Shown: positions 1-64,000 of the stretch, one piece after another
Layout: each line of letters begins with the position of its first letter
Numbering within the stretch: the first letter of the stretch is position 1
Assembly: GCA_903813345.2 (NCBI GenBank)
Contig: CAIIXF020000004.1
Coordinates: forward strand, 25,359,985-25,423,984
Length of the DNA: 64,000 nt
Origin: Owenia fusiformis
Taxonomy: Eukaryota > Annelida > Polychaeta > Sabellida > Oweniidae
Reading direction: 5' to 3'
Program-made: the position numbers and the translations under genes
Notes under the pieces: generated by a model
The model's input: the letters and a program-made list of their open reading frames with translations, nothing else
What the model was told of the DNA's origin: nothing
The model's database searches: none

Positions 1-2114
1 CTATTTATGGACTCACTGAAGATGCCTTTCTTGATATCACTCTGTCTTGTATGACATTCAGACTGATAATGTCCTAATTTGTCACAATAAAAACATTTAA
101 TATTTCTGGCAACAGGCTTCTTCTCTCTAGGCTCATGAATCTCTTTCAACTCATTTATTACTCTCATCAGATTAGCTGTAGACTCCTTGTGCATTTCTTG
201 CATCACTTTCATAAGATTAGCTGTAGATTCTTTATGCAGCTCTTGAAATGCTTTCACCACTTTCAACATCTCATTTTCAACCGGTTCCTCTTCTACAACA
301 TTAATTTCCTCATCTTGAGGTCTTGATTTTAAGCCTTTGCGGATCCTTTCAGACTCAAGATACGACTCCTCTCGTATAGCAATTTCGATGGTGTTGTCCA
401 AAGTGTTACAATATTTGCTATTATTATGAATGGATCGCCTAATCTCATCATCAGGGATAGCCTGAGCAAAACGTTCCCTTGCCAATCGATCTTGAGCAGC
501 CCGAGGTAACTCAGGATATGCTAATGAAGTCAACCGTCTGACATCTTGACCCAGAGTCTGTAGTGTTTCCTTGGGTTTACGTGTTCGGCTCACCCACTCT
601 GCTTGGTACACATCTGCTTTTCCTCCTGGGCCAAACCTTTTATCTAAGGCAGACACCAATTCATCATACGTATAGCCAGGGTCCATCTCATAGATGAGTT
701 GTTGCGCTTGACCCCTAAGGCTAGTTGCAAGAAACTGTTTCTTCTCTTCATCGCTCCATGAATTAGCACTCACACACATGGCAAAGTAGGCTTTGTAGTC
801 TATCCAGGGTGTAGTTCCATTGTAAGTATCCGGCTTGATCTTTGTCTTGTTTTGAGAAGCAGTTTCCTTAGGTATCGTCTCCTCCAATACCTTCCCAACT
901 AACTTAGTCGTTTCTTCATGCATCTTTGCAAACTGTGCTATCACAGAAGGCATTTCATTATTCATCGGTACGGACGTTTCCTGTTCTTGAGGAGTCAAAT
1001 GTGACATATTTGCATTAGTCTGCAGAGCTTCTTCATATCTGGTTTTAGCCTCATTCTGTAATTCATCATATGTAGATCGGTATCTATCATTGGAAGGCTG
1101 ACTTTGAGTCTGTTGAGGCACAAACATTCTTTTACTTGGTACATCCATAAACTTTGTCTCACTGGATCTAAAGTCAGCTTCTGACTTTACAGCTGCAACT
1201 CTCCTTTTTGTCGGAGGACTCTTAAACGCAGGTCTCTTTGGCAATCCTGGAAAATCTTCATCAGAATCAATTCTTTTCTGACGTCTGAGTGGCCACTTTG
1301 GGGGTGTTACCTCTCTATCTCGTTTCACAGGCAATTCTTTATTAGCCGCCATGCGCCCCCCTACCAGTCTTTGCTGGGGGTTAAATGTAGAAGCTACTTC
1401 TTGAGACTGTAATCTTTGAGGGGTTACACTTGACTTCATCTGTAACTCTGTCCTAATCCCTGGATTCAATCCTAATGTAACTACAGGACTTGAAGGTCGG
1501 ACATTACTCTGTAATACTGGCTCAGAGCGAGAAGTTGAACTTTGTAATACCATCTGTAATGTCTGGCATAAGTTGTTCACCTGGTCTTTCATCTGTGTTA
1601 CATCTCCTCCAAGGTTAGTGACCTGGCTTCCCATGTTAGACATGTGTCCTTTCATATTAGCCATCTTAGTTATCATTGTTGAGGTGCGAGGCATGAATCT
1701 GTCTCCTTTTGGTCTGGCTCCCCATGCTTGACTCTGTGGACTATAAACACCATCATGTACTGTGCCTGACCAATAGCCAGTAGTCTGTCTACTCCAGGCT
1801 TTCTTAAACTCTGCTTCTATCCCAGTCTTATCACTAGGGTAGATTGCTTCTGCACCACCAACTGTACGACGTCTCTCATCTGGATCTGCCTCACTTGGCA
1901 ACCTCCATTTCTCCATCGCTGGAAGTTCTGTAGCCATGTGTTCCGTAGTCTTTCTTCCTGTATATTGAAGAGTGTCGTCCTTGGCTATGGGATTATCTAT
2001 CTCACCGTCTGTAGCTAACTTTACAAAGACAGTCTTCTCTACATCTTTAGACTTGTCTGTATTTGTATCAGAGAGATCACCACTCTCTATTGACTTTGGA
2101 TCCTCTGTATCCAT
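1..2114 (-). CDS. Retrotransposon Gag polyprotein, 5' portion, open to window edge
   Basis: One frame stays open for about 704 codons from an ATG at 2114 down to position 3 and continues off the window. The first 300 or so residues are polar and low in recognisable structure. Around residues 430-600 there is a retrotransposon gag (capsid-like) domain, with stretches such as WIDYKAYFAMC, FLATSLRGQAQQL, LGQDVRRLTSLAYPE and ARERFAQAI typical of invertebrate Ty3/gypsy Gag. Near the left edge is a CCHC zinc knuckle, CFYCDKLGHYQSEC (positions about 95 to 54), the usual nucleic-acid-binding motif after capsid. Two near-identical helical stretches containing HKEST-NLM occur just before the knuckle, at 150-260, suggesting a small internal duplication. 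Gag would form the particle that packages the element RNA. It is open throughout, so it looks recently active. Alternative downstream ATGs exist; this one was chosen because it is the most upstream in frame after the PBS. Confidence 0.9.
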   Translation of the reverse strand, partial: MDTEDPKSIESGDLSDTNTDKSKDVEKTVFVKLATDGEIDNPIAKDDTLQYTGRKTTEHMATELPAMEKWRLPSEADPDERRRTVGGAEAIYPSDKTGIEAEFKKAWSRQTTGYWSGTVHDGVYSPQSQAWGARPKGDRFMPRTSTMITKMANMKGHMSNMGSQVTNLGGDVTQMKDQVNNLCQTLQMVLQSSTSRSEPVLQSNVRPSSPVVTLGLNPGIRTELQMKSSVTPQRLQSQEVASTFNPQQRLVGGRMAANKELPVKRDREVTPPKWPLRRQKRIDSDEDFPGLPKRPAFKSPPTKRRVAAVKSEADFRSSETKFMDVPSKRMFVPQQTQSQPSNDRYRSTYDELQNEAKTRYEEALQTNANMSHLTPQEQETSVPMNNEMPSVIAQFAKMHEETTKLVGKVLEETIPKETASQNKTKIKPDTYNGTTPWIDYKAYFAMCVSANSWSDEEKKQFLATSLRGQAQQLIYEMDPGYTYDELVSALDKRFGPGGKADVYQAEWVSRTRKPKETLQTLGQDVRRLTSLAYPELPRAAQDRLARERFAQAIPDDEIRRSIHNNSKYCNTLDNTIEIAIREESYLESERIRKGLKSRPQDEEINVVEEEPVENEMLKVVKAFQELHKESTANLMKVMQEMHKESTANLMRVINELKEIHEPREKKPVARNIKCFYCDKLGHYQSECHTRQSDIKKGIFSESIN

Positions 2115-2170
2115 CTTTAAAGTGCTATAATGTGCCTCTGGTTCAATTCCTCAGAAACAGTCAATCCCAA

Positions 2171-2184
2171 CACCGCTGCCACCA
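2171..2184 (-). other. Primer binding site, tRNA-Leu type
   Basis: On the minus strand the bases TGGTGGCAGCGGTG lie one base after the LTR end. They are complementary to the 3' end of a tRNA-Leu acceptor (ending CACCGCTGCCACCA). This is where reverse transcription would be primed. The tRNA identity comes from memory of tRNA-Leu 3' ends and could be checked against the host tRNA set. Confidence 0.75.
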
Positions 2185-2599
2185 ATGTAACAGTTTGGCC
2201 TATTTTTGTGGATATACGTGGTAGCGTGGCTAATAATAGGCCCACTGTTTAGTAAACGGTGTTTACTTGGTGAGTTACACGGCACACGTTAAATGTGCGA
2301 TTGTCCCTAAAGAATTAAACAGACATATACAATTAAATATAAAATATAAAACAGTATATTGTGGCGTTTATAAGCCCAAATAAAGATGTACATTAAATTT
2401 CAAGTCTAATTATAAGAGTGTTACGATTTTAATATCTCTCTCAAAACTCACAACTCAAAAGTCCATATAAGCTAATAATAATCACTAAGAACACAATATC
2501 CAGAGTCCATGTAAATTGAAGCTGATGATCAATATATCACTGTTGTATCTCCAATATTAAAAGTTCATATATGTTGTAATACTTGTACGTCTTGTATTG

Positions 2600-3750
2600 T
2601 ACTTGTAACTTGAACCTGAAATAGTAATCTCCTGGATCCTCCTCTATGTAGTGTAGTATGATTCAAATTTGATGATGTGAAATCATCTAAGTCAAACTAT
2701 TGCTCCGTAAACGTAAATCTCCTGGATCCTCTTCACTGTATTGTAGTATAATTCAGCTTTGATAATGTGAAATCATCAAGTCAACTATCGGCTCGGTAAA
2801 TGGCTATCTCCTGGATCCTCCTCTCTGGGTTGTAGTATAATTCAACTTTGATTATGTAAAATAATCTAAGTCAAACTATCAGTTGTGTAAACTCCTAAGT
2901 CCTGGATCCTCCTCAATGTGTTGTAGTATAATTCAACTTTGATTATGTGAAATAATCTAAGTCAAACTATCAGTTGTGTAAACTCCTAAGTCCTGGATCC
3001 TCCTCTCTGTGTTGTAGTATAATTCAACTTTGATTATGTGAAATAATCTAAGTCAAACTATAGGCTCTGCAAATGACTAACTCCTGGATCCTTCTCTCTG
3101 TGTTGTAGTATAATTCAACTTTGATTATGTTAAATAATCCAAGTCAAACTATATCAAGTCTGTAAACGACTATCTCCTGGATCTTCCTCAAAGTGTTGTA
3201 GTATAGTTCAACTTTGATTATGTGAAATAATCCAAGTCAAACTATTGGCTCTGTAATCGACTATCTCCTGGATCCTTCTCTCTGTGTTGTAGTATAATTC
3301 AACTTTGATTATGTGAAATAATCTAAGTCAAACTATTAGCTCTGTGAACGGCTATCACCTGGATCCTCCTCAATGTAGATGTATATTCTAACTTCAATGA
3401 CCCAAAATCATCAAAGTCAAAATATCTCGCTGGATAATCTGCTAAGTCCTATAACGTCTTTCTCTATAGATGTATCTTCTAACTTTAATGATGCGAAATC
3501 ACCAAAGTCAAAATGTCTCGCTTGATAATCTGCTAAGTCCTGGAACGTCCTCTCTGTAGATGTATATTCTAACTTCAATGACCAAAAATCATCAAAGTCA
3601 AAATATCTCGTTGAATAAACTGCTAAGTCCTGGAACGTCCTCTCTGCAGATGTATATTCTAACTTCAATGACCAAAAATCATCAAAGTCAAAATATCTCG
3701 TTGAATAAACTGCTAAGTCCCAGAACCTCTTCTCTGTAGATGTTTAAGTC
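2600..3750 (-). repeat. Tandem repeats inside the LTR (two related unit types)
   Basis: From about 2600 to 3380 a unit of roughly 110-120 bp recurs about seven times, each with CCTGGATCCT and GTAGTATAATTCAACTTTGA (plus strand). From about 3380 to 3750 a second, shorter unit of about 90 bp recurs four times (AACGTCCTCTCTGTAGATG, TATTCTAACTTCAATGA). The units share the TAAGTCAAA/AAAGTCAAA theme and are probably diverged from one ancestor. They lie in the predicted R/U5 region of the element transcript. A short open frame across 3417-3668 is a by-product of the 90-bp period. Confidence 0.85.
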
Positions 3751-4656
3751 AAACTATCACAATCTTCAAACTACCAAGTCCAAGGACATCTAATACACGG
3801 CATCAACTGCTAAGTCCATGTAGCCTGCTTCCTTCACAATTAAATAATAAGGCTACCTACAAATATAGCATGCACACAACGACATATGCAAAAATATAAC
3901 ATATGAAAATATTTGACCTCTAAAATGACTAAGTTCATTTAATGTTAAGTGATACTGATATTAAAATATTCTAAGTTCAATATTTCTCTTTCCAAAAACA
4001 ACAAAGTCCAAAATAATGTTTCAACAAATATTGACTAAGTTAATTTCATACTAAGTTATACTGATGTTAAAATATTCTAAGTTAAATATTTCTATCTCCA
4101 AAAATAACAAAGTCCAAAATAATGTTTCACCAAATACTGACTAAGTCCAATAATGTTGTAAATCGTCTAAGTTCCTTGATGATCAAAATAGCTTGTTTCT
4201 CAAACACAAGTTATGTCAGCATTTCCTCTCAGTCTATGAAGGCTGGACAATACGTCTAATGCTTTGTGCTGGGGATAGCTTCACCCTGTTGAAGTTTTGT
4301 CCAGTCTTGTAGATCTCCCTTACTTCCAGTGCGATAAATAAACTAAGTCTCACACACTTAGTTGCATCAAAGTTTTCCCAAAATTCCAATCTCCAAAATA
4401 AACTAAGTTTCGCACACTTAGTTTCCTCAATCTGCCCTTGTATACTGCAAACGTATAGCTTGGCTCATCAGATGTATTCTACTAAGGTACAGCTTCTATC
4501 TTCATGTGTATACTGCAAACGTATAGCTTCAACTCCACAAAATCGACTAAGTTCTATAAAACTTAGAAGATTTTAGCTGTTTCCCGAAATTCCGCTCTGG
4601 AGGTCCTTCCTCGACAACATCTGGCATCGCACTGACGATCCTTCAACAGCGAGATA

Positions 4657-4679
4657 CTTATATAGGCCCGATGACGTCA
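4657..4679 (-). promoter_or_regulatory. LTR promoter: CRE/ATF palindrome plus TATA box
   Basis: On the minus strand, GATGACGTCATCG (centred at 4675) contains the perfect cAMP-response/ATF site TGACGTCA. About seven bases downstream is CCTATATAAG (4657-4666). This spacing is typical of a compact core promoter and points toward gag. It suggests stress- or cAMP-responsive expression of the element, which is an inference from motifs only. Confidence 0.65.
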
Positions 4680-5127
4680 TCGATTTTCGTACAAGATTTC
4701 AACTGTGAATTACAGCTTACTTACGCCATATTTCGCTTCAATATTGATCATACAGCAAGATTATAATATTGACTCAAGAAATACAACAGTAATTAACCAC
4801 TATCTAGTCTAATTTTCCTTCGATTCAATCGAATCAAAAGCAGGAAGTAAAATAATAAAGTTGTCAGGTAAGACTACCGATCAACTACAAATTAGACTGC
4901 CAGATAAGACTACCCGATCAACCTAAACAAAATCGTGATCAAATAAATAAAACATGTGAACTATTTCACCTCTGTAAGTACAACCTAAGTGCTACAAATG
5001 ATACTACATTTATAAATCTTAATAATCTCAATGGGAAATTACTTTCCAGGTGTAATAATTACCTTATGTACAAAAAGACAGCACTAAATTAAAAATCAAA
5101 AATTTTACATTTTAAAATTCCGTTACA

Positions 5128-5500
5128 ATATATATATGAGGTACAGAATATGGCATTATTTCATATATATATGAGGTACAGAATATAGCATTATTTCATA
5201 TATATATGAGGTACAAAATATGGCATTATTTCATATATATATATGAGTTACAGAATATGGCATTATTTCATACATATATGAGGTACAGAATATGGCATTA
5301 TTTCATATATATATGAGGTACAGAATATAGCATTATTTCATATATATATGAGGTACAAAATATGGCATTATTTCATATATATATGAGGTACAAAATATGG
5401 CATTATTTCATATATATATGAGGTACAGAATATGGCATTATATCATATATATATGAGGTACAAAATATGGCATTATTTCATATATATATGAGGTACAATG
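5128..5500. repeat. Minisatellite, about 35-bp unit, about 10 copies
   Basis: TATATATATGAGGTACAGAA followed by TATGGCATTATTTCA repeats about ten times with very few changes. It begins immediately at the outer edge of the LTR, so the retrotransposon appears to have inserted at the end of, or into, this array. Confidence 0.95.
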
Positions 5501-5639
5501 TACAGAGGGAATGGCTTCTGATAATATCTTTCCAGGCATATGGCAACTGCCTCACCTACGTAATTGTTTCAGAAACTATTTATTCAATTGAATTTTCAAC
5601 TATAATTAAGAACTTAAGGTAGAAATATTCCTCATTTAG

Positions 5640-6170
5640 CCTTACATTGCCTCACCTATTTATATTTGCCTTGCCTATTTATATTTGCCTCACCTATTTA
5701 TATCTGCCTTGCCTATTTATATTTGCCTCACCTATTTATATTTGCCTTGCCTATTTATATTTGCCTCACCTATTTATATCTGCCTTGCCTATTTATAATT
5801 GCCTCACCTATTTATATTTGCCTCACCTATTTATATTTGCCTCACCTATTTATATTTTCCTTCCCTATTTATAATTGCCTCACCTATTTATATTTGCCTC
5901 ACCTATTTATATCTGCCTCACCTATTTATATTTCCCCCCTAATTATATTTGATTCACCTATTTATATTTGTCTCACCTATTTAAATTTGCCCTACTTATT
6001 TATATCTGCCTTGCCTATTTATATTTGCCTCACCTATTTATATCTGCCTTGCCTATTTATAATTGCCTCACCTATTTATATTTTCCTCCCCTATTTATAT
6101 CTGCCTCACCTATTTATATTTGCCTCACCTATTTACATTAACCTTTACTATTTATATTTGTCTTATCTAT
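5640..6170. repeat. Minisatellite, 19-bp unit
   Basis: GCCTCACCTATTTATATTT and variants (GCCTTGCCT, ATCT) repeat about 28 times. Because 19 is not a multiple of three, all plus frames cycle through the unit, giving spurious open frames of up to about 200 codons rich in Leu, Tyr and Ile. No gene is inferred. Confidence 0.95.
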
Positions 6171-6847
6171 TTTCATTTGCCTTTTATATTTTGATCTTGC
6201 CACTTGGTTATTTTTATTGTTATTATTTACCGAGTAATATGGCATCAAAGTTGTCTCATAAATCTTATGTATTGAATTAATTGTAAGGGTTTGACCTGAC
6301 ATGATATGACCTTATCAGGTCAGGTTGGGTCTTCTTGACAATAAAGGGAAGATTCATCATGGTAGCTTTCAGGTGTTACACTTTACAGGTTTTACTGTAT
6401 ATTATTGAATATTCTAATGAGATTCTCCAATTTTTGGTTTTCAAGCTTTTTTGTGAAATTGCTGAATTACAGGTCTTACTGTATGTTATTAATTTTTTAA
6501 TGCGTCTTCAATTTTTCGGTTTCAAACTTTTTTGTAAAATTGCCGAATTTCCTTAAGTTTGAGGTTTTGCTAGCACAGCACATCTTCGATTTCCAAGATG
6601 AAATTGCAGCAACTGACACCTTGCGATATTGTGAAACAAGATGAACACAGCAGATAATTGAGAAAATTACATTTGATAATTCAATTAGTTGTCAGATTAT
6701 TAGGATTTGCATCACTCATGTGTGAATTTTGCCATTTTGTACTTTTTTACACATCGTCAATTTAATGGTCATCTTTTGAATGGTAACATTATAATTTGAA
6801 AAATATATATATACTTTCATCTATATTGTTTTAGAAAACACATCAAA

Positions 6848-7222
6848 CACTTGTTTTGTTCTTGGTATCATGTTTCCAGAGTTAAATGAAACATCTTTCC
6901 GAATCTCATTGGAACAAAACGACATAAACACAACATGTTTAGGTCTCTCAATATTGTAATAGTAATTTTGTAATTTTGTTTGATTTAAAAAAAGTATCTT
7001 GTTAATGAAATAAAAGGTTTATCTTGATTTTTATCTATTTTTGGGGGATTTTGTTTAAATTTTTTGAATACTTTTTTAAAATCAACCAAAAATTCCTTTT
7101 TATTACTATAATATTGAGAGGTCTAAAAACATGTTGAATATGCTATTTTGTTCCAACAAGGTTCGGAAAGACATTTTATTTCATTCTCAAGAATTGGTAG
7201 AAAGGACCAAAAACAATTGCAC
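6848..7222. mobile_element. Palindromic MITE-like element
   Basis: The left arm (6848-6985) and right arm (7095-7222) are inverted copies. They share CTTTCCGAA, TTGGAACAAAA, AACATGTTT and CTCTCAATATT in reverse-complement order. Arms of about 130 bp flank a 110-bp AT-rich centre. There is no coding capacity. Target duplication is not obvious. Confidence 0.7.
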
Positions 7223-7504
7223 TAAAAAACACAAAAAATGTTAACAAAAACAGTTATATAAAATATTTCTAAATAATTTTCGCATTAAATTGTTGTCAAT
7301 CAGTCAACATTACATAAAATACCATGTTTTTTACAGAATGTTTTCAATGATTGGTTTACGAGAAAAACATTGTTGAATTCAGTTCTCCATATCGATACCA
7401 CTCCTTTGTTGATTTCTTATTTCAACATTGACTTGTTAATTCCTTGTGTTCTTTTTTTAACTGCTGCATATTTGGTAAGAGGGATCATGATACCTTGAGT
7501 TTGC

Positions 7505-8745
7505 TGGGCAAAGCTCTAACCTCATATTCTGCGCAAATCTCATATTCTGAGTAAATTTCATATCTCATATTCTGCACAAACCTCTTACCTCATATTCTAT
7601 GCATACTGCATATTCTGGGCAAACCTCATATTTCATATTCTGGGTAAATTTCATACTTCATATTCTGGGCAAACCTCTTACCTCATATTTTATGCATACC
7701 TCATATTCTGGGCAAACCTCATATTCTGGGTAAATTAAATACTTCATATTCTGCACAACCTCATATCTTATATTTTATGCATACCTCATATTCTGGGTAA
7801 ATTGAATACTTCATATTCTGCACAACCTCACACCTCATATTTTACGCATATCTCATATTCTGGGCAAACCTCATATTCTTGGCAAACCTTATACCTCATA
7901 TTTGGGGTAAATTTTATACTTCATATTTTGGACAAACCTCATATTCTGGGCAAACCTTATACCTCATATTCTGCACAAACCTCATATCTCATATCCTATA
8001 CATACCTCATATTCTGCACAAACATCATACCTCATATCCTATGCATACCTCATATTCTGGGCAAACTTCATATCTCATATTCTATACATACCTCATATTC
8101 TGGGCAAACCTTATACCTCATATTTTGGGTAAGTTTTATACTTCATATTCTGGACAAACCTCATATTCTGGGCAAACCTTATACCTCATATTCTGCACAA
8201 ACCTCATACCTCATATTCTGCGTAAACCTCATACCTTATATCCTATGCATACCTCATATTCTGGGCAAACCTCATATCTCATATTCTATACATACCTCAT
8301 ATTCTGGGCAAACCTTATACCTCATATTCTGGGTAAGTTTTATACTTCATATTCTATACATACCTCATATTCTGGATAAATTTCATACTTCATATTCTGG
8401 GCAAACCTCATACCTCATATTCTATACATACCTCATATTCTGGGCAAACCTTATACCTCATATTTTGGGTAAGTTTTATACTTCATATTCTGGACAAACC
8501 TCATATTCTGGGCAAACCTTATACCTCATATTCTGCACAAACCTCATACCTCATATTCTGCGCAAACATCATACCTCATATCCTATGCATACCTCATATT
8601 CTGCACAAACCTCATACCTCATATCCTATACATACCTCATATTCTGGGCAAACCTCATACCTCATATTCTGGGCAAACCTCATACCTTATATTCTGGGCA
8701 AACTTCATACTTCATATTCTGGGTAAATCTCATATTCTGAACAAA
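7505..8745. repeat. Minisatellite of CCTCATATTCTGGGCAAA-type units
   Basis: Units of 18 and about 25-26 bp built from CTCATATTCTGGGCAAAC, CTCATACCTCATATTCTG and CTATGCATACCTCATATTC alternate, with higher-order repetition. For example, the block around 8090-8260 recurs near 8430-8600. Open frames of 166 and 312 codons here are artefacts of the repeat and are not genes. Confidence 0.95.
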
Positions 8746-10715
8746 CTTATCTTAACTGATAAAGTAGCCCCTTCCCCTTTAACAAAAATTAACATTATCT
8801 CAAATATTTATCTTGTTTCTGTTGATTTCCTTGTTATTAACTACATGTACTATGCTGGCTGAGGTCAATCCTTTTCATTTTGACGCAATAAAAGCTGCTA
8901 TAGAGGAGGGCATACTCACTATTAAAGACATCATGAAAATATATGTAAAAATGTATCCAAAATATTTGAGGGTTGGTGATTTAATGTATTTTGGATGCTC
9001 TTTCCAATGATATATCACACTGGGTATCATCTATTAAGGTTCTTAGCTGTAGCATGGAGACAGGACTTATTTGACATCATGTGCATGTATGGCTATCTCC
9101 AACTTAAAATGAAGATCAGGTGATACAAATCAATTACTTTATATAAAATGTATATTCACTATATGCACATAAATTACTGTAATTCTGTGCTTTCTCAATT
9201 AAAGTATTTTGTCCGGCTTAATTATTTATTCCAGTTTCATACACATTGATTCACATTAATTCATTAAATTACTGAAAAGAACCTTTGTCAGTTGCTTGAA
9301 AAAGATTTGCATTAAAACATTTGCTCAACTAACCCCTAGAAATGCAAGATACTCTGTTTGTCTAGTTGTATTGTTTAATATATTTTTGAAAGTACCTTAT
9401 GACATCGAACAGTCATCTGATAAACCATTAATATTCTATATGTTAATCATACACATATGTTATGTATCTCATATCAAAGTTTATATGATTAGAAAAGAAA
9501 CTCTTTGACACTGCTCCTCTATGCTTTCTCTTAATGTAGAGATACCTGGGATATTCATAGAAAAAATGGAGGCAAGTAACCAATTAAAGGGGCCGGATTA
9601 TTTGATATTGTAACATGTTCCAAAATAGGTATCTTTATCGCTAAAAATGCCATAAGTTACAACAGGTGTATATTCGGACTTCAAGGCAAAAGTCCTTAAA
9701 ATGACGTGAAATGTCGGATTGTCGTACCAATTTTATCAGTTATCCTCACTGTCGTAAACTCCCTTTTTCCTCTCATTCTATGAATGATTTCATAAATCAG
9801 AGTAGAATTCTAAGAAACGATGGTTAACTTTTGGAAATTGATGTCAGTGTGACCCTCCAATGATCAGAGACTGGAAATTTCTTATTACATAATTATGGCT
9901 CTTGTCTGTTACCATGACAACCAGAGAGCAATGAATAAGTGACATTGTTGGGAGGTGTATTTTACGGGATGTAATAAGAGTAGGCCTTGTATGTGAAAAT
10001 GAAAAGATGATCCACTTTCGGATCAATACAATTATCCAGGGGTGAACTTCAAATTGACAAGGGGGAGGGTCAAAAATCAGTTTTGAAAATCCAATCCTGT
10101 ATGATTTGAGCCTTTTGAAAATTACGTTTGAGATTATAAATTACTACAGAATAGAACTGATCATTTCAGTAAAAATGGTGAGCTTGCCCTTCGGACATGG
10201 AGATAATGTTTCACAGTGAGTTTGACGTGCGATACTAAAGTGCATGGTCTCTAGGTTGCACTTTGTACAAAAAAAAAATTATATATACCTGTGGATCGGA
10301 TGTAAACTCATTTGTTTACATTCACCAAAACGTAAAAAATAGAAAAATTGTCATAACTTTTTAAATCATTGATTTTTGGAACCAATTTTAAAATGTTTTC
10401 TGTCAATTGAATTTTAAAAGATTTTGCAATCTGAAGAAGAAATGCTTTAATGTTTAAGACTATTTGCAATAGCATACCAGTAGGTCAGATTTGGAAGTTA
10501 CATAAATATTTGTGAGTGGAATTGTGAATTTGAACATGACTGTATTCTCGCCTTCTATAAACTGTAAACATTTAGTCAACATTTCACCCAGGGTATATTC
10601 GCGAACAAAACCCCTGGTAATACGTGTAATGTGTGACGTCATAACGGCGGGCCATAGTAATGGCAGACCATAATGAATATTCAAAACATTTTGGTGAGTT
10701 TTCATGTTCGAATCG
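8746..10715. other. Unannotated intergenic stretch
   Basis: No gene is recognised here. A 65-codon open frame at 8813-9010 has mixed composition but no recognisable domain. A short ATG-containing segment at 9566-9575 (AAAAAATGGAGGCAA before GTAACC) could serve as a phase-1 first coding exon for the reductase gene downstream. The match to a donor consensus is weak and intron 1 would then be about 7.7 kb, so this is only a candidate. Confidence 0.3.
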
Positions 10716-10716
10716 T

Positions 10717-10855
10717 AATATAGACCTCAGAGCAGGGCTAGGCACAAAAGCTTTCGAACCCCTCACTCCCTTTGGTCGTTTGGGGTACAGAAAACATTTG
10801 TGCCTAGCCCTGCGGGGTGTATTCGACAATATTACCCCTGCTCTTCGGTCTATAT
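10717..10855. repeat. Imperfect hairpin (SINE/MITE-like)
   Basis: ATATAGACCTCAGAGCAGGG plus CTAGGCACAAA (10718-10748) pairs with TTTGTGCCTAGCCCTG (10797-10812) and CCCCTGCTCTTCGGTCTATA (10835-10854). The right arm has about 27 extra bases. Overlapping frames on both strands are a consequence of the palindrome. Confidence 0.65.
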
Positions 10856-11997
10856 TTTTCTTAATTTAGTAAATGACCGCATCATAGACTGTAGGGGAAC
10901 ATTACTTGCTTTCTTGTAATATAACTCAAAGATCATCCTATGAGTTGAAACGGGGCGTTTTTGATTTGAAAGTGTTGCAGATTTACGAGAACACATGTGA
11001 GGTCATGTCAGCAGATATATTCTATTATTCCATGATGGTGAAATTCCCCGCAATCTGATTGGTTCACATGACTTGAATATATCTTGTATTTACATGCACT
11101 TTCCACTTAGCGTTAGATACAGAGTGAAAATGACGTCAGCGTTGTCAGTAGATATATTCTATTCTATTATACCACTTAGATACATACAAAATCTTGACAA
11201 TACGTGCTACATGTATGTGCCTTTGGATCTAATTTGTGCTTATTCATATTTGATTCATCATTTCAAACTCACACTATATTGTTACAATGTTACTACAATG
11301 TTAAGGTATCGGATTGCGGAAATGTGAACGTACACAATTGAACATATTGAATAATTTAAGTTGAAGCATGTGATATGGTGATGTCATAGTGTTGTATGGA
11401 TTCTATATCTCATGCTATGAAAATACGAGATGTATATATGTCTTATGGCCTAATGAAATCACTAGAAATTTTCTATATTTAATCAGTGGGCTAAAATTCA
11501 AAATTTAAATCAAACGAGAATTATCAATATCACATCACAACTTATAATTATCATCCAAAATGTGAAAATTTCGGAAATATGGAATTATCTTAAACAAAAG
11601 TCAATTAAATGAATGAATTAACATTGTGATAATATTCTGTATTCAGTTACTAGAATTCAGTATTAGGAAGTCCTGTGTATGCGAGGTATTGGAATATCGC
11701 CAGATTGCATTGAGGTCGTTATGACATTTTGACGATTCATTTGTCTCCGTCCCAGTCACTGCAGTGGCTAATATTTTAACATTATTTCCACTTCGACTGA
11801 AATGATAATACTCTTTAGTTGATCTCTCGGTTTTCCACCTGCTACATTCAATTTTAGTAGAATGGCCACCCCTAAGATAACAGAAAAATAAAGTAACAAA
11901 TTTGAGTAGAAAAATGACCATATATACATGTATCTCAACTTAAAAAATTTATAAACTCTGCATGGCCTCATTTCAAAGGCATGCAGTAATGCACTAT

Positions 11998-12254
11998 ACC
12001 TAAATAAAAATGGGTTTCCCTCCCATATTTGGCATATAACTGGGTTTTCCCTCCCATATTTGGCATATAACTGGGTTTTCCCTCCCATATTTGGCATATA
12101 ACTGGGTTTTCCCTCCCATATTTGGCATATAACTGGGTTTTCCCTCCCATATTTGGCATAAGACTGGGTTTTCCCTCCCATATTTGACATAAGACTGGGT
12201 TTTCCCTTCCATATTTGGCATAAGACTGGGTTTTCCCTCCCATATTTGGCATAA
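11998..12254. repeat. Minisatellite, 31-bp unit, about 8 copies
   Basis: ACTGGGTTTTCCCTCCCATA plus TTTGGCATATA repeats about eight times with near identity. The minus strand gives three overlapping open frames of 94-167 codons solely because the repeat lacks stops. Confidence 0.95.
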
Positions 12255-12551
12255 AGCAATGTAAGATTCATGATAGAAATTATGCGACAGGATTGATAGC
12301 AAGGAATATGTGTTAACTATGGGGTGAAGTACATAGTCTAAATTATCAATCATACAGACGGTTCATTCAGATTTCGGAGAGAAATGAGAGAAAAGGCAGA
12401 ATAAATACTTGTATATGCGTAATGTGATATAGTGAGAACAGGTATACACATACTCATTTACAGTAGAATACGGAAGGATTAATCATCCTAAGAAAAATCA
12501 ATACACAAGCTAGAAAATTCACAAGCTTCAATTCTTGGTCTGGCATATATT

Positions 12552-12594
12552 GCATTGTCGTCTGCAGAAAATATGTTGCATTATGGGTACAAGC
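12552..12594 (+). repeat. Left member of a 43-bp inverted pair with 16779-16821
   Basis: GCATTGTCGTCTGCAGAAAA and the following GTTGCATTATGGGTACAAGC reappear as the reverse complement at 16779-16821 with a single mismatch. Similarity extends outward (GGTCTGGCATAT versus ATGCCAGACC) with a small gap. The 4.2 kb between them might be a composite element, or these may be two solo copies of one dispersed repeat. Confidence 0.7.
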
Positions 12595-13587
12595 AAGATG
12601 CCAATCTGTCTGTAGATGCATTAGTGATGGTACACATTCCATTGACTAGATCACATATTGATGATAGTATATCTCCTCTGATTGGTCAATCTGTGTCATG
12701 TGATTTATCATTTGAATTCTGGGTATTATCTCCTTTGTGGTAAACTGGAGGATTATTCAAATCGCTCTGTTGCAGTCACAGGAGAAAAAATACCATAGTA
12801 ACTAGAAAATTCTTCATTTTGAGACAGTTAATCATTCTCAAACTCAAGATACGTTTCGGCATCACAAACTATGAAAATGAATGTAGGATAAGCTTAGAAA
12901 AAGAACATTTCATTGCGTAAACTAGTTCTAGGATTCATTAGGAAAATAGGGAGCAGTCAGGTTTGGCAAACTTACATATGATAATTGCAAGTCTGGCGAC
13001 ATGCCTTATAAATTCATGAGAAACTTTGCAGGCTAAAATTCCAGATTTTTTCTGATTAAACTTGATGTGTTAAATGAATCTCCTTTTTTAAATCATGCAA
13101 TTATGTTTTTTGATCAATCTAATTTTTAATAAATTAACCAAAGGTAAAAATAGTGTTTGACATTGATTTTTTACAGTTGCCTTTTGAATATGAGATGCAA
13201 TGATCAAGGCTGCTTTTAAAGTTCATGTTTTATAACTCTAATATTTTACAAATATGCAGTACTAGTTAAATGTTTTATTGCGGTGTACAAAATGATAATT
13301 AAAATGGTTTCTGCATTATGCGTCATTGTACACATACATTGCATTCTTTCAAAATGTCTAATTTTTTTCGGTCTTGACTTAATGCTCATGTTCATATCAA
13401 TGAACTTCTTAATATTTACATCTCAATTAACATTTTAAGCAGCCTTTGAAGTAAATATTGAGAGGTAGTTTTTACACTTAATTAAAGGGAATGTATTCAG
13501 TACATACTAATTATGGGGATTGATCATTTTGAATTAAACCAATTGTCAATTTACCCTTGTATTGAGTCATGTTTTAAAATGCCAAAT

Positions 13588-13930
13588 AGAGTGGAAAAGA
13601 GTGGAATCAGCAAGGAATAAAGTAAACAGACATGTAGTCAACACTCTAAATTGTATAGAAATGCAAGAAAATCAGACACTTCATTCAAATTTTAGAGAGA
13701 AATAAGTGGAATTACAAGGAATAAAGTAAACAGGCATGTAGTCACCACTCTAAATTGTATAGAAATGCAAGAACATCGGACACTTCATTCAAATTTTAGA
13801 GAGAAAAGAGTGGAATCAGCAAGGAATAAAGTAAACAGGCATGTAGCTAACACTCTAAATTGTATAGAAATAAAAGAAAATCAAACAGTTCATTCAAATT
13901 CTAGAGAGAAATAGTGTGAAATAGGCATAA
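13588..13930 (+). repeat. Dispersed ~105-bp repeat family, three tandem units
   Basis: Units carry GTGGAATCAGCAAGGAATAA, AACACTCTAAATTGTATAGA, TGCAAGAAAATCAGACA and CATTCAAATTTTAGAGAGAA in order. Further copies lie at 14510-14705, 23915-24050, 29965-30290, 37490-37700 and 45005-45155 (plus), and at 26825-27065 and 42710-42840 (minus). The family occurs as one to three tandem units at each site, which resembles the internal monomers of non-autonomous elements. It encodes nothing obvious. Confidence 0.9.
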
Positions 13931-14509
13931 AAAGAGAAAGCTTTAGAAAAGGGCAGAACTTTTTTCATGAATGATTCCATTTACATTCATTTCACAGCAT
14001 ATAATAAACAATTAAACAAACAAACAATCATAAAAAATCTGGAATTTTGCTGATATTCAAATATACCCTTCGAACCATTAGTGAATGCATGATTCAGTCA
14101 TATGATTTAGATAGTGTATCATCTACTTGTGTGATTCATATTCAAACCATCAGTTGGAAACAGTTTAAGCAAAACCCCACTGTGTCATAAAGATAAAGAA
14201 CGGATATTTTACCAACTTGGCAAAATTCACCAATTAGACACTGTGCAATTAGCCGAAACATCTTCAAAGAAATCGGATTAATTAGCCGCAATAATTTACA
14301 TTCTTTCCTGGACTGGAAATTTCATGTTTTATACAGTGTTTAATAATTGGATATTTTAGACGTGCAGCGGGAAAGGACTACATCAGAAGTTTCGGATAAA
14401 ATTGTACAATTCATAAAGATGGATCCGGAATGTACGTATATATTTTCAACAATTCTTTTTTTCATGCAGTGAAATGCCATTATGGTTGTATTATAAAATG
14501 GTAAAAGAA

Positions 14510-14705
14510 GGAATAAAATATACAAAAGCTCAAAAATGTATAGAAATGCAAGAAAATCAAGCAAGATGGTCACATTTTGAAATGTAAAATATAGTGGAAA
14601 ACAGTGTATTCTGTAAGGAATAAATTATACAGGCGTGTAGTTAACACTCTTAATTGTAAAAAAATGCAAGAAAATCGTAATCCTCATTCAAATTCTAGAG
14701 AGAAA
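14510..14705 (+). repeat. Dispersed ~105-bp repeat, degenerate copy
   Basis: Same family as 13588-13930, with AATGTATAGAAATGCAAGAA, then TAAGGAATAAATTATACAGG and TTCAAATTCTAGAGAGAAA. One partial and one near-complete unit. Confidence 0.8.
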
Positions 14706-15184
14706 AATGGGAAAATGTTTGGGCAGACGGATATATCATTTGACCAAATTGGCATTCTTAGCATGGGATTCATGGTTCTTTATGGAAATGGATTTTTGTA
14801 ATAGTTTCTTAAAATTGCATGAGTTTCATGTTTCCCCGGGGAATTTTTAGAAAATTGCTATTCTCTACGTAGTAAAAGGCCCTGGGAGAAAACTTGTGTA
14901 TTAAAGTGTATTTCTCAACTTGTTCCTCAGCCTAATTGTAATTCAATGTCTGTACTCCCAGTAACACTGTAATATGTTCTGTGATTTCTGGAAATGGAAT
15001 TGGGCTTTCAACATTTCTGTCTGTGTGAAATTTATTTAGCTAGTAAGCTGATTGCTCCTTAGAAATAGGTGTGTTCATAAAGATTTGTTCACTAGAATAG
15101 GTGTTAACAATTTTAAGAGAGCGATGTTTATAGTTAATCTAGTTAAGGTAAGTATTTATATAAAGTAGCCACTGGGAAAAAGTA

Positions 15185-15430
15185 TTTTGCAAGGTGAGGT
15201 GCTCTCTGGGTAGGTGTTCTTGAGGTGTTTTCACTTTTGTGAGGTGTTTACTAAAGAGGTGTTTATAAAGGTGAAGTATGTGCACTATGGAGAGGTTCAA
15301 TATTGGATGTTGGTGAACACTAAATGTAGATGTTTACTAAAGAGGAATATTTGCCAGAAAAGGGTGTTGGCAAGAGAGGGGTGTTTAAGAAAGCAAGGTG
15401 TTTATTAGAGAGGTGTTTGCTAGGATAGGG
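15185..15430 (+). repeat. GAGGTGTTTA-type degenerate repeats
   Basis: The motif AGAGGTGTTTA/GAGGTGTTCT recurs irregularly about ten times. It resembles amplified subterminal sequence of pogo-like MITEs, which carry GTGGAACACCT-type motifs elsewhere in the window (28860-29000, 38075-38120, 40225-40250). Confidence 0.6.
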
Positions 15431-15659
15431 TTTATTCTATTTTTACATTTTTGTTATTTTAGTTTTATTTATTTTATATTATTTTAATATTACTCATCTT
15501 TTTTTCTCATGCAGCATCTTGTTAATATTCTGTGATAAATAAACACTACTACATGATAACATAATTGATATTACATAACACCCTATACAAGTTACATTTA
15601 TTTATATGAATATAAACTATTTATAACAGTGGTGCTCTTTACATGTTGAATAAGTACAT

Positions 15660-16100
15660 GTAAAATGACATTAAAATACAGGATATTACATGTACATGTT
15701 AAAATATGTGATATTATATGTTAAAATATGTGATATTACATGTTAAAATATGTGATATTACATGTTAAAATACATGATATTACATGTACAAGTTAAAATA
15801 TGTGGTATTATATGTAAAAATATGTGACATTACATGTTAAAATATATGATATTACATGCACATGTTAAAATATGTGGTATTATATGTTAACATATGTGAT
15901 ATTACATGGTAAAATATATGATATTACATGTGCATGTTAAAATATGTGATATTATATGTTAAAATATGTGATATTATATGTTAAAATATGTGATATTACA
16001 TGTTAAAATATGTGATATTACATGTTAAAATCCATGATATTACATGATAACATACTCAATATTATATGTTAAAATATACAATAATACATGCTAAAATATT
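15660..16100 (+). repeat. Minisatellite, ~22-bp unit GATATTACATGTTAAAATATGT
   Basis: About 18 copies of ATGTTAAAATATGTGATATT with some ACATGTACATG inserts. It is AT-rich and non-coding. Confidence 0.92.
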
Positions 16101-16104
16101 AGCA

Positions 16105-16185
16105 TAAGGGGCATCATGATGAACCATGACATCTCATTTCTCCTCAGCCCTGAGTTTCAAGTGAAACAGAAAGATGCTACAGTAT
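16105..16185 (+). repeat. Dispersed repeat shared with 46005-46085
   Basis: AACCATGACATCTCATTTCT followed by CTCAGCC and GTGAAACAGAAAGATG is shared, with small changes, at 46010-46080 in the same orientation. The family is not identified. Confidence 0.6.
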
Positions 16186-16778
16186 GAGTAGCAGATTGCA
16201 GAAGGGGTTGTATCAGCATTTTTGTCCTTTAAATTCTACATTCTATCTATTTTGTTAATAACAAGGCCCTTCACTTACCCTTGTTATTAAACAAACTTTC
16301 AAAACCTTAAAATCATCTGCAATAGTGAGAGGAAGTATCACTTACTAATTTTGATCCAGGGTAGATTAGGAAAATTACTTATAAAATATAGTTCCACTTT
16401 TTTCGTAACAAAATAGCCTAACGTTAAACAAAATCGATAATATGTGGAATTAAAAAAGAAGTGAGACACTGTTTAATAAAATAGTAGATATATGGCTATA
16501 AAATACCATGTTTTCTATATGATACACAGTCATAGACACGATGTATTAATATGCATTAAAATGGTATTTATCAAGTAGTAATATTTCACTGTAAAAATAC
16601 AATAACAGCAGTTGTTATGTTTTAATACATTGATATGATCAATGGTATTATGACAGTCTCTTGCAGGTCATTGTGACTTCATCAGACAATGATATTTCCC
16701 AGAGGACATTTGCGAGTATTATTTTTCATTTGATATTATTTGATTTATTTGGCTATGTTGAAGATCAAATGGCTATGC

Positions 16779-16821
16779 TTGTACCCATAATGCAACATAT
16801 CTTCTGCAGACGACAATGCCA
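16779..16821 (-). repeat. Right member of a 43-bp inverted pair with 12552-12594
   Basis: This is the reverse-complement partner of 12552-12594. It lies about 430 bp upstream of the first recognisable reductase exon. The open frame spanning 16661-16861 contains it but shows no known domain. Confidence 0.7.
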
Positions 16822-16904
16822 GACCAGGAAAAGCAAGAAGAGATTAAGTACATGTATGTGATGATTTAAAGTATCTAATATTTTCAGTTGCTCTAATTTC
16901 AGTT

Positions 16905-17195
16905 TTCTACTTGAGGGTGTTCTTTTTCAAGTGTTCATTTCTAAGGTGTTTAATATTTCCAGCTGTTCTGTTTTAATGTGTTTAATGTTTCCAGGTGTTC
17001 TCTTTTAAGGTGTTTTGTTTCCAGGTGTTCTGTTTCCAGGTGTTTAATATTTCCATGTGTTCTGTTTTAAGGTATTAAATGTTTCCCAGTGTTCTCTTTT
17101 AAGGTGTTCTGTTTCCAAGTGTTACGTTTAAAGGTGTTCCGTTTAAAGGTGTTCCCTTTTCAGGTGTTCCGTTTTTCAGGTGTTCTATTTTAAAT
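16905..17195 (+). repeat. Degenerate TTTCCAGGTGTTCTGTTT repeats upstream of a 3' splice site
   Basis: Units of about 15-30 bp with TGTTTCCAGGTGTTCTGTTT and variants run to within about 55 bp of the real acceptor TTTTTGTTTCCAG ending at 17250. Many units contain a pyrimidine tract plus TTTCCAG, so the true acceptor follows a series of acceptor look-alikes. Confidence 0.75.
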
Positions 17196-17250
17196 CTGTT
17201 TATAGTTGAGATAAAGATTGGCCTAACTAATCATTGCTTTTTGTTTCCAG

Positions 17251-17452
17251 TGGTATTGGTGACAGGGGCGTCGGGATTTATAGCGTCACATATTATCAAA
17301 CAGTTGCAGACGTCGGGCTATAGGGTACGAGGCACGGTACGAAGCTTGGAGAATGAGGCCAAGATAAAACCCCTAAAAGAGCTCTGTCCTGATGCTGAAC
17401 ACCAACTTGAACTCGTTGAAGCAGATCTCTTAAAGCCAGAAACTTGGGAAAG
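17251..17452 (+). CDS. Reductase exon 2: NAD(P)-binding Rossmann start
   Basis: This exon is bounded by TTTGTTTCCAG and GGGAAAG/GTCAGT. It encodes VLVTGASGFIASHIIKQL and continues to LVEADLLKPETWE. It starts two bases into a codon and ends in phase 2. The TGxxGxxA motif is the dinucleotide site. A TTG at 17241 lies in the intron and is not a plausible start. Confidence 0.93.
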
Positions 17453-20400
17453 GTCAGTTGATACATATTCATTGGTTAACCCTTCACAAGAGCTAAACTC
17501 TTTCTCCACTCTTTAAATTAAAGATAATTCTTTGTGATCTTAACATACACCCCCAAATTGCAATCTGATTTTCGACGCCGTTTCGGCACCAAATGGACAG
17601 ACTAGTCCAGTGCCAAATTTTGGTGTCGAAAGGTTTCGGTGCTGAAACGGTGCGGGTTTTTCGATGCCGAATCTCAAACCCCTAAAACAATAGGCAGTTT
17701 TCATAAAAACAACCAGAGAAAATCACACTTTGCCTGCTTTTCATGGAATTCCTGTCATACGAGTGTTTACATTTATATGGATTTATTTGTTCTGCCTCAA
17801 TCGTTTAAAAATCACATCACGTCAACATGTTTGGAACCATTTTGTATCACCCAAGTTCAACCTTACCCACTTGACTTCCATTAACAGAATTTTCCACCTT
17901 TGAAGAGCATTTCCATATTCTGGGTTATAAAAATGTGTTTCTCGAGGAGTCCTTAAGAGGCCACTTTGCCAAAGCTTACATTTAGTGAATTAAAATGAAA
18001 GATAAGTTCAAGTTCACAAATTGCTACTTTTCTCCACCTTTATATGTTTCTTCAGACCTCATATCATGTGAATCGGAAAAAACAAGGTTAAGATATACTT
18101 GATATGTAATAATAATCTATAGTCCCTTGTAATTGTTCATATTTCCCTAGCAACACCTAAATAGGCCCATAGTACATAATAACCTATAGAAATCAATTAG
18201 CAACCCTTCTTGAGCCCTAGAAACCAATCAACCAATTAGAAACCTTTATCAACCTCCAGAAATCAGTCAACCAATTAGAAACCCTTATCAACCCCTCGAA
18301 ACCAATCAACCAATTAAAAATCTTTATAAACTTCCATAAATCAGTCAACCAATTAGAAACCCTCATTAACCCCTAGAAACCTATCAACCAATTAGAAACT
18401 CCCACCAACCTCTAGAAACCAATCAACCAATTAGAAACCATTATCAACTTCCAGAAATAAGTCAACCAATTAGAAACCCTCATCAACCCTGAGAAACCAA
18501 TCAAGCAATTAAAGACTCATCAACCCTAGAAACCAATCAAGCAATTAGAAACCTTTATCAACTTCCAGAAATAAGTCAACCAATTAGAAACCATCATCAA
18601 CCAATTAAAAACTCTCAAACCGATATAAAAATAATCTTCATAACCCCTTACATGTTACCATTGCTTCGCACAACCTTTGATTTCTATGGCAACCTCCTAG
18701 ATAACTCTAGAAATCGTTGTCAGCTAAAGAATATATAGCTAGAAATCCTGTTTCGCAAAAAGATCAAATATTGTCAGTTACTGTTGACTTTTTAAAGAAG
18801 TTAAACCCCCACAGAGTTCCTTTACTCAATTTAATGTACTGTAAATATCGTAAAAAAGTCAGCCTTATCTTACCTCAATTTAGTGTAAATATTTAAAAAA
18901 AGAAAAAAAAGTTGGCCTTATCTAACCTCAAAGATTTTGGTGAGCCTTATTGATAAGGACTTACGTACTATGAGATCTCAAATCTACCATTTTGTTTTGT
19001 GTTTGGTGAAGTCATATGACACCATATGTCATTTGAGTTAAGTGATAACAATGTCATAAATATGGTTGATAAAAAAGTAAGGATGTTTTTGTGGTTGATG
19101 AAAGGTAGCCTTCTTCTCAGGTTTGTAATTGTTTTATCTCGTATATCATTTCTTATCATCACTTTTTACGTCTAAAAGTTTATCTTATTCAAGCATAGAC
19201 TTGAAGAGAGGAAACAGACTTCAATAGATATAGATCATTTAGAACAGTCCTGAACAGTCTTGCACCCCCCCCCCTCCCCCCCTCCCTCCCCCCTCCCCCC
19301 CCTCCCTCCCCCCTCCCTCCCCCCCCCCCCTGGCCAAAAATTCTTTCAAAATCATGCAGTTTTTCACAGTTCTGAGCACTTTCCAAGTGATTTTGGCCAT
19401 TTTTGGGTCAAAGTTGTCAATAGTGAACCCCCCTGGAATTTTTTAAAAAGTGCCCCCCCCCCCTTGGCAAGTCATGGCTATTGGCCTGAGAACTTTATGA
19501 AAGTTTAGAATTATGGTCCTCTATGGATTACTTTTCCCATTATTAGTACTTACTTGCCTAGTTGGCTCGTGCTGAGGCAAGAGCCATATCTCACTTGGGT
19601 TTAGTAGTAAGTGATAACGACAATAGACTGAGGTTTAAACGTTAGTTTACTAGTAGAAAACCTGATGGGTTAATATTTATTGATGAAAATGAGTTAATTC
19701 CTCGAGCAAAAAATTTACCCTAAGGTGTTAGTTTATAATAAAATTGCGTTAGAGAGCGTTTCAAACGACATATACGCAATTTTACAACAACACCATGAAC
19801 ACTGTGCACTGATTTTCCGCAACATGATTTCCTAAATACGACAGAAATACGAGCGACTTCTTGATTTAGAATTGTGAACAATTTAAAGCATTAAAAAAAC
19901 TCAGAACATTTAACTATTTTATTAATATCTTCGGAAACGAGAATCAAATTGACCCATCTTCACTTTTTGATATGTTTGGATGTTTTCTAAGAGGTCCAGT
20001 TACTCAGACCTTCACAATTTAAAGATCTTAATCAGTTCAAAATGTTCTGATTTTTTCTACTTTTGCCGTTCAGTAAATTACAACCGCGTTAAAAGTATGC
20101 ATCCCTATTTATCAATACAATTCATTACAACACTGCAAACATCTCCTTCACATTAGCCTTCATTTTTATGTCCCCACCACATAGTGTGGGGCCATATTGT
20201 CGGCCTAGGCGCGTCCGTCTGTCCATCCGTCTGTCCGTCCGTCTGTCTGTCCGTCCGTACGTCCGGGAGTTTTCTCCAAAACCGCTACAGATATCACCTT
20301 CAAATTTTCAGGGATAACTTATGAGTGCATACAGATGTGGATGAAAAAAAATTAACTCCATACCTACTTCCTGTCGGCCATTTTGAAGTCAAATGCTAAA

Positions 20401-23400
20401 ATCCTTGTCTGCAAACTTTAAGAAAAACGGCTTCACAGTTGCTTTTAAAACTTTAACATCTTGTTCAGCTCACTTCATTCTAGATCTGATTAGGTTTTGG
20501 ACCTGTTAGCTCAGTCATGTCAGCCATTTTGAATGTCTTAAGAAAAGTTAGCGCACGATAATACTTTGTATCATATTGAATGGTGTTTTTGAGTTTTCAT
20601 ATTCTAACTATTTAGTAGCTTTATAAATAATTTCAGATGTACTTTGTTGTTAAAGCCTATGTTGTTGTTAACAGTATTTATATGTGATAATTTTGTAAAA
20701 AGAAATCAGCAAAAACTCATGATCACTTTTTTATTGTCAGCCATTTTGGATTTTTCCGTCCTAAAATCTTGTCTGTGGAGTCTTGTCTACGTGTTTTCAG
20801 GTGAACCGTTTGGTGGATCAATTCTTGATTTTCAGGGATGATTATTAGTATAAAAATCTAGATCTGATTAGTTTTTTGGCATTCTGGGTAAATGTCAAGG
20901 CAGCCATTTTGGATTTTCCGTCCTAAAATCTTGTCTGTAAAGTCTTGTCTACGCGTTTTCAGGTGAACTGTTTGGTAGATCAATTTCAATTTTTCAGGGA
21001 TGATCCTTAATATGAAAATGTACAACTGATTAGTTTTTTGGCATTCTGGGTAATTGTCAAGGCAGCCATTTTGGATTTTCCGTCCTAAAATATTGTCTGT
21101 AAAGTCTTGTCTACGCATTTCCAGGTGAACAGTTCTGTAGATCAATTTCAAATTTTCAGGGATGATTCTTAGTATGAAAATCTAGATCTGATTAGTATTT
21201 GGGCATTCTGGGTAAATGCCAAGGCAGCCATTTTGGATTTTCCGTCCTAAAATCTTGTCTGTAGAGTTTTGTCTACGCATTTCCCGCTGAACCATTTGGT
21301 AGATCAATTTCAAATTTTCAGGGATGATTCTTAATATGAAAATCTAGATCTGATCAGTTTTTTGGCATTCTGGATAAATGTCAAGGCAGCCATTTTGGAT
21401 TTTCCGTCTTAAAATCCTGCCCGTAAAGTCTTGTCTATGCGTTTTTAGGTGAACCGTTTTGTAGATCAATTTCAAATTTTCAGGGATGATTCTTAGTATG
21501 AAAATCTAGATCTGATTAGTTTTTTGGCATTCTGGATAAATGCCAAGGCAGCCATTTTGGATTTTCCGTCTTAAAATCCTGCCCGTAAAGTCTTGTCTAC
21601 GTGTTTTTAGGTGAACCGTTTTGTAGATCAATTTCAAATTTTCAGGGATGATTCTTAGTATGAAAATCTAGATCTGATTAGTTTTTTGGCATTCTAGGTA
21701 AATTTTAAGGTGGCCATTTTGGATTTTCCGTCATCAAATTGTGTCGGTAAAGTCTTGTCTACTCATTTTTAGGATAACCATTTGACAGGATCACCCATAG
21801 GTGGGGACATTTTGTACACATTTGTGTTCTTGTTTTTAAATGTTCTCATGTTGAGTTTTCAGGTCTGATAAAAAAAGTTGTACTTATTTCCCTGGTAAAA
21901 CCAATAGAGAGAGAGAGGGAGGGGGCAACAATCTCTGAGGGTAATACGATTATACATTCTCATAAAAGTTCTCCTAGATTGGATACAGAGGGACTGATTT
22001 ACCAGAAAGTTATCTTAGATCAGGAAAGAAGTCTTAATAAATGAGAGCATCTGGCCATATAAGAAACAGAATAGCCCTGTGTAAGGGTAAACTAGAGAGG
22101 GCTCCTAAAGGGGTGTGCAACAAGGTGACCCAGCCTTTATAAATATGACTGAATTGGGATTTTTAACACAAACTTTGATAGATAAATGCTTACAAGGAAC
22201 ATTTTGAGCATTGATCTGTTTAACAAGTCAGTAACAAGTCTTGAAATAGCAGTAGGGGTAGGAATATGACAATATAGATAATTCATTTATTTATTTATAT
22301 TTAAAAATGCAGCTAGATTATTAAAATTATTAAAACAATTGATTGAATAGATAAAAATGTCGGTAACACATTATAGCCAATTTATAACATTTGAGTGACC
22401 AAAATTGAAATTGACCAAATTTGGTAAACATGTTTAAAGTGACTTAAGCAACCTCACTACCCCCTCTTGGGGAGCCCCCTAAAGAGATGAGTCTACACTA
22501 AGGAATGACACCTGGAGGAGTGACTCATTGAAATCAGTTTGATTTCCAATATAGTGTAAATCATACATGAATCACTAGGTATCCAGATCCCCGATAAGTG
22601 TTACTTTATAACCACAAAAATGTCATTTATGTAGTAGAGCTAGAATCAGATCTAGCGAACCATCCCAGCCTATTGCCAGGTATAGTCAGTCTATACCAAA
22701 AGTATACTAAAAGTATACCTTGTTGATAGGTCTATACTGATACCAGACTGATACCATACCAATTAATAGGTATATATACTGAATATAGATATGTAAATAG
22801 GTATGAAGATACTGAATATACTGAAAGTATACCTGTTTTACTTATGATTTTCAATAGTATACTGAAAGCATACCAAACAAACTCTGATAAATACTGAATA
22901 TACTGAACGTATACCAGTTTTACTTTATCATTTTATAATATAAACGGCAAATGCAAAATTCATGATAAAACTATAAGTCAACAATTATTCATATGTAAGT
23001 TCTATTTTATGACCATTTGTTTCCACAACCTGTCCTACCAGACTAGGTGGCAGGGGAGCATTCCTGCTCATAATTACATTGAATGTTTTATACATTGAAA
23101 ACACAAAAAAATGAGAGAAAGATATGAAAGATACAGGCATAGTAAAATTTAAAAAAGAAATACAGTTAAAATTTGAAAATTAAAACTTTGCATCAAAAAT
23201 ACATCATGAATAAAACTTGAATATAGTTAATATAAGAATATTAATTTATTTGTGGTATGTCTTTTAGAAGTCTTCATAATCCTGCATCTAATTAATTAGA
23301 TAATGTAATGCTAGAAAATAAGACTGCTATCCAAATTACATGTACTAATTTTTCTCATCTGCAGAATGATTTAAAATTTAAGGTATCTCATTGGTAGAGG

Positions 23401-26400
23401 CATACTCATCCATATCAGTCTACAGACTGACATGTTAAGACTGTCAGTATAGACTAAATGTTGACCTATAGGTATATACTGATACCATACTGAAAGTATA
23501 CCTATACGTATATACTGAATGTACACCCACTGGTATATACTGAAATTATACTGAAACCATACTGGTATGTATATACTGAAAGTATACTGAATGTATACCC
23601 ATTGGTTTATACTGAAAGTATACTGAAACCATACTGGTAGGTCTAATTACCATAATTGAAACATACCTGTCAATGGAATTTTAACATGGGACATATACTG
23701 AAAGTATACTGAAACTAGACTAAAAGTTGACCTGTCAGTATAGACTGAAAGTATACCTGTCAGTATATACTGACCATACCTGGCAATGGGCTGGGATACT
23801 TTTTTAAAACCAGTGTATTCCTTCAGTCGTATGAAATACCTGGATGGAGCAAGATGTAGCGAACTGCCTTTCCCAAAAATTGTTTTAATTTTCAAAACAA
23901 TTGACATTTCAGTAAAAAATGAATCGGCAAGGAATAAAAAACAGGCATATAGTCATCTTTCTAAATTGAATAAAAATGCAAGAAAATCAGACATTTCAAT
24001 CAAAATATAGAGAGAAATGAGTGAAATCAGCAAGGAATAAACTAAACTGGGAGAGGACTTAAAATAGGCAAAAGCTTCTTGTTCGATCCTTTCCGTAATG
24101 CTAAATCCACCATAAATCATTATTATAAGATAATGTAATGAAAACATAGACAAATAAAATATTCTTAATAATGATAACTAAACAGACATGAGGTTGACAT
24201 TAAAGATGATATAGAATTGCAAAAATATTAGAAAATAAAACATCCAGTTCAGTGACACCTGAGAATTGTAATAATCAGGGATGAAATGAGATAAAATGTA
24301 AATGGAGTTAAATATCACGCTCGTAAATGAAGTATAATCTACTATTTCTCTAATGTGAATCAGACTCGTATGCAATGTACAGCTGAGAACCTTTTATTTC
24401 TATTAAAGGAGGATTGCTTCCCATGATTGTTCTGAGAACCTTTTATTTCTATTAAAGGAGGATTGGTTCCCATGATTCATGATTTCAAAGGAGGTCTGAA
24501 GTACTGCAAGTTGACTTTTTAACACAATTTTGATATTACTGAGTTTAAAAATGAATTCATTTTTTTGATCAACCTAGATCATCTGTGTTTCGTTTAGTCT
24601 CGTTTCAAGCCCCCTTGTGGCCCCCTCCCCCTTACACACATTACCTGTAAAGGGAAAGCACATTGTGATATATTTCATATGTAATGAATGACCCTCCATA
24701 TTAAACCCATATTCAGTCCCTACCAGTGAATAACCTCTATATAATATGGCTTGTGAGGAGAAGGACATGCATGAATGTGTTCATGCATTTCATAGTATTT
24801 GTTATAAATATCATATTTGCCCTCCCTATAAACCCCATATTCAGTCCCTCCCAGTGAATAACCACCTTATATTATGGCTTGTAAGGAGAAGGAATGTGTA
24901 CATGCATTTCATATATGTTGTAAATATCATATTGGCCCTCTTTATAAAACCTATATACAGTTCCTCCCAGTGAATAACCTCCATTTATTCCATAATAACA
25001 TGTTTTCCCTGGGAAAATAACAGGGAATAAAAGTGTTATTTGAAAAATCCCGTATCAGATCCCGTATCAGCCAAAATCCCGTATCAGATCCCGTATTGGA
25101 TCCCGTATCAGCAAAAATCCCGTATCAGATCCCGTATCAGAAATATTCCCGGTAATTTCTCTTGAGTTTTACGCTTTTCGTCTAGCACATCTCTACATGA
25201 AGTAAAAAAATCGTTTGGAAAATTGAAATTATTGAAATTATTATATGATAAATTGTATAATTTTATGTCACAATCATTGGATGATGACATACAAAAATTG
25301 AAAAAAAAATATTATGAAATAAATAGGTTATTGATGGTCGTGATGGAATATGGATTTATTCCTTGAGAAAATATGATATTGGCCTCAGAAAATATCATAT
25401 TGACACTCGGGCTATCGCCCTCGGTCAATATGATATTTTCCTTGGCCAATATCATATTTTCCCTCGGAATAAAATCCATATTCCATCCCTCCCATTAAAT
25501 AACCTCTATATATTTTAGCTTGTGAGGAGAAGGACATGCATGAATGTGTACAAGCATTTCATAGTATTTGTTATAAATATCATATTTGCCCTCCCTATAA
25601 ACCCCATATTCAGTCCCTCCCAGTGAATAACCACCTTATATTATGGCTTGTAAGGAGAAGGAATGTGTACATGCATTTCATTTTTGTTATAAATATCATA
25701 TTGGCCCTCCTTATAAAATCCATAACCATTCCCTCCCAGTGAATAACCTCCATATATTATGCCTTGTGAGGAATGGTGACTTATGCCTATGAGATTACAC
25801 CATATTTCAACATAAAAAACGGAAAGTGAATTGCAAATAGAAGCAATTGCTTCTTGTCATGACATTGCATGTAACTCCCTAATTCAAAATACTCATACCT
25901 TATTGTTTATGATTTTGAGTAGGTGTTTTGTATGTGCTCGTATTTAATTAATTCAACTCTTGTTCCTTGTTGAATCACCTGATTTCTTTCACTTTCATGC
26001 TTGTTGAATATTTCTCGATAAAAAGCAGTGAATTGGGTTTCTCATATATAATTCTCGAATCAAACAGAATTACACAATAAAGAGAACATGCTGAGTGGTG
26101 TTATATTCTAACAGTTATTGTATAAAAAATAAATCAGACGTTTCAGTATAGAAAAATAATTGATACATAGACAATTTTTCCAATATCGTCATAAGGGAAT
26201 GGAGGCGGGAATAGACGTCTTCGTTCAATATAATATCAATGTTCACATGATTTCAGGTATTTTTATCAAATAATCATCAATCTATTATGTTTTTGTATAA
26301 AGATAATTCTTGTTGCCGTGGTGATCTAATGAAAATTACCCATATTTTTAAACCTTACTGTAGAGCGTTGACATGTAATTTTTACGTAGGGGATAGAAGG

Positions 26401-29400
26401 CTTATTCAGCAGACGGCATTTATTCAGCAGACGGATCTGAGTGAAAATCAATAGTATTATGCGGTGGTCTCATAATCGTAGACATGTTCCTCTTGCGATT
26501 CATGCAAATTCTCATTAATTATGTACGTTTCGTATTATCCTTTTGGACAATAGCCACGCTGAGTAATCCACGTCACTTAAGACTTAGCATATAGAAAATG
26601 TATGACTGACATTTGTGTGAAGAATAAAATACAAAATGTCATTATTTATATTGAACTGATATAATGATTTTGTGGAAATCTGCAAGGGCGGGGAAAAAAA
26701 AATACAAGATAGAAAAATGTTTATTCTGTCTACGTCTTTATCCAAATAGGATTATCTATCATTATATGTCATTGTAAGAATGTATTTTGCATCTTTACAA
26801 TTTGTAAATTTCATGTCAATTTTGCACCATTTCTCTCTAAAATTTGACTGAAGTGTCTGATTTTCTTGCATTTCTATACAATTTAGAGTGTTAACTACAT
26901 GTCTGTTTATTTTATTCCTTGCTGATTCCACTTATTTCTCTCCAAAATTTGAATGAAGAGTCTGATTTTCTTGCATTTCTATACAATTTAGAGTGTTAAC
27001 TACATGCCTGGTTACTTTATTCCTTGCTAATTCCACTCTTTTCCACTCTATTTTGCATTTGAAAACATGACCATTTTAACCATTTTCTCAAGATTGGAAG
27101 TATCAGACTGAATGGCACTGTGACATATTTCTTTTATCATATGGGTACAATAAAATGAATTTTTCATGTAATTTTCTTCCTCATTGTGCGATTCATACAA
27201 TGATAACACTTCTTGAAACATATCCATGTTTCATCGAATTTCATCGATATTCAGACAGTTTATTCAACTTTTAGGGAGAACAAGCAGGGATAAGATATGA
27301 TGTTATTAACCACTAGTTGATATGAATTGATGCTAAAAATGTTATCACTCAAAATCATATGACATAACTGTGATATATAGAGGATATCCTATGATTTATG
27401 AGTGATATGATTTTTATCCACGAATGGATATGATATCTGCACGAGCGAGCGTAGCGAGAGAGTGCAGATATCAATATCCATGAGTGGATTAAAATCATAT
27501 CACGAGTAAATCATAGGATGTTCTTTTTATTCCATAGTTAAAGTCATCATCAGAATTGTCGGAAATTAAGTCATTTAATTCGAATTTTCCAAACGATCCG
27601 GCAATGTTGACACTTAGCCTCGTTTTGAGTCTGAAGTAGCAAAAATCCATTAACCATCGCATACGACGTCGTATGTCATGGCTAAAAACCCGTATGCTAT
27701 GGTTAAGTGAAAATTTGTCAAAAATATCATATTTTACCACTGATTACAAAAATACCGTTTTTATTTTCACATGTTATCCAATGAATATCATGCTAACTAT
27801 GGAATAACATAGAATATCACTCAAAATCATATTATATCACTCAAAGTCATACATCGCTCAAACCTCAATATCATAGCATAATGCTCAAAATTATGGAATA
27901 TCAATGACATCATATGATATCACATTCATATCACATTTCATATTTTATTTTATCCTCTTTCCTTAAGCTCAAAATATCTTCATAATTAACATTACAAGTA
28001 AGTACCCAAATGTTTCTTTTATTTCTCGATAGCTGTACACATTTCTAGTCTGTGACAAATGTATAAACACGACCCGCCATGATATGTTATTATGACTGCA
28101 GGCCCTGACATTTGTATGACACTCATTTGAATTAAGGCCAATTTCTGTGGTAACATTCCATAAATGATGCACAGTAATGTAATTGAGAAGGAGGTATAAT
28201 TATGCTCTCGCCAGTTGATGGCTCATCGGGGGGGGGGGGGGGGGGTAAGGTATAAGGACTACAGAATATTCTTTTAAATGATGCATAGTAATGTAATATG
28301 AAGAGGAGACATAATTATTGTGCTCTTGCCAGTTGACATCTAGCTATTATATAAACTACCCTCTGCCTAAGTATAGACAATATTACAGTTTAACAGCCCC
28401 GGCCCATTGGTGCCTATGACAGCCAGGGTTATAATCATTTCAAACCTACCGCCTGATTTTTCTCAACCACTTTTTACACTGAAACTGAATTTGACATTGA
28501 ATCATATATGTTTAGTGATTTTAAAAGATATTCTGTTACAATAATTTATAAAAAGTATACTCATATCAGGCCCGTAGCCAGGATTTGCCAAGGGGGCTCA
28601 GTTTTCCAAAATTTCCAGGGGGGGTTCACATTTGACAATTTTGGCCAAAATCACTTAAGAATTGCTCAAAATGGTGAAAAACTGCATGATTTTGAAAGAG
28701 TTTTGGGCCGGGGGGGGGGGGGGGGGGGGGGGGGGCTCGCCCGAACCCTGCGAACCCCCCCTGGCTATGGGCCTGCATATCATCAAATTTACAGTTTCAA
28801 GTTTGATTTATGAAATAAACCCTTGAATGGCCTTCTAGTAAATAGATGTGTATACGGTGAGACCTGTCATTAAGAACACCTCTCTCTAGTGAACACCTGT
28901 CTCTAGTAAACACCTGTCATTAAGAACACCTCTCTCTAGTGAACATCTGTCTCTAGTTAACACCCTTCCTCTGCACATACTCTACTGACTTCTGTAAAAA
29001 TCACCCTCTCTGTAGTAAACACCTGCCAACACTGATCATTTTTCTCAGCAAATAAATGTGTTCAACAGGCCTGTAGCCAGGATTTACCAAGGGGGGTTCA
29101 CTTTTTGAAAAATTCCAGGGGGGTTCACTTGTGACAATTTTGGTCCAAAAATGGCCAAAATCAATTAAAAAGTGCTCAGAATGGTGAAAAATTGCATGAT
29201 TTTGAAAGATTGTTTTGGCCAGGGGGCCTGTTCAATATTCACAGGTTTTACTGTAATTTTGAGTGGAAAATTGAGGTGACGCATAAGTTGGTCAAAGGAA
29301 AAATCAATGAGCACATTTCTAAGCATTTGTTATTGAGAGGTAGAAAGCACTTTATCATCATGATGACGAAGGCTCAGACCTGATCCCCATGTAATATTAA

Positions 29401-32400
29401 ATTGGATTATGTCAAGAAGGAAGATACGAAAAATGTATTTTTGATTATTCATTATTGATTCAGTTTCTTTGATGACCAATATATCATTGATACGACATCA
29501 GGGTATCTGAGAGTCATTAAAAGACATAATATGTCATATAATTGTAATTTTTGAATTGAATGTAATATTTATAGTGTTATGTTTTAGTGATCTTTAAATT
29601 GAAATAGTCTCGTATCAAGCCTTTGTACCTCCCTCAACTCTGATTCTTTTTTTATCGCACTTCTTATCTCTTATCACGAAAAAGATGGTCGCCGCATGAG
29701 TCTCGTCGGCAAAATTCTTGGAAAACCGCTTATCTGTTCAATTCACGAAGAAAACTGGAATGAACATGATTATGAAAGATTGAGCCAGCTAGAAGCTGAT
29801 TAAAAAATGCATCTTTTGATGTCTTTTTTGCATCAAAAGCAGATCGGAATTACACGGCTATTTACTGCACTGCTAGTTTGTACTTAATACCCTAAGAAGG
29901 CTGTCATCATGTTAATGAATAAATCAATAAAAATGTATTGAAATTGAAACATGCAAGATAAAGCATAAAAAGTGGAATCAGCAAGAAATAAAGTAAAATT
30001 GCATGTAGTTGACACTCTAAATTGTATAAATGTAAGAAAACAGATAAGGTAGTCATATTTTCAAATGCAAAATAGAGTGGAAATGAGTGAAATCAGCAAG
30101 GAATAAAGTAAACAGGCATGTACTTAACACTCTAAATTGTATAGAATTGCAAGAAAATCAGACTTTTCATTCAAATTTTAGAGAGAAATAAGTGGAATCA
30201 GCAAGAAATAAAATAAACAGGCATGAAATCAGGATTACAAATTGTACAAATCAAATCGGGCCGTTCACTCAAATTTTAGAGAGAAATAACTCAAAATATC
30301 ATAAGAAAAATGAGACATTCAGAGTGGATTAAAACACGGGGCATAATATAATCAACACGACATTAAGGCTCACAGAGCTGACATATATGAGGAATAATGT
30401 TCCGGGATGTAGAAACAACAATTTCTTGTTCCCTTGGCATAACTGTAGCGCTGTACATTAATAATCATAAATGTCAGTGGAATTTCCATAGTTAATTGTC
30501 TCATAAATTATCCTTAAAATTATCCTTAATTAGCTCATTATTATCATTATCCTAATGATTTTATTTAGTTATTTCATCAAATATATACATGTAGCTTGTA
30601 AAGGTGGGAGAAAGGTCACTTTACAATGGGAGGCCACCGGAGCTGCCCATAATTTTATATTAATTGCACATGCAACGATGTCTTAATTTGCCAATTTTCC
30701 TCACGAAAACATTTGTATTCTGTGTTCCAGTGCTGTTAAAGACTGCAACTACGTCATTCACACTGCCAGCCCATTCCCCAATCAGGTCGTGAAGGACCCA
30801 GAAACGGAACTTATCCAACCAGCTGTAGAGGGCACCACTAACGTATTAAAGGCGATACAGGCTGGCAAAACTGTCAAACGTGTCGTCATCACAAGCAGCA
30901 TTGCTACAGTTATAGGTAAATATGAATCACAAATCAAGTAATTGCCAAAAGTTAGAAAAAGCACATTTAAGATTAAAACCAGTCATGGGGAAAAGAATTT
31001 CCAAGTATCCCGAACAAGTAGAGTTTATTTGTTTCCTCTCAAAAGACTTCGATAGTGGAGATAAAGGCTATAAAGTAAAGCTTGACCAATTGTTATACAG
31101 TATTTTACCTTAGTTAACCTCTTGACTACCAAGAGTGACGAGATTTCTCGTCATCTAAGAAATGACCTTGAAACCCTGACTAAAATTGCTCTAATTTGAA
31201 CAATTTTCAACCAATTTACACAAAATATGTTTTAAAATGTGTAGAAATGAACTCTGTCGACTAATTTTACTAAATTGAGCATATGTCTTATATGTACATG
31301 TCGTATTTTGTAAAATGTCAAAAGCTGGCAAAAATGAGAAAATCTCTGGTTTCAAACGGATTTTATATAATATTGTAATCATAATAATTGTAATGTAGGT
31401 GGCGAAACTGGGGTTGACACAACAAAGACATATACAGAGGAAGATTGGGCCAATGTTGATAAACTAGATGGCTATTCCAAAAGTAAAACACTGGCAGAGA
31501 AAGCTGCATGGGATTTCCTCAAAGAACTGCCAGGTAATGGAAAACTTTGCCACCCATGGCAAAAGATTGATTTCATTTGCCCTCTTTAGATAATAGATAA
31601 ATATTTGATTTACTTTAGTTTATTCAATCAGAACCAAGAGGTATGAAATAAGCAGCAAAGTCATGTGTTTTAATCAGAGGGAAACGTAATGCAGTGTTAA
31701 ATACTCAAATCAACATTCCTGATCCCTTGGCCAAAAATTCTCCAAAATATGCAGTTTTTGAGCATTCTGAGCACTTTTCAATTAATTTTTGGGCAAATTT
31801 GTCAAAGGACGATTCTCGGTTTGGAGAACGAAGTTCATCAATCTAAATGAGCATTATCCCTGCTTCGGACAAATTTGATTTTTTTACATAATATAGATTT
31901 GAATGTCTTCTTTTGAATAGTCATAATTTAATTTGGGTAATATTCCTAGATTTTTTGCAAAAAAATATAAGCGCAGGACACTGATGAACTTCTTTCCCCA
32001 AATCGAGACTTGTATTTTATCGAATCGGTCTATTTGAGCATTATCCCTGCTTCAGACCAATTTGTTATTTTTACATATTGTAGATTTAATTGTCCTCTTT
32101 TGAATATTCATAGTTTAATTTGGGTAATATTTCTATATTTTTCATGAAAAAATTTTTAGCCCAGGAGGCTGTTCTCCAAACCGAGAATCGTCCTTTGAAC
32201 TACCTCCCCCTTGAATTTTTTTTCAAAAGCTTGCTACAGTCCTGTTGATTTCTGACTACTTCCCGACCTTGTTCAACCTTGATTGAAAGTATTCCAGAGA
32301 TGTTTTTGATTCGATGATTTATTCTGTCATCTTGTAGACATATTTGACGAGGTTATTTTTCTTCCATAAGAAGCAATCTAAGCAGGAGAATCAATCTTTT

Positions 32401-35400
32401 TGAAAAAGATATGACTTAAGCCCTGAGATTTTTTGTCCAATAAATGAAAATGTTCAAGTTGTATCGATATTTGAAGATGAAAATTTTGTTTGTTTGTTTG
32501 ATATTTGAAGATGAAAATTTTGTTTTTTGTTGATTTGTTTGTTTATTAACAAGTATGTATTGCTTCAATTACAGAGGAGGAACGATTTGAAATAGCAACT
32601 ATTCAACCAGGCTATGTATTGGGACCTATCATCCATGGAAGCATGTGCACCAGTATGGAGGTGAATATCTCATTAAATATGCGCATATTTTATAGTGTCT
32701 CTTAGTCCATATATGGTAAGGAGGATGTGCACCAGTAATAGTATAGAGGTGTTCCAGTATGGAGGTGAGTATCTCATTAAATATGCGCATATTTTATAGT
32801 GTCTCTTAGTCCATATATGGTAAGGAGGATGTGCACCAGTAATAGTATAGAGGTGTTCCAGTATGGAGGTGAGTATCTCATTAAATATGCGCATATTTTA
32901 TAGTGTCTCTTAGTCCATATATGGTAAGGAGGATGTACACCAGTAATAGTATAGAGGTGTTCCAGTATGGAGGTGAGTATCTCATTAAATATGCGCATAT
33001 TTTATAGTGTCTTTTAGTCCATATATGGTAAGAAGTATGTGCACCAGTATGGAGGTGAGTATCTCATTAAATATGCGCATATTTTATAGTGTCTTTTAGT
33101 CCATATATGGTAAGAAGTATGTGCACCAGTATGGAGGTGAGTATCTCATTAAATACGCACATATTTTATAGTGTCTTTTAGTCCATATATGGTAAGGAGG
33201 ATGTGCACCAGTAATAGTATAGAGGTGTTCCAGTATGGAGGTTAGTATCTCATTAAATATGCGCATATTTTATAGTGTCTTTTAGTCCATATATGGTAAG
33301 GAGGATGTGCACCAGTAATAGTATAGAGGTGTTCCAGTATGGAGGTGAGTATCTCATTAAATATGCGCATATTTTATAGTGTCTCTTAGTCCATATATGG
33401 TAAGGAGGATGTGCACTAGTAATAGTATAGAGGTGTTCCAGTATGGAGGTGAGTATCTCATTAAATATGCGCATATTTTATAGTGTCTCTTAGTCCATAT
33501 ATGGTAAGGAGGATGTGCACCAGTATGGAGGTGAGTATCTCATTAAATATGCGCATATTTTATGCTGTCTCTAATCCATATATGGTTAAAATTATTCAAG
33601 CAGATATTCATTCAAAGTATCAGCATGTAAGGTCACAATCATCTAAGCATCAAACAAAGAAAGGAGATCACCCGGAATTTAAAAATGAAACTTTGAGTAA
33701 AGATAAACCTGTCCATATAAAAATGAATGTCTAGAATCATCTTTTCATGAAGATTGTTTCATCTGTGAATTCTGGGTAATTCCATCTCTTCGTCAATCAC
33801 ATACATGTAGTGAAAGTTCAGATAAGGTAACAATTATCTGAATATCCAGTTGAGTGGGAATCACCCAGAATTCATAGATGAACGTCTAGAACCATCTTCA
33901 CAAGAAGATTTTTCATCTGTGAATTCTGGGTAATTTTTCCTCTTTATCAAACACATACATGTTGTGAAAATAGAGTTTCAGCATGTTTCAAACTTAATTT
34001 TTGCAGGTGCCCAAGAAGCTTCTGGAGCGAGCTATGCCAGGACTCCCCAAACTTAACTTTAACATTGTTGATGTCCGTGACGTAGCAGAAGCCCATATTA
34101 AGGCAATGACTGCACCAGAGGCTGCTGGGAAGAGACATATTGCCGTCACCCATAATATGTGGATCCGGGATATTGCATCTGTCATCGCAGAGGAGTACAG
34201 ACCACAAGGTATCTAATATAATCTAATAGTATATTAATAACAGGGTATCTAATATTATCTAATAGTATATTAATAACAGGGTATCTAATATTATCTAATA
34301 GTATATCAATAACAGGGTGCTAGACAAAATCGAAAATTTTGGTGAAAAATCATTTACACTCAGTTTAATTGGTGCATAACTTGTTTTTCATATTTTACAG
34401 TCAATAACTGAGCCAGAAGCCCTTCATTAGAGGAGCCCTGTGTTCTTTAATGTGCATCAAAACACAGACATAAAATTTCCTACACCCTGAATAACATAAT
34501 GCACAAAATAATTTGTCTGGATCAGGAAAAGAATCTGGTTACGACAGTTGTAATTAGTGTTGGCTTTGCCAATGAGCCGTATTGGGTGGACTAAAAGAAA
34601 AAATATGACAGCTTGACTGGAATTATATTTAGTTGCTAAAGAAAACATTTATACACTGTATCATACTATTCTTCCACACTATTTTACCACACTATTATGC
34701 CATACTTTTCTTCCACACTATTTTACCACACTATTATGCTAAACTATTCTTTCACACTATTTTACCACACTATTATGCCAAACTATTCTTCCACACTATT
34801 TTACCACACTATTATGCCATACTATTCTGCCACACTATTTTACCACACTATTATGCCATACTATTCTCCTACACTATTTTACCACACTAGTATGCCATAC
34901 TATTCTCCCACACTATTTTACCACACTATTATGCTAAACTATTCTTTCACACTATTTTACCACACTATTATGCTAAACTATTCTTTCACACTATTTTACA
35001 ACACTATTATGCCATACTATTCTTTCACACTATTTTACCACACTATTATGCCAAACTATTCTTCCACACTATTTTACCACACTATTATGCCATACTATTC
35101 TCCCACACTATTTTACCACACTATTATGCCATACTATTCTTCCACACTATTTTACCACACTATAATGCCATACTATTCTTCCACACTATTTTACCACACT
35201 ATTATGCCATACTATTCTCCCACACTATTTTACCACACTATTATGCTAAACTATTCTTCCACACTATTTTACCACATGATTATGCCATACTATTCTTCCA
35301 CACTATTTTACCACACTATAATGCCATACTATTCTTCCACACTATTTTACCACACTATAATGCCATACTATTCTCCCACACTATTTTACCACACTATTAT

Positions 35401-38400
35401 GCTAAACTATTCTTCCACACTATTTTACCACATGATTATGCCATACTATTCTTCCACACTATTTTACCACACTATAATGCCATACTATTCTTCCACACTA
35501 TTTTACCACACTATAATGCCATACTATTCTCCCACACTATTTTACCACACTATTATGCTAAACTATTCTTTCACACTATTTTACCACATGATTATGCCAT
35601 ACTATTCTTCCACACTATTTTACCACACTATAATGCCATACTATTCTTCCACACTATTTTACCACACTATAATGCCATACTATTCTCCCACACTATTTTA
35701 CCACACTATTATGTTAAACTATTCTTTCACACTATTTTACCACATGATTATGCCATACTATTCTGCCACACTATTTTACCACACTATTATGCCAAACTAT
35801 TCTTCCACACTATTATGCCATACTATTCTTCCACACTATTTTACCACACTATAATGCCATACTATTTCAGGCTACAATGTGCCTACTTGGCAGCTCCCCA
35901 ACTTTGCAGTTTGGGTCGGTGGAATGTTTGATAAAACTGTCAAATTGACAGTTCCCCAGCTCGGCAAACAGTACAAGCTAGAGAGTACTAAGGTATGGAG
36001 GTTTTACATTTTTTACTTGTCTTATTATTTATTTATCTACATGAAATGAATAGATACATGTATAGTAATGTTCATAAAAAATGTTCTAGAAATAAATTTG
36101 ATCTCAGGTCTTATAATTTAGAATCAGCATTTGGTCAAAAATCTGTCAAACCCAGAGGCCAAATTACATGGAACTATTTCTTTATTTTCTTTTAATAATT
36201 TTAAGATTTAAGCAATCTATTTAAATAGTAATGTAAAAAAGGCTATATACATCCAAGAAGATGTCAAGCCGATTGTGTTTTTGAGATTATATTATGTAAA
36301 TGAAAAGTATTGATGAATATAGAAAAAAAAATAATAATCATGAAATTAAAGGACCAGGTATAGTCTGGCAAGTGACTTTAAACTGTCATCTTTCACCATG
36401 ATTAGTTTCTAAATTTAAATATGACATTTCCCATTAACATAATATGTTATCTTTTGAGTAAATTCTCAAGAATAATAAAAATAGCAATCGAACAATTCTG
36501 AAAATCATAATTAGGGACCCCATTTCAAATTTTTTTTCAAAATGTTGAACCTATTTACTCAAAAGAGGATATTTTTCTGATATTAAAAGTGACAACATGG
36601 GGTCCTAACTGATACATTTTCAGAGAGTTGGATTGATATTTTTGTTATCATGGGGACTTTACTTAAAAGAAAACATATTGTTTCAATAAAAAACACGGTC
36701 TTTACGGCCAGAAAGTACTCATGGTGAAAGATATGACTGTCCAAAATCACTTGCCATACTATACCTGGTCCTTTACTCATGAAAATGTCATCATGTCAAA
36801 AATGATTTCCTAAGTCAAGGTCACAATGATATCCACACCAATAACTTATAATTTATGTCAAACTTCCAATATTATAAGAAATGTTCATACCATATGAGAA
36901 GTTAAAGGGCCAAGATGAAGGTTGCCTGGGGATTAGAAAATCTATAGAAAACTGATTTCTGAATGTTCACACTTACTATATATATTCCAGTTAAAAGAAG
37001 TGCTAGAGATCGAATCCAAAATTCAAAGGAGACCATATTAGATATGTGTAGCACTATGATAGGATTTTGGTGGGGCCTTTGGAGAAATTGACTTTTGAAT
37101 ATTCACACTTGACTACCTTATCTTTCAGTTAAAAGAAGTGCTAGGGATTGAACCCAAAGATTCAAAGGAGACCATATTAGATATGTGTAGCACTATGATA
37201 GCATTTTGGGTGGGGACTTTGTGAAAATTGACTTTTGAATATTCAAACTTGACTACCTTATCTTCCAGTTAAAAGAAGTGCTTGGGATCGAACCCAAAGA
37301 TTCAAAGGAGACCATATTAGATATGTGTAGCACTATGATTGAAGGAGGATGGGTAAAGAAACCAAAGCCCAAAAAGCAGAAGGCATCCAAGGCAAAGAAA
37401 GATGAAGAGGCAGTTGAGAATCACGTAGCAGAAGGATCAGGTGAGAAAAAATGTCATGATGATCATGTTGTCAAATGAGAAATATGGTTGAAAAGAGTGG
37501 AATTAGCAAGGAATGAAGTTAACAGAGATTTAGGCAACACTCTAAATTGTATAGAAATGCAAGAAAATCAGACACTTCATTCAAATTTTAGAGAGAAAAG
37601 AGAGGAATCAGCAAGGAATAAACTGAGCGGGCATGGAGTTAACACCCTAAAGTGTAGTTTAGAAATGCAAGAAAATGATGCAGTTCACTTAAATATAAAA
37701 TAGCTTGCTTAAAATAGACATGATTACCAAAGAGAAAATTCATGCTTGAAATGCAAACATCCATGTTATAAATGCAAATATTCATGCTAGAAATGCAAAT
37801 ATTCATGCACAAAATGTATTCATGGTAAAAATGCAATAACATGTATTCTAGTACCCATGCTACAAATGCAAATACCCATGCAAGCAGTAAATAATTCAAC
37901 ACATTAATTAAGTAGAAGTATTTCTTGTCATCAATCATTTTGTTAAATGTTCCAATTTTCTGTTGTAGCTGATGCCAAGAATGAAGAAGAAAAGAAAGAA
38001 GGCGAAGAGACGGAAGAGAAAAAAGAAGAAGGTGAGAATACAATTAAAGGAGCAATTTATTGTAAAATTTTTATATCAGAACACCTCTTTAATCTGAACA
38101 CCTCTCAATATGAACACTTTCTCCATCCCAATTTCCCAACCTCCCATTCAGTCCCATGTTAAAGAAAGCTTGAAATATGAACACTTTCTCCATCCCAATT
38201 TCCCAACCTCCAATTCAGTCCCATGTTAAAGAAACCTTGAAATATGAACACTTTCTCCATCCCAATTTCCCAAACTCCCATTCAGTCCCATGTTAGAGAA
38301 ACCTTGAAATATGAACACTTTCTCCATCCCAATTTCCCAACCTCCCATTCAGTCCCATGTTAAAGAAACCTTGAAATATGAACACTTTCTCCATCCCAAT

Positions 38401-40613
38401 TTCCCAACCTCCCATTCATTCCCATGTTAAATAAACCTTGAAATATGAACACTTTCTCCATCCCAATTTCCCAAACTCCCATTCAGTCCCATGTTTAAGA
38501 AAGCTTGAAATATGAACACTTTCTCCATCCCAATTTCCCAACCTCTCATTCAGTCCCATGTTAAAGAAACCTTGAAATATGAACACTTTCTCCATCCCAA
38601 TTCCCCAACCTCTCATTCAGTCCCATGTTAAAGAAACCTTGAAATATGAACACTTTCTCCATCCCAATTTCCCAACCTCCCATTCAGTCCCATGTTAAAG
38701 AAAGCTTGAAATATGAACACTTTCTCCATCCCAATTTCCCAAACTCCCATTCAGTCCCATGTTAGAGAAACCTTGAAATATGAACACTTTTTCCATCCCA
38801 ATTTCCCAACCTCCCATTCAGTCCCATGTTAAAGAAACCTTGAAATATGAACACTTTCTCCATCCCAATTTCCCAACCTCCCATTCAGTCCCATGTTAAA
38901 GAAACCTTGAAATATGAACACTTTCTCCATCCCAATTTCCCAAACTCCCATTCAGTCCCATGTTAGAGAAACCTTGAAATATGAACACCTTCTCCATCCC
39001 AATTTCCCAACCTCCCATTCAGTCCCATGTTAAAGAAACCTTGAAATATGAACACTTTCTCCATCCCAATTTCCAAACCTCCCATTCAGTCCCATGTTAA
39101 AGAAACCTTGAAATATGAACACTTTCTCCATCCCAATTTCCCAACCTCCCATTCAGTCCCATGTTAAAGAAACCTTGAAATATGAACACTTTCTCCATCC
39201 CAATTTCCAAACCTCCCATTCAGTCCCATGGTAAAGAAACCTTGAAATATGAACACTTTCTCCATCCCAATTTCCCAACCTCTCATTCAGTCCCATGTTA
39301 AAGAAACCTTGAAATATGAACGCTTTCTCCATCCCAATAGGATAGTTTCTAAATAGCAGAAAAATCAATGAAATCTCGTGCTGCCATCTTTTATTCAGCT
39401 TTTAACTCTGGCTAGAGCGCCATTCACTTACATGCTAAAATCTTGGAAAAGTGGCTTAATTTCATGATTTATCAAAGTGTGTTTGTTGAATCTGTATAAA
39501 ACTTGAATGATATACCACATGATGACCCTGTTTATGAACATGTTGTGATTAAACATGCTAATGTTGATTGACATACAAATAATCCACGGTTTTAAAGAAT
39601 TTTAGCATTGCATCTATGGACATTTGGCCCAACTTTTTAAATTGTCATAGAAAATTATTCAAATTACATAACTGTGTAAATCAAAGCTATTTTAGGAGAA
39701 AACATTCCACTGAATTCAAATATACCATTTAAAAGAAGGTAATGTAAGTCATTAGAGGTCTAATATGCAAGTCTCTTAAAATCTCACGAAAAACGAGATT
39801 TAGCGAGATTTCAAAAGCTATATGGAAACTATACTATTTCCCAACCTCCCATTCAGTCCCATGTTAAAGAAACCTTAGAATATGAACACTTTCTCCATCC
39901 CAATTTCCCAAACTCCCATTCAGTCCCATGTTAAAGAAACCTTGAAATATGAACACTTTCTCCATCCCAATTTCCCAACCTCCCATTCAGTCCCATGTTA
40001 AAGAAACTTTGAAATATGAACACTTTCTCCATCCCAATTTTCCAACCTCCCATTTAGTCCCATGTTAAAGAAACCTTGAAATATGAACACCTGCTAAGCT
40101 GAATATTTCGTTTGTCCCAGTAGCGTTTGGATTAGACAGGTTATATTATACTGTACTTTATGATAGTAAAAACAGTAAAAAGGCAAATGGAACAACTCCG
40201 TTTGTGGGAAAACTCCATTCGTGGGAAAACTCCGTTTGTGGAACACCTCTATACGTTGAACACTTTTCAGAGTCTCTTAAAGGGCTCGTAGCTGCAATTT
40301 TCATTTTAAATAACCCTAAAATATTCATTCCGATGCAACTGACCCAATCAACAGAACTTTGACACGTAAATAACATTATGATGAATTTAAAATATTTAGG
40401 GTTATTAAATTGTAATGTGTTAGTCGGTTAGAAAAGGTGAACACTTTAGAAAAGGTCTGGAAAAAGAAAATGATATTAAATTTTTTTCTTTCTGTGTGTG
40501 TTTTTGTAGAAAAACCAGCTGAGTCAGATGAAAAACCCACCGAAGAAAAACCTGAGGAAAAACCAGAAGAAAAATCAGAAGAGAAAACAGAGGAAAAAGC
40601 GGAAGAGAAATAA
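17251..40613 (+). CDS. Extended SDR oxidoreductase (dihydroflavonol/cinnamoyl-CoA reductase-like), nine exons, first exon missing
   Basis: Exons 17251-17452, 30731-30915, 31399-31533, 32575-32660, 34007-34208, 35871-35992, 37269-37440, 37969-38031 and 40510-40613 join in phase to about 423 codons ending in TAA. All junctions are GT-AG. The start has the NAD(P)-binding glycine motif VLVTGASGFIASHI. ASPFP and VVITSS follow, with the catalytic serine, then the YSKSK active site (YxxxK), and then IVDVRDVAEAHIKAM, which is diagnostic of the extended, DFR/CCR-like branch. Family members are NADPH-dependent reductases of carbonyl or CoA-ester substrates; the substrate here is unknown. The last 85 or so residues form a Lys/Glu-rich tail outside the family fold. 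Exon 1 supplies the start and the first base of the codon split at 17251; it was not found with confidence (a weak candidate is 9566-9575). Introns total about 22 kb and are full of repeats. Confidence 0.9.
18130..18640 (+). repeat. Tandem repeat, ~40-bp unit AACCAATCAACCAATTAGAA
   Basis: Units of AACCAATCAACCAATTAGAA followed by ACCCTTATCAACCCCTAG recur about 12 times with moderate divergence. Non-coding, inside the large intron. Confidence 0.9.
19240..19490 (-). mobile_element. MITE of the AGGCCCGTAGCCAG family, minus orientation
   Basis: The internal block TGGCCAAAAATTCTTTCAAA, CATGCAGTTTTTCAC and GAACCCCCCTGG is the reverse complement of the copies at 28567 and 29070. Its terminus TTGGCAAGTCATGGCTATTG is diverged. 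The left side has an expanded C/T tract (19263-19330) that produces spurious Pro-rich and Gly-rich frames. Confidence 0.75.
20168..21811 (+). mobile_element. Non-autonomous element with ATGTCCCCACC ends and ~162-bp internal repeats
   Basis: The left end TTTTATGTCCCCACC and right end GGTGGGGACATTTTG are inverted. Inside, a GTCC/GTCTGTCC microsatellite (20210-20265) is followed by seven monomers of about 162 bp, each with CCATTTTGGATTTTCCGTC (20742, 20904, 21065, 21228, 21389, 21552, 21713) and AAATTTTCAGGGATGATTC. No transposase is present. Such elements are frequent in mollusc genomes (from memory). Confidence 0.8.
22662..23797 (+). mobile_element. TIR element (~1.14 kb) with TATACTGAAAGTATAC subterminal repeats
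   Basis: ATCCCAGCCTATTGCCAGG at 22662 is matched by the inverse CCTGGCAATGGGCTGGGAT ending at 23797. Both ends are followed inward by arrays of ACTGAAAGTATACTGAA-type units (22690-22920 and 23420-23780). The 500-bp centre has no open frame. It is a non-autonomous DNA transposon; superfamily not assigned. Confidence 0.78.
23915..24050 (+). repeat. Dispersed ~105-bp repeat copy
   Basis: AATCGGCAAGGAATAAAAAA, then TTTCTAAATTGAATAAAAAT and GCAAGAAAATCAGACATTTC match the family described at 13588-13930. Confidence 0.8.
24373..24480 (+). repeat. Direct duplication containing AAAGGAGGATTG
   Basis: GAGAACCTTTTATTTCTATT plus AAAGGAGGATTGCTTCCCAT is repeated once about 53 bp later. GGAGGATTGGTTCCCA resembles the terminus of the element at 56704-57008. 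Confidence 0.75.
24690..25000 (+). repeat. Direct repeat block, ~120-bp units, paired with 25490-25770
   Basis: Units contain CAGTGAATAACCACCTTATA, GAGGAGAAGGACATGCATGA, CATGCATTTCATAGTATTTG and CATATTTGCCCTCC. The whole block recurs at 25490-25770 almost unchanged. The two blocks bracket the palindrome at 25326-25504. Confidence 0.88.
25040..25150 (+). repeat. ATCCCGTATCAG short tandem repeats
   Basis: AAATCCCGTATCAGATCCCG units occur about eight times within 110 bp. Non-coding. Confidence 0.85.
25326..25504. repeat. Long hairpin (foldback MITE-like)
   Basis: GGAATATGGATTTATTCC, then AAAATATGATATTGGCC, pairs with GGCCAATATCATATTTT and GGAATAAAATCCATATTCC around the centre ACTCGGGCTATCGCCCTCGG. 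Outer GGTTATT and AATAACC also pair, so nearly the whole 179 bp folds back. Confidence 0.85.
25490..25770 (+). repeat. Second copy of the 24690-25000 repeat block
   Basis: See 24690-25000. GAGGAGAAGGACATGCATGA and the following 200 bp are nearly identical between the two copies. Confidence 0.88.
26825..27065 (-). repeat. Dispersed ~105-bp repeat, two units, minus orientation
   Basis: TTTCTCTCTAAAATTTGA, TCTGATTTTCTTGCATTTCT, ACAATTTAGAGTGTTAACTA and TTATTCCTTGCTGATTCCAC are the reverse complement of the 13588-13930 units, present twice. Confidence 0.9.
27386..27519. repeat. Hairpin with GCACGAGCGAGCGTAGCGAG centre
   Basis: ATCCTATGATTTATGAGTGA, then GATTTTTATCCAC, pairs with GTGGATTAAAATCATATCAC and GTAAATCATAGGAT. 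The centre reads GATATCTGCACGAGCGAGCG with the matching CTCTCGCTACG-type arm. This resembles foldback MITEs with an ACGAGCGAGCG core known from several marine invertebrates (from memory). Confidence 0.82.
27527..27807. mobile_element. Possible MITE with TTATTCCATAGTTA ends
   Basis: TTATTCCATAGTTA (27527-27540) is exactly inverted at 27794-27807. The inside contains the palindrome CATACGACGTCGTATG. It lies directly after the preceding hairpin. Confidence 0.6.
28567..28776 (+). mobile_element. MITE, AGGCCCGTAGCCAG family, complete
   Basis: The left end AGGCCCGTAGCCAGGATTTG and right end CCCCTGGCTATGGGCCT are inverted. The inside carries CAAGGGGGCTCAG, TTTTGGCCAAAATCA, CTGCATGATTTTGAAAGAG and a long G tract at 28708-28735. 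No coding capacity. Other copies are at 19240, 29070, 31725, 43015 and 43700. Confidence 0.88.
28855..29000 (-). repeat. AACACCTCTCTCTAGTGAAC repeats
   Basis: CATTAAGAACACCTCTCTCT and AGTGAACACCTGTCTCTAGT alternate about five times. They resemble amplified ends of the pogo-like family (ACCTGT...GTGAACAC). Confidence 0.75.
29070..29235 (+). mobile_element. MITE, AGGCCTGTAGCCAG family, partial
   Basis: CAGGCCTGTAGCCAGGATTT, CAAGGGGGGTTCAC and TGCATGATTTTGAAAGA match the 28567 copy. The right end is shortened to GGCCAGGGGGCCTG. Confidence 0.8.
29965..30290 (+). repeat. Dispersed ~105-bp repeat, three units
   Basis: GTGGAATCAGCAAGAAATAA, AACACTCTAAATTGTATAGA and TTCAAATTTTAGAGAGAAAT recur three times, the middle unit preceded by AATGCAAAATAGAGTGGAAA. 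Confidence 0.9.
30731..30915 (+). CDS. Reductase exon 3
   Basis: The acceptor is TGTGTTCCAG and the donor ATAG/GTAAAT. The exon encodes AVKDCNYVIHTASPFPNQVV through KRVVITSSIATVIG. The phase-2 junction with the previous exon restores a Ser codon, giving WESAVKDC as expected in this family. Confidence 0.93.
31399..31533 (+). CDS. Reductase exon 4 with YxxxK active site
   Basis: It encodes GETGVDTTKTYTEEDW through DKLDGYSKSKTLAEKAAWDF to KELP. Tyr and Lys of YSKSK are the catalytic pair. The acceptor is TAATGTAG and the donor CCAG/GTAATG. Confidence 0.93.
31715..32260 (-). mobile_element. AGGCCCGTAGCCAG-family MITE split by a second MITE
   Basis: CTTGGCCAAAAATTCTCCAA and GAGCACTTTTCAATTAATTT (left), then CCCCCTTGAATTTTTTTTCA and GCTACAGTCCTG (right), are the two parts of a minus-orientation copy like 19240-19490. 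The interruption is exactly the element at 31802-32198. Confidence 0.7.
31802..32198. mobile_element. MITE with 29-bp perfect inverted ends and a duplicated core
   Basis: TCAAAGGACGATTCTCGGTT plus TGGAGAAC at the left is exactly inverted at 32171-32198. The inside carries two direct copies of a segment of about 190 bp (GAGCATTATCCCTGCTTC at about 31850 and 32037; TTTAATTTGGGTAATATT at about 31928 and 32115). It is nested inside an older MITE, which gives a relative age. Confidence 0.88.
32575..32660 (+). CDS. Reductase exon 5, end duplicated into a donor array
   Basis: It encodes EERFEIATIQPGYVLGPII then HGSMCTSME and ends in phase 0 at ATGGAG/GTGAATATC. The exon end plus donor is the start of the tandem array that follows. 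The first donor must be used for a full-length protein, because reading into the intron meets a TAG after 14 codons. Confidence 0.92.
32661..33580 (+). repeat. 5'-splice-site array: ~104-bp and ~83-bp units copying exon end plus donor
   Basis: Each unit contains the exon end ATGTGCACCAGTATGGAG or CCAGTATGGAG followed by GTGAGTATCTCATTAAATA and TTAGTCCATATATGGTAAG. Donor copies follow the real one (32660/32661) near 32768, 32872, 32976, 33056, 33140, 33241, 33345, 33449 and 33532. Most copies read GTGAGT, a better consensus than the real GTGAAT. Nearly identical 73-codon frames on the minus strand are by-products. Confidence 0.93.
34007..34208 (+). CDS. Reductase exon 6
   Basis: It encodes VPKKLLERAMPGLPKLNF, then NIVDVRDVAEAHIKAM and GKRHIAVTHNMWIRDIASVI. 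The acceptor is AATTTTTGCAG and the donor CACAAG/GTATCT. It ends in phase 1. Confidence 0.94.
34209..34318 (+). repeat. Three 36-bp copies of a 5' splice site region
   Basis: GTATCTAATATAATCTAATA plus GTATATTAATAACAGG recurs three times, starting exactly at the donor CACAAG/GTATCT. Each later unit restarts as CAGG/GTATCTAAT, again resembling exon-end plus donor. Confidence 0.88.
34660..35866 (+). repeat. 39-bp minisatellite ending at a 3' splice site
   Basis: About 30 copies of CACACTATTTTACCACACTA plus TTATGCCATACTATTCTCC run up to CATACTATTTCAG, the acceptor of the exon at 35871. Since 39 is a multiple of three and the unit lacks stops, a 385-codon plus-strand frame results. It is not a gene. 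Confidence 0.93.
35871..35992 (+). CDS. Reductase exon 7
   Basis: It encodes YNVPTWQLPNFAVWVGGMFD and on to QLGKQYKLESTK. Its acceptor CTATTTCAG directly abuts the 39-bp minisatellite. It ends in phase 0 at AAG/GTATGG. Confidence 0.93.
36349..36773. mobile_element. MITE with ~54-bp TIRs and TA target duplication
   Basis: AAGGACCAGGTATAGTCTGG at the left matches the inverse CCATACTATACCTGGTCCTT at the right, and CTTTCACCATGA is also mirrored. TA flanks both sides (36347-36348 and 36774-36775), as for Tc1/mariner-type or related elements. An inner inverted pair around TTTTGAGTAAAT also exists. Non-coding. Confidence 0.88.
36991..37067 (+). pseudogene. Decayed duplicate of reductase exon 8, copy 1
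   Basis: After TATATATTCCAG the bases TTAAAAGAAGTGCTAGAGAT through ATGTGTAGCACTATGAT copy the start of exon 8. A one-base loss near 37020 shifts the frame. It diverges from the real exon after the ATGAT, so it lacks the exon's own donor. Confidence 0.88.
37129..37202 (+). pseudogene. Duplicate of reductase exon 8, copy 2
   Basis: After ATCTTTCAG the copy stays in frame with exon 8 for 24 codons (LKEVLGIEPKDSKETILDMC), then reads into intron sequence and a TGA a few codons later. It keeps a good acceptor, so it could act as a decoy 3' splice site. Copy spacing is 138 and 140 bp. Confidence 0.88.
37269..37440 (+). CDS. Reductase exon 8 (intact third copy)
   Basis: It encodes LKEVLGIEPKDSKETILDMC to IEGGWVKKPKPKK, then a basic stretch and AVENHVAEGSG. 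It joins in phase 0 to exon 7. It is the last and only intact copy of an acceptor-plus-exon-start triplication (copies at 36991 and 37129). The conserved SDR part ends at about GGWVKK and the charged tail begins here. Confidence 0.93.
37490..37700 (+). repeat. Dispersed ~105-bp repeat, two units in an intron
   Basis: GTGGAATTAGCAAGGAATGA, CAACACTCTAAATTGTATAG and TTCAAATTTTAGAGAGAAAA match the 13588 family. They start about 50 bp after the 37440 donor. Confidence 0.88.
37969..38031 (+). CDS. Reductase exon 9, charged tail
   Basis: This 63-bp exon after TTCTGTTGTAG encodes ADAKNEEEKKEGEETEEKKE, almost entirely Lys and Glu, and ends GAAG/GTGAGA in phase 1. Confidence 0.85.
38085..40100 (+). 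repeat. 67-bp minisatellite, about 22 units, interrupted by a MITE
   Basis: Units read AATATGAACACTTTCTCCAT, CCCAATTTCCCAACCTCCCA, TTCAGTCCCATGTTAAAGAA and ACCTTGA. The array is preceded by GAACACCTCTTTAATCTGAA and followed by GAACACCTGCTAAGCTGAA and GACAGGTTATATTATACTGT. It therefore appears to have grown inside a pogo-like MITE. It fills most of the last intron. Confidence 0.93.
39339..39835. mobile_element. 497-bp MITE inserted in the 67-bp array
   Basis: The array is broken after ATCCCAAT and resumes at TTTCCCAACC. The insert begins AGGATAGTTTC and ends GAAACTATACT, which are inverted with one mismatch. The flanks are consistent with a dinucleotide (AT or TA) target duplication. No open frame. 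Confidence 0.85.
40510..40613 (+). CDS. Reductase exon 10, charged tail and stop
   Basis: After TTTTTGTAG the exon encodes EKPAESDEKPTEEKPEEKPE and further EEK repeats, ending in TAA at 40611-40613. The short in-frame EEKPEEK-type repeats suggest tail growth by codon-level duplication. Confidence 0.88.
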
Positions 40614-42709
40614 TAGCCATGGCAACCCTTTTTGTTTCCATGAGAATTCCATATTTGATGTGACCAATTTTAGAAAGACACTGTTCGCTGGTTGTCATTT
40701 AGGCTAGCAATTTGTTAAAGAAACACCATTACTCAGAAGTACCATACCGTGTGTTAGATCGATAAAACAGTGGGCATATTTACAGAAAAGAAATCTCATA
40801 TTAATACTACTCGAACAATAGGCACTATTTTGTATTAACGAAAACTGGTAAAATGTGATTTAATCAGCCTATATCAGTTACATATGTAGCAACTGGTAAG
40901 TGAGCACTAGTGTGTTTTTCATATTAGATGCAGAGACTTAATAGAACTTTGAGATCATCAGATAATTACTTTGTGCAATCCAATTACTTTATTTGGCTAG
41001 TACTTCCATATTAGGCCATGCTTACCATATATGGTCAACACTACCATATTTGGCAAACGAATCTCAATTCCACTCAATCTGAGTCGAAAGAACATCCATG
41101 GGATGAAAATGCATGTTATTAAATTAGAGGCCAGTGTAGTTGTATGTTTTAAATATATAACAAAGTCAGAAGTCCGGGGGAAACAAAAATGTACAGACTT
41201 ATGTACGAGTTTGTAGGTAACACCATTAATTGTATCGAAATGAAATATACATTTGAGATATGGAGTGAAATATGTGAAATGCTTGGAATAAGGGTCCACT
41301 AACATTGACATACAAACACGTTCAATTGGAGGACTAACTTTGAATGGGTTAATGGGTATGTCCATATTTGGATATTGAAATGTGGCCATGATAGCTTTTA
41401 CAACTAAAATCCAGTAATTTGTACATTTTATACAATTTTGGACATTTTTGTACAAATATATTCCCAAATAAGTTTATTTTCAAACTGAAATTTTTCAAAA
41501 AAGCACTTTCTGTTTTAGGTCAATAGCAGTAAAAGTGAAAGATAGGTCAGTGGGTATCATTAGGCATGTTAGCATTTGATAGAAATATATGGGATTAAAG
41601 GGGTTAATTTCAGTATGCCCATATTTGGACATTGTTTTACGTGGTAGGTCAGCTGATTTGACGTCAGTGTATGCATATATTATGTCATATGCATTCGAAT
41701 TATTATCCTATGAATGTTCAATTATATTTTCTTATTTATTATTTTCTTATTTATTATTGTTGTACTTAAGACTAGAGAACCACCAAAAGTTGTCAACTAG
41801 AGATAGTTTCCATAGTAACTTAGACTACTAATAGTAACTAGTATATAAATCTGTTGCCATAGCAATCAAATTACTATTGCAATCAAATTGCTTGCCAATA
41901 TTGTATTTACAAATGCCATGATATGCTTATATATATGTCAATGTTTTGTAAATATAAACCCATGTTTTTATTATCATTGTGTGAACGTAAATGTGCAATG
42001 GGTTCCAGTATGGGACACCCTGTATTAGTGTAACACTTTGTATTAATAGGATATACTGCATTTGAAAGACATCGTATTTATGAGATACTCCATATTTATT
42101 GCATCCCTGTATTAAGGATATTTCAAATTCATGGGATACCCTGTATTAGGGATATGCATATCCCATCACAGTTATCGTAACTATGAGTGCTCTTCGCTAA
42201 GGTGATTTGGACGTTGCCATGGAAACTTACTGTTAACACCACTTTGAGCGAACAGAAATATTATCTCATTAGCATAGTTTCACAAATTCACTTGTAAGCC
42301 CCCTCCCATTTAAAAAACACTGTGGGATGGAGAACAGGAGGAAACAAGTGAGTGTCTGTGTAAAACTGCATAGTTTAATGTATTTTAAATGACCTATAGA
42401 TTCATCATAATTACCCTGAAAATTCAATATATTTTGATACATATAATCATATGATATCATAAAATAAGACAATAGCTCACTATAACTTCTTGGATTTTGT
42501 AAAAAGTGTAACGCCATGTCACAGTCCATATTCAGAAATATGTAACACTGCATATGAAATATGTAACACTGTTCACTGAGTATTATTGTTCGCATAATCT
42601 GAAAAACTTTGTATTGATATGTATATTATATGTTATTACACGTAAACTGCAAAAATACCATTCCGTGAGTGAGTAAATGTCTCATTGACCATGCCTATTT
42701 CACTGTATT

Positions 42710-42840
42710 TTTCTCTAAAATTTGAATGAATTGCCAAATTTTGGGGTATTTCTATACGATTTTTTGTGTTGACTACACACCACATGTTTATTCATTCCAT
42801 GCTCATTTACACTCAATGTTGAGTATAAAAATGGTTGCCA
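42710..42840 (-). repeat. Dispersed ~105-bp repeat, degenerate minus copy
   Basis: TTTTTCTCTAAAATTTGAAT, GGTATTTCTATACGATTTTT and TTTATTCATTCCATGCTCAT are the diverged reverse complement of the 13588 family. Confidence 0.7.
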
Positions 42841-43014
42841 TGACATGAGTGATATGTACATGTGGTACATGTTCAAAACATAGTGTTACATAAATCGCTA
42901 ACCCTCCCCCTTAGTCTTTTTGACTTGTTATGATGGGGAAATAGAGAATAAAGGGTGGGAGGATACTTGATGTAAGATCAACCTCATCCCCTTCTCAGTA
43001 TGTGTGTTCTCTAC

Positions 43015-43172
43015 CCTTCAGGCCCATAATCAGCTTTTGCCAAGGGGGGTTCACATTTCACACAAATGTAAAATGCTCAGAATAATGAAAAACTGCATGA
43101 ATTTTTTGAAAGGGGGACAGTGGCCTGAACCCCTTGAACCCCCCCCCCCCTCCCCAGCTTCAAGCCTGCCCT
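43015..43172 (+). mobile_element. MITE, AGGCCC...CCAAGGGGGGTTCAC family, diverged
   Basis: CAGGCCCATAATCAGCTTTT, GCCAAGGGGGGTTCACATTT and GAACCCCCC followed by CCAGCTTCAAGCCTG resemble 28567-28776, with a shortened inside. Confidence 0.75.
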
Positions 43173-43455
43173 TGTTGTGCCCTTGCTTTGCATTAAGACC
43201 CCTCTCTGCTCTCTCTACAATATAACAAAAGTTCTAGTGGGGGAACTGGGGAGCAGGAGGGGAAAAACTTGATGAAACATCCAATTGGGTCACAAAAGGA
43301 CTTACGTAAAGCCCCCTGATCTCTTATATGTCTCTTAGAGTGTGGATGTTGATCGGACATTGTATTCTACGATATCACTCAAGTGAAAATGCACACTCGG
43401 TCGAGACTTGAGATGGAGGGGGGATTTTGTGGGTCTTGTGGAACAAAAATCCTAG

Positions 43456-43618
43456 TAGAGTAAAACCTATAATGCGGAAGACCTCTAGAAGTGGAACGCC
43501 TAGTGGAACACTTAAAATTCCCAAGACCAAATGACTTAATGTTAAATTTCCGTTATAAGTGCAACACGTTTTAGAGTTACCATAGTTGTTCCACTTACAC
43601 AGGTTTTACTGTATATGT
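43456..43618. mobile_element. Pogo-like MITE (TAAAACCT ... AGGTTTTACTGTA ends)
   Basis: AGAGTAAAACCTATAATGCG and the inverse CCACTTACACAGGTTTTACT bracket 160 bp containing mirrored GTGGAAC and GTTCCAC motifs. CAGTAAAACCT-type termini are typical of pogo/Tigger-related MITEs. Non-coding. Confidence 0.7.
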
Positions 43619-43699
43619 ATTGTATAACATGCTTTATCATGAACAATGAGGGAACTTGAGAATGGGAGGGGGGGCAGGAACTTGACGGAAGGTTACATC

Positions 43700-43802
43700 A
43701 TAGGCCCGCAGCCAGCTTTTGCCAAGGGAGGGGCTCACTGTTAAAAAAGATCCAGGGGGATTTTGAACCCCTAGAGCCCCCTCTGGCTACATGCCTGTAT
43801 TA
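43700..43802 (+). mobile_element. MITE, TAGGCCCGCAGCCAG family, short copy
   Basis: TAGGCCCGCAGCCAGCTTTT and CCCTCTGGCTACATGCCTGT are inverted ends around a GCCAAGGGAGGGGCTCACTG core. Confidence 0.78.
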
Positions 43803-45004
43803 GTATGTGTAGCAAGGTTTTGTCATTCTTTGTAACCATTGGCTTTTGCATGATGTGTGAACCTGAGAACGGAGGAGAGGTATAGACTTTAACCTGCAGC
43901 ATTAGTATTAATGTCTGTATTGGGCTTTAATGCTGCTTATAAAGGAGCATCTGTAAGATCGATGTAGTATCGTTTAACTCTATTTGCCGAGTTAATCTGT
44001 ACCACCCCTCCCTTCCCCTTGTATTGAAATATTAATGAAGTCTTGTAAAGTTGCCATGTAGACTCATGACTTTCGAAACTTCTCGATGTGCCGTACCCCT
44101 TCTTCCAGGTCAATCCTTGAGTTTCTTTACCCCCCCCCCTTCATAACGAGTAAACTTCCTCGGTCTACAAAAACTCTGCATCCTACTGTTTTCCCCAAAA
44201 ATATCTACATATTCTTAATGGATGTTTCTAATGTGGAATTTAAAGTCTCTGACGCATTCTTATATTTGAGGATTGTGTGTTTGATTGTAAATAGATCGAA
44301 CGTAAGGTAGTATCGGTTCTAGTTTGTACTATACTTAATATTATTAAGTTTTAAACATTTTTGTAAAACATTTACGCTTAGCTTTTTCATTTGTACAAAA
44401 TGCATGCCTTACATTTTTCTACTGGACCTTTTGACTTTTCTATTGGGGATGTTTTGTACGAATCTCAGATGCTCTCCCTTGTTGAATTACATTTTCTAAA
44501 AATATTTTGTAGTCTTTTTATGAGAGTTCCCTGTACAGTTAATAAATAATTTAGTGTTTTTAGCGAGTACAAGAAGAAAAGTAAACAAAAAGAGAGTAGA
44601 AGGGTTGAGACGAGTTAATAGTGAGAACGATTTTTACAGTTATCTGGCAAAAATTTAAAAAGGTGATGTCCGTGTTACAGCACTTAACCCTAAACCCCTT
44701 AACACGATAATTAATTTTCCCAGCGAACGAAGATGATCGAGAAAGACCAAGGCCTTGCCATAATTTTTTAAAAACTGCAGCATATTTTTCATGACATCAG
44801 TATGGCTTAATTTTGTGCCTCTATTTTAAACACGCAAGTAGATACAAGTAGAACTAGCAAATCCTTTAGAATGGGACTTTTTGTGCCAGTACATTTTGTA
44901 TTTCAACAGAAATGTGATATTTTGCAGCATGTGATTAAAGTACTGAGTGAGAAATGTACGTCTGATGATACATTCAAGGGAAAAATGCCATGGTGGTCGT
45001 GTTT

Positions 45005-45155
45005 TAAAATGCAAAATAGAGTGGAAAAGAGTGGAATCAGGAAGGAATAAAGTAAATGGGCATGTAGTTAACACTCTAAATTGTATGGAAATGCAAGAAA
45101 ATAATACAGTTCAATCAAATTTTTAAGAGAAATGAGTGGAATTAGCAAGGAATAA
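45005..45155 (+). repeat. Dispersed ~105-bp repeat copy
   Basis: AAAATGCAAAATAGAGTGGA, GTGGAATCAGGAAGGAATAA and AACACTCTAAATTGTATGGA match the 13588 family; a second partial unit follows. Confidence 0.88.
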
Positions 45156-46004
45156 AAGAGCAAAAGTGATGAAAACCATACATGACCACCATGAATATTT
45201 TCCCCTGGGCTGAATTAAAATACTATTTATTTTGTATTTCTTAACTGCTTGACTTTTATATTTGCATGTAAATTTTAAGATTAGTTCTTCTTGCATTGAT
45301 GTACATGAATTTCTAGAAGATCTTCCACAATCTAATATTCTAAACTTGCCATACACAAAATGTAGTTCTAAAGTACATGTATGAGGTTTATGGGAATTAG
45401 GGGTATTAATGAAGTAATGAAGAAGGAATTGAAAACAGTACCAAACTAGATTTCAAGATTTCTAGTAAATACCCCAAATTCCTATTTAAATACACAATAT
45501 CCCAAAAATGAAAATGAATCAAGGGTATGGGTGAGTCCCTAACTGTATTTTGGACTGACCCATAATTGCCTAGAACATTGATAAACCCCTCCATCCAGAT
45601 TTACCCATTTTGGGTCAAAGAACCAAAACCACTTCTATGAACTAATTTGCATAAAGTTTATATTTTTATTATTTAGAATTTTGTAATGCAATGCAAACAA
45701 TGGTCCAAAATAGGGTCATAGTGACCTTGGGCAAACGCAGTATTATTAAAATGTCAGATATTTTTTATTATCATTATTTCTAATTAGTTTGTAATTATAC
45801 TATATATGTATATCCTACTATTTATACTATTATACTATCCGTGACGTGTTTTGTAATGAAAAAATGGCCAATTGTTTAAATCTCTAATGGTTTCAGTTTA
45901 GGGCACATTCACAAAAAATGGCTCAAAAAACAAATATTCCATTCCTGTATATGGCCATTTACATAACTGGACAGGTTATTTTGGATATGCCTTAGGCTGT
46001 TTTT

Positions 46005-46085
46005 AGTCAATCATGGTAAACCATGCCGTCTCATTTCTTCTCAGCCTTGTAATCATCCTAGTGAAACAGAAAGATGTCATGAGTG
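46005..46085 (+). repeat. Dispersed repeat shared with 16105-16185
   Basis: AAACCATGCCGTCTCATTTC, TTCTCAGCC and GTGAAACAGAAAGATG correspond to 16120-16175. Confidence 0.6.
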
Positions 46086-46629
46086 TCAACTGGTAAATGT
46101 CTATAGTCGTACAAACAAAGAGTTTTTAAACACTTGGCCATTTATTGTACATTGATCATATAACCCAATTACTCACAAAAGCAACAGTGGACATGTGGTT
46201 TAAATTCTTAAAATGAACATTTTATACTTCTACTGCAGTACATTTTTTAACAATTAGAGAAAATGACAAAATGCTCCTTAAATATATTTATTATTTTATT
46301 TCATGAAAAATAGCTGACATGATTCTTGTCATGACATTATTCAAGAAATAAATTAGATATATTTTTGATTTAGAAATGAATTAAAACATAAATTGTAGAT
46401 AATTTAGGATTTTTAAGAATTTAAATTTTTAAATTTGCTTAACAGTTCTGTACAGTAAAATGTTTTGTACATTCTATGGATGTATGCTATGTTATGTGTG
46501 TCAAAAATATGTGTCCACTATAACATCACATGATATATGTGTCATACAAGAAATATAATTGTGTACCATACATAATAAGTGTTGTTGTATGAAATAAAAT
46601 AAGTGTACCAAAAACTGTGTTCTGTGAGT

Positions 46630-48422
46630 TTGGTTTAAAAATTAAGGCTACTCTGTACAGTATCTACACAGTATTTTACTTTTGAAATTATATAAAAAAA
46701 ATTTGTCATGGATTTCCCTCATTTCAAACACTTGCATTTTATAGTCAGAAGAAGTGAGTAGCTCCCATAATTCTTTCATATTCTATAGTATTCGGGGATT
46801 CCCCATTATACGATCTCCAATCAAATTGTGATCAAGGATGTGATCAAGTGCTTTCTCAGAGCCGCGTATGTGCAAAGTAAAATTTGAAATCGTTGAAATG
46901 GCGTTTATTTCAGTTTTAAAATCAGTTCAACATCATTTCAAAACTCAGTAATCCTATTGAAGTTACTCTATCCAAACTTACAGAGAATACTCATAAAACA
47001 CAAGCTAATATTAAGAGATCCATTTCAAAGGCCTGTTTTTAAAATTGTTTATCGAACATGCCAATATGAAAGGTGATCTTTGGGAATTCCCCCCCCCCTG
47101 AATTTTAGTTCAGTTTGTTATTATTAAGTCACCATGGTGATGGTGACATATTGTTATAGTTTCCAACTATTTCTGAACAGTTCGGTGCTTGGTGTTATGG
47201 CATCTGTAAAAATGGTGTCTGTAACAAATGGCAGGTGGTGACATTTTGCATATTAATGCATTGTCGTTAAATGGGATGTTTAATTTTTCAATTTTTTTCT
47301 GTTTATACAAGATTTGACTGATGGGAAAGAATTACCCTATCCATGGCTGAAAGAAGTGCATGTATAGCAAAAAGTAAGCATCTTAATATATATGAGAAAA
47401 TCTAGCCAACCAGCACTAATCATTGTCATTAATATCAAATAATAAAATCATACAATATATATATTAATTTCATATTATATATTATAGTAAAAGTCAGTTT
47501 CAAATATAGCATAAAAACATTGGAAATTACAAAAAACGGATACAACAAAAAGTCTTGCATCAAGACAATGGAACACCCCTTTGGTAAAATATGGATTGAT
47601 CCATTCAAGCAATTTGGAAGAGTTTACTTTGTGTCAAACAATTTAAAAGGGGTGGTTTTCCAGAGACTTGACGCAAGACAAACAAAACTGAACTAGAGTA
47701 GAAATATAACAAACTATACATAAATGGTTATAAAAACATATGACTACAAATAATATTGGACAATATATTGAACATATTGAACATAAAGGTGATTAAACCC
47801 TATTTGAAATGGATATAAGATTCAGACATTGTATTCCATAACCAAACCTATGAACCATCCCGCAATGAGCGTGATTGTCCTGCTTTGATCTAAATATGGC
47901 CTATTTGTGGGATCATGCAAATCCATTGAATGTCCCGCAAAATTTAGGTCTACGAATGATAAATCTCCCTCGGGAAAATTTTCAGGGGGGTGACAGGTTT
48001 GCATAACTTGCATGCATATTATAACAATCCCTGTATGGAGGGTGCAAATCATGTGATTTAAACTACAAGGGGCGTTCAATAAATACTGATACAAATGATC
48101 TTAATTCCATATTTGTAACTACAAGGGTCAATCAATAAATACTAATCTAAATTCCATGTTTGTAAAGGAATCATGCATAATGTTTTGGAATGTATTTAAA
48201 TGACTTTTGCACAAGCTTCCTTGTTATTCCAATATCAGATTTTCGTTCTAAAATTCACATAAATAAATATTCTGTCATTACCCTATAGTCTGGGCTGTTA
48301 AGTGACTTGTATTTAAGTTGTTAACAACATGCATGTTTACATTATTTCTTTCAGATTCCACTTTTCCACTGGATTTTTGATTTTAAAGCATGACCACTCT
48401 CTCTGTCTCCAAGTTATCACAG
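46630..48422. other. Intergenic stretch, no gene recognised
   Basis: It lies between the convergent genes. A GTCACCATGGTGATGGTGAC palindromic block at 47130-47150 and two AAGGG(G)CGTTCAATAAATACT-type motifs at 48066-48140 hint at eroded transposon ends. Nothing is coding. Confidence 0.5.
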
Positions 48423-48571
48423 TTATAAAGCACTCTTTCCTGAAAAAAGTTTCTCAACTGTTGCACCTGCAACGAGTCCATCTTTCCATCTCGCAGGTAT
48501 CACTTTATTTTGATGTGTTGATGCAGCACCTAGCAAAGCACCTAGTGCTGCCCCCCTGTGGCAATTTTCAC
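48423..48571 (-). CDS. Glycohydrolase exon 8 and stop
   Basis: It encodes ENCHRGAALGALLGAASTHQ, NKVIPARWKDGLVAGATVEK and LFSGKSAL, then TAA. The acceptor is ATTGACAG. The split Gly codon at the junction gives NANCGGENCHRG. Confidence 0.93.
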
Positions 48572-51500
48572 CTGTCAATCAAAGTTACGACCATATAAGG
48601 GAGGTTAATAAATACGAACAAAGCAGTAACAAGAAAAATGTAACAACTGTGACAGTCTCTAGTACTGATTACAAAAATGGTTGCTGTAACAAAATTGAGA
48701 AAATCGACAGTGAGATAAAAAACAGTAGTTATACAGTATACAGGCTTTTACACAGGGTTTTTCTCCCTCTAATAGTACATGAAGATCTTACCTCCACAGT
48801 TCGCATTCATAAGAATCCCATCTTCAAAGTCATCGTGACATGCTTGTGCTAGAAACAACATGGAGGACATGGCGCCCTCTATATAGCAGGCTGATCCAAG
48901 AGTTGACGTCGCAGATTGGTAGACTTGTAACCGCGATTCTGAATCTTTCATGTAACTGAAAAAATCGACTCAATGAAATAAATCAATGATGAAATAATAG
49001 GCAGAGTAATTTAATAATCAAAATGGATAAAGTACAGGGTGAATCAAAAAGTATGAGTATAACTCCAACAAATGTTAATAACTCAGTCATCCAGCATGGG
49101 TTTAAAGTTGTATTTGCCTCCTTTTTCAATTCTAATGTCACATATTTGGACATTTCAGCATCTCCTATTCCACTATACTTTTTCAGATAACTCTAAATTT
49201 GCATTTTGTCAAAAATAAAATTCGGATTCTCAGGGAAACACATACTCGTTTCCCAATTTGATTTTCAATCACACTGGTATCAGCTGTGGACAACTTTTCT
49301 ATCCGAAAAACAAACAAATCATCTCATTGGTCAGACTCCTTTTAAACCATAGTTAATGGCCCTTAATTGCTTATTAATGAGGTTGACAGCTAAACTTCTA
49401 TTTACCTAATACATAAGAATTAGCATAATGTAGGCTGGATTATCAGTTATCACACGTTTCAGCATGTGATACAGGAAATATTCCACGAAAGGTAATACTG
49501 TATCATCCACGAAAGCGAAGCTTGAGTGGTGATACATTGTTACCCGAGTGGAATATTTCCTGTATCACATAAGCTGACACGTGTGATGACGATTTTATCA
49601 CATGTCTAGGAATTTTGAAGCATTTTGATTTGGTCAGTTATGATTGTGTTCAGTACCCCGTGTACTTCTGGTAACTATTATAATTTTTGATTTCGCTTTG
49701 AAACAATATGACGTCATACCGTTGTATTCGTACTTGTTTGTGAAATAGTATGACGTCATATTGTTTTCCTTAGCTAGAAAGAATATGATCAGTGACGTCA
49801 CATCGTTGCTATTGATCATCACTGGTTGCCTCTAGTAACGTGTGAGACGGCCGTGTGAGACGGGAAAACTCACACGGTAATCAACCAATCAGATTACTGG
49901 AATTTTACAGAGCATGTGATAAAAGATGATATCTCATTCATCAGAATCCTCAATCTATGACAAATTAATAGGGTTTTGGGCAGAAATTTCAGCCTGATAT
50001 TCCAAGGTATGAAAACATCATACCTTGGAAATCCAAGATGAGGGAAACATATCACTTCTTCTTCCTAAAGGTTTACCTTACCCCTTCGCTGCCTCTGTTA
50101 ATTTCAATATAAGGTCGCGTTTTCTAGCTCCACCTAACATTTTGTCAGAGGCTGTCTGCAAGGCTGCTGTCTTCAAATCATTGCCGTTTATTGCACCGTG
50201 TAACAATCTAAACATATAAATGTAGAATTGAAGTATTTGTTCAAGATTTAGCTGATTTATTATTTTCCATGATTTAAGATAGAGTGCATTAGTATTTGTT
50301 CAGTATGTAGAACATATTTGCAATATACAGTGTACACCTTGCATATAACATCACATAGCCTTGCATACACTACATACCTTGCAAAGCCTTGCATACACTG
50401 CATACCTTGCATACAACTCCAAATAGCTTTGCACACACTACATACCTTGCATTTAACTCAATATAACCTTGCATATACCTTGCATACACTACATACCTTG
50501 CATATAACATCACATAGCCTTGCATAAACTACATACCTTGCATTTAACTCAACATAGCCTTGCATACACTACATACCTTGCATTTAACTCAACATAGCCT
50601 TGCATATACTACATAGCTTGCATACACAACATACCTTGCATATAACTCCACATAGCCTTGCATACACTACATACCTTGCATTTAACTCAACATAGCCTTG
50701 CATATACTACATACCTTGCATATAACTCCATATAACCTTGCATACACTGCATGTACATACCTTGCATATAACTCCACATAGCCTTGCATACACTACATAC
50801 CTTGCATTTAACTCAACATAGCCTTGCATACACAACATACCTTGCATATAACTCCATATAACCTTGCATACACTGCATGTACATACCTTGCATACACTAC
50901 ATACCTTGCATATAACTCCACATAGCCTTGCATACACAACATACCTTGCATATAACTCCACATAGCCTTGCATACACAACATACCTTGCATATAACTCCA
51001 TATAGCCTTGCATACACTGCATGTACATACCTTGCATACACTACATACCTTGCATATAACTCCACTTAGCCTTGCATACACAACATACCTTGCATATAAC
51101 TCCATATAGCCTTGCATACACAACATACCTTGCATATAACTCCACCAGCCTTGCATACAATACATACCTTGCATATAACTCCACATAGCCTTGCATATAC
51201 TACATACCTTGCATACACAACATACCTTGCATATAACTCCATATAACCTTGCATACACTGCATGTACATACCTTGCATACACTACATACCTTGCATACAC
51301 TACATACCTTGCATATAACTCCACATAGCCTTGCATACACAACATACCTTGCATATAACTCCATATAGCCTTGCATACAGTGCATGTACATACCTTGCAT
51401 ACACTACATACCTTGCAAATAACATAGTCAAGCATACAATTTATACCTTGCATATAGCTCAACATAGCCTTGCATATACTACATACCTTGCATACACAAC

Positions 51501-54331
51501 ATACCTTGCATATAACTCCACATAGCCTTGCATAAAATACATACCTTGCATATAACTCCACATAGCCTAGCATACAATACATACCTTGCATTTAACTCCA
51601 CATAGCCTTGCATACACAACATACCTTGCATATAACTCCATATAGCCTTGCATACACAACATACCTTGCATATAACTCCATATAACCTTGCATACACTGC
51701 ATGTACATACCTTGCATACACTACATACCTTGCATATAACTCCACATAGCCTTGCATACACAACATACCTTGCATATAACTCCACATAGCCTTGCATACA
51801 CAACATACCTTGCATATAACTCCATATAACCTTGCATACACTGCATGTACATACCTTGCATACACTACATACCTTGCATATAACTCCACATAGCCTTGCA
51901 TACACAACATACCTTGCATATAACTCCATATAGCCTTGCATACACTGCATGTACATACCTTGCATACACTACATACCTTGCATATAACATAGTCTAGCAT
52001 ACAATTTATGCCTTGCATATAGCTCAACATAGCCTAGCATACAAATGATATCATGCAAATAACTCCACATAGCCTTGCATACAATACATACCTTGCATAT
52101 AACTCCACATAACCTTGCATACTAGGATTTGGATGTGTCAACTTCAAAAACTCCAGTGTGGCTTCTACACATGTTTCTACATCTTCGTTGGAATAATGTA
52201 GCACCCATGGAATTGCAATGACTAGACCACCTATGGAAGATATTTGTGAATCTTCTCCTTCCAGGCATTTTCTTTGATATCTGGAGAAAAACGTCATGGG
52301 TTTCATAAGCAGCTTGCAAAAATTGATTTTGTACAAATAGTTTTTACCAAAATTGATTGCTGTTTTGAGGAATTTATAATTTCAGATCTGCCAATCTAAA
52401 ATCAAAAAATTGCGGTAGATTGTTTTACAGGAAAAATTCTATGGGAAAATATGATATGGTATTGTCATTTTTAACGGATAACTAAAATTTGAAGCATATG
52501 TTTTACTGTACCTTGCTTCAGCCCATGTGATTAAATTCTCCCCAGATTTAGGAGGATCGTCTTCCATTATCCAATCTTTGAAGAACAACCTGTGAAACGA
52601 CTCAGCATATGTGTCATTGTGACTACCTGTAACATAGCAGAACACAATTTAATTGAACAGCACAACCAAATTTCAGAACACAATGGCACAACCAAATTTT
52701 AGAACACAATGGCAAAACCTAAGTTGAAAAAACAATGACATAACCAACTTTCGAAGCACATTGTTTGACACAATCTTATTCAAAAAATCATTGGTACAGC
52801 TCAACACAATGTTTGGCGCAACCGATTTAATAACACACTTTTGACACATCCAACTAAAGAATGACACAACCCATTTTCATAATACACTTGTATATTGAAA
52901 TGCTAGCACAATCCATCCCTATAACAGAATGTTTAGCCCATTCCATTTTCATAACACAATTTGGCACAACCAAGTTCATAACTCTGGCACAACCAAGTTA
53001 GTTCAACACAATGGCTTGAATACCAAGGTTCGCAGCTATTCGTACAAAAACAGTCACCTATTAAAAATCGCATACCTGGAGTGGTCATGAATTTAACATA
53101 GTCCTCAAGTACTGCCTTCCTTAGTTCCCTTGTGTCCATGTTTCTGTCTGGATCCTGTTTTTGAAGTAGTGAGAAAACACGGAGTGCAACCACAGAGTTC
53201 AATGTGTTTTCTCCAGCCTGCATACCTGAAATCATGAAGGGAGTCCATGATTTAAATCATGAAGTAAAGTGGAAAAGTCTTGCTTAATGCATTTAATGCT
53301 GAATGCTGGATACAAAAAACCAACTACTATAATAAACAAGGGATTAACATGACAAAATGTCACCACCTTGTAAGTTATTGCAAATTGTTACAACTCCAAA
53401 TGCCAACCACCAACAGCTGTCACAAAAAAGTTGGAGACAATAACAAAATATCACCACTTTTGGTTGTGACATAATTATGCATCCACTCCTTGGTGGTGCC
53501 ATAAAAATGCAGATTTACCTTGGTGATAATGCGTAGATCTGTCTCCACTTGTCCAGTATTTCAACTTATCATGAAGGATGACGTCACCAACGATACGTTT
53601 TGACTTGGAGTGCCAACCAGTCCTACCACTGCCATCTATAATACATTGTATTGCATAATATTGTACTCTGTATTGAATTGTTCTGTATCACATTGCATTG
53701 CATTGTATTGTATAACAGTACATTACATTGTATTACATTACAGTGTATTGCAATGTATTGTATTGTATCAATTTGCATTGTATGGTATTGTATTACAGTG
53801 CAGTGTATTGCATTGTATTGTAATATATTATAAGTTATTGAATGCTTTGAAGTGCAATACAGGATATATTCTGCTGGAGAAATTCTGTATTGTATTATAC
53901 TGTATTGCATCGCATTGAGTGCAGTGCAGTACAATGTAGTGTATTGTATTGTATTGCATTGCATTGTATTGTATTGTATTGTTTTCCACATTTTAATCAA
54001 ACTCCTCCCAGATAATACCATATTTTGATTTACCAGAGGCATTTCACTATTGCAAGTTTTACTGTACTTACCTATTGTATTGCACTGTATTGTATCACAT
54101 TGTATTGTATTGTATTCCACTTTTGCAGGTTTTACTGTACTTACCTACTGCAGAAAGAGTTAAGATGCTCTGTGGATGTTTTTTATTGGCTGCTCTGTAC
54201 CCTGTGAGCCAACCTCCGTAGCCGCTCTTGATGCTAGATGGGTTATAGTACCAATGTACGGGCATACTCGTTGCATCTGAGATCAACATCCCCCATAGTG
54301 CATTCTCTTTGGATAGCTCTTTGTTGGTCAT
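48423..54331 (-). CDS. ADP-ribosylglycohydrolase-family protein, complete, eight exons, 398 aa
   Basis: Minus-strand exons 54331-54145, 53635-53519, 53225-53076, 52626-52512, 52280-52092, 50207-50082, 48955-48792 and 48571-48423 join in phase through GT-AG introns into 399 codons including TAA. Family marks, in order: ALWGMLISDATSMPVHWYY (N-terminal glycohydrolase block), GDVILHDKL, HYHQGMQAGENTLN, TTPGSHNDTYAESFHR, LGSACYIEGAM, and NANCGGENCHRGAALGALLGA. This is the all-helical DraG/ARH/J1-crystallin fold in the subgroup with SHNDTY and HYHQG. Classical members remove ADP-ribose from proteins with Mg ions. Here the usual C-terminal GGDxDT metal motif is replaced by GGENCHRG, so the same activity cannot be assumed. 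No signal peptide or membrane segment is seen, suggesting a cytosolic protein. The start ATG at 54331 precedes the conserved block by only 11 residues, as usual in the family. Confidence 0.92.
48792..48955 (-). CDS. Glycohydrolase exon 7
   Basis: It encodes YMKDSESRLQVYQSATSTLG, SACYIEGAMSSMLFLAQACH and DDFEDGILMNANCG. The acceptor is GATTTTTTCAG and the donor GTGGAG/GTAAGA. Confidence 0.94.
49440..49605. repeat. Foldback element in glycohydrolase intron 6
   Basis: GTGATACAGGAAATATTCCA (left) pairs with GGAATATTTCCTGTATCAC (right), and TTATCACACGTTTCAGC with GCTGACACGTGTGATGA. The centre carries CCACGAAAGCGAAGCTTGAG. A GTGTGAGACGG duplication follows at 49841-49863. Confidence 0.8.
50082..50207 (-). 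CDS. Glycohydrolase exon 6
   Basis: It encodes LLHGAINGNDLKTAALQTAS, DKMLGGARKRDLILKLTEAA and K. The acceptor is ATATGTTTAG and the donor AAGGG/GTAAGG, ending in phase 2. Confidence 0.9.
50310..52091 (-). repeat. 5'-splice-site array in glycohydrolase intron 5 (~1.8 kb)
   Basis: On the minus strand, units of about 35-50 bp combine GGTTATATGGAGTTATATGC, AAGGTATGTTGTGTATGC and AAGGCTATGTGGAGT. They copy the exon-5 end (coding GYVELYAR) plus the donor GCAAG/GTATGT dozens of times. The array starts inside exon 5 itself and ends about 100 bp before the next acceptor. Open frames of up to 294 codons on the minus strand are repeat artefacts. Confidence 0.93.
52092..52280 (-). CDS. Glycohydrolase exon 5, end reused in a donor array
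   Basis: It encodes YQRKCLEGEDSQISSIGGLV, IAIPWVLHYSNEDVETCVEA and FLKLTHPNPSMQGYVELYAR. The donor ATGCAAG/GTATGT at 52092/52091 was chosen because it alone gives the phase needed by the next exon (phase 2, continuing LLHGAINGND). An earlier GTATGC at 52122 would bring a stop in the next exon. The final coding bases plus donor are the seed of the array at 50310-52091. Confidence 0.85.
52512..52626 (-). CDS. Glycohydrolase exon 4
   Basis: It encodes SHNDTYAESFHRLFFKDWIM to NLITWAEA and ends in phase 2 at GCAAG/GTACAG. Confidence 0.93.
53076..53225 (-). CDS. Glycohydrolase exon 3
   Basis: It encodes MQAGENTLNSVVALRVFSLL through LEDYVKFMTTP. The split Gly codons at both ends restore HYHQGMQAGE and TTPGSHND. 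Confidence 0.94.
53519..53635 (-). CDS. Glycohydrolase exon 2
   Basis: It encodes GSGRTGWHSKSKRIVGDVIL, HDKLKYWTSGDRSTHYHQ. The acceptor is TATTATAG and the donor CCAAG/GTAAAT. Confidence 0.93.
53637..54120 (-). repeat. TTGTA/TTGCA pentanucleotide array in glycohydrolase intron 1
   Basis: ATTGTATTGTATTGCATTGC-type repeats fill most of intron 1. CAAGTTTTACTGTACTTACC at 54054-54073 repeats CAGGTTTTACTGTACTTACC at 54126-54145, which is the real donor in minus orientation. CAGTAAAACCTGC is also a pogo-like terminus, so part of the intron may derive from such a MITE. Confidence 0.85.
54145..54331 (-). CDS. Glycohydrolase exon 1 with start codon
   Basis: It encodes MTNKELSKENALWGMLISDA, then TSMPVHWYYNPSSIKSGYGG and AANKKHPQSILTLSAV. 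The donor is GCAGTAG/GTAAGT, ending in phase 1. The donor region recurs about 73 bp into the intron. Confidence 0.93.
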
Positions 54332-54564
54332 CTTGCTGTAATGTCAATTATTTACAATTTGCATTTTGTTATGTATTGATTTATTCAGGCACATTTTTCA
54401 TTTCTGATTTGTATATATTTGGAGAAATAAATATGAAAATTCTTTACAAAATTTTATTCATCTTTTACGCATTTATTATACTCAAAGCAGGACTCAAACC
54501 TTCTTAAACCTCAATCTATCGACTTTATCCTCCCACTTAACCTCACTTTAATTATTCATCCTTT

Positions 54565-55380
54565 TATTCCACACCTTTTTGCCTCACCTCCACTCCCTTA
54601 AGCCTCACATCCCCTTTTGCCTCACCTCCACTCCCATTAAGCCTCACTTCCATTTTTGCCTCACCTCCACTCCCCTTAAACCTCACTTCCCCTTTTGCCT
54701 CACCTCCACTCCCCTTAAGGCTCACGTCCCCTTTTGCCTCACCTCCACTCCCTTAAGCCTCGCTTCCCCTTTTGCCTCACCTCCACTCCCATTAAGCCTC
54801 ACCTCCACTCCCCTTAAGCCTCCCCTCCCCTTTTGACTCACCTCCAATCCCCTTAAGCCTCACATCCCCTTTTGCCTCACCTCCACTCCCTTTAAACCTC
54901 ACTTCCATTTTTGCCTCACCTCCACTCCCCTTAAACCTCACTTCCCCTTTTGCCTCACCTCCACTCCCCTTAAGGCTCACGTCCCCTTTTGCCTCACCTC
55001 CACTCTCTTAAGCCTCGCTTCCCCTTTTGCCTCACCTCCACTCCCCCTTAAACCTCACTTCCCCTTTTGCCTCACCTCCACTCCCCTTAAGGCTCACGTC
55101 CCCTTTTGCCTCACCTCCACTCCCATTAAGCCTCACCTCCCTTTTTGCCTCACCTCCACTCCCCTTAAGCCTCCCCTCCCCTTTTGACTCACCTCCAATC
55201 CCCTTAAGCCTCAGATCCCCTTTTGCCTCACCTCCCCTCCCCTCAAGCCTCACTTCCCCTTTTGCCTCACCTCCACTCCCCATAAGCCTCACATCCCTTT
55301 TAAGCCTCACCTCCAATCCCCTTAAGCCTCACTCCCCCTTTTGCCTCACCTACACTGCCCTTTAGCCTCACCCCCTTACC
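54565..55380. repeat. 39-bp minisatellite upstream of the glycohydrolase gene
   Basis: CCTCACTTCCCCTTTTGCCT plus CACCTCCACTCCCCTTAAG repeats about 20 times. Its period of 13 codons yields Gly/Lys/Glu-rich minus frames and Pro/Ser-rich plus frames, neither considered real. It starts about 230 bp upstream of the start codon and could overlap the promoter or 5' UTR. Confidence 0.93.
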
Positions 55381-55657
55381 TAATTGTGCTGGTTGAAGAA
55401 GTTGTACAGTGATCTTGTTTATCACAGTGTATAGCCTGAGTTCCTTGTATTGTACGGGTAAACCACAATGTAGATAACACAGTAGGAATTAAGCCAATGT
55501 AACGCTGGTTTAAGATCTTCTAAAAAAGAATGAAATGCACTGTTAAAAATGTATCCTGTCCTTAACATTTGAATTGTATTTTAGTTTAAGACATGTACAT
55601 GTTATTCAGTACAAGGACTATACATGTAGTCCCTGGTACTGGCTGGCTGTACATTAT

Positions 55658-55824
55658 ACAATTGTTGACCTCTCCAGAGGTCAACCGGCAAAATTGTATA
55701 CCGAGACTGTAAACCGAGAAACTACTGTTGACAGAGACCGAAGGTCGAGGTCAACAGTGTTTCAAGGTTTACAGTCGAGGTATATGATTTTGACGGTTGA
55801 CCGAATAGAGAGGTCTACAATTGT
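55658..55824. repeat. Foldback element, full-length hairpin
   Basis: ACAATTGTTGACCTCTCCAG (left) and GAGAGGTCTACAATTGT (right) are inverted. So are ACCGAGACTGTAAACC and GGTTTACAGTCGAGGT, with a GACCGAAGGTC centre. The whole 167 bp can fold. Confidence 0.85.
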
Positions 55825-56703
55825 TTTGTTAGTCAGAAGAAACTAATAATATTAGCCTATACGACAGTCATCAATCATGGCTTCATTTCACAATCTTTTC
55901 TACGAACCACGCCAGCAATAATTTTTAAGAAAATCTGAAGACAGTGGAAGCTAAACTCTCTGTTTTCGGAACACAACTGCGTACTCACCAGTAAATTAAT
56001 GTTAATTTTGCGTTTCTATTTGTATTGTTGCTATACTCGTCGTGTAGAAAAGTCAAAATATCACTTTCATCAATGTGTACAAAATGTCCGACTACCATGT
56101 TTTTTCTGTAAACATTGTGACGTCATATTTCCCATAATTCACAAGTGTAGTACAGTAACATACGCGGTCAATAATATGATATCCCATGATGCACAAGTGA
56201 GGTACAGGCAAAAATGTTGACCGCTAATTGACCAATCAGATGCGAGTATTTACACTGAGGTACTAACAATATCAAATGCTACATGTGCACTGTATTGTAC
56301 AACCAGGGACATGTCCGGTGCCTGAAATTGAGCACATACAGATAGTGAGAATATCTCCAATATACTCTATAAACCCTATAATATACTGAGAATTACATTT
56401 ATAAAAGCTCAATGTAAAGTGATATTTTTAAGTCTTGTCAACATAAATTCTGTTTTCAAAAAGTGAGTTGAGTAAGATCAATATCAAATTGCACTTTACA
56501 TCCATAATCTAGCCATAATCGCTGAGAAAATTATACTAAATGATACCTACATACTTCATCTATACCTAAGTAGTCGTGTCTTATGACTTTCTATTAAGGA
56601 AGGTCATAAAATAGACTTAGGTAACTTGTAAAAATTGTGTTTATATAATCTCTATAGCAAGAACTACCACTGTAGCTATACTTTAAGCTGCTTTAGCGAG
56701 ACT

Positions 56704-57008
56704 CAAGGAGGATTGGCTCCCAGAGTGCACCACCGATATTCTGTCCCATATATGGGTATGTCGTAATACAAAATTCGAATTCAAACAGCCGCCATTTTGT
56801 TCACTTCAACATTTAAATCGTGAATTTTGGTCTTATTTCCAAACGAAAAATTCCAAAACTCACAAGAAATGATCGAGATATTGGTTCAAATCTTTTGAAC
56901 TGTTTATTTTGAATTTACAGTCGGTTTTAATTTCAGAAAATAACGACATTTCGACGTTTTCATTGTTGGAAAATATCGAGTTTCGATCCTGGGAGCCAAT
57001 CCTCCTTG
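56704..57008. mobile_element. 305-bp MITE with 9-bp target duplication
   Basis: CAAGGAGGATTGGCTCCCAG starts the element and CTGGGAGCCAATCCTCCTTG ends it, a perfect 20-bp TIR. AGCGAGACT flanks both sides (56695-56703 and 57009-57017). A 9-bp duplication suits a Mutator-like element. The intact duplication suggests recent insertion. Related ends are at 57569 and 24410-24475. Confidence 0.92.
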
Positions 57009-57564
57009 AGCGAGACTGCAATATCATTTTACGACAATACACATACGACTCCGCTACGGCAAACACAAATTATTTGAAAATCTTTTTTGAGATTTTGTTT
57101 TTAAATCAGTGTTTTTACATCTATCCTGGTTACCGATTGCGTGATAAAGAAAGGCGTTGATTAAATATTATTCAAAGAACATTTATGCCAAGTTTGTGTA
57201 AGTATAACGCATTATTTTTAGAATAGTTAGTAAAGAAAATGAAATTCAAAGCTGAAAGAATAGACTATGTAAAATATCAATCAAAGAAAATGAAAAAATT
57301 GAATAGTCTAGTCTAGGCTCAGAGTCTAGCCCTAAATGATTATAATTCCATTGAATACCTTGAATGTAAAAAATAAGCAATCAAAGGACCATGTTAAACA
57401 TGCATAAAGTGGGGAACAAAAATAAACCCCAACCATCAAAAGTTGTCACAATGAGCTAAATTCTAAGTTTCGTGTCTCAAAATCTCCCAAGTGGTAGACA
57501 AATAATTCTCGTTCACTCTAAGTAGCACAATAAATGAATCCAACATGAATCGCCATGTGTGTGA

Positions 57565-57600
57565 TCCAAGGAGGATTGACTCCCACAATGCAACATCAGT
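57565..57600 (+). repeat. Solo end of the CAAGGAGGATTG family
   Basis: CAAGGAGGATTGACTCCCA followed by CAATGCAACATCAG matches the TIR of 56704-57008, but no partner end was seen nearby. Confidence 0.65.
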
Positions 57601-57995
57601 TAAGGACAGGGTGCATGTTGGGAAATTTTCTGCACTCCTCAATTGAGTCACATGTTATTTTTCAAACAAGAATAACTCCTTCCCCACATTGTCTACATCT
57701 TCCAGGTTTGCACAAAAGAGTGCACTTATGTGCCTAGAAAAGCCTTGTGGGAAGATTTGTTTTGTAAAATGTATAAAAAAAGAGAAAATTCAGTGAAACA
57801 AGATAATCCAGTGAAAAAATCACTGAAAAACTACAAAGACCCGAAGTTAGGTATAAGGGGCGGAAAAGATGGAGTGATAGTGAAATGTTGCTTTCAGTGG
57901 AATCTATTAAGTAACGTAATTAGAGGTTATGTCACTATCGTGGCATATATGCCCGAGGTCTCAGTGATATATGGCCCGACCTTGGGAGGGACATT

Positions 57996-58030
57996 GACGG
58001 TATCGCAACAGATTTCAGTCATAATTATAT
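57996..58030 (+). repeat. 35-bp exact direct repeat (partner 59974-60008)
   Basis: GACGGTATCGCAACAGATTT plus CAGTCATAATTATAT is identical at both places, 1978 bp apart. The second copy ends directly at the start of the palindromic element at 60010. Confidence 0.85.
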
Positions 58031-58489
58031 CAGAAAGTTAGCGGGCGCGGGCTTTTCGAAACTTATATTGGCCCGCTGTCTTGTGTACACTTTGCACTAT
58101 ACATCATCATAGGTATGTTATAAATGGTTATATTTTCACAGAGGCATGTAGCGCCACTTATACTATTAGGCTACTGGTATACTGTTCTGGATGGGGTAGG
58201 GTTACTTACAAGTAAGGAACTCTATTGTTATTTTTGTAAATGACTTTTTTACCAAGAACAATATAGATAGCGCTTCGTGCTCTTTTACGTTATGTTACAT
58301 TTTGCAAGGGGTTTTACATCAGATTTTCAAACTGTGAACACAATTTCTATATCTGTTTTTTTTTGTGTTTTGATGCAGTATTGCATTACCAAGAAAAGGT
58401 TTAAATATACGAATAAACTCTAACAAACTTCATTATGTCACCATCTCTACACGGTGACATAAAACAATCATGTAACTTAAGCACATATT

Positions 58490-58670
58490 TCGGTATATTG
58501 TGGCGTCTTATAGCCCAAAAATATACAACAAATCTCAAAAAGTCCAATTAAATCCATAGTGTCAGTAGTGAATGACATCTGGACCTTGATTGAAACTTAT
58601 TGGATCTTGTCGTGACATCATTTGGACTCTGTGGAAAGTTCTAATGTACATCATCCTTCTTGAGCTTTGT
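58490..58670 (-). mobile_element. Degenerate LTR fragment related to the 1-5127 element
   Basis: CGGTATATTGTGGCGTCTTA TAGCCCAAA resembles CAGTATATTGTGGCGTTTAT AAGCCCAAA at 2351-2380 in the same orientation. AAGTCCAATTAAATCC and repeated GTGACATC/TGGACTTG-like bits follow, as in the LTR's repeat zone. Only a short piece remains. Confidence 0.55.
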
Positions 58671-60009
58671 TATTATTTCCATACCCTGGAAATATGAGAT
58701 AAAAGCATATCTTATATGTGTGGCCTTAGTCAATACATTTCCTGCCTGTCTTTGTACAACATTTATACCTTTGAATGAAGATATTTCATGTATTCATACA
58801 GTTCATACTAATAGTTTACAATATTATTGTATTAGTGGGGGGGGGTGTATAGAGGGTCTTGGAAATGCATATACAATATTTTTCAGCTCTCTTATACCAT
58901 ATACAATATTTTTTCACCCCTTTTATACCATATACAATATTTTTCACAGCTCTTATACCATATACGATATTTTAGGTGAAATACAATATACGATAATTTT
59001 GAAACTGCTTTTGATTAAAGTTTGGATATTTATAAGGAAATAATATTAGGAGAGAATCCATGTACTAAAGTAAATGTATTATTATAAGGGAAATAGACTC
59101 CACATACATACCACAATGATTTCATTTATTACATTATGAATAAGACACCATTCGGGTACATCCGCATGTTCAGAAAAGCTGTGACCACATTTTATTTTCA
59201 TGTAAACAAGTTGATTTAAAACACATTTATGATATAAGATTCATGACTTATCTTTAGTGATTTCACAACCTACTTTGACCAAAAAACTAACTTTAACATT
59301 TCTGCAATTTGCTAAAGCCATTAGCCCATTACCTGTAAAAGTACCATAAAGATATTCAAAATTAGCACAAAACCTGCATCATTGGAATGGGTGGAACTCA
59401 GTGTTCCTCTTTCTTATGACCTACTTTCCCATGACATATTTTAATGTCAATGGAATCCTTCAAAGTGAGCCAGGGAAAAAAATCCTTGAAACATAATTGA
59501 TGCAAAATTGAGAATGTGGAATAAAAGATTCATCATGTGATCTATGAAAATAAAGTTTGCTGAGGAAAATATGTATCAGATAGGCTAGGTAATGAAGATT
59601 CACAATGCACAATGATTTTGTAAAGCAGTTACCTGAAAATATTAAGTATTGAAAACAGTTTCAGAAATAAAGGACTTCACAAACTTCCATGTAGATAATT
59701 CATTTTTGATTGGACTCGAGTCTGGAAATTAGAGTTTGAAATAAAGGCAAGACGAGACTTGATTGTTTAAACATTTGAAACAAGAGACACTTCGGGGTTT
59801 CAGATAAGGCAGCCTTAAAGACAGTATAAGTTAAATAAAGGTGTGTCAAAATAAAGCAAATTTCCATAAAGTTCAAACCACATGTTTCACAAATGATTTC
59901 AAGGCAAAGATGTATTGATGAGAATGAAAACTACTCTATGCAACTAGAAATAACTTTCTTTTAAAGGACCACAGACGGTATCGCAACAGATTTCAGTCAT
60001 AATTATATT

Positions 60010-60591
60010 GGATTTTGGCTATTTTCTAAGGATTTGAACAGGTGCATATGGCCAATGCATTAACTCCAGGACAAGCAATCATAGAGATTATAAAATAATT
60101 TGGACTTTAAGTCAGGGAAGGTGCAAATTTGCACCCCATCAACATGTTTTTTCTGTAATATTGTCCTGATTTCCAGCCCTTTCCACACCTGTTTTTCAAT
60201 GTTTGTTGCATCAATCACTCTTGCGTTTTAAATGAAAATATGATTCATGCAGGGGTTTTAAAGATATCAATTTTGAATGACCAAAATTTAGCTGAAAACA
60301 ATGGATCACATGGGAAATACATGAACTGTTCTCCACTTTATCCCAAATAAATCATATTTTAGAGGTTAACTGTGTCTCAAAACTGTGTCTCAAAGTGCAA
60401 CATATTGGTGCATCAAACATTGAAAAAACATATGTGGAAAGGGCTCAAAATCAGAACAAAATTTCAGAAAAACCTTCCCTGTCTCAAAGTCCAAATTATC
60501 ATCAATTGCTCAATCAAATTGCTTGATCTGGAGTTAATGCATTGGCCTAACATATGCACCTGTTCAAATCCCCAATAAATAGCCGAAATCC
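60010..60591. mobile_element. Palindromic element, arms ~230 bp
   Basis: GATTTGAACAGGTGCATATG, GGCCAATGCATTAACTCCAG and TAATTTGGACTTTAAG in the left arm are mirrored in the right arm (60370-60591), as is CAGCCCTTTCCACACCTGTT. The left arm is slightly longer. Non-coding. Confidence 0.82.
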
Positions 60592-60780
60592 AACATATGA
60601 CAGTTTGAAGACCAAATAAAAACCTTTTGCTATTTATGCTATATTAGCATTGTGATGCTTGTATTAAAACATGCGCTGTATGAACACTTTATACTCAAAT
60701 ATTTTAATGGTTTATCCCACATACCCCGAAACACGAGTAGCCATAGTGACCATATTTTTCATCAAAGTTAAGATGAGTCA

Positions 60781-61327
60781 ACGTCGCCAACGTGCAAATG
60801 CCAATGTTTTTGCTATAAATCAAGCAACAATGGTCTGTACGACCTGTAATAAATATATAAGCAACGTTTTTATCACAAAATTCTTTGCCGTTTTTTTAAA
60901 ATAAATTTCCAAATGATAGATAAAAAATAATCGAATAATTGAACGGAGGGGGGGGTGGAGTGAACGGAGGGGGGGGGGGGTGGAGTAATATGTCTTTAAG
61001 GTGGAAGAAATTTCCACAAATTCGTGTACTTGAAAAATGAACTCACTTACTCAGTAACTTGATGTTACAACTCTGAAAAGCGAAAAATGGGGACATATGG
61101 AGTTAATGGAAGTTTTCATATGTCTTATAGACACATTACTCCCCCCTCCGTTCAATTTTAATAACGTTAGATTACTTTTTATATAATGTATGGTAACGTG
61201 TTTTACAAAACCAATGATGACAATAGTTTTGTGATAATTACTTCACTTACAAGTATTTATTACAGGTCGTGTAGACCCCTGTTGGTTGATTTATAGCAAA
61301 AAATTGGCATTTGCACATTGTCGACGC
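60781..61327. mobile_element. Palindromic element with GAACGGAGGGGGG inner ends
   Basis: GTGCAAATGCCAATGTTTTT, GCTATAAATCAAGCAACAAT and ACGACCTGTAATAAATA (left) mirror TATTTATTACAGGTCGT and AAAAAATTGGCATTTGCAC (right). Further in, TTGAACGGAGGGGGG mirrors CCCCCCTCCGTTCAA. Arms are about 180 bp with a 180-bp centre. Confidence 0.82.
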
Positions 61328-61999
61328 TGCACTTTTTTAATAGATCTTTTATTTTAGAACTCCACAGTTCAAAAAAATCCAAGAAGACCTAACATATTCC
61401 CCCGTCCACTGCGTCTATTCATTTAGCCATTCAATTGTAAACTTTCTCTTGAAAAAATAAATCTTCAAGATTTGTTGAATTTTCTACCAAAAATCAGCTA
61501 GATCTACCCCCCTCCATTCATTTCTTCTGATAATCTGGCGTGATTCTTATTTGAGACTATATTTAACACCTCCTGTGAAAATTTGAATGAAAAGGGCACA
61601 AAACTCTTAGTTTGAGAAGGATTTTTTCTAAACTTACAGTATTGATTGACCTGGAATGTTGAACCAATTAGAGAGACTACTTTTCCATGTTTTTCCAACA
61701 CGGTTACAGTAAGAGAGTTGGCACAATGGGGAACTTTAGGGTGCACTTTCTTCATAAATAGCCTTTTTTAATTCTAGATACCATATACCATATATTTTCT
61801 ATTATACCATATACCATATTTTTTACAGCTCTTATACCATATACGATAAATTTTGCCCCCTCTTATACAATATACAATAAATTTTCAGCCTCTTATACGA
61901 TATACAATATCTCTATACACCCCCCCCCCCCCCCATTAGTACTTCTTGCAACATCAAAAAAGCGACATAATAATCAACCAGTTTTAAGTTTAAGACCTA

Positions 62000-63650
62000 C
62001 AAATTACGTTTCCTCCGTTTTTAAAGTAGCACGTTCACAGAACGAAAACGGTAGATATATCTAATGTATAGATTTACGTTTGTGGTTCATGTAATAAAAA
62101 TGTTATTATGCTTTACCTCTCTATTGCTACAAAATATACCTTAGCTTTTAGTCTTTTGATCTCTTGATTTGATACATACCTTGACACCTTAGCATATACA
62201 CTTCTACAGTAAACTTTTTTATTGTCTACTGAGCCCAAGTTTTGCCGATTTCACACCTGATTTGTAATATGATGTCTTTGTTGACATAACCTTTATAATT
62301 GTTTGCGTTATTTGTTGTTGCACTTGTTGTTGGTGTGCGTGGTCGAATGCATAGGATCTTGTTGTTGTTGGCGTTCTTGTTCTGAAAAAGAAATGAATTG
62401 GGGCAGTCTATATTCATTTGAGTTCCGACCTTGACCTTCCAGTTTAAAAAACTATCGTTCACTTCGGCAAAACTGCCCTAATTCACGTCACCATACTAGT
62501 CAATGGGCAAAAGGGCAAACGCCTGACTTTTTATCTCGAGTTGTGGATTTATGTGGCCTCACTGGCCTATCTGAGGTTCTAAAGCTATGTCTAAGCTACA
62601 TCTTGACACTAAACTCAATAGGGGCCAACCATCTACTTTTTGAAATAATTGGTCAATTGTGACACTACCCCCTCTCTCTGCAGACACAAATTGAAATTCA
62701 CAAAAATGAAGGCAAAATTAATACGCCACTTGACTCGAAATTTTCCTTCAGATAACCCAAATAAACGCATTTTCAGAAGAAATGGCATGTTGTCATTGCA
62801 AAAAGATCACAACTGTGCCTACATACTAGCTTACTGACTCGTCATAATCATAATTGTGTTGGGACTACATTTATTTTTGAATACTACTTTTTTCTATTCA
62901 GCGGAAGTGACGTATTAGGGCATTTTGGCCTTCTTATGTAGATGGTAATAGCCAGTCTCGTGACATAAGTCTCGCGGGAGGCATCTAAGGTTCAATGTCG
63001 ACGGATAAGCCTATAAAACTAAATAAATCTAGGGGGGGGGTTCAAAGCCATTTCAGTTTGCTAGATCTATCAGACAAATTTTAACATTTCAATTTTTGTG
63101 CAATTTTGACTCGGATCAGAATTCCTTTGAATGGTTTAAAAATAAAGAGTTTACTTGATGTTTTCTGCAAATGCTGTGCCTACTGTTGTTGTCGATCACA
63201 TGTTTTAAGAATTCTACATTGTAGCCTACATACGTTATGGTAGGCTTATACTTATATCCCAATGAAAATCCAAAATCCACGAAAGTCCACACGCGAAAAG
63301 TCCGCGATGATCACGTTTTTTTTGGGGGGGGGGAGGGGGTCAACCTCAAAACTAGATTAATTTAGCTTCCTATCAGACATTGAACTTTTGATACCTCTCC
63401 TTGCGACCAGCATAGCATCATACTAACCATTTACAGAATATTAAATATATCAGTGTTGACTAGGCTATTTGAACCATCTGAAAAACTCGTTGAACCATGA
63501 GTAACTAAATTTCTTCAAGTTCATAAATTGATTTTGCGCCATTTCTGGCTCGAATAATGATTCAGTAAAATAGAAGTTACAATTCTATTCATTTCTACAA
63601 TCAAGTTGAAGTGAAATTCGATTATAAATACTGAAAACCAGGCTTTAAAA
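62000..63650. other. Intergenic, nothing recognised
   Basis: No exon or repeat structure could be supported, apart from G tracts at 63032-63040 and 63318-63335. Short open frames here lack homology that I recognise. Confidence 0.5.
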
Positions 63651-64000
63651 TGACAGAAATGTTAAAATACGCTTACCCGTTCAGACAAAATTGAGAGCAA
63701 TGGCGGACAATGCGTTCTACGTCACATGACGACATTACTTGGAAACACAATCGATCCGTAATCGCGTCATATGACGACTTAGTAGTTCCCTTGACAATTT
63801 ACCATATAAGGTAATAAAGGCGGTATTTAGGTCACGTGACCGATCCACTGGTCCATGTCCGGAATAAGGTACAAAGAACCGCACTTCGTGGGGGTCTTTG
63901 TAAAAAATTTCCGAAAATTTTCTGAATTTTTTCACTGAATTTTCTTGTTTTTTATACACTTTATCAAAACATTCTTCTCACAAGTCTTTTCTAGGCACAT

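Follow-up and report, generated by a model that had tools for sequence, protein, structure and literature searches.

Tandem duplications across exon-intron borders in two genes of the annelid Owenia fusiformis and in sampled gene families of its genome

The stretch of Owenia fusiformis DNA analyzed here (64,000 bases, hereafter the window) carries two genes on opposite strands. Gene 1, on the plus strand, encodes a dihydroflavonol-4-reductase-like epimerase (PF01370, E 6.1e-23; PDB 4qtz, E 7.9e-43), and gene 2, on the minus strand, encodes an ADP-ribosylglycohydrolase (PF03747, E 1.6e-33). The window is rich in tandem repeats: 49 arrays, merged by hand from a tandem-repeat listing, total 15,770 bases (24.6%), and for 1663 of 8698 noncoding 24-mers (19%), a copy lies downstream at a distance of no more than 500 bp. 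A 162-bp unit is repeated 6.5 times inside the gene 1 intron at 17453-30730 (20738-21784), one gene 1 intron holds two arrays of a single 67-bp unit about 500 bp apart (38107-39338 and 39836-40090), and a 12/36-bp repeat at 40542-40611, which probably lies in a gene 1 exon, codes for a tail rich in EEKP. By eye, a unit of ~105 bp recurs as arrays or fragments at 13594-13911, 26829-27037, and 37490-37670; because these lie in separate places and in both orientations, the unit has the look of a dispersed repeat, in contrast to the border arrays described below. At 34640-35854 and 50707-52033, open frames of as much as 404 aa extend through tandem arrays; they look like by-products of the repeat units and not genes.

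A border was scored as duplicated when the 24-mer across it had a near copy on the intron side, within 500 bp and with at most 4 mismatches. Twenty-nine borders of genes 1 and 2 were tested; the first exon of gene 1 was not found and hence is not represented among them, and two gene 2 sites also lie outside the 29, a donor near 50082 and the acceptor preceding 48792, which were ambiguous or lacked a scoring site. Five borders proved to be duplicated, namely plus-strand donors 32660 (5 copies of the border 24-mer) and 34208 (2 copies), plus-strand acceptor 37268 (1 copy), and minus-strand donors 52092 (9 copies) and 54145 (1 copy). An earlier note on this DNA had listed four introns with tandem copies of their own splice site, at 32660, 34208, 52092, and 37269 (the first exon base, given here as acceptor 37268); all four are duplicated, and its statement that both genes are affected is borne out, with minus-strand donor 54145 added as a fifth border.

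In gene 1, the exon at 32575..32660 (+) ends at donor 32660/32661 (GAG/GTGAAT, donor score 9.0) and overlaps an array of 104- and 82-bp units (32638..33621, +), seen through its border 24-mer copies, in which 11-23 bp of exon end are repeated together with the donor and intron sequence; the array holds nine more copies of GGAG/GTGA or GGAG/GTTA. The 36-bp array at 34204..34318 (+, 3.2 copies), likewise marked by border copies, starts with 5 bp of exon and donor 34208. Farther downstream, a 140-bp array (36947..37339, +, 2.8 copies), present both in the repeat listing and as a border copy, lies across acceptor 37268, where the match at an offset of 140 takes in 71 exonic and 64 intronic bp. Two other arrays had been described in the earlier note as abutting or approaching acceptors, and they do so, as the 39-bp array at 34662..35866 (+, 30.9 copies) stops 4 bp before acceptor 35870 and the array at 16916..17193 (+) falls 57 bp short of acceptor 17250, but neither of these borders has a copy. 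In gene 2, an array of ~40-bp units (50325..52122, -), also recognized by its border copies, occupies almost an entire intron, and its unit is similar to the final 31 bp of the exon followed by donor 52092. Donor 54145 (TAG/GTAAGTACAGTAAAAC) is copied at an offset of 73 bp with 3 exonic and 31 intronic bp (54041..54147, -). Tandem units thus span borders at both donors and acceptors, as they also do in the sampled genes discussed below.

The residues HGSMCTSME of the exon at 32575..32660 align without gaps to dihydroflavonol reductase 4qtz, and at 52092 the end of the exon gives a weak alignment to ADP-ribosylglycohydrolase 2cwc, ungapped there (E 0.022); 4qtz is a plant protein and 2cwc a bacterial one. 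Because the exonic part of the unit is conserved coding sequence at 32660 and aligns, if weakly, to a protein at 52092, the direction of copying in these two arrays was from the exon border into the array and not the reverse. Position 52114 was considered as an alternative donor for the gene 2 exon and is disfavored, since both the reading phase and the weak 2cwc alignment favor 52092.

The positions at which the duplications end bear on their origin. The earlier note had described arrays that start at junctions; however, in 14 cases (5 in the window and, from the genome sample, 9 of 10, leaving out the weaker L090, and L065, which is outside the ten), the part of the duplicated unit that lies in the exon is 3 to 106 bp long. 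Exonic sequence makes up between 0.04 and 1 of the unit, and these shares agree with a uniform distribution (KS P 0.99, n = 14), with the smallest ones thinned in the sample, where cases are detected only if 12 exonic bases are shared (with mismatches). Because the ends are spread evenly, whereas a mechanism that recognizes the splice site should place them there, such a mechanism is unsupported.

Whether the arrays of the window lie at borders more often than by chance was addressed by permuting the placement of 30 gene-span arrays (one coding array was omitted). Six of the 30 touch a border (±10 bp) and three have an edge within 10 bp. Under free placement, the means were 4.4 touching (P 0.26) and 0.95 edges (P 0.074); with exon overlap limited to 75 bp, they fell to 1.9 (P 0.011) and 0.70 (P 0.029), and with a limit of 30 bp to 0.94 (P 0.0002) and 0.53 (P 0.016). 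As the P value shifts with the exon-overlap cap, the verdict on chance hangs on the null model. Border copies in the window (5/29) showed no excess over the intron interior (5-9/29) when all 24-mers served as the control. The same 5/29 exceeds the proportion in the genome sample (10/388; Fisher P 0.002), a comparison in which the window had been picked for its striking look and is array-rich.

The genome sample comprised 388 borders from three gene families, 278 from myosin-head and SNF matches (sample 1) and 110 from kinase matches; P450 and AMP-binding matches fell outside it. Borders were called beside protein-family matches by a splice matrix, the starting frequencies of which were re-estimated from the sample. 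Of 199 myosin and SNF matches, 21 contained at least two stops and were excluded; we used 73 of 144 kinase matches (length ≤300, at most one stop) and discarded borders with a score of <5 or at >30 bp from the match end, with looser and stricter cuts also run. The sample 1 test and the kinase replicate were fixed in advance, although the replicate was run with a flank of 320 (270 planned), and its own-intron control, at distance 140 and x 36-144, departed from its wording. Duplications were found at 10 of the 388 borders (2.6%, 95% interval 1.2-4.7%). In sample 1, 8 of 278 borders were copied (2.9%) versus 2.6% (donors) and 3.3% (acceptors) of the intronic control 24-mers, while the copy count along the intron ranged from 3 to 12 of 278 up to x = 400; with this first control, built from all intronic 24-mers, there was no excess at the 278 borders over the intron interior.

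This control is too high, because arrays grow by added copies and each one is counted. In a first-copy control, each array was counted once; it is post hoc, having been brought in after the first flat result. Across 18 settings with this control, sample 1 gave 7-15 observed duplications against 3.1-6.0 expected (ratio 1.78-2.79, P 0.001-0.079), and a myosin alternative-exon cluster supplied 3 of the 15 at the loosest setting. Both samples together gave 10/388 against 5.92 expected at ≤4 mismatches (ratio 1.69, P 0.079), with ratios of 1.69 (P 0.091) at ≤2 and 1.58 (P 0.075) at ≤6 mismatches. A bootstrap resampling loci, with control positions ending at the next matched exon, yielded 2.04 (0.86-4.52) at ≤4 and 2.23 (0.83-5.62) at ≤2 mismatches for all loci. 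Without the myosin cluster loci L088 and L089, a post hoc choice that raises the ratio, these values became 2.52 (1.07-5.19) and 2.88 (1.11-6.60), and other score and distance cuts, run only without these two loci, gave ratios of 1.96-2.63 (P 0.006-0.070). The two loci themselves (G000:C9:37986009-37994334) hold twelve tandem matches to one and the same part of the myosin head, within profile positions 18-84, and are probably a large alternative-exon cluster. Over all versions, the first-copy excess is 1.6- to 2.9-fold, and its intervals either reach 1 or narrowly leave it out; if real, the excess over the intron interior is perhaps about two-fold. The genome-wide comparison proposed in the earlier note, run here on the sample, therefore gave no excess in its planned form and a weak one under the post hoc control. 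Strong anchoring to splice sites was rejected, given the flat planned test, the uniform ends, and bootstrap upper limits of 4.5- to 6.6-fold.

The excess raises the question of whether borders are mild hotspots of tandem duplication, at ~2 to 2.5-fold, through features such as border-linked chromatin, polymerase pausing, or R-loops, without the splice site being the breakpoint. The bootstrap ratios both with and without the myosin cluster loci and the 18 sample 1 settings point that way, as do the restricted-placement permutations and the window itself, where 5 borders were duplicated against 2.05 expected under the first-copy control (P 0.057). The kinase replicate speaks both ways: measured against their own introns at distance 140, the kinase genes show 2 duplications versus 0.11, 0.64, and 1.51 expected at ≤2, 4, and 6 mismatches, but against the sample 1 control the same 2/110 compare with 1.68 expected. 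Together with the flat planned test of sample 1 and a first-copy control defined only after the first result, this makes us regard mild hotspots as rather unlikely, though well worth keeping in view. Furthermore, constraint on one border copy may keep old duplications recognizable for longer, which could imitate an excess or account for part of it.

Many copies retain splice sites, and this raises the question of whether they have a function. Within the gene 2 array (50325..52122), 43 further donor-like sites equal or exceed the true donor 52092 in score, and 9 do so relative to donor 32660 in the gene 1 array (32638..33621); a copy with an unchanged site score is kept in 9 of the 11 listed sampled duplications. 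Selection could favor such donor copies as decoys or alternative donors in splicing, and these counts would fit it. However, the donor bases of the gene 2 array match the consensus hardly better than the unit as a whole (0.89 versus a unit mean of 0.865), so that the consensus-match comparison gives no clear sign of selection on donor copies there; recency alone keeps sites in young copies; and the array at 34204..34318 holds no donor-like copy within 2 bits of true donor 34208. We therefore consider selected donor copies highly improbable. The 43 donor-like sites make this one gene 2 intron a natural test of how the spliceosome chooses a donor among dozens of equals. An assembly artifact, arising from uncollapsed haplotypes or misassembled repeats, seems the least credible source of the pattern, as substitutions and unit variants distinguish the copies from one another and comparable duplications lie at independent loci on several contigs.

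Taken together, the border arrays are probably ordinary tandem duplications that happened to cross exon-intron borders and were later amplified, their extra copies being tolerated. This could come about as follows: (i) the ends of a tandem duplication would fall on either side of a border; (ii) the duplicated segment would amplify like any minisatellite, by slippage or unequal exchange; (iii) the exon-proximal splice site would presumably remain the site used; and (iv) the extra copies would be intronic and, in all likelihood, neutral, tolerated because the copy with the intact exon keeps splicing working. The array-rich region, with 25% of the window in arrays, is best read as the setting for chance border crossing. 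Of the two explanations offered in the earlier note, tolerance of arrays that keep a functional site at their edge fits best. The other, a mechanism that duplicates DNA across borders, is right insofar as duplications repeatedly cross them (10/388 sampled), but a border-seeking mechanism is not supported by the ends or by the planned test. We think it doubtful, if conceivable, that borders are mild but general duplication hotspots in animals, with such arrays at a few percent of borders in some genomes and, in their duplicated, working splice sites, a standing supply from which new introns and exons could arise.

The pattern, which the earlier note had left without a name, has one in amphioxus: border minisatellites, called "mirages", are described in the globin, Adh3, TnC, and PGBD5 genes (PMC3087553, PMC3902484). 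The amphioxus mirages share with the arrays described here tandem copies across borders, at donors and acceptors alike, in units of ~10 to 160 bp, and splice signals kept in many copies (PMC3087553, PMC3902484). According to PMC3087553, splicing in amphioxus seems undisturbed, the haplotypes of one globin gene vary in repeat number, and a role of mirages in intron gain is proposed. Unlike in amphioxus, for which RNA and haplotype length variation were reported, the present account draws on genome sequence; its host is an annelid, and the frequency of the structure at borders has been measured (10/388). Searches for GFP and COX1 as taxonomic markers gave no match, and the controls of the GFP search gave none either. 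Among the matches listed by our literature search, none concerned mirages outside amphioxus genes. A structure that already has a name is thus seen in another genome, at a frequency high enough to be of consequence. Because a copy often keeps a complete splice site (9/11 listed duplications), border arrays supply material for intron gain. With the potato RdRp case of intron gain by tandem duplication (PMC4974935) they share a duplication that crosses an intron-exon border, although the copies here appear to stay intronic. A search with 32575-32800, from one of the five border arrays, returned nine matches, none of them away from its own locus, in a scan that passes over simple repeats and words of very high frequency. 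With introners (PMC9860276), the arrays share repeated sequences tied to introns, but here the copies are local tandem repeats.
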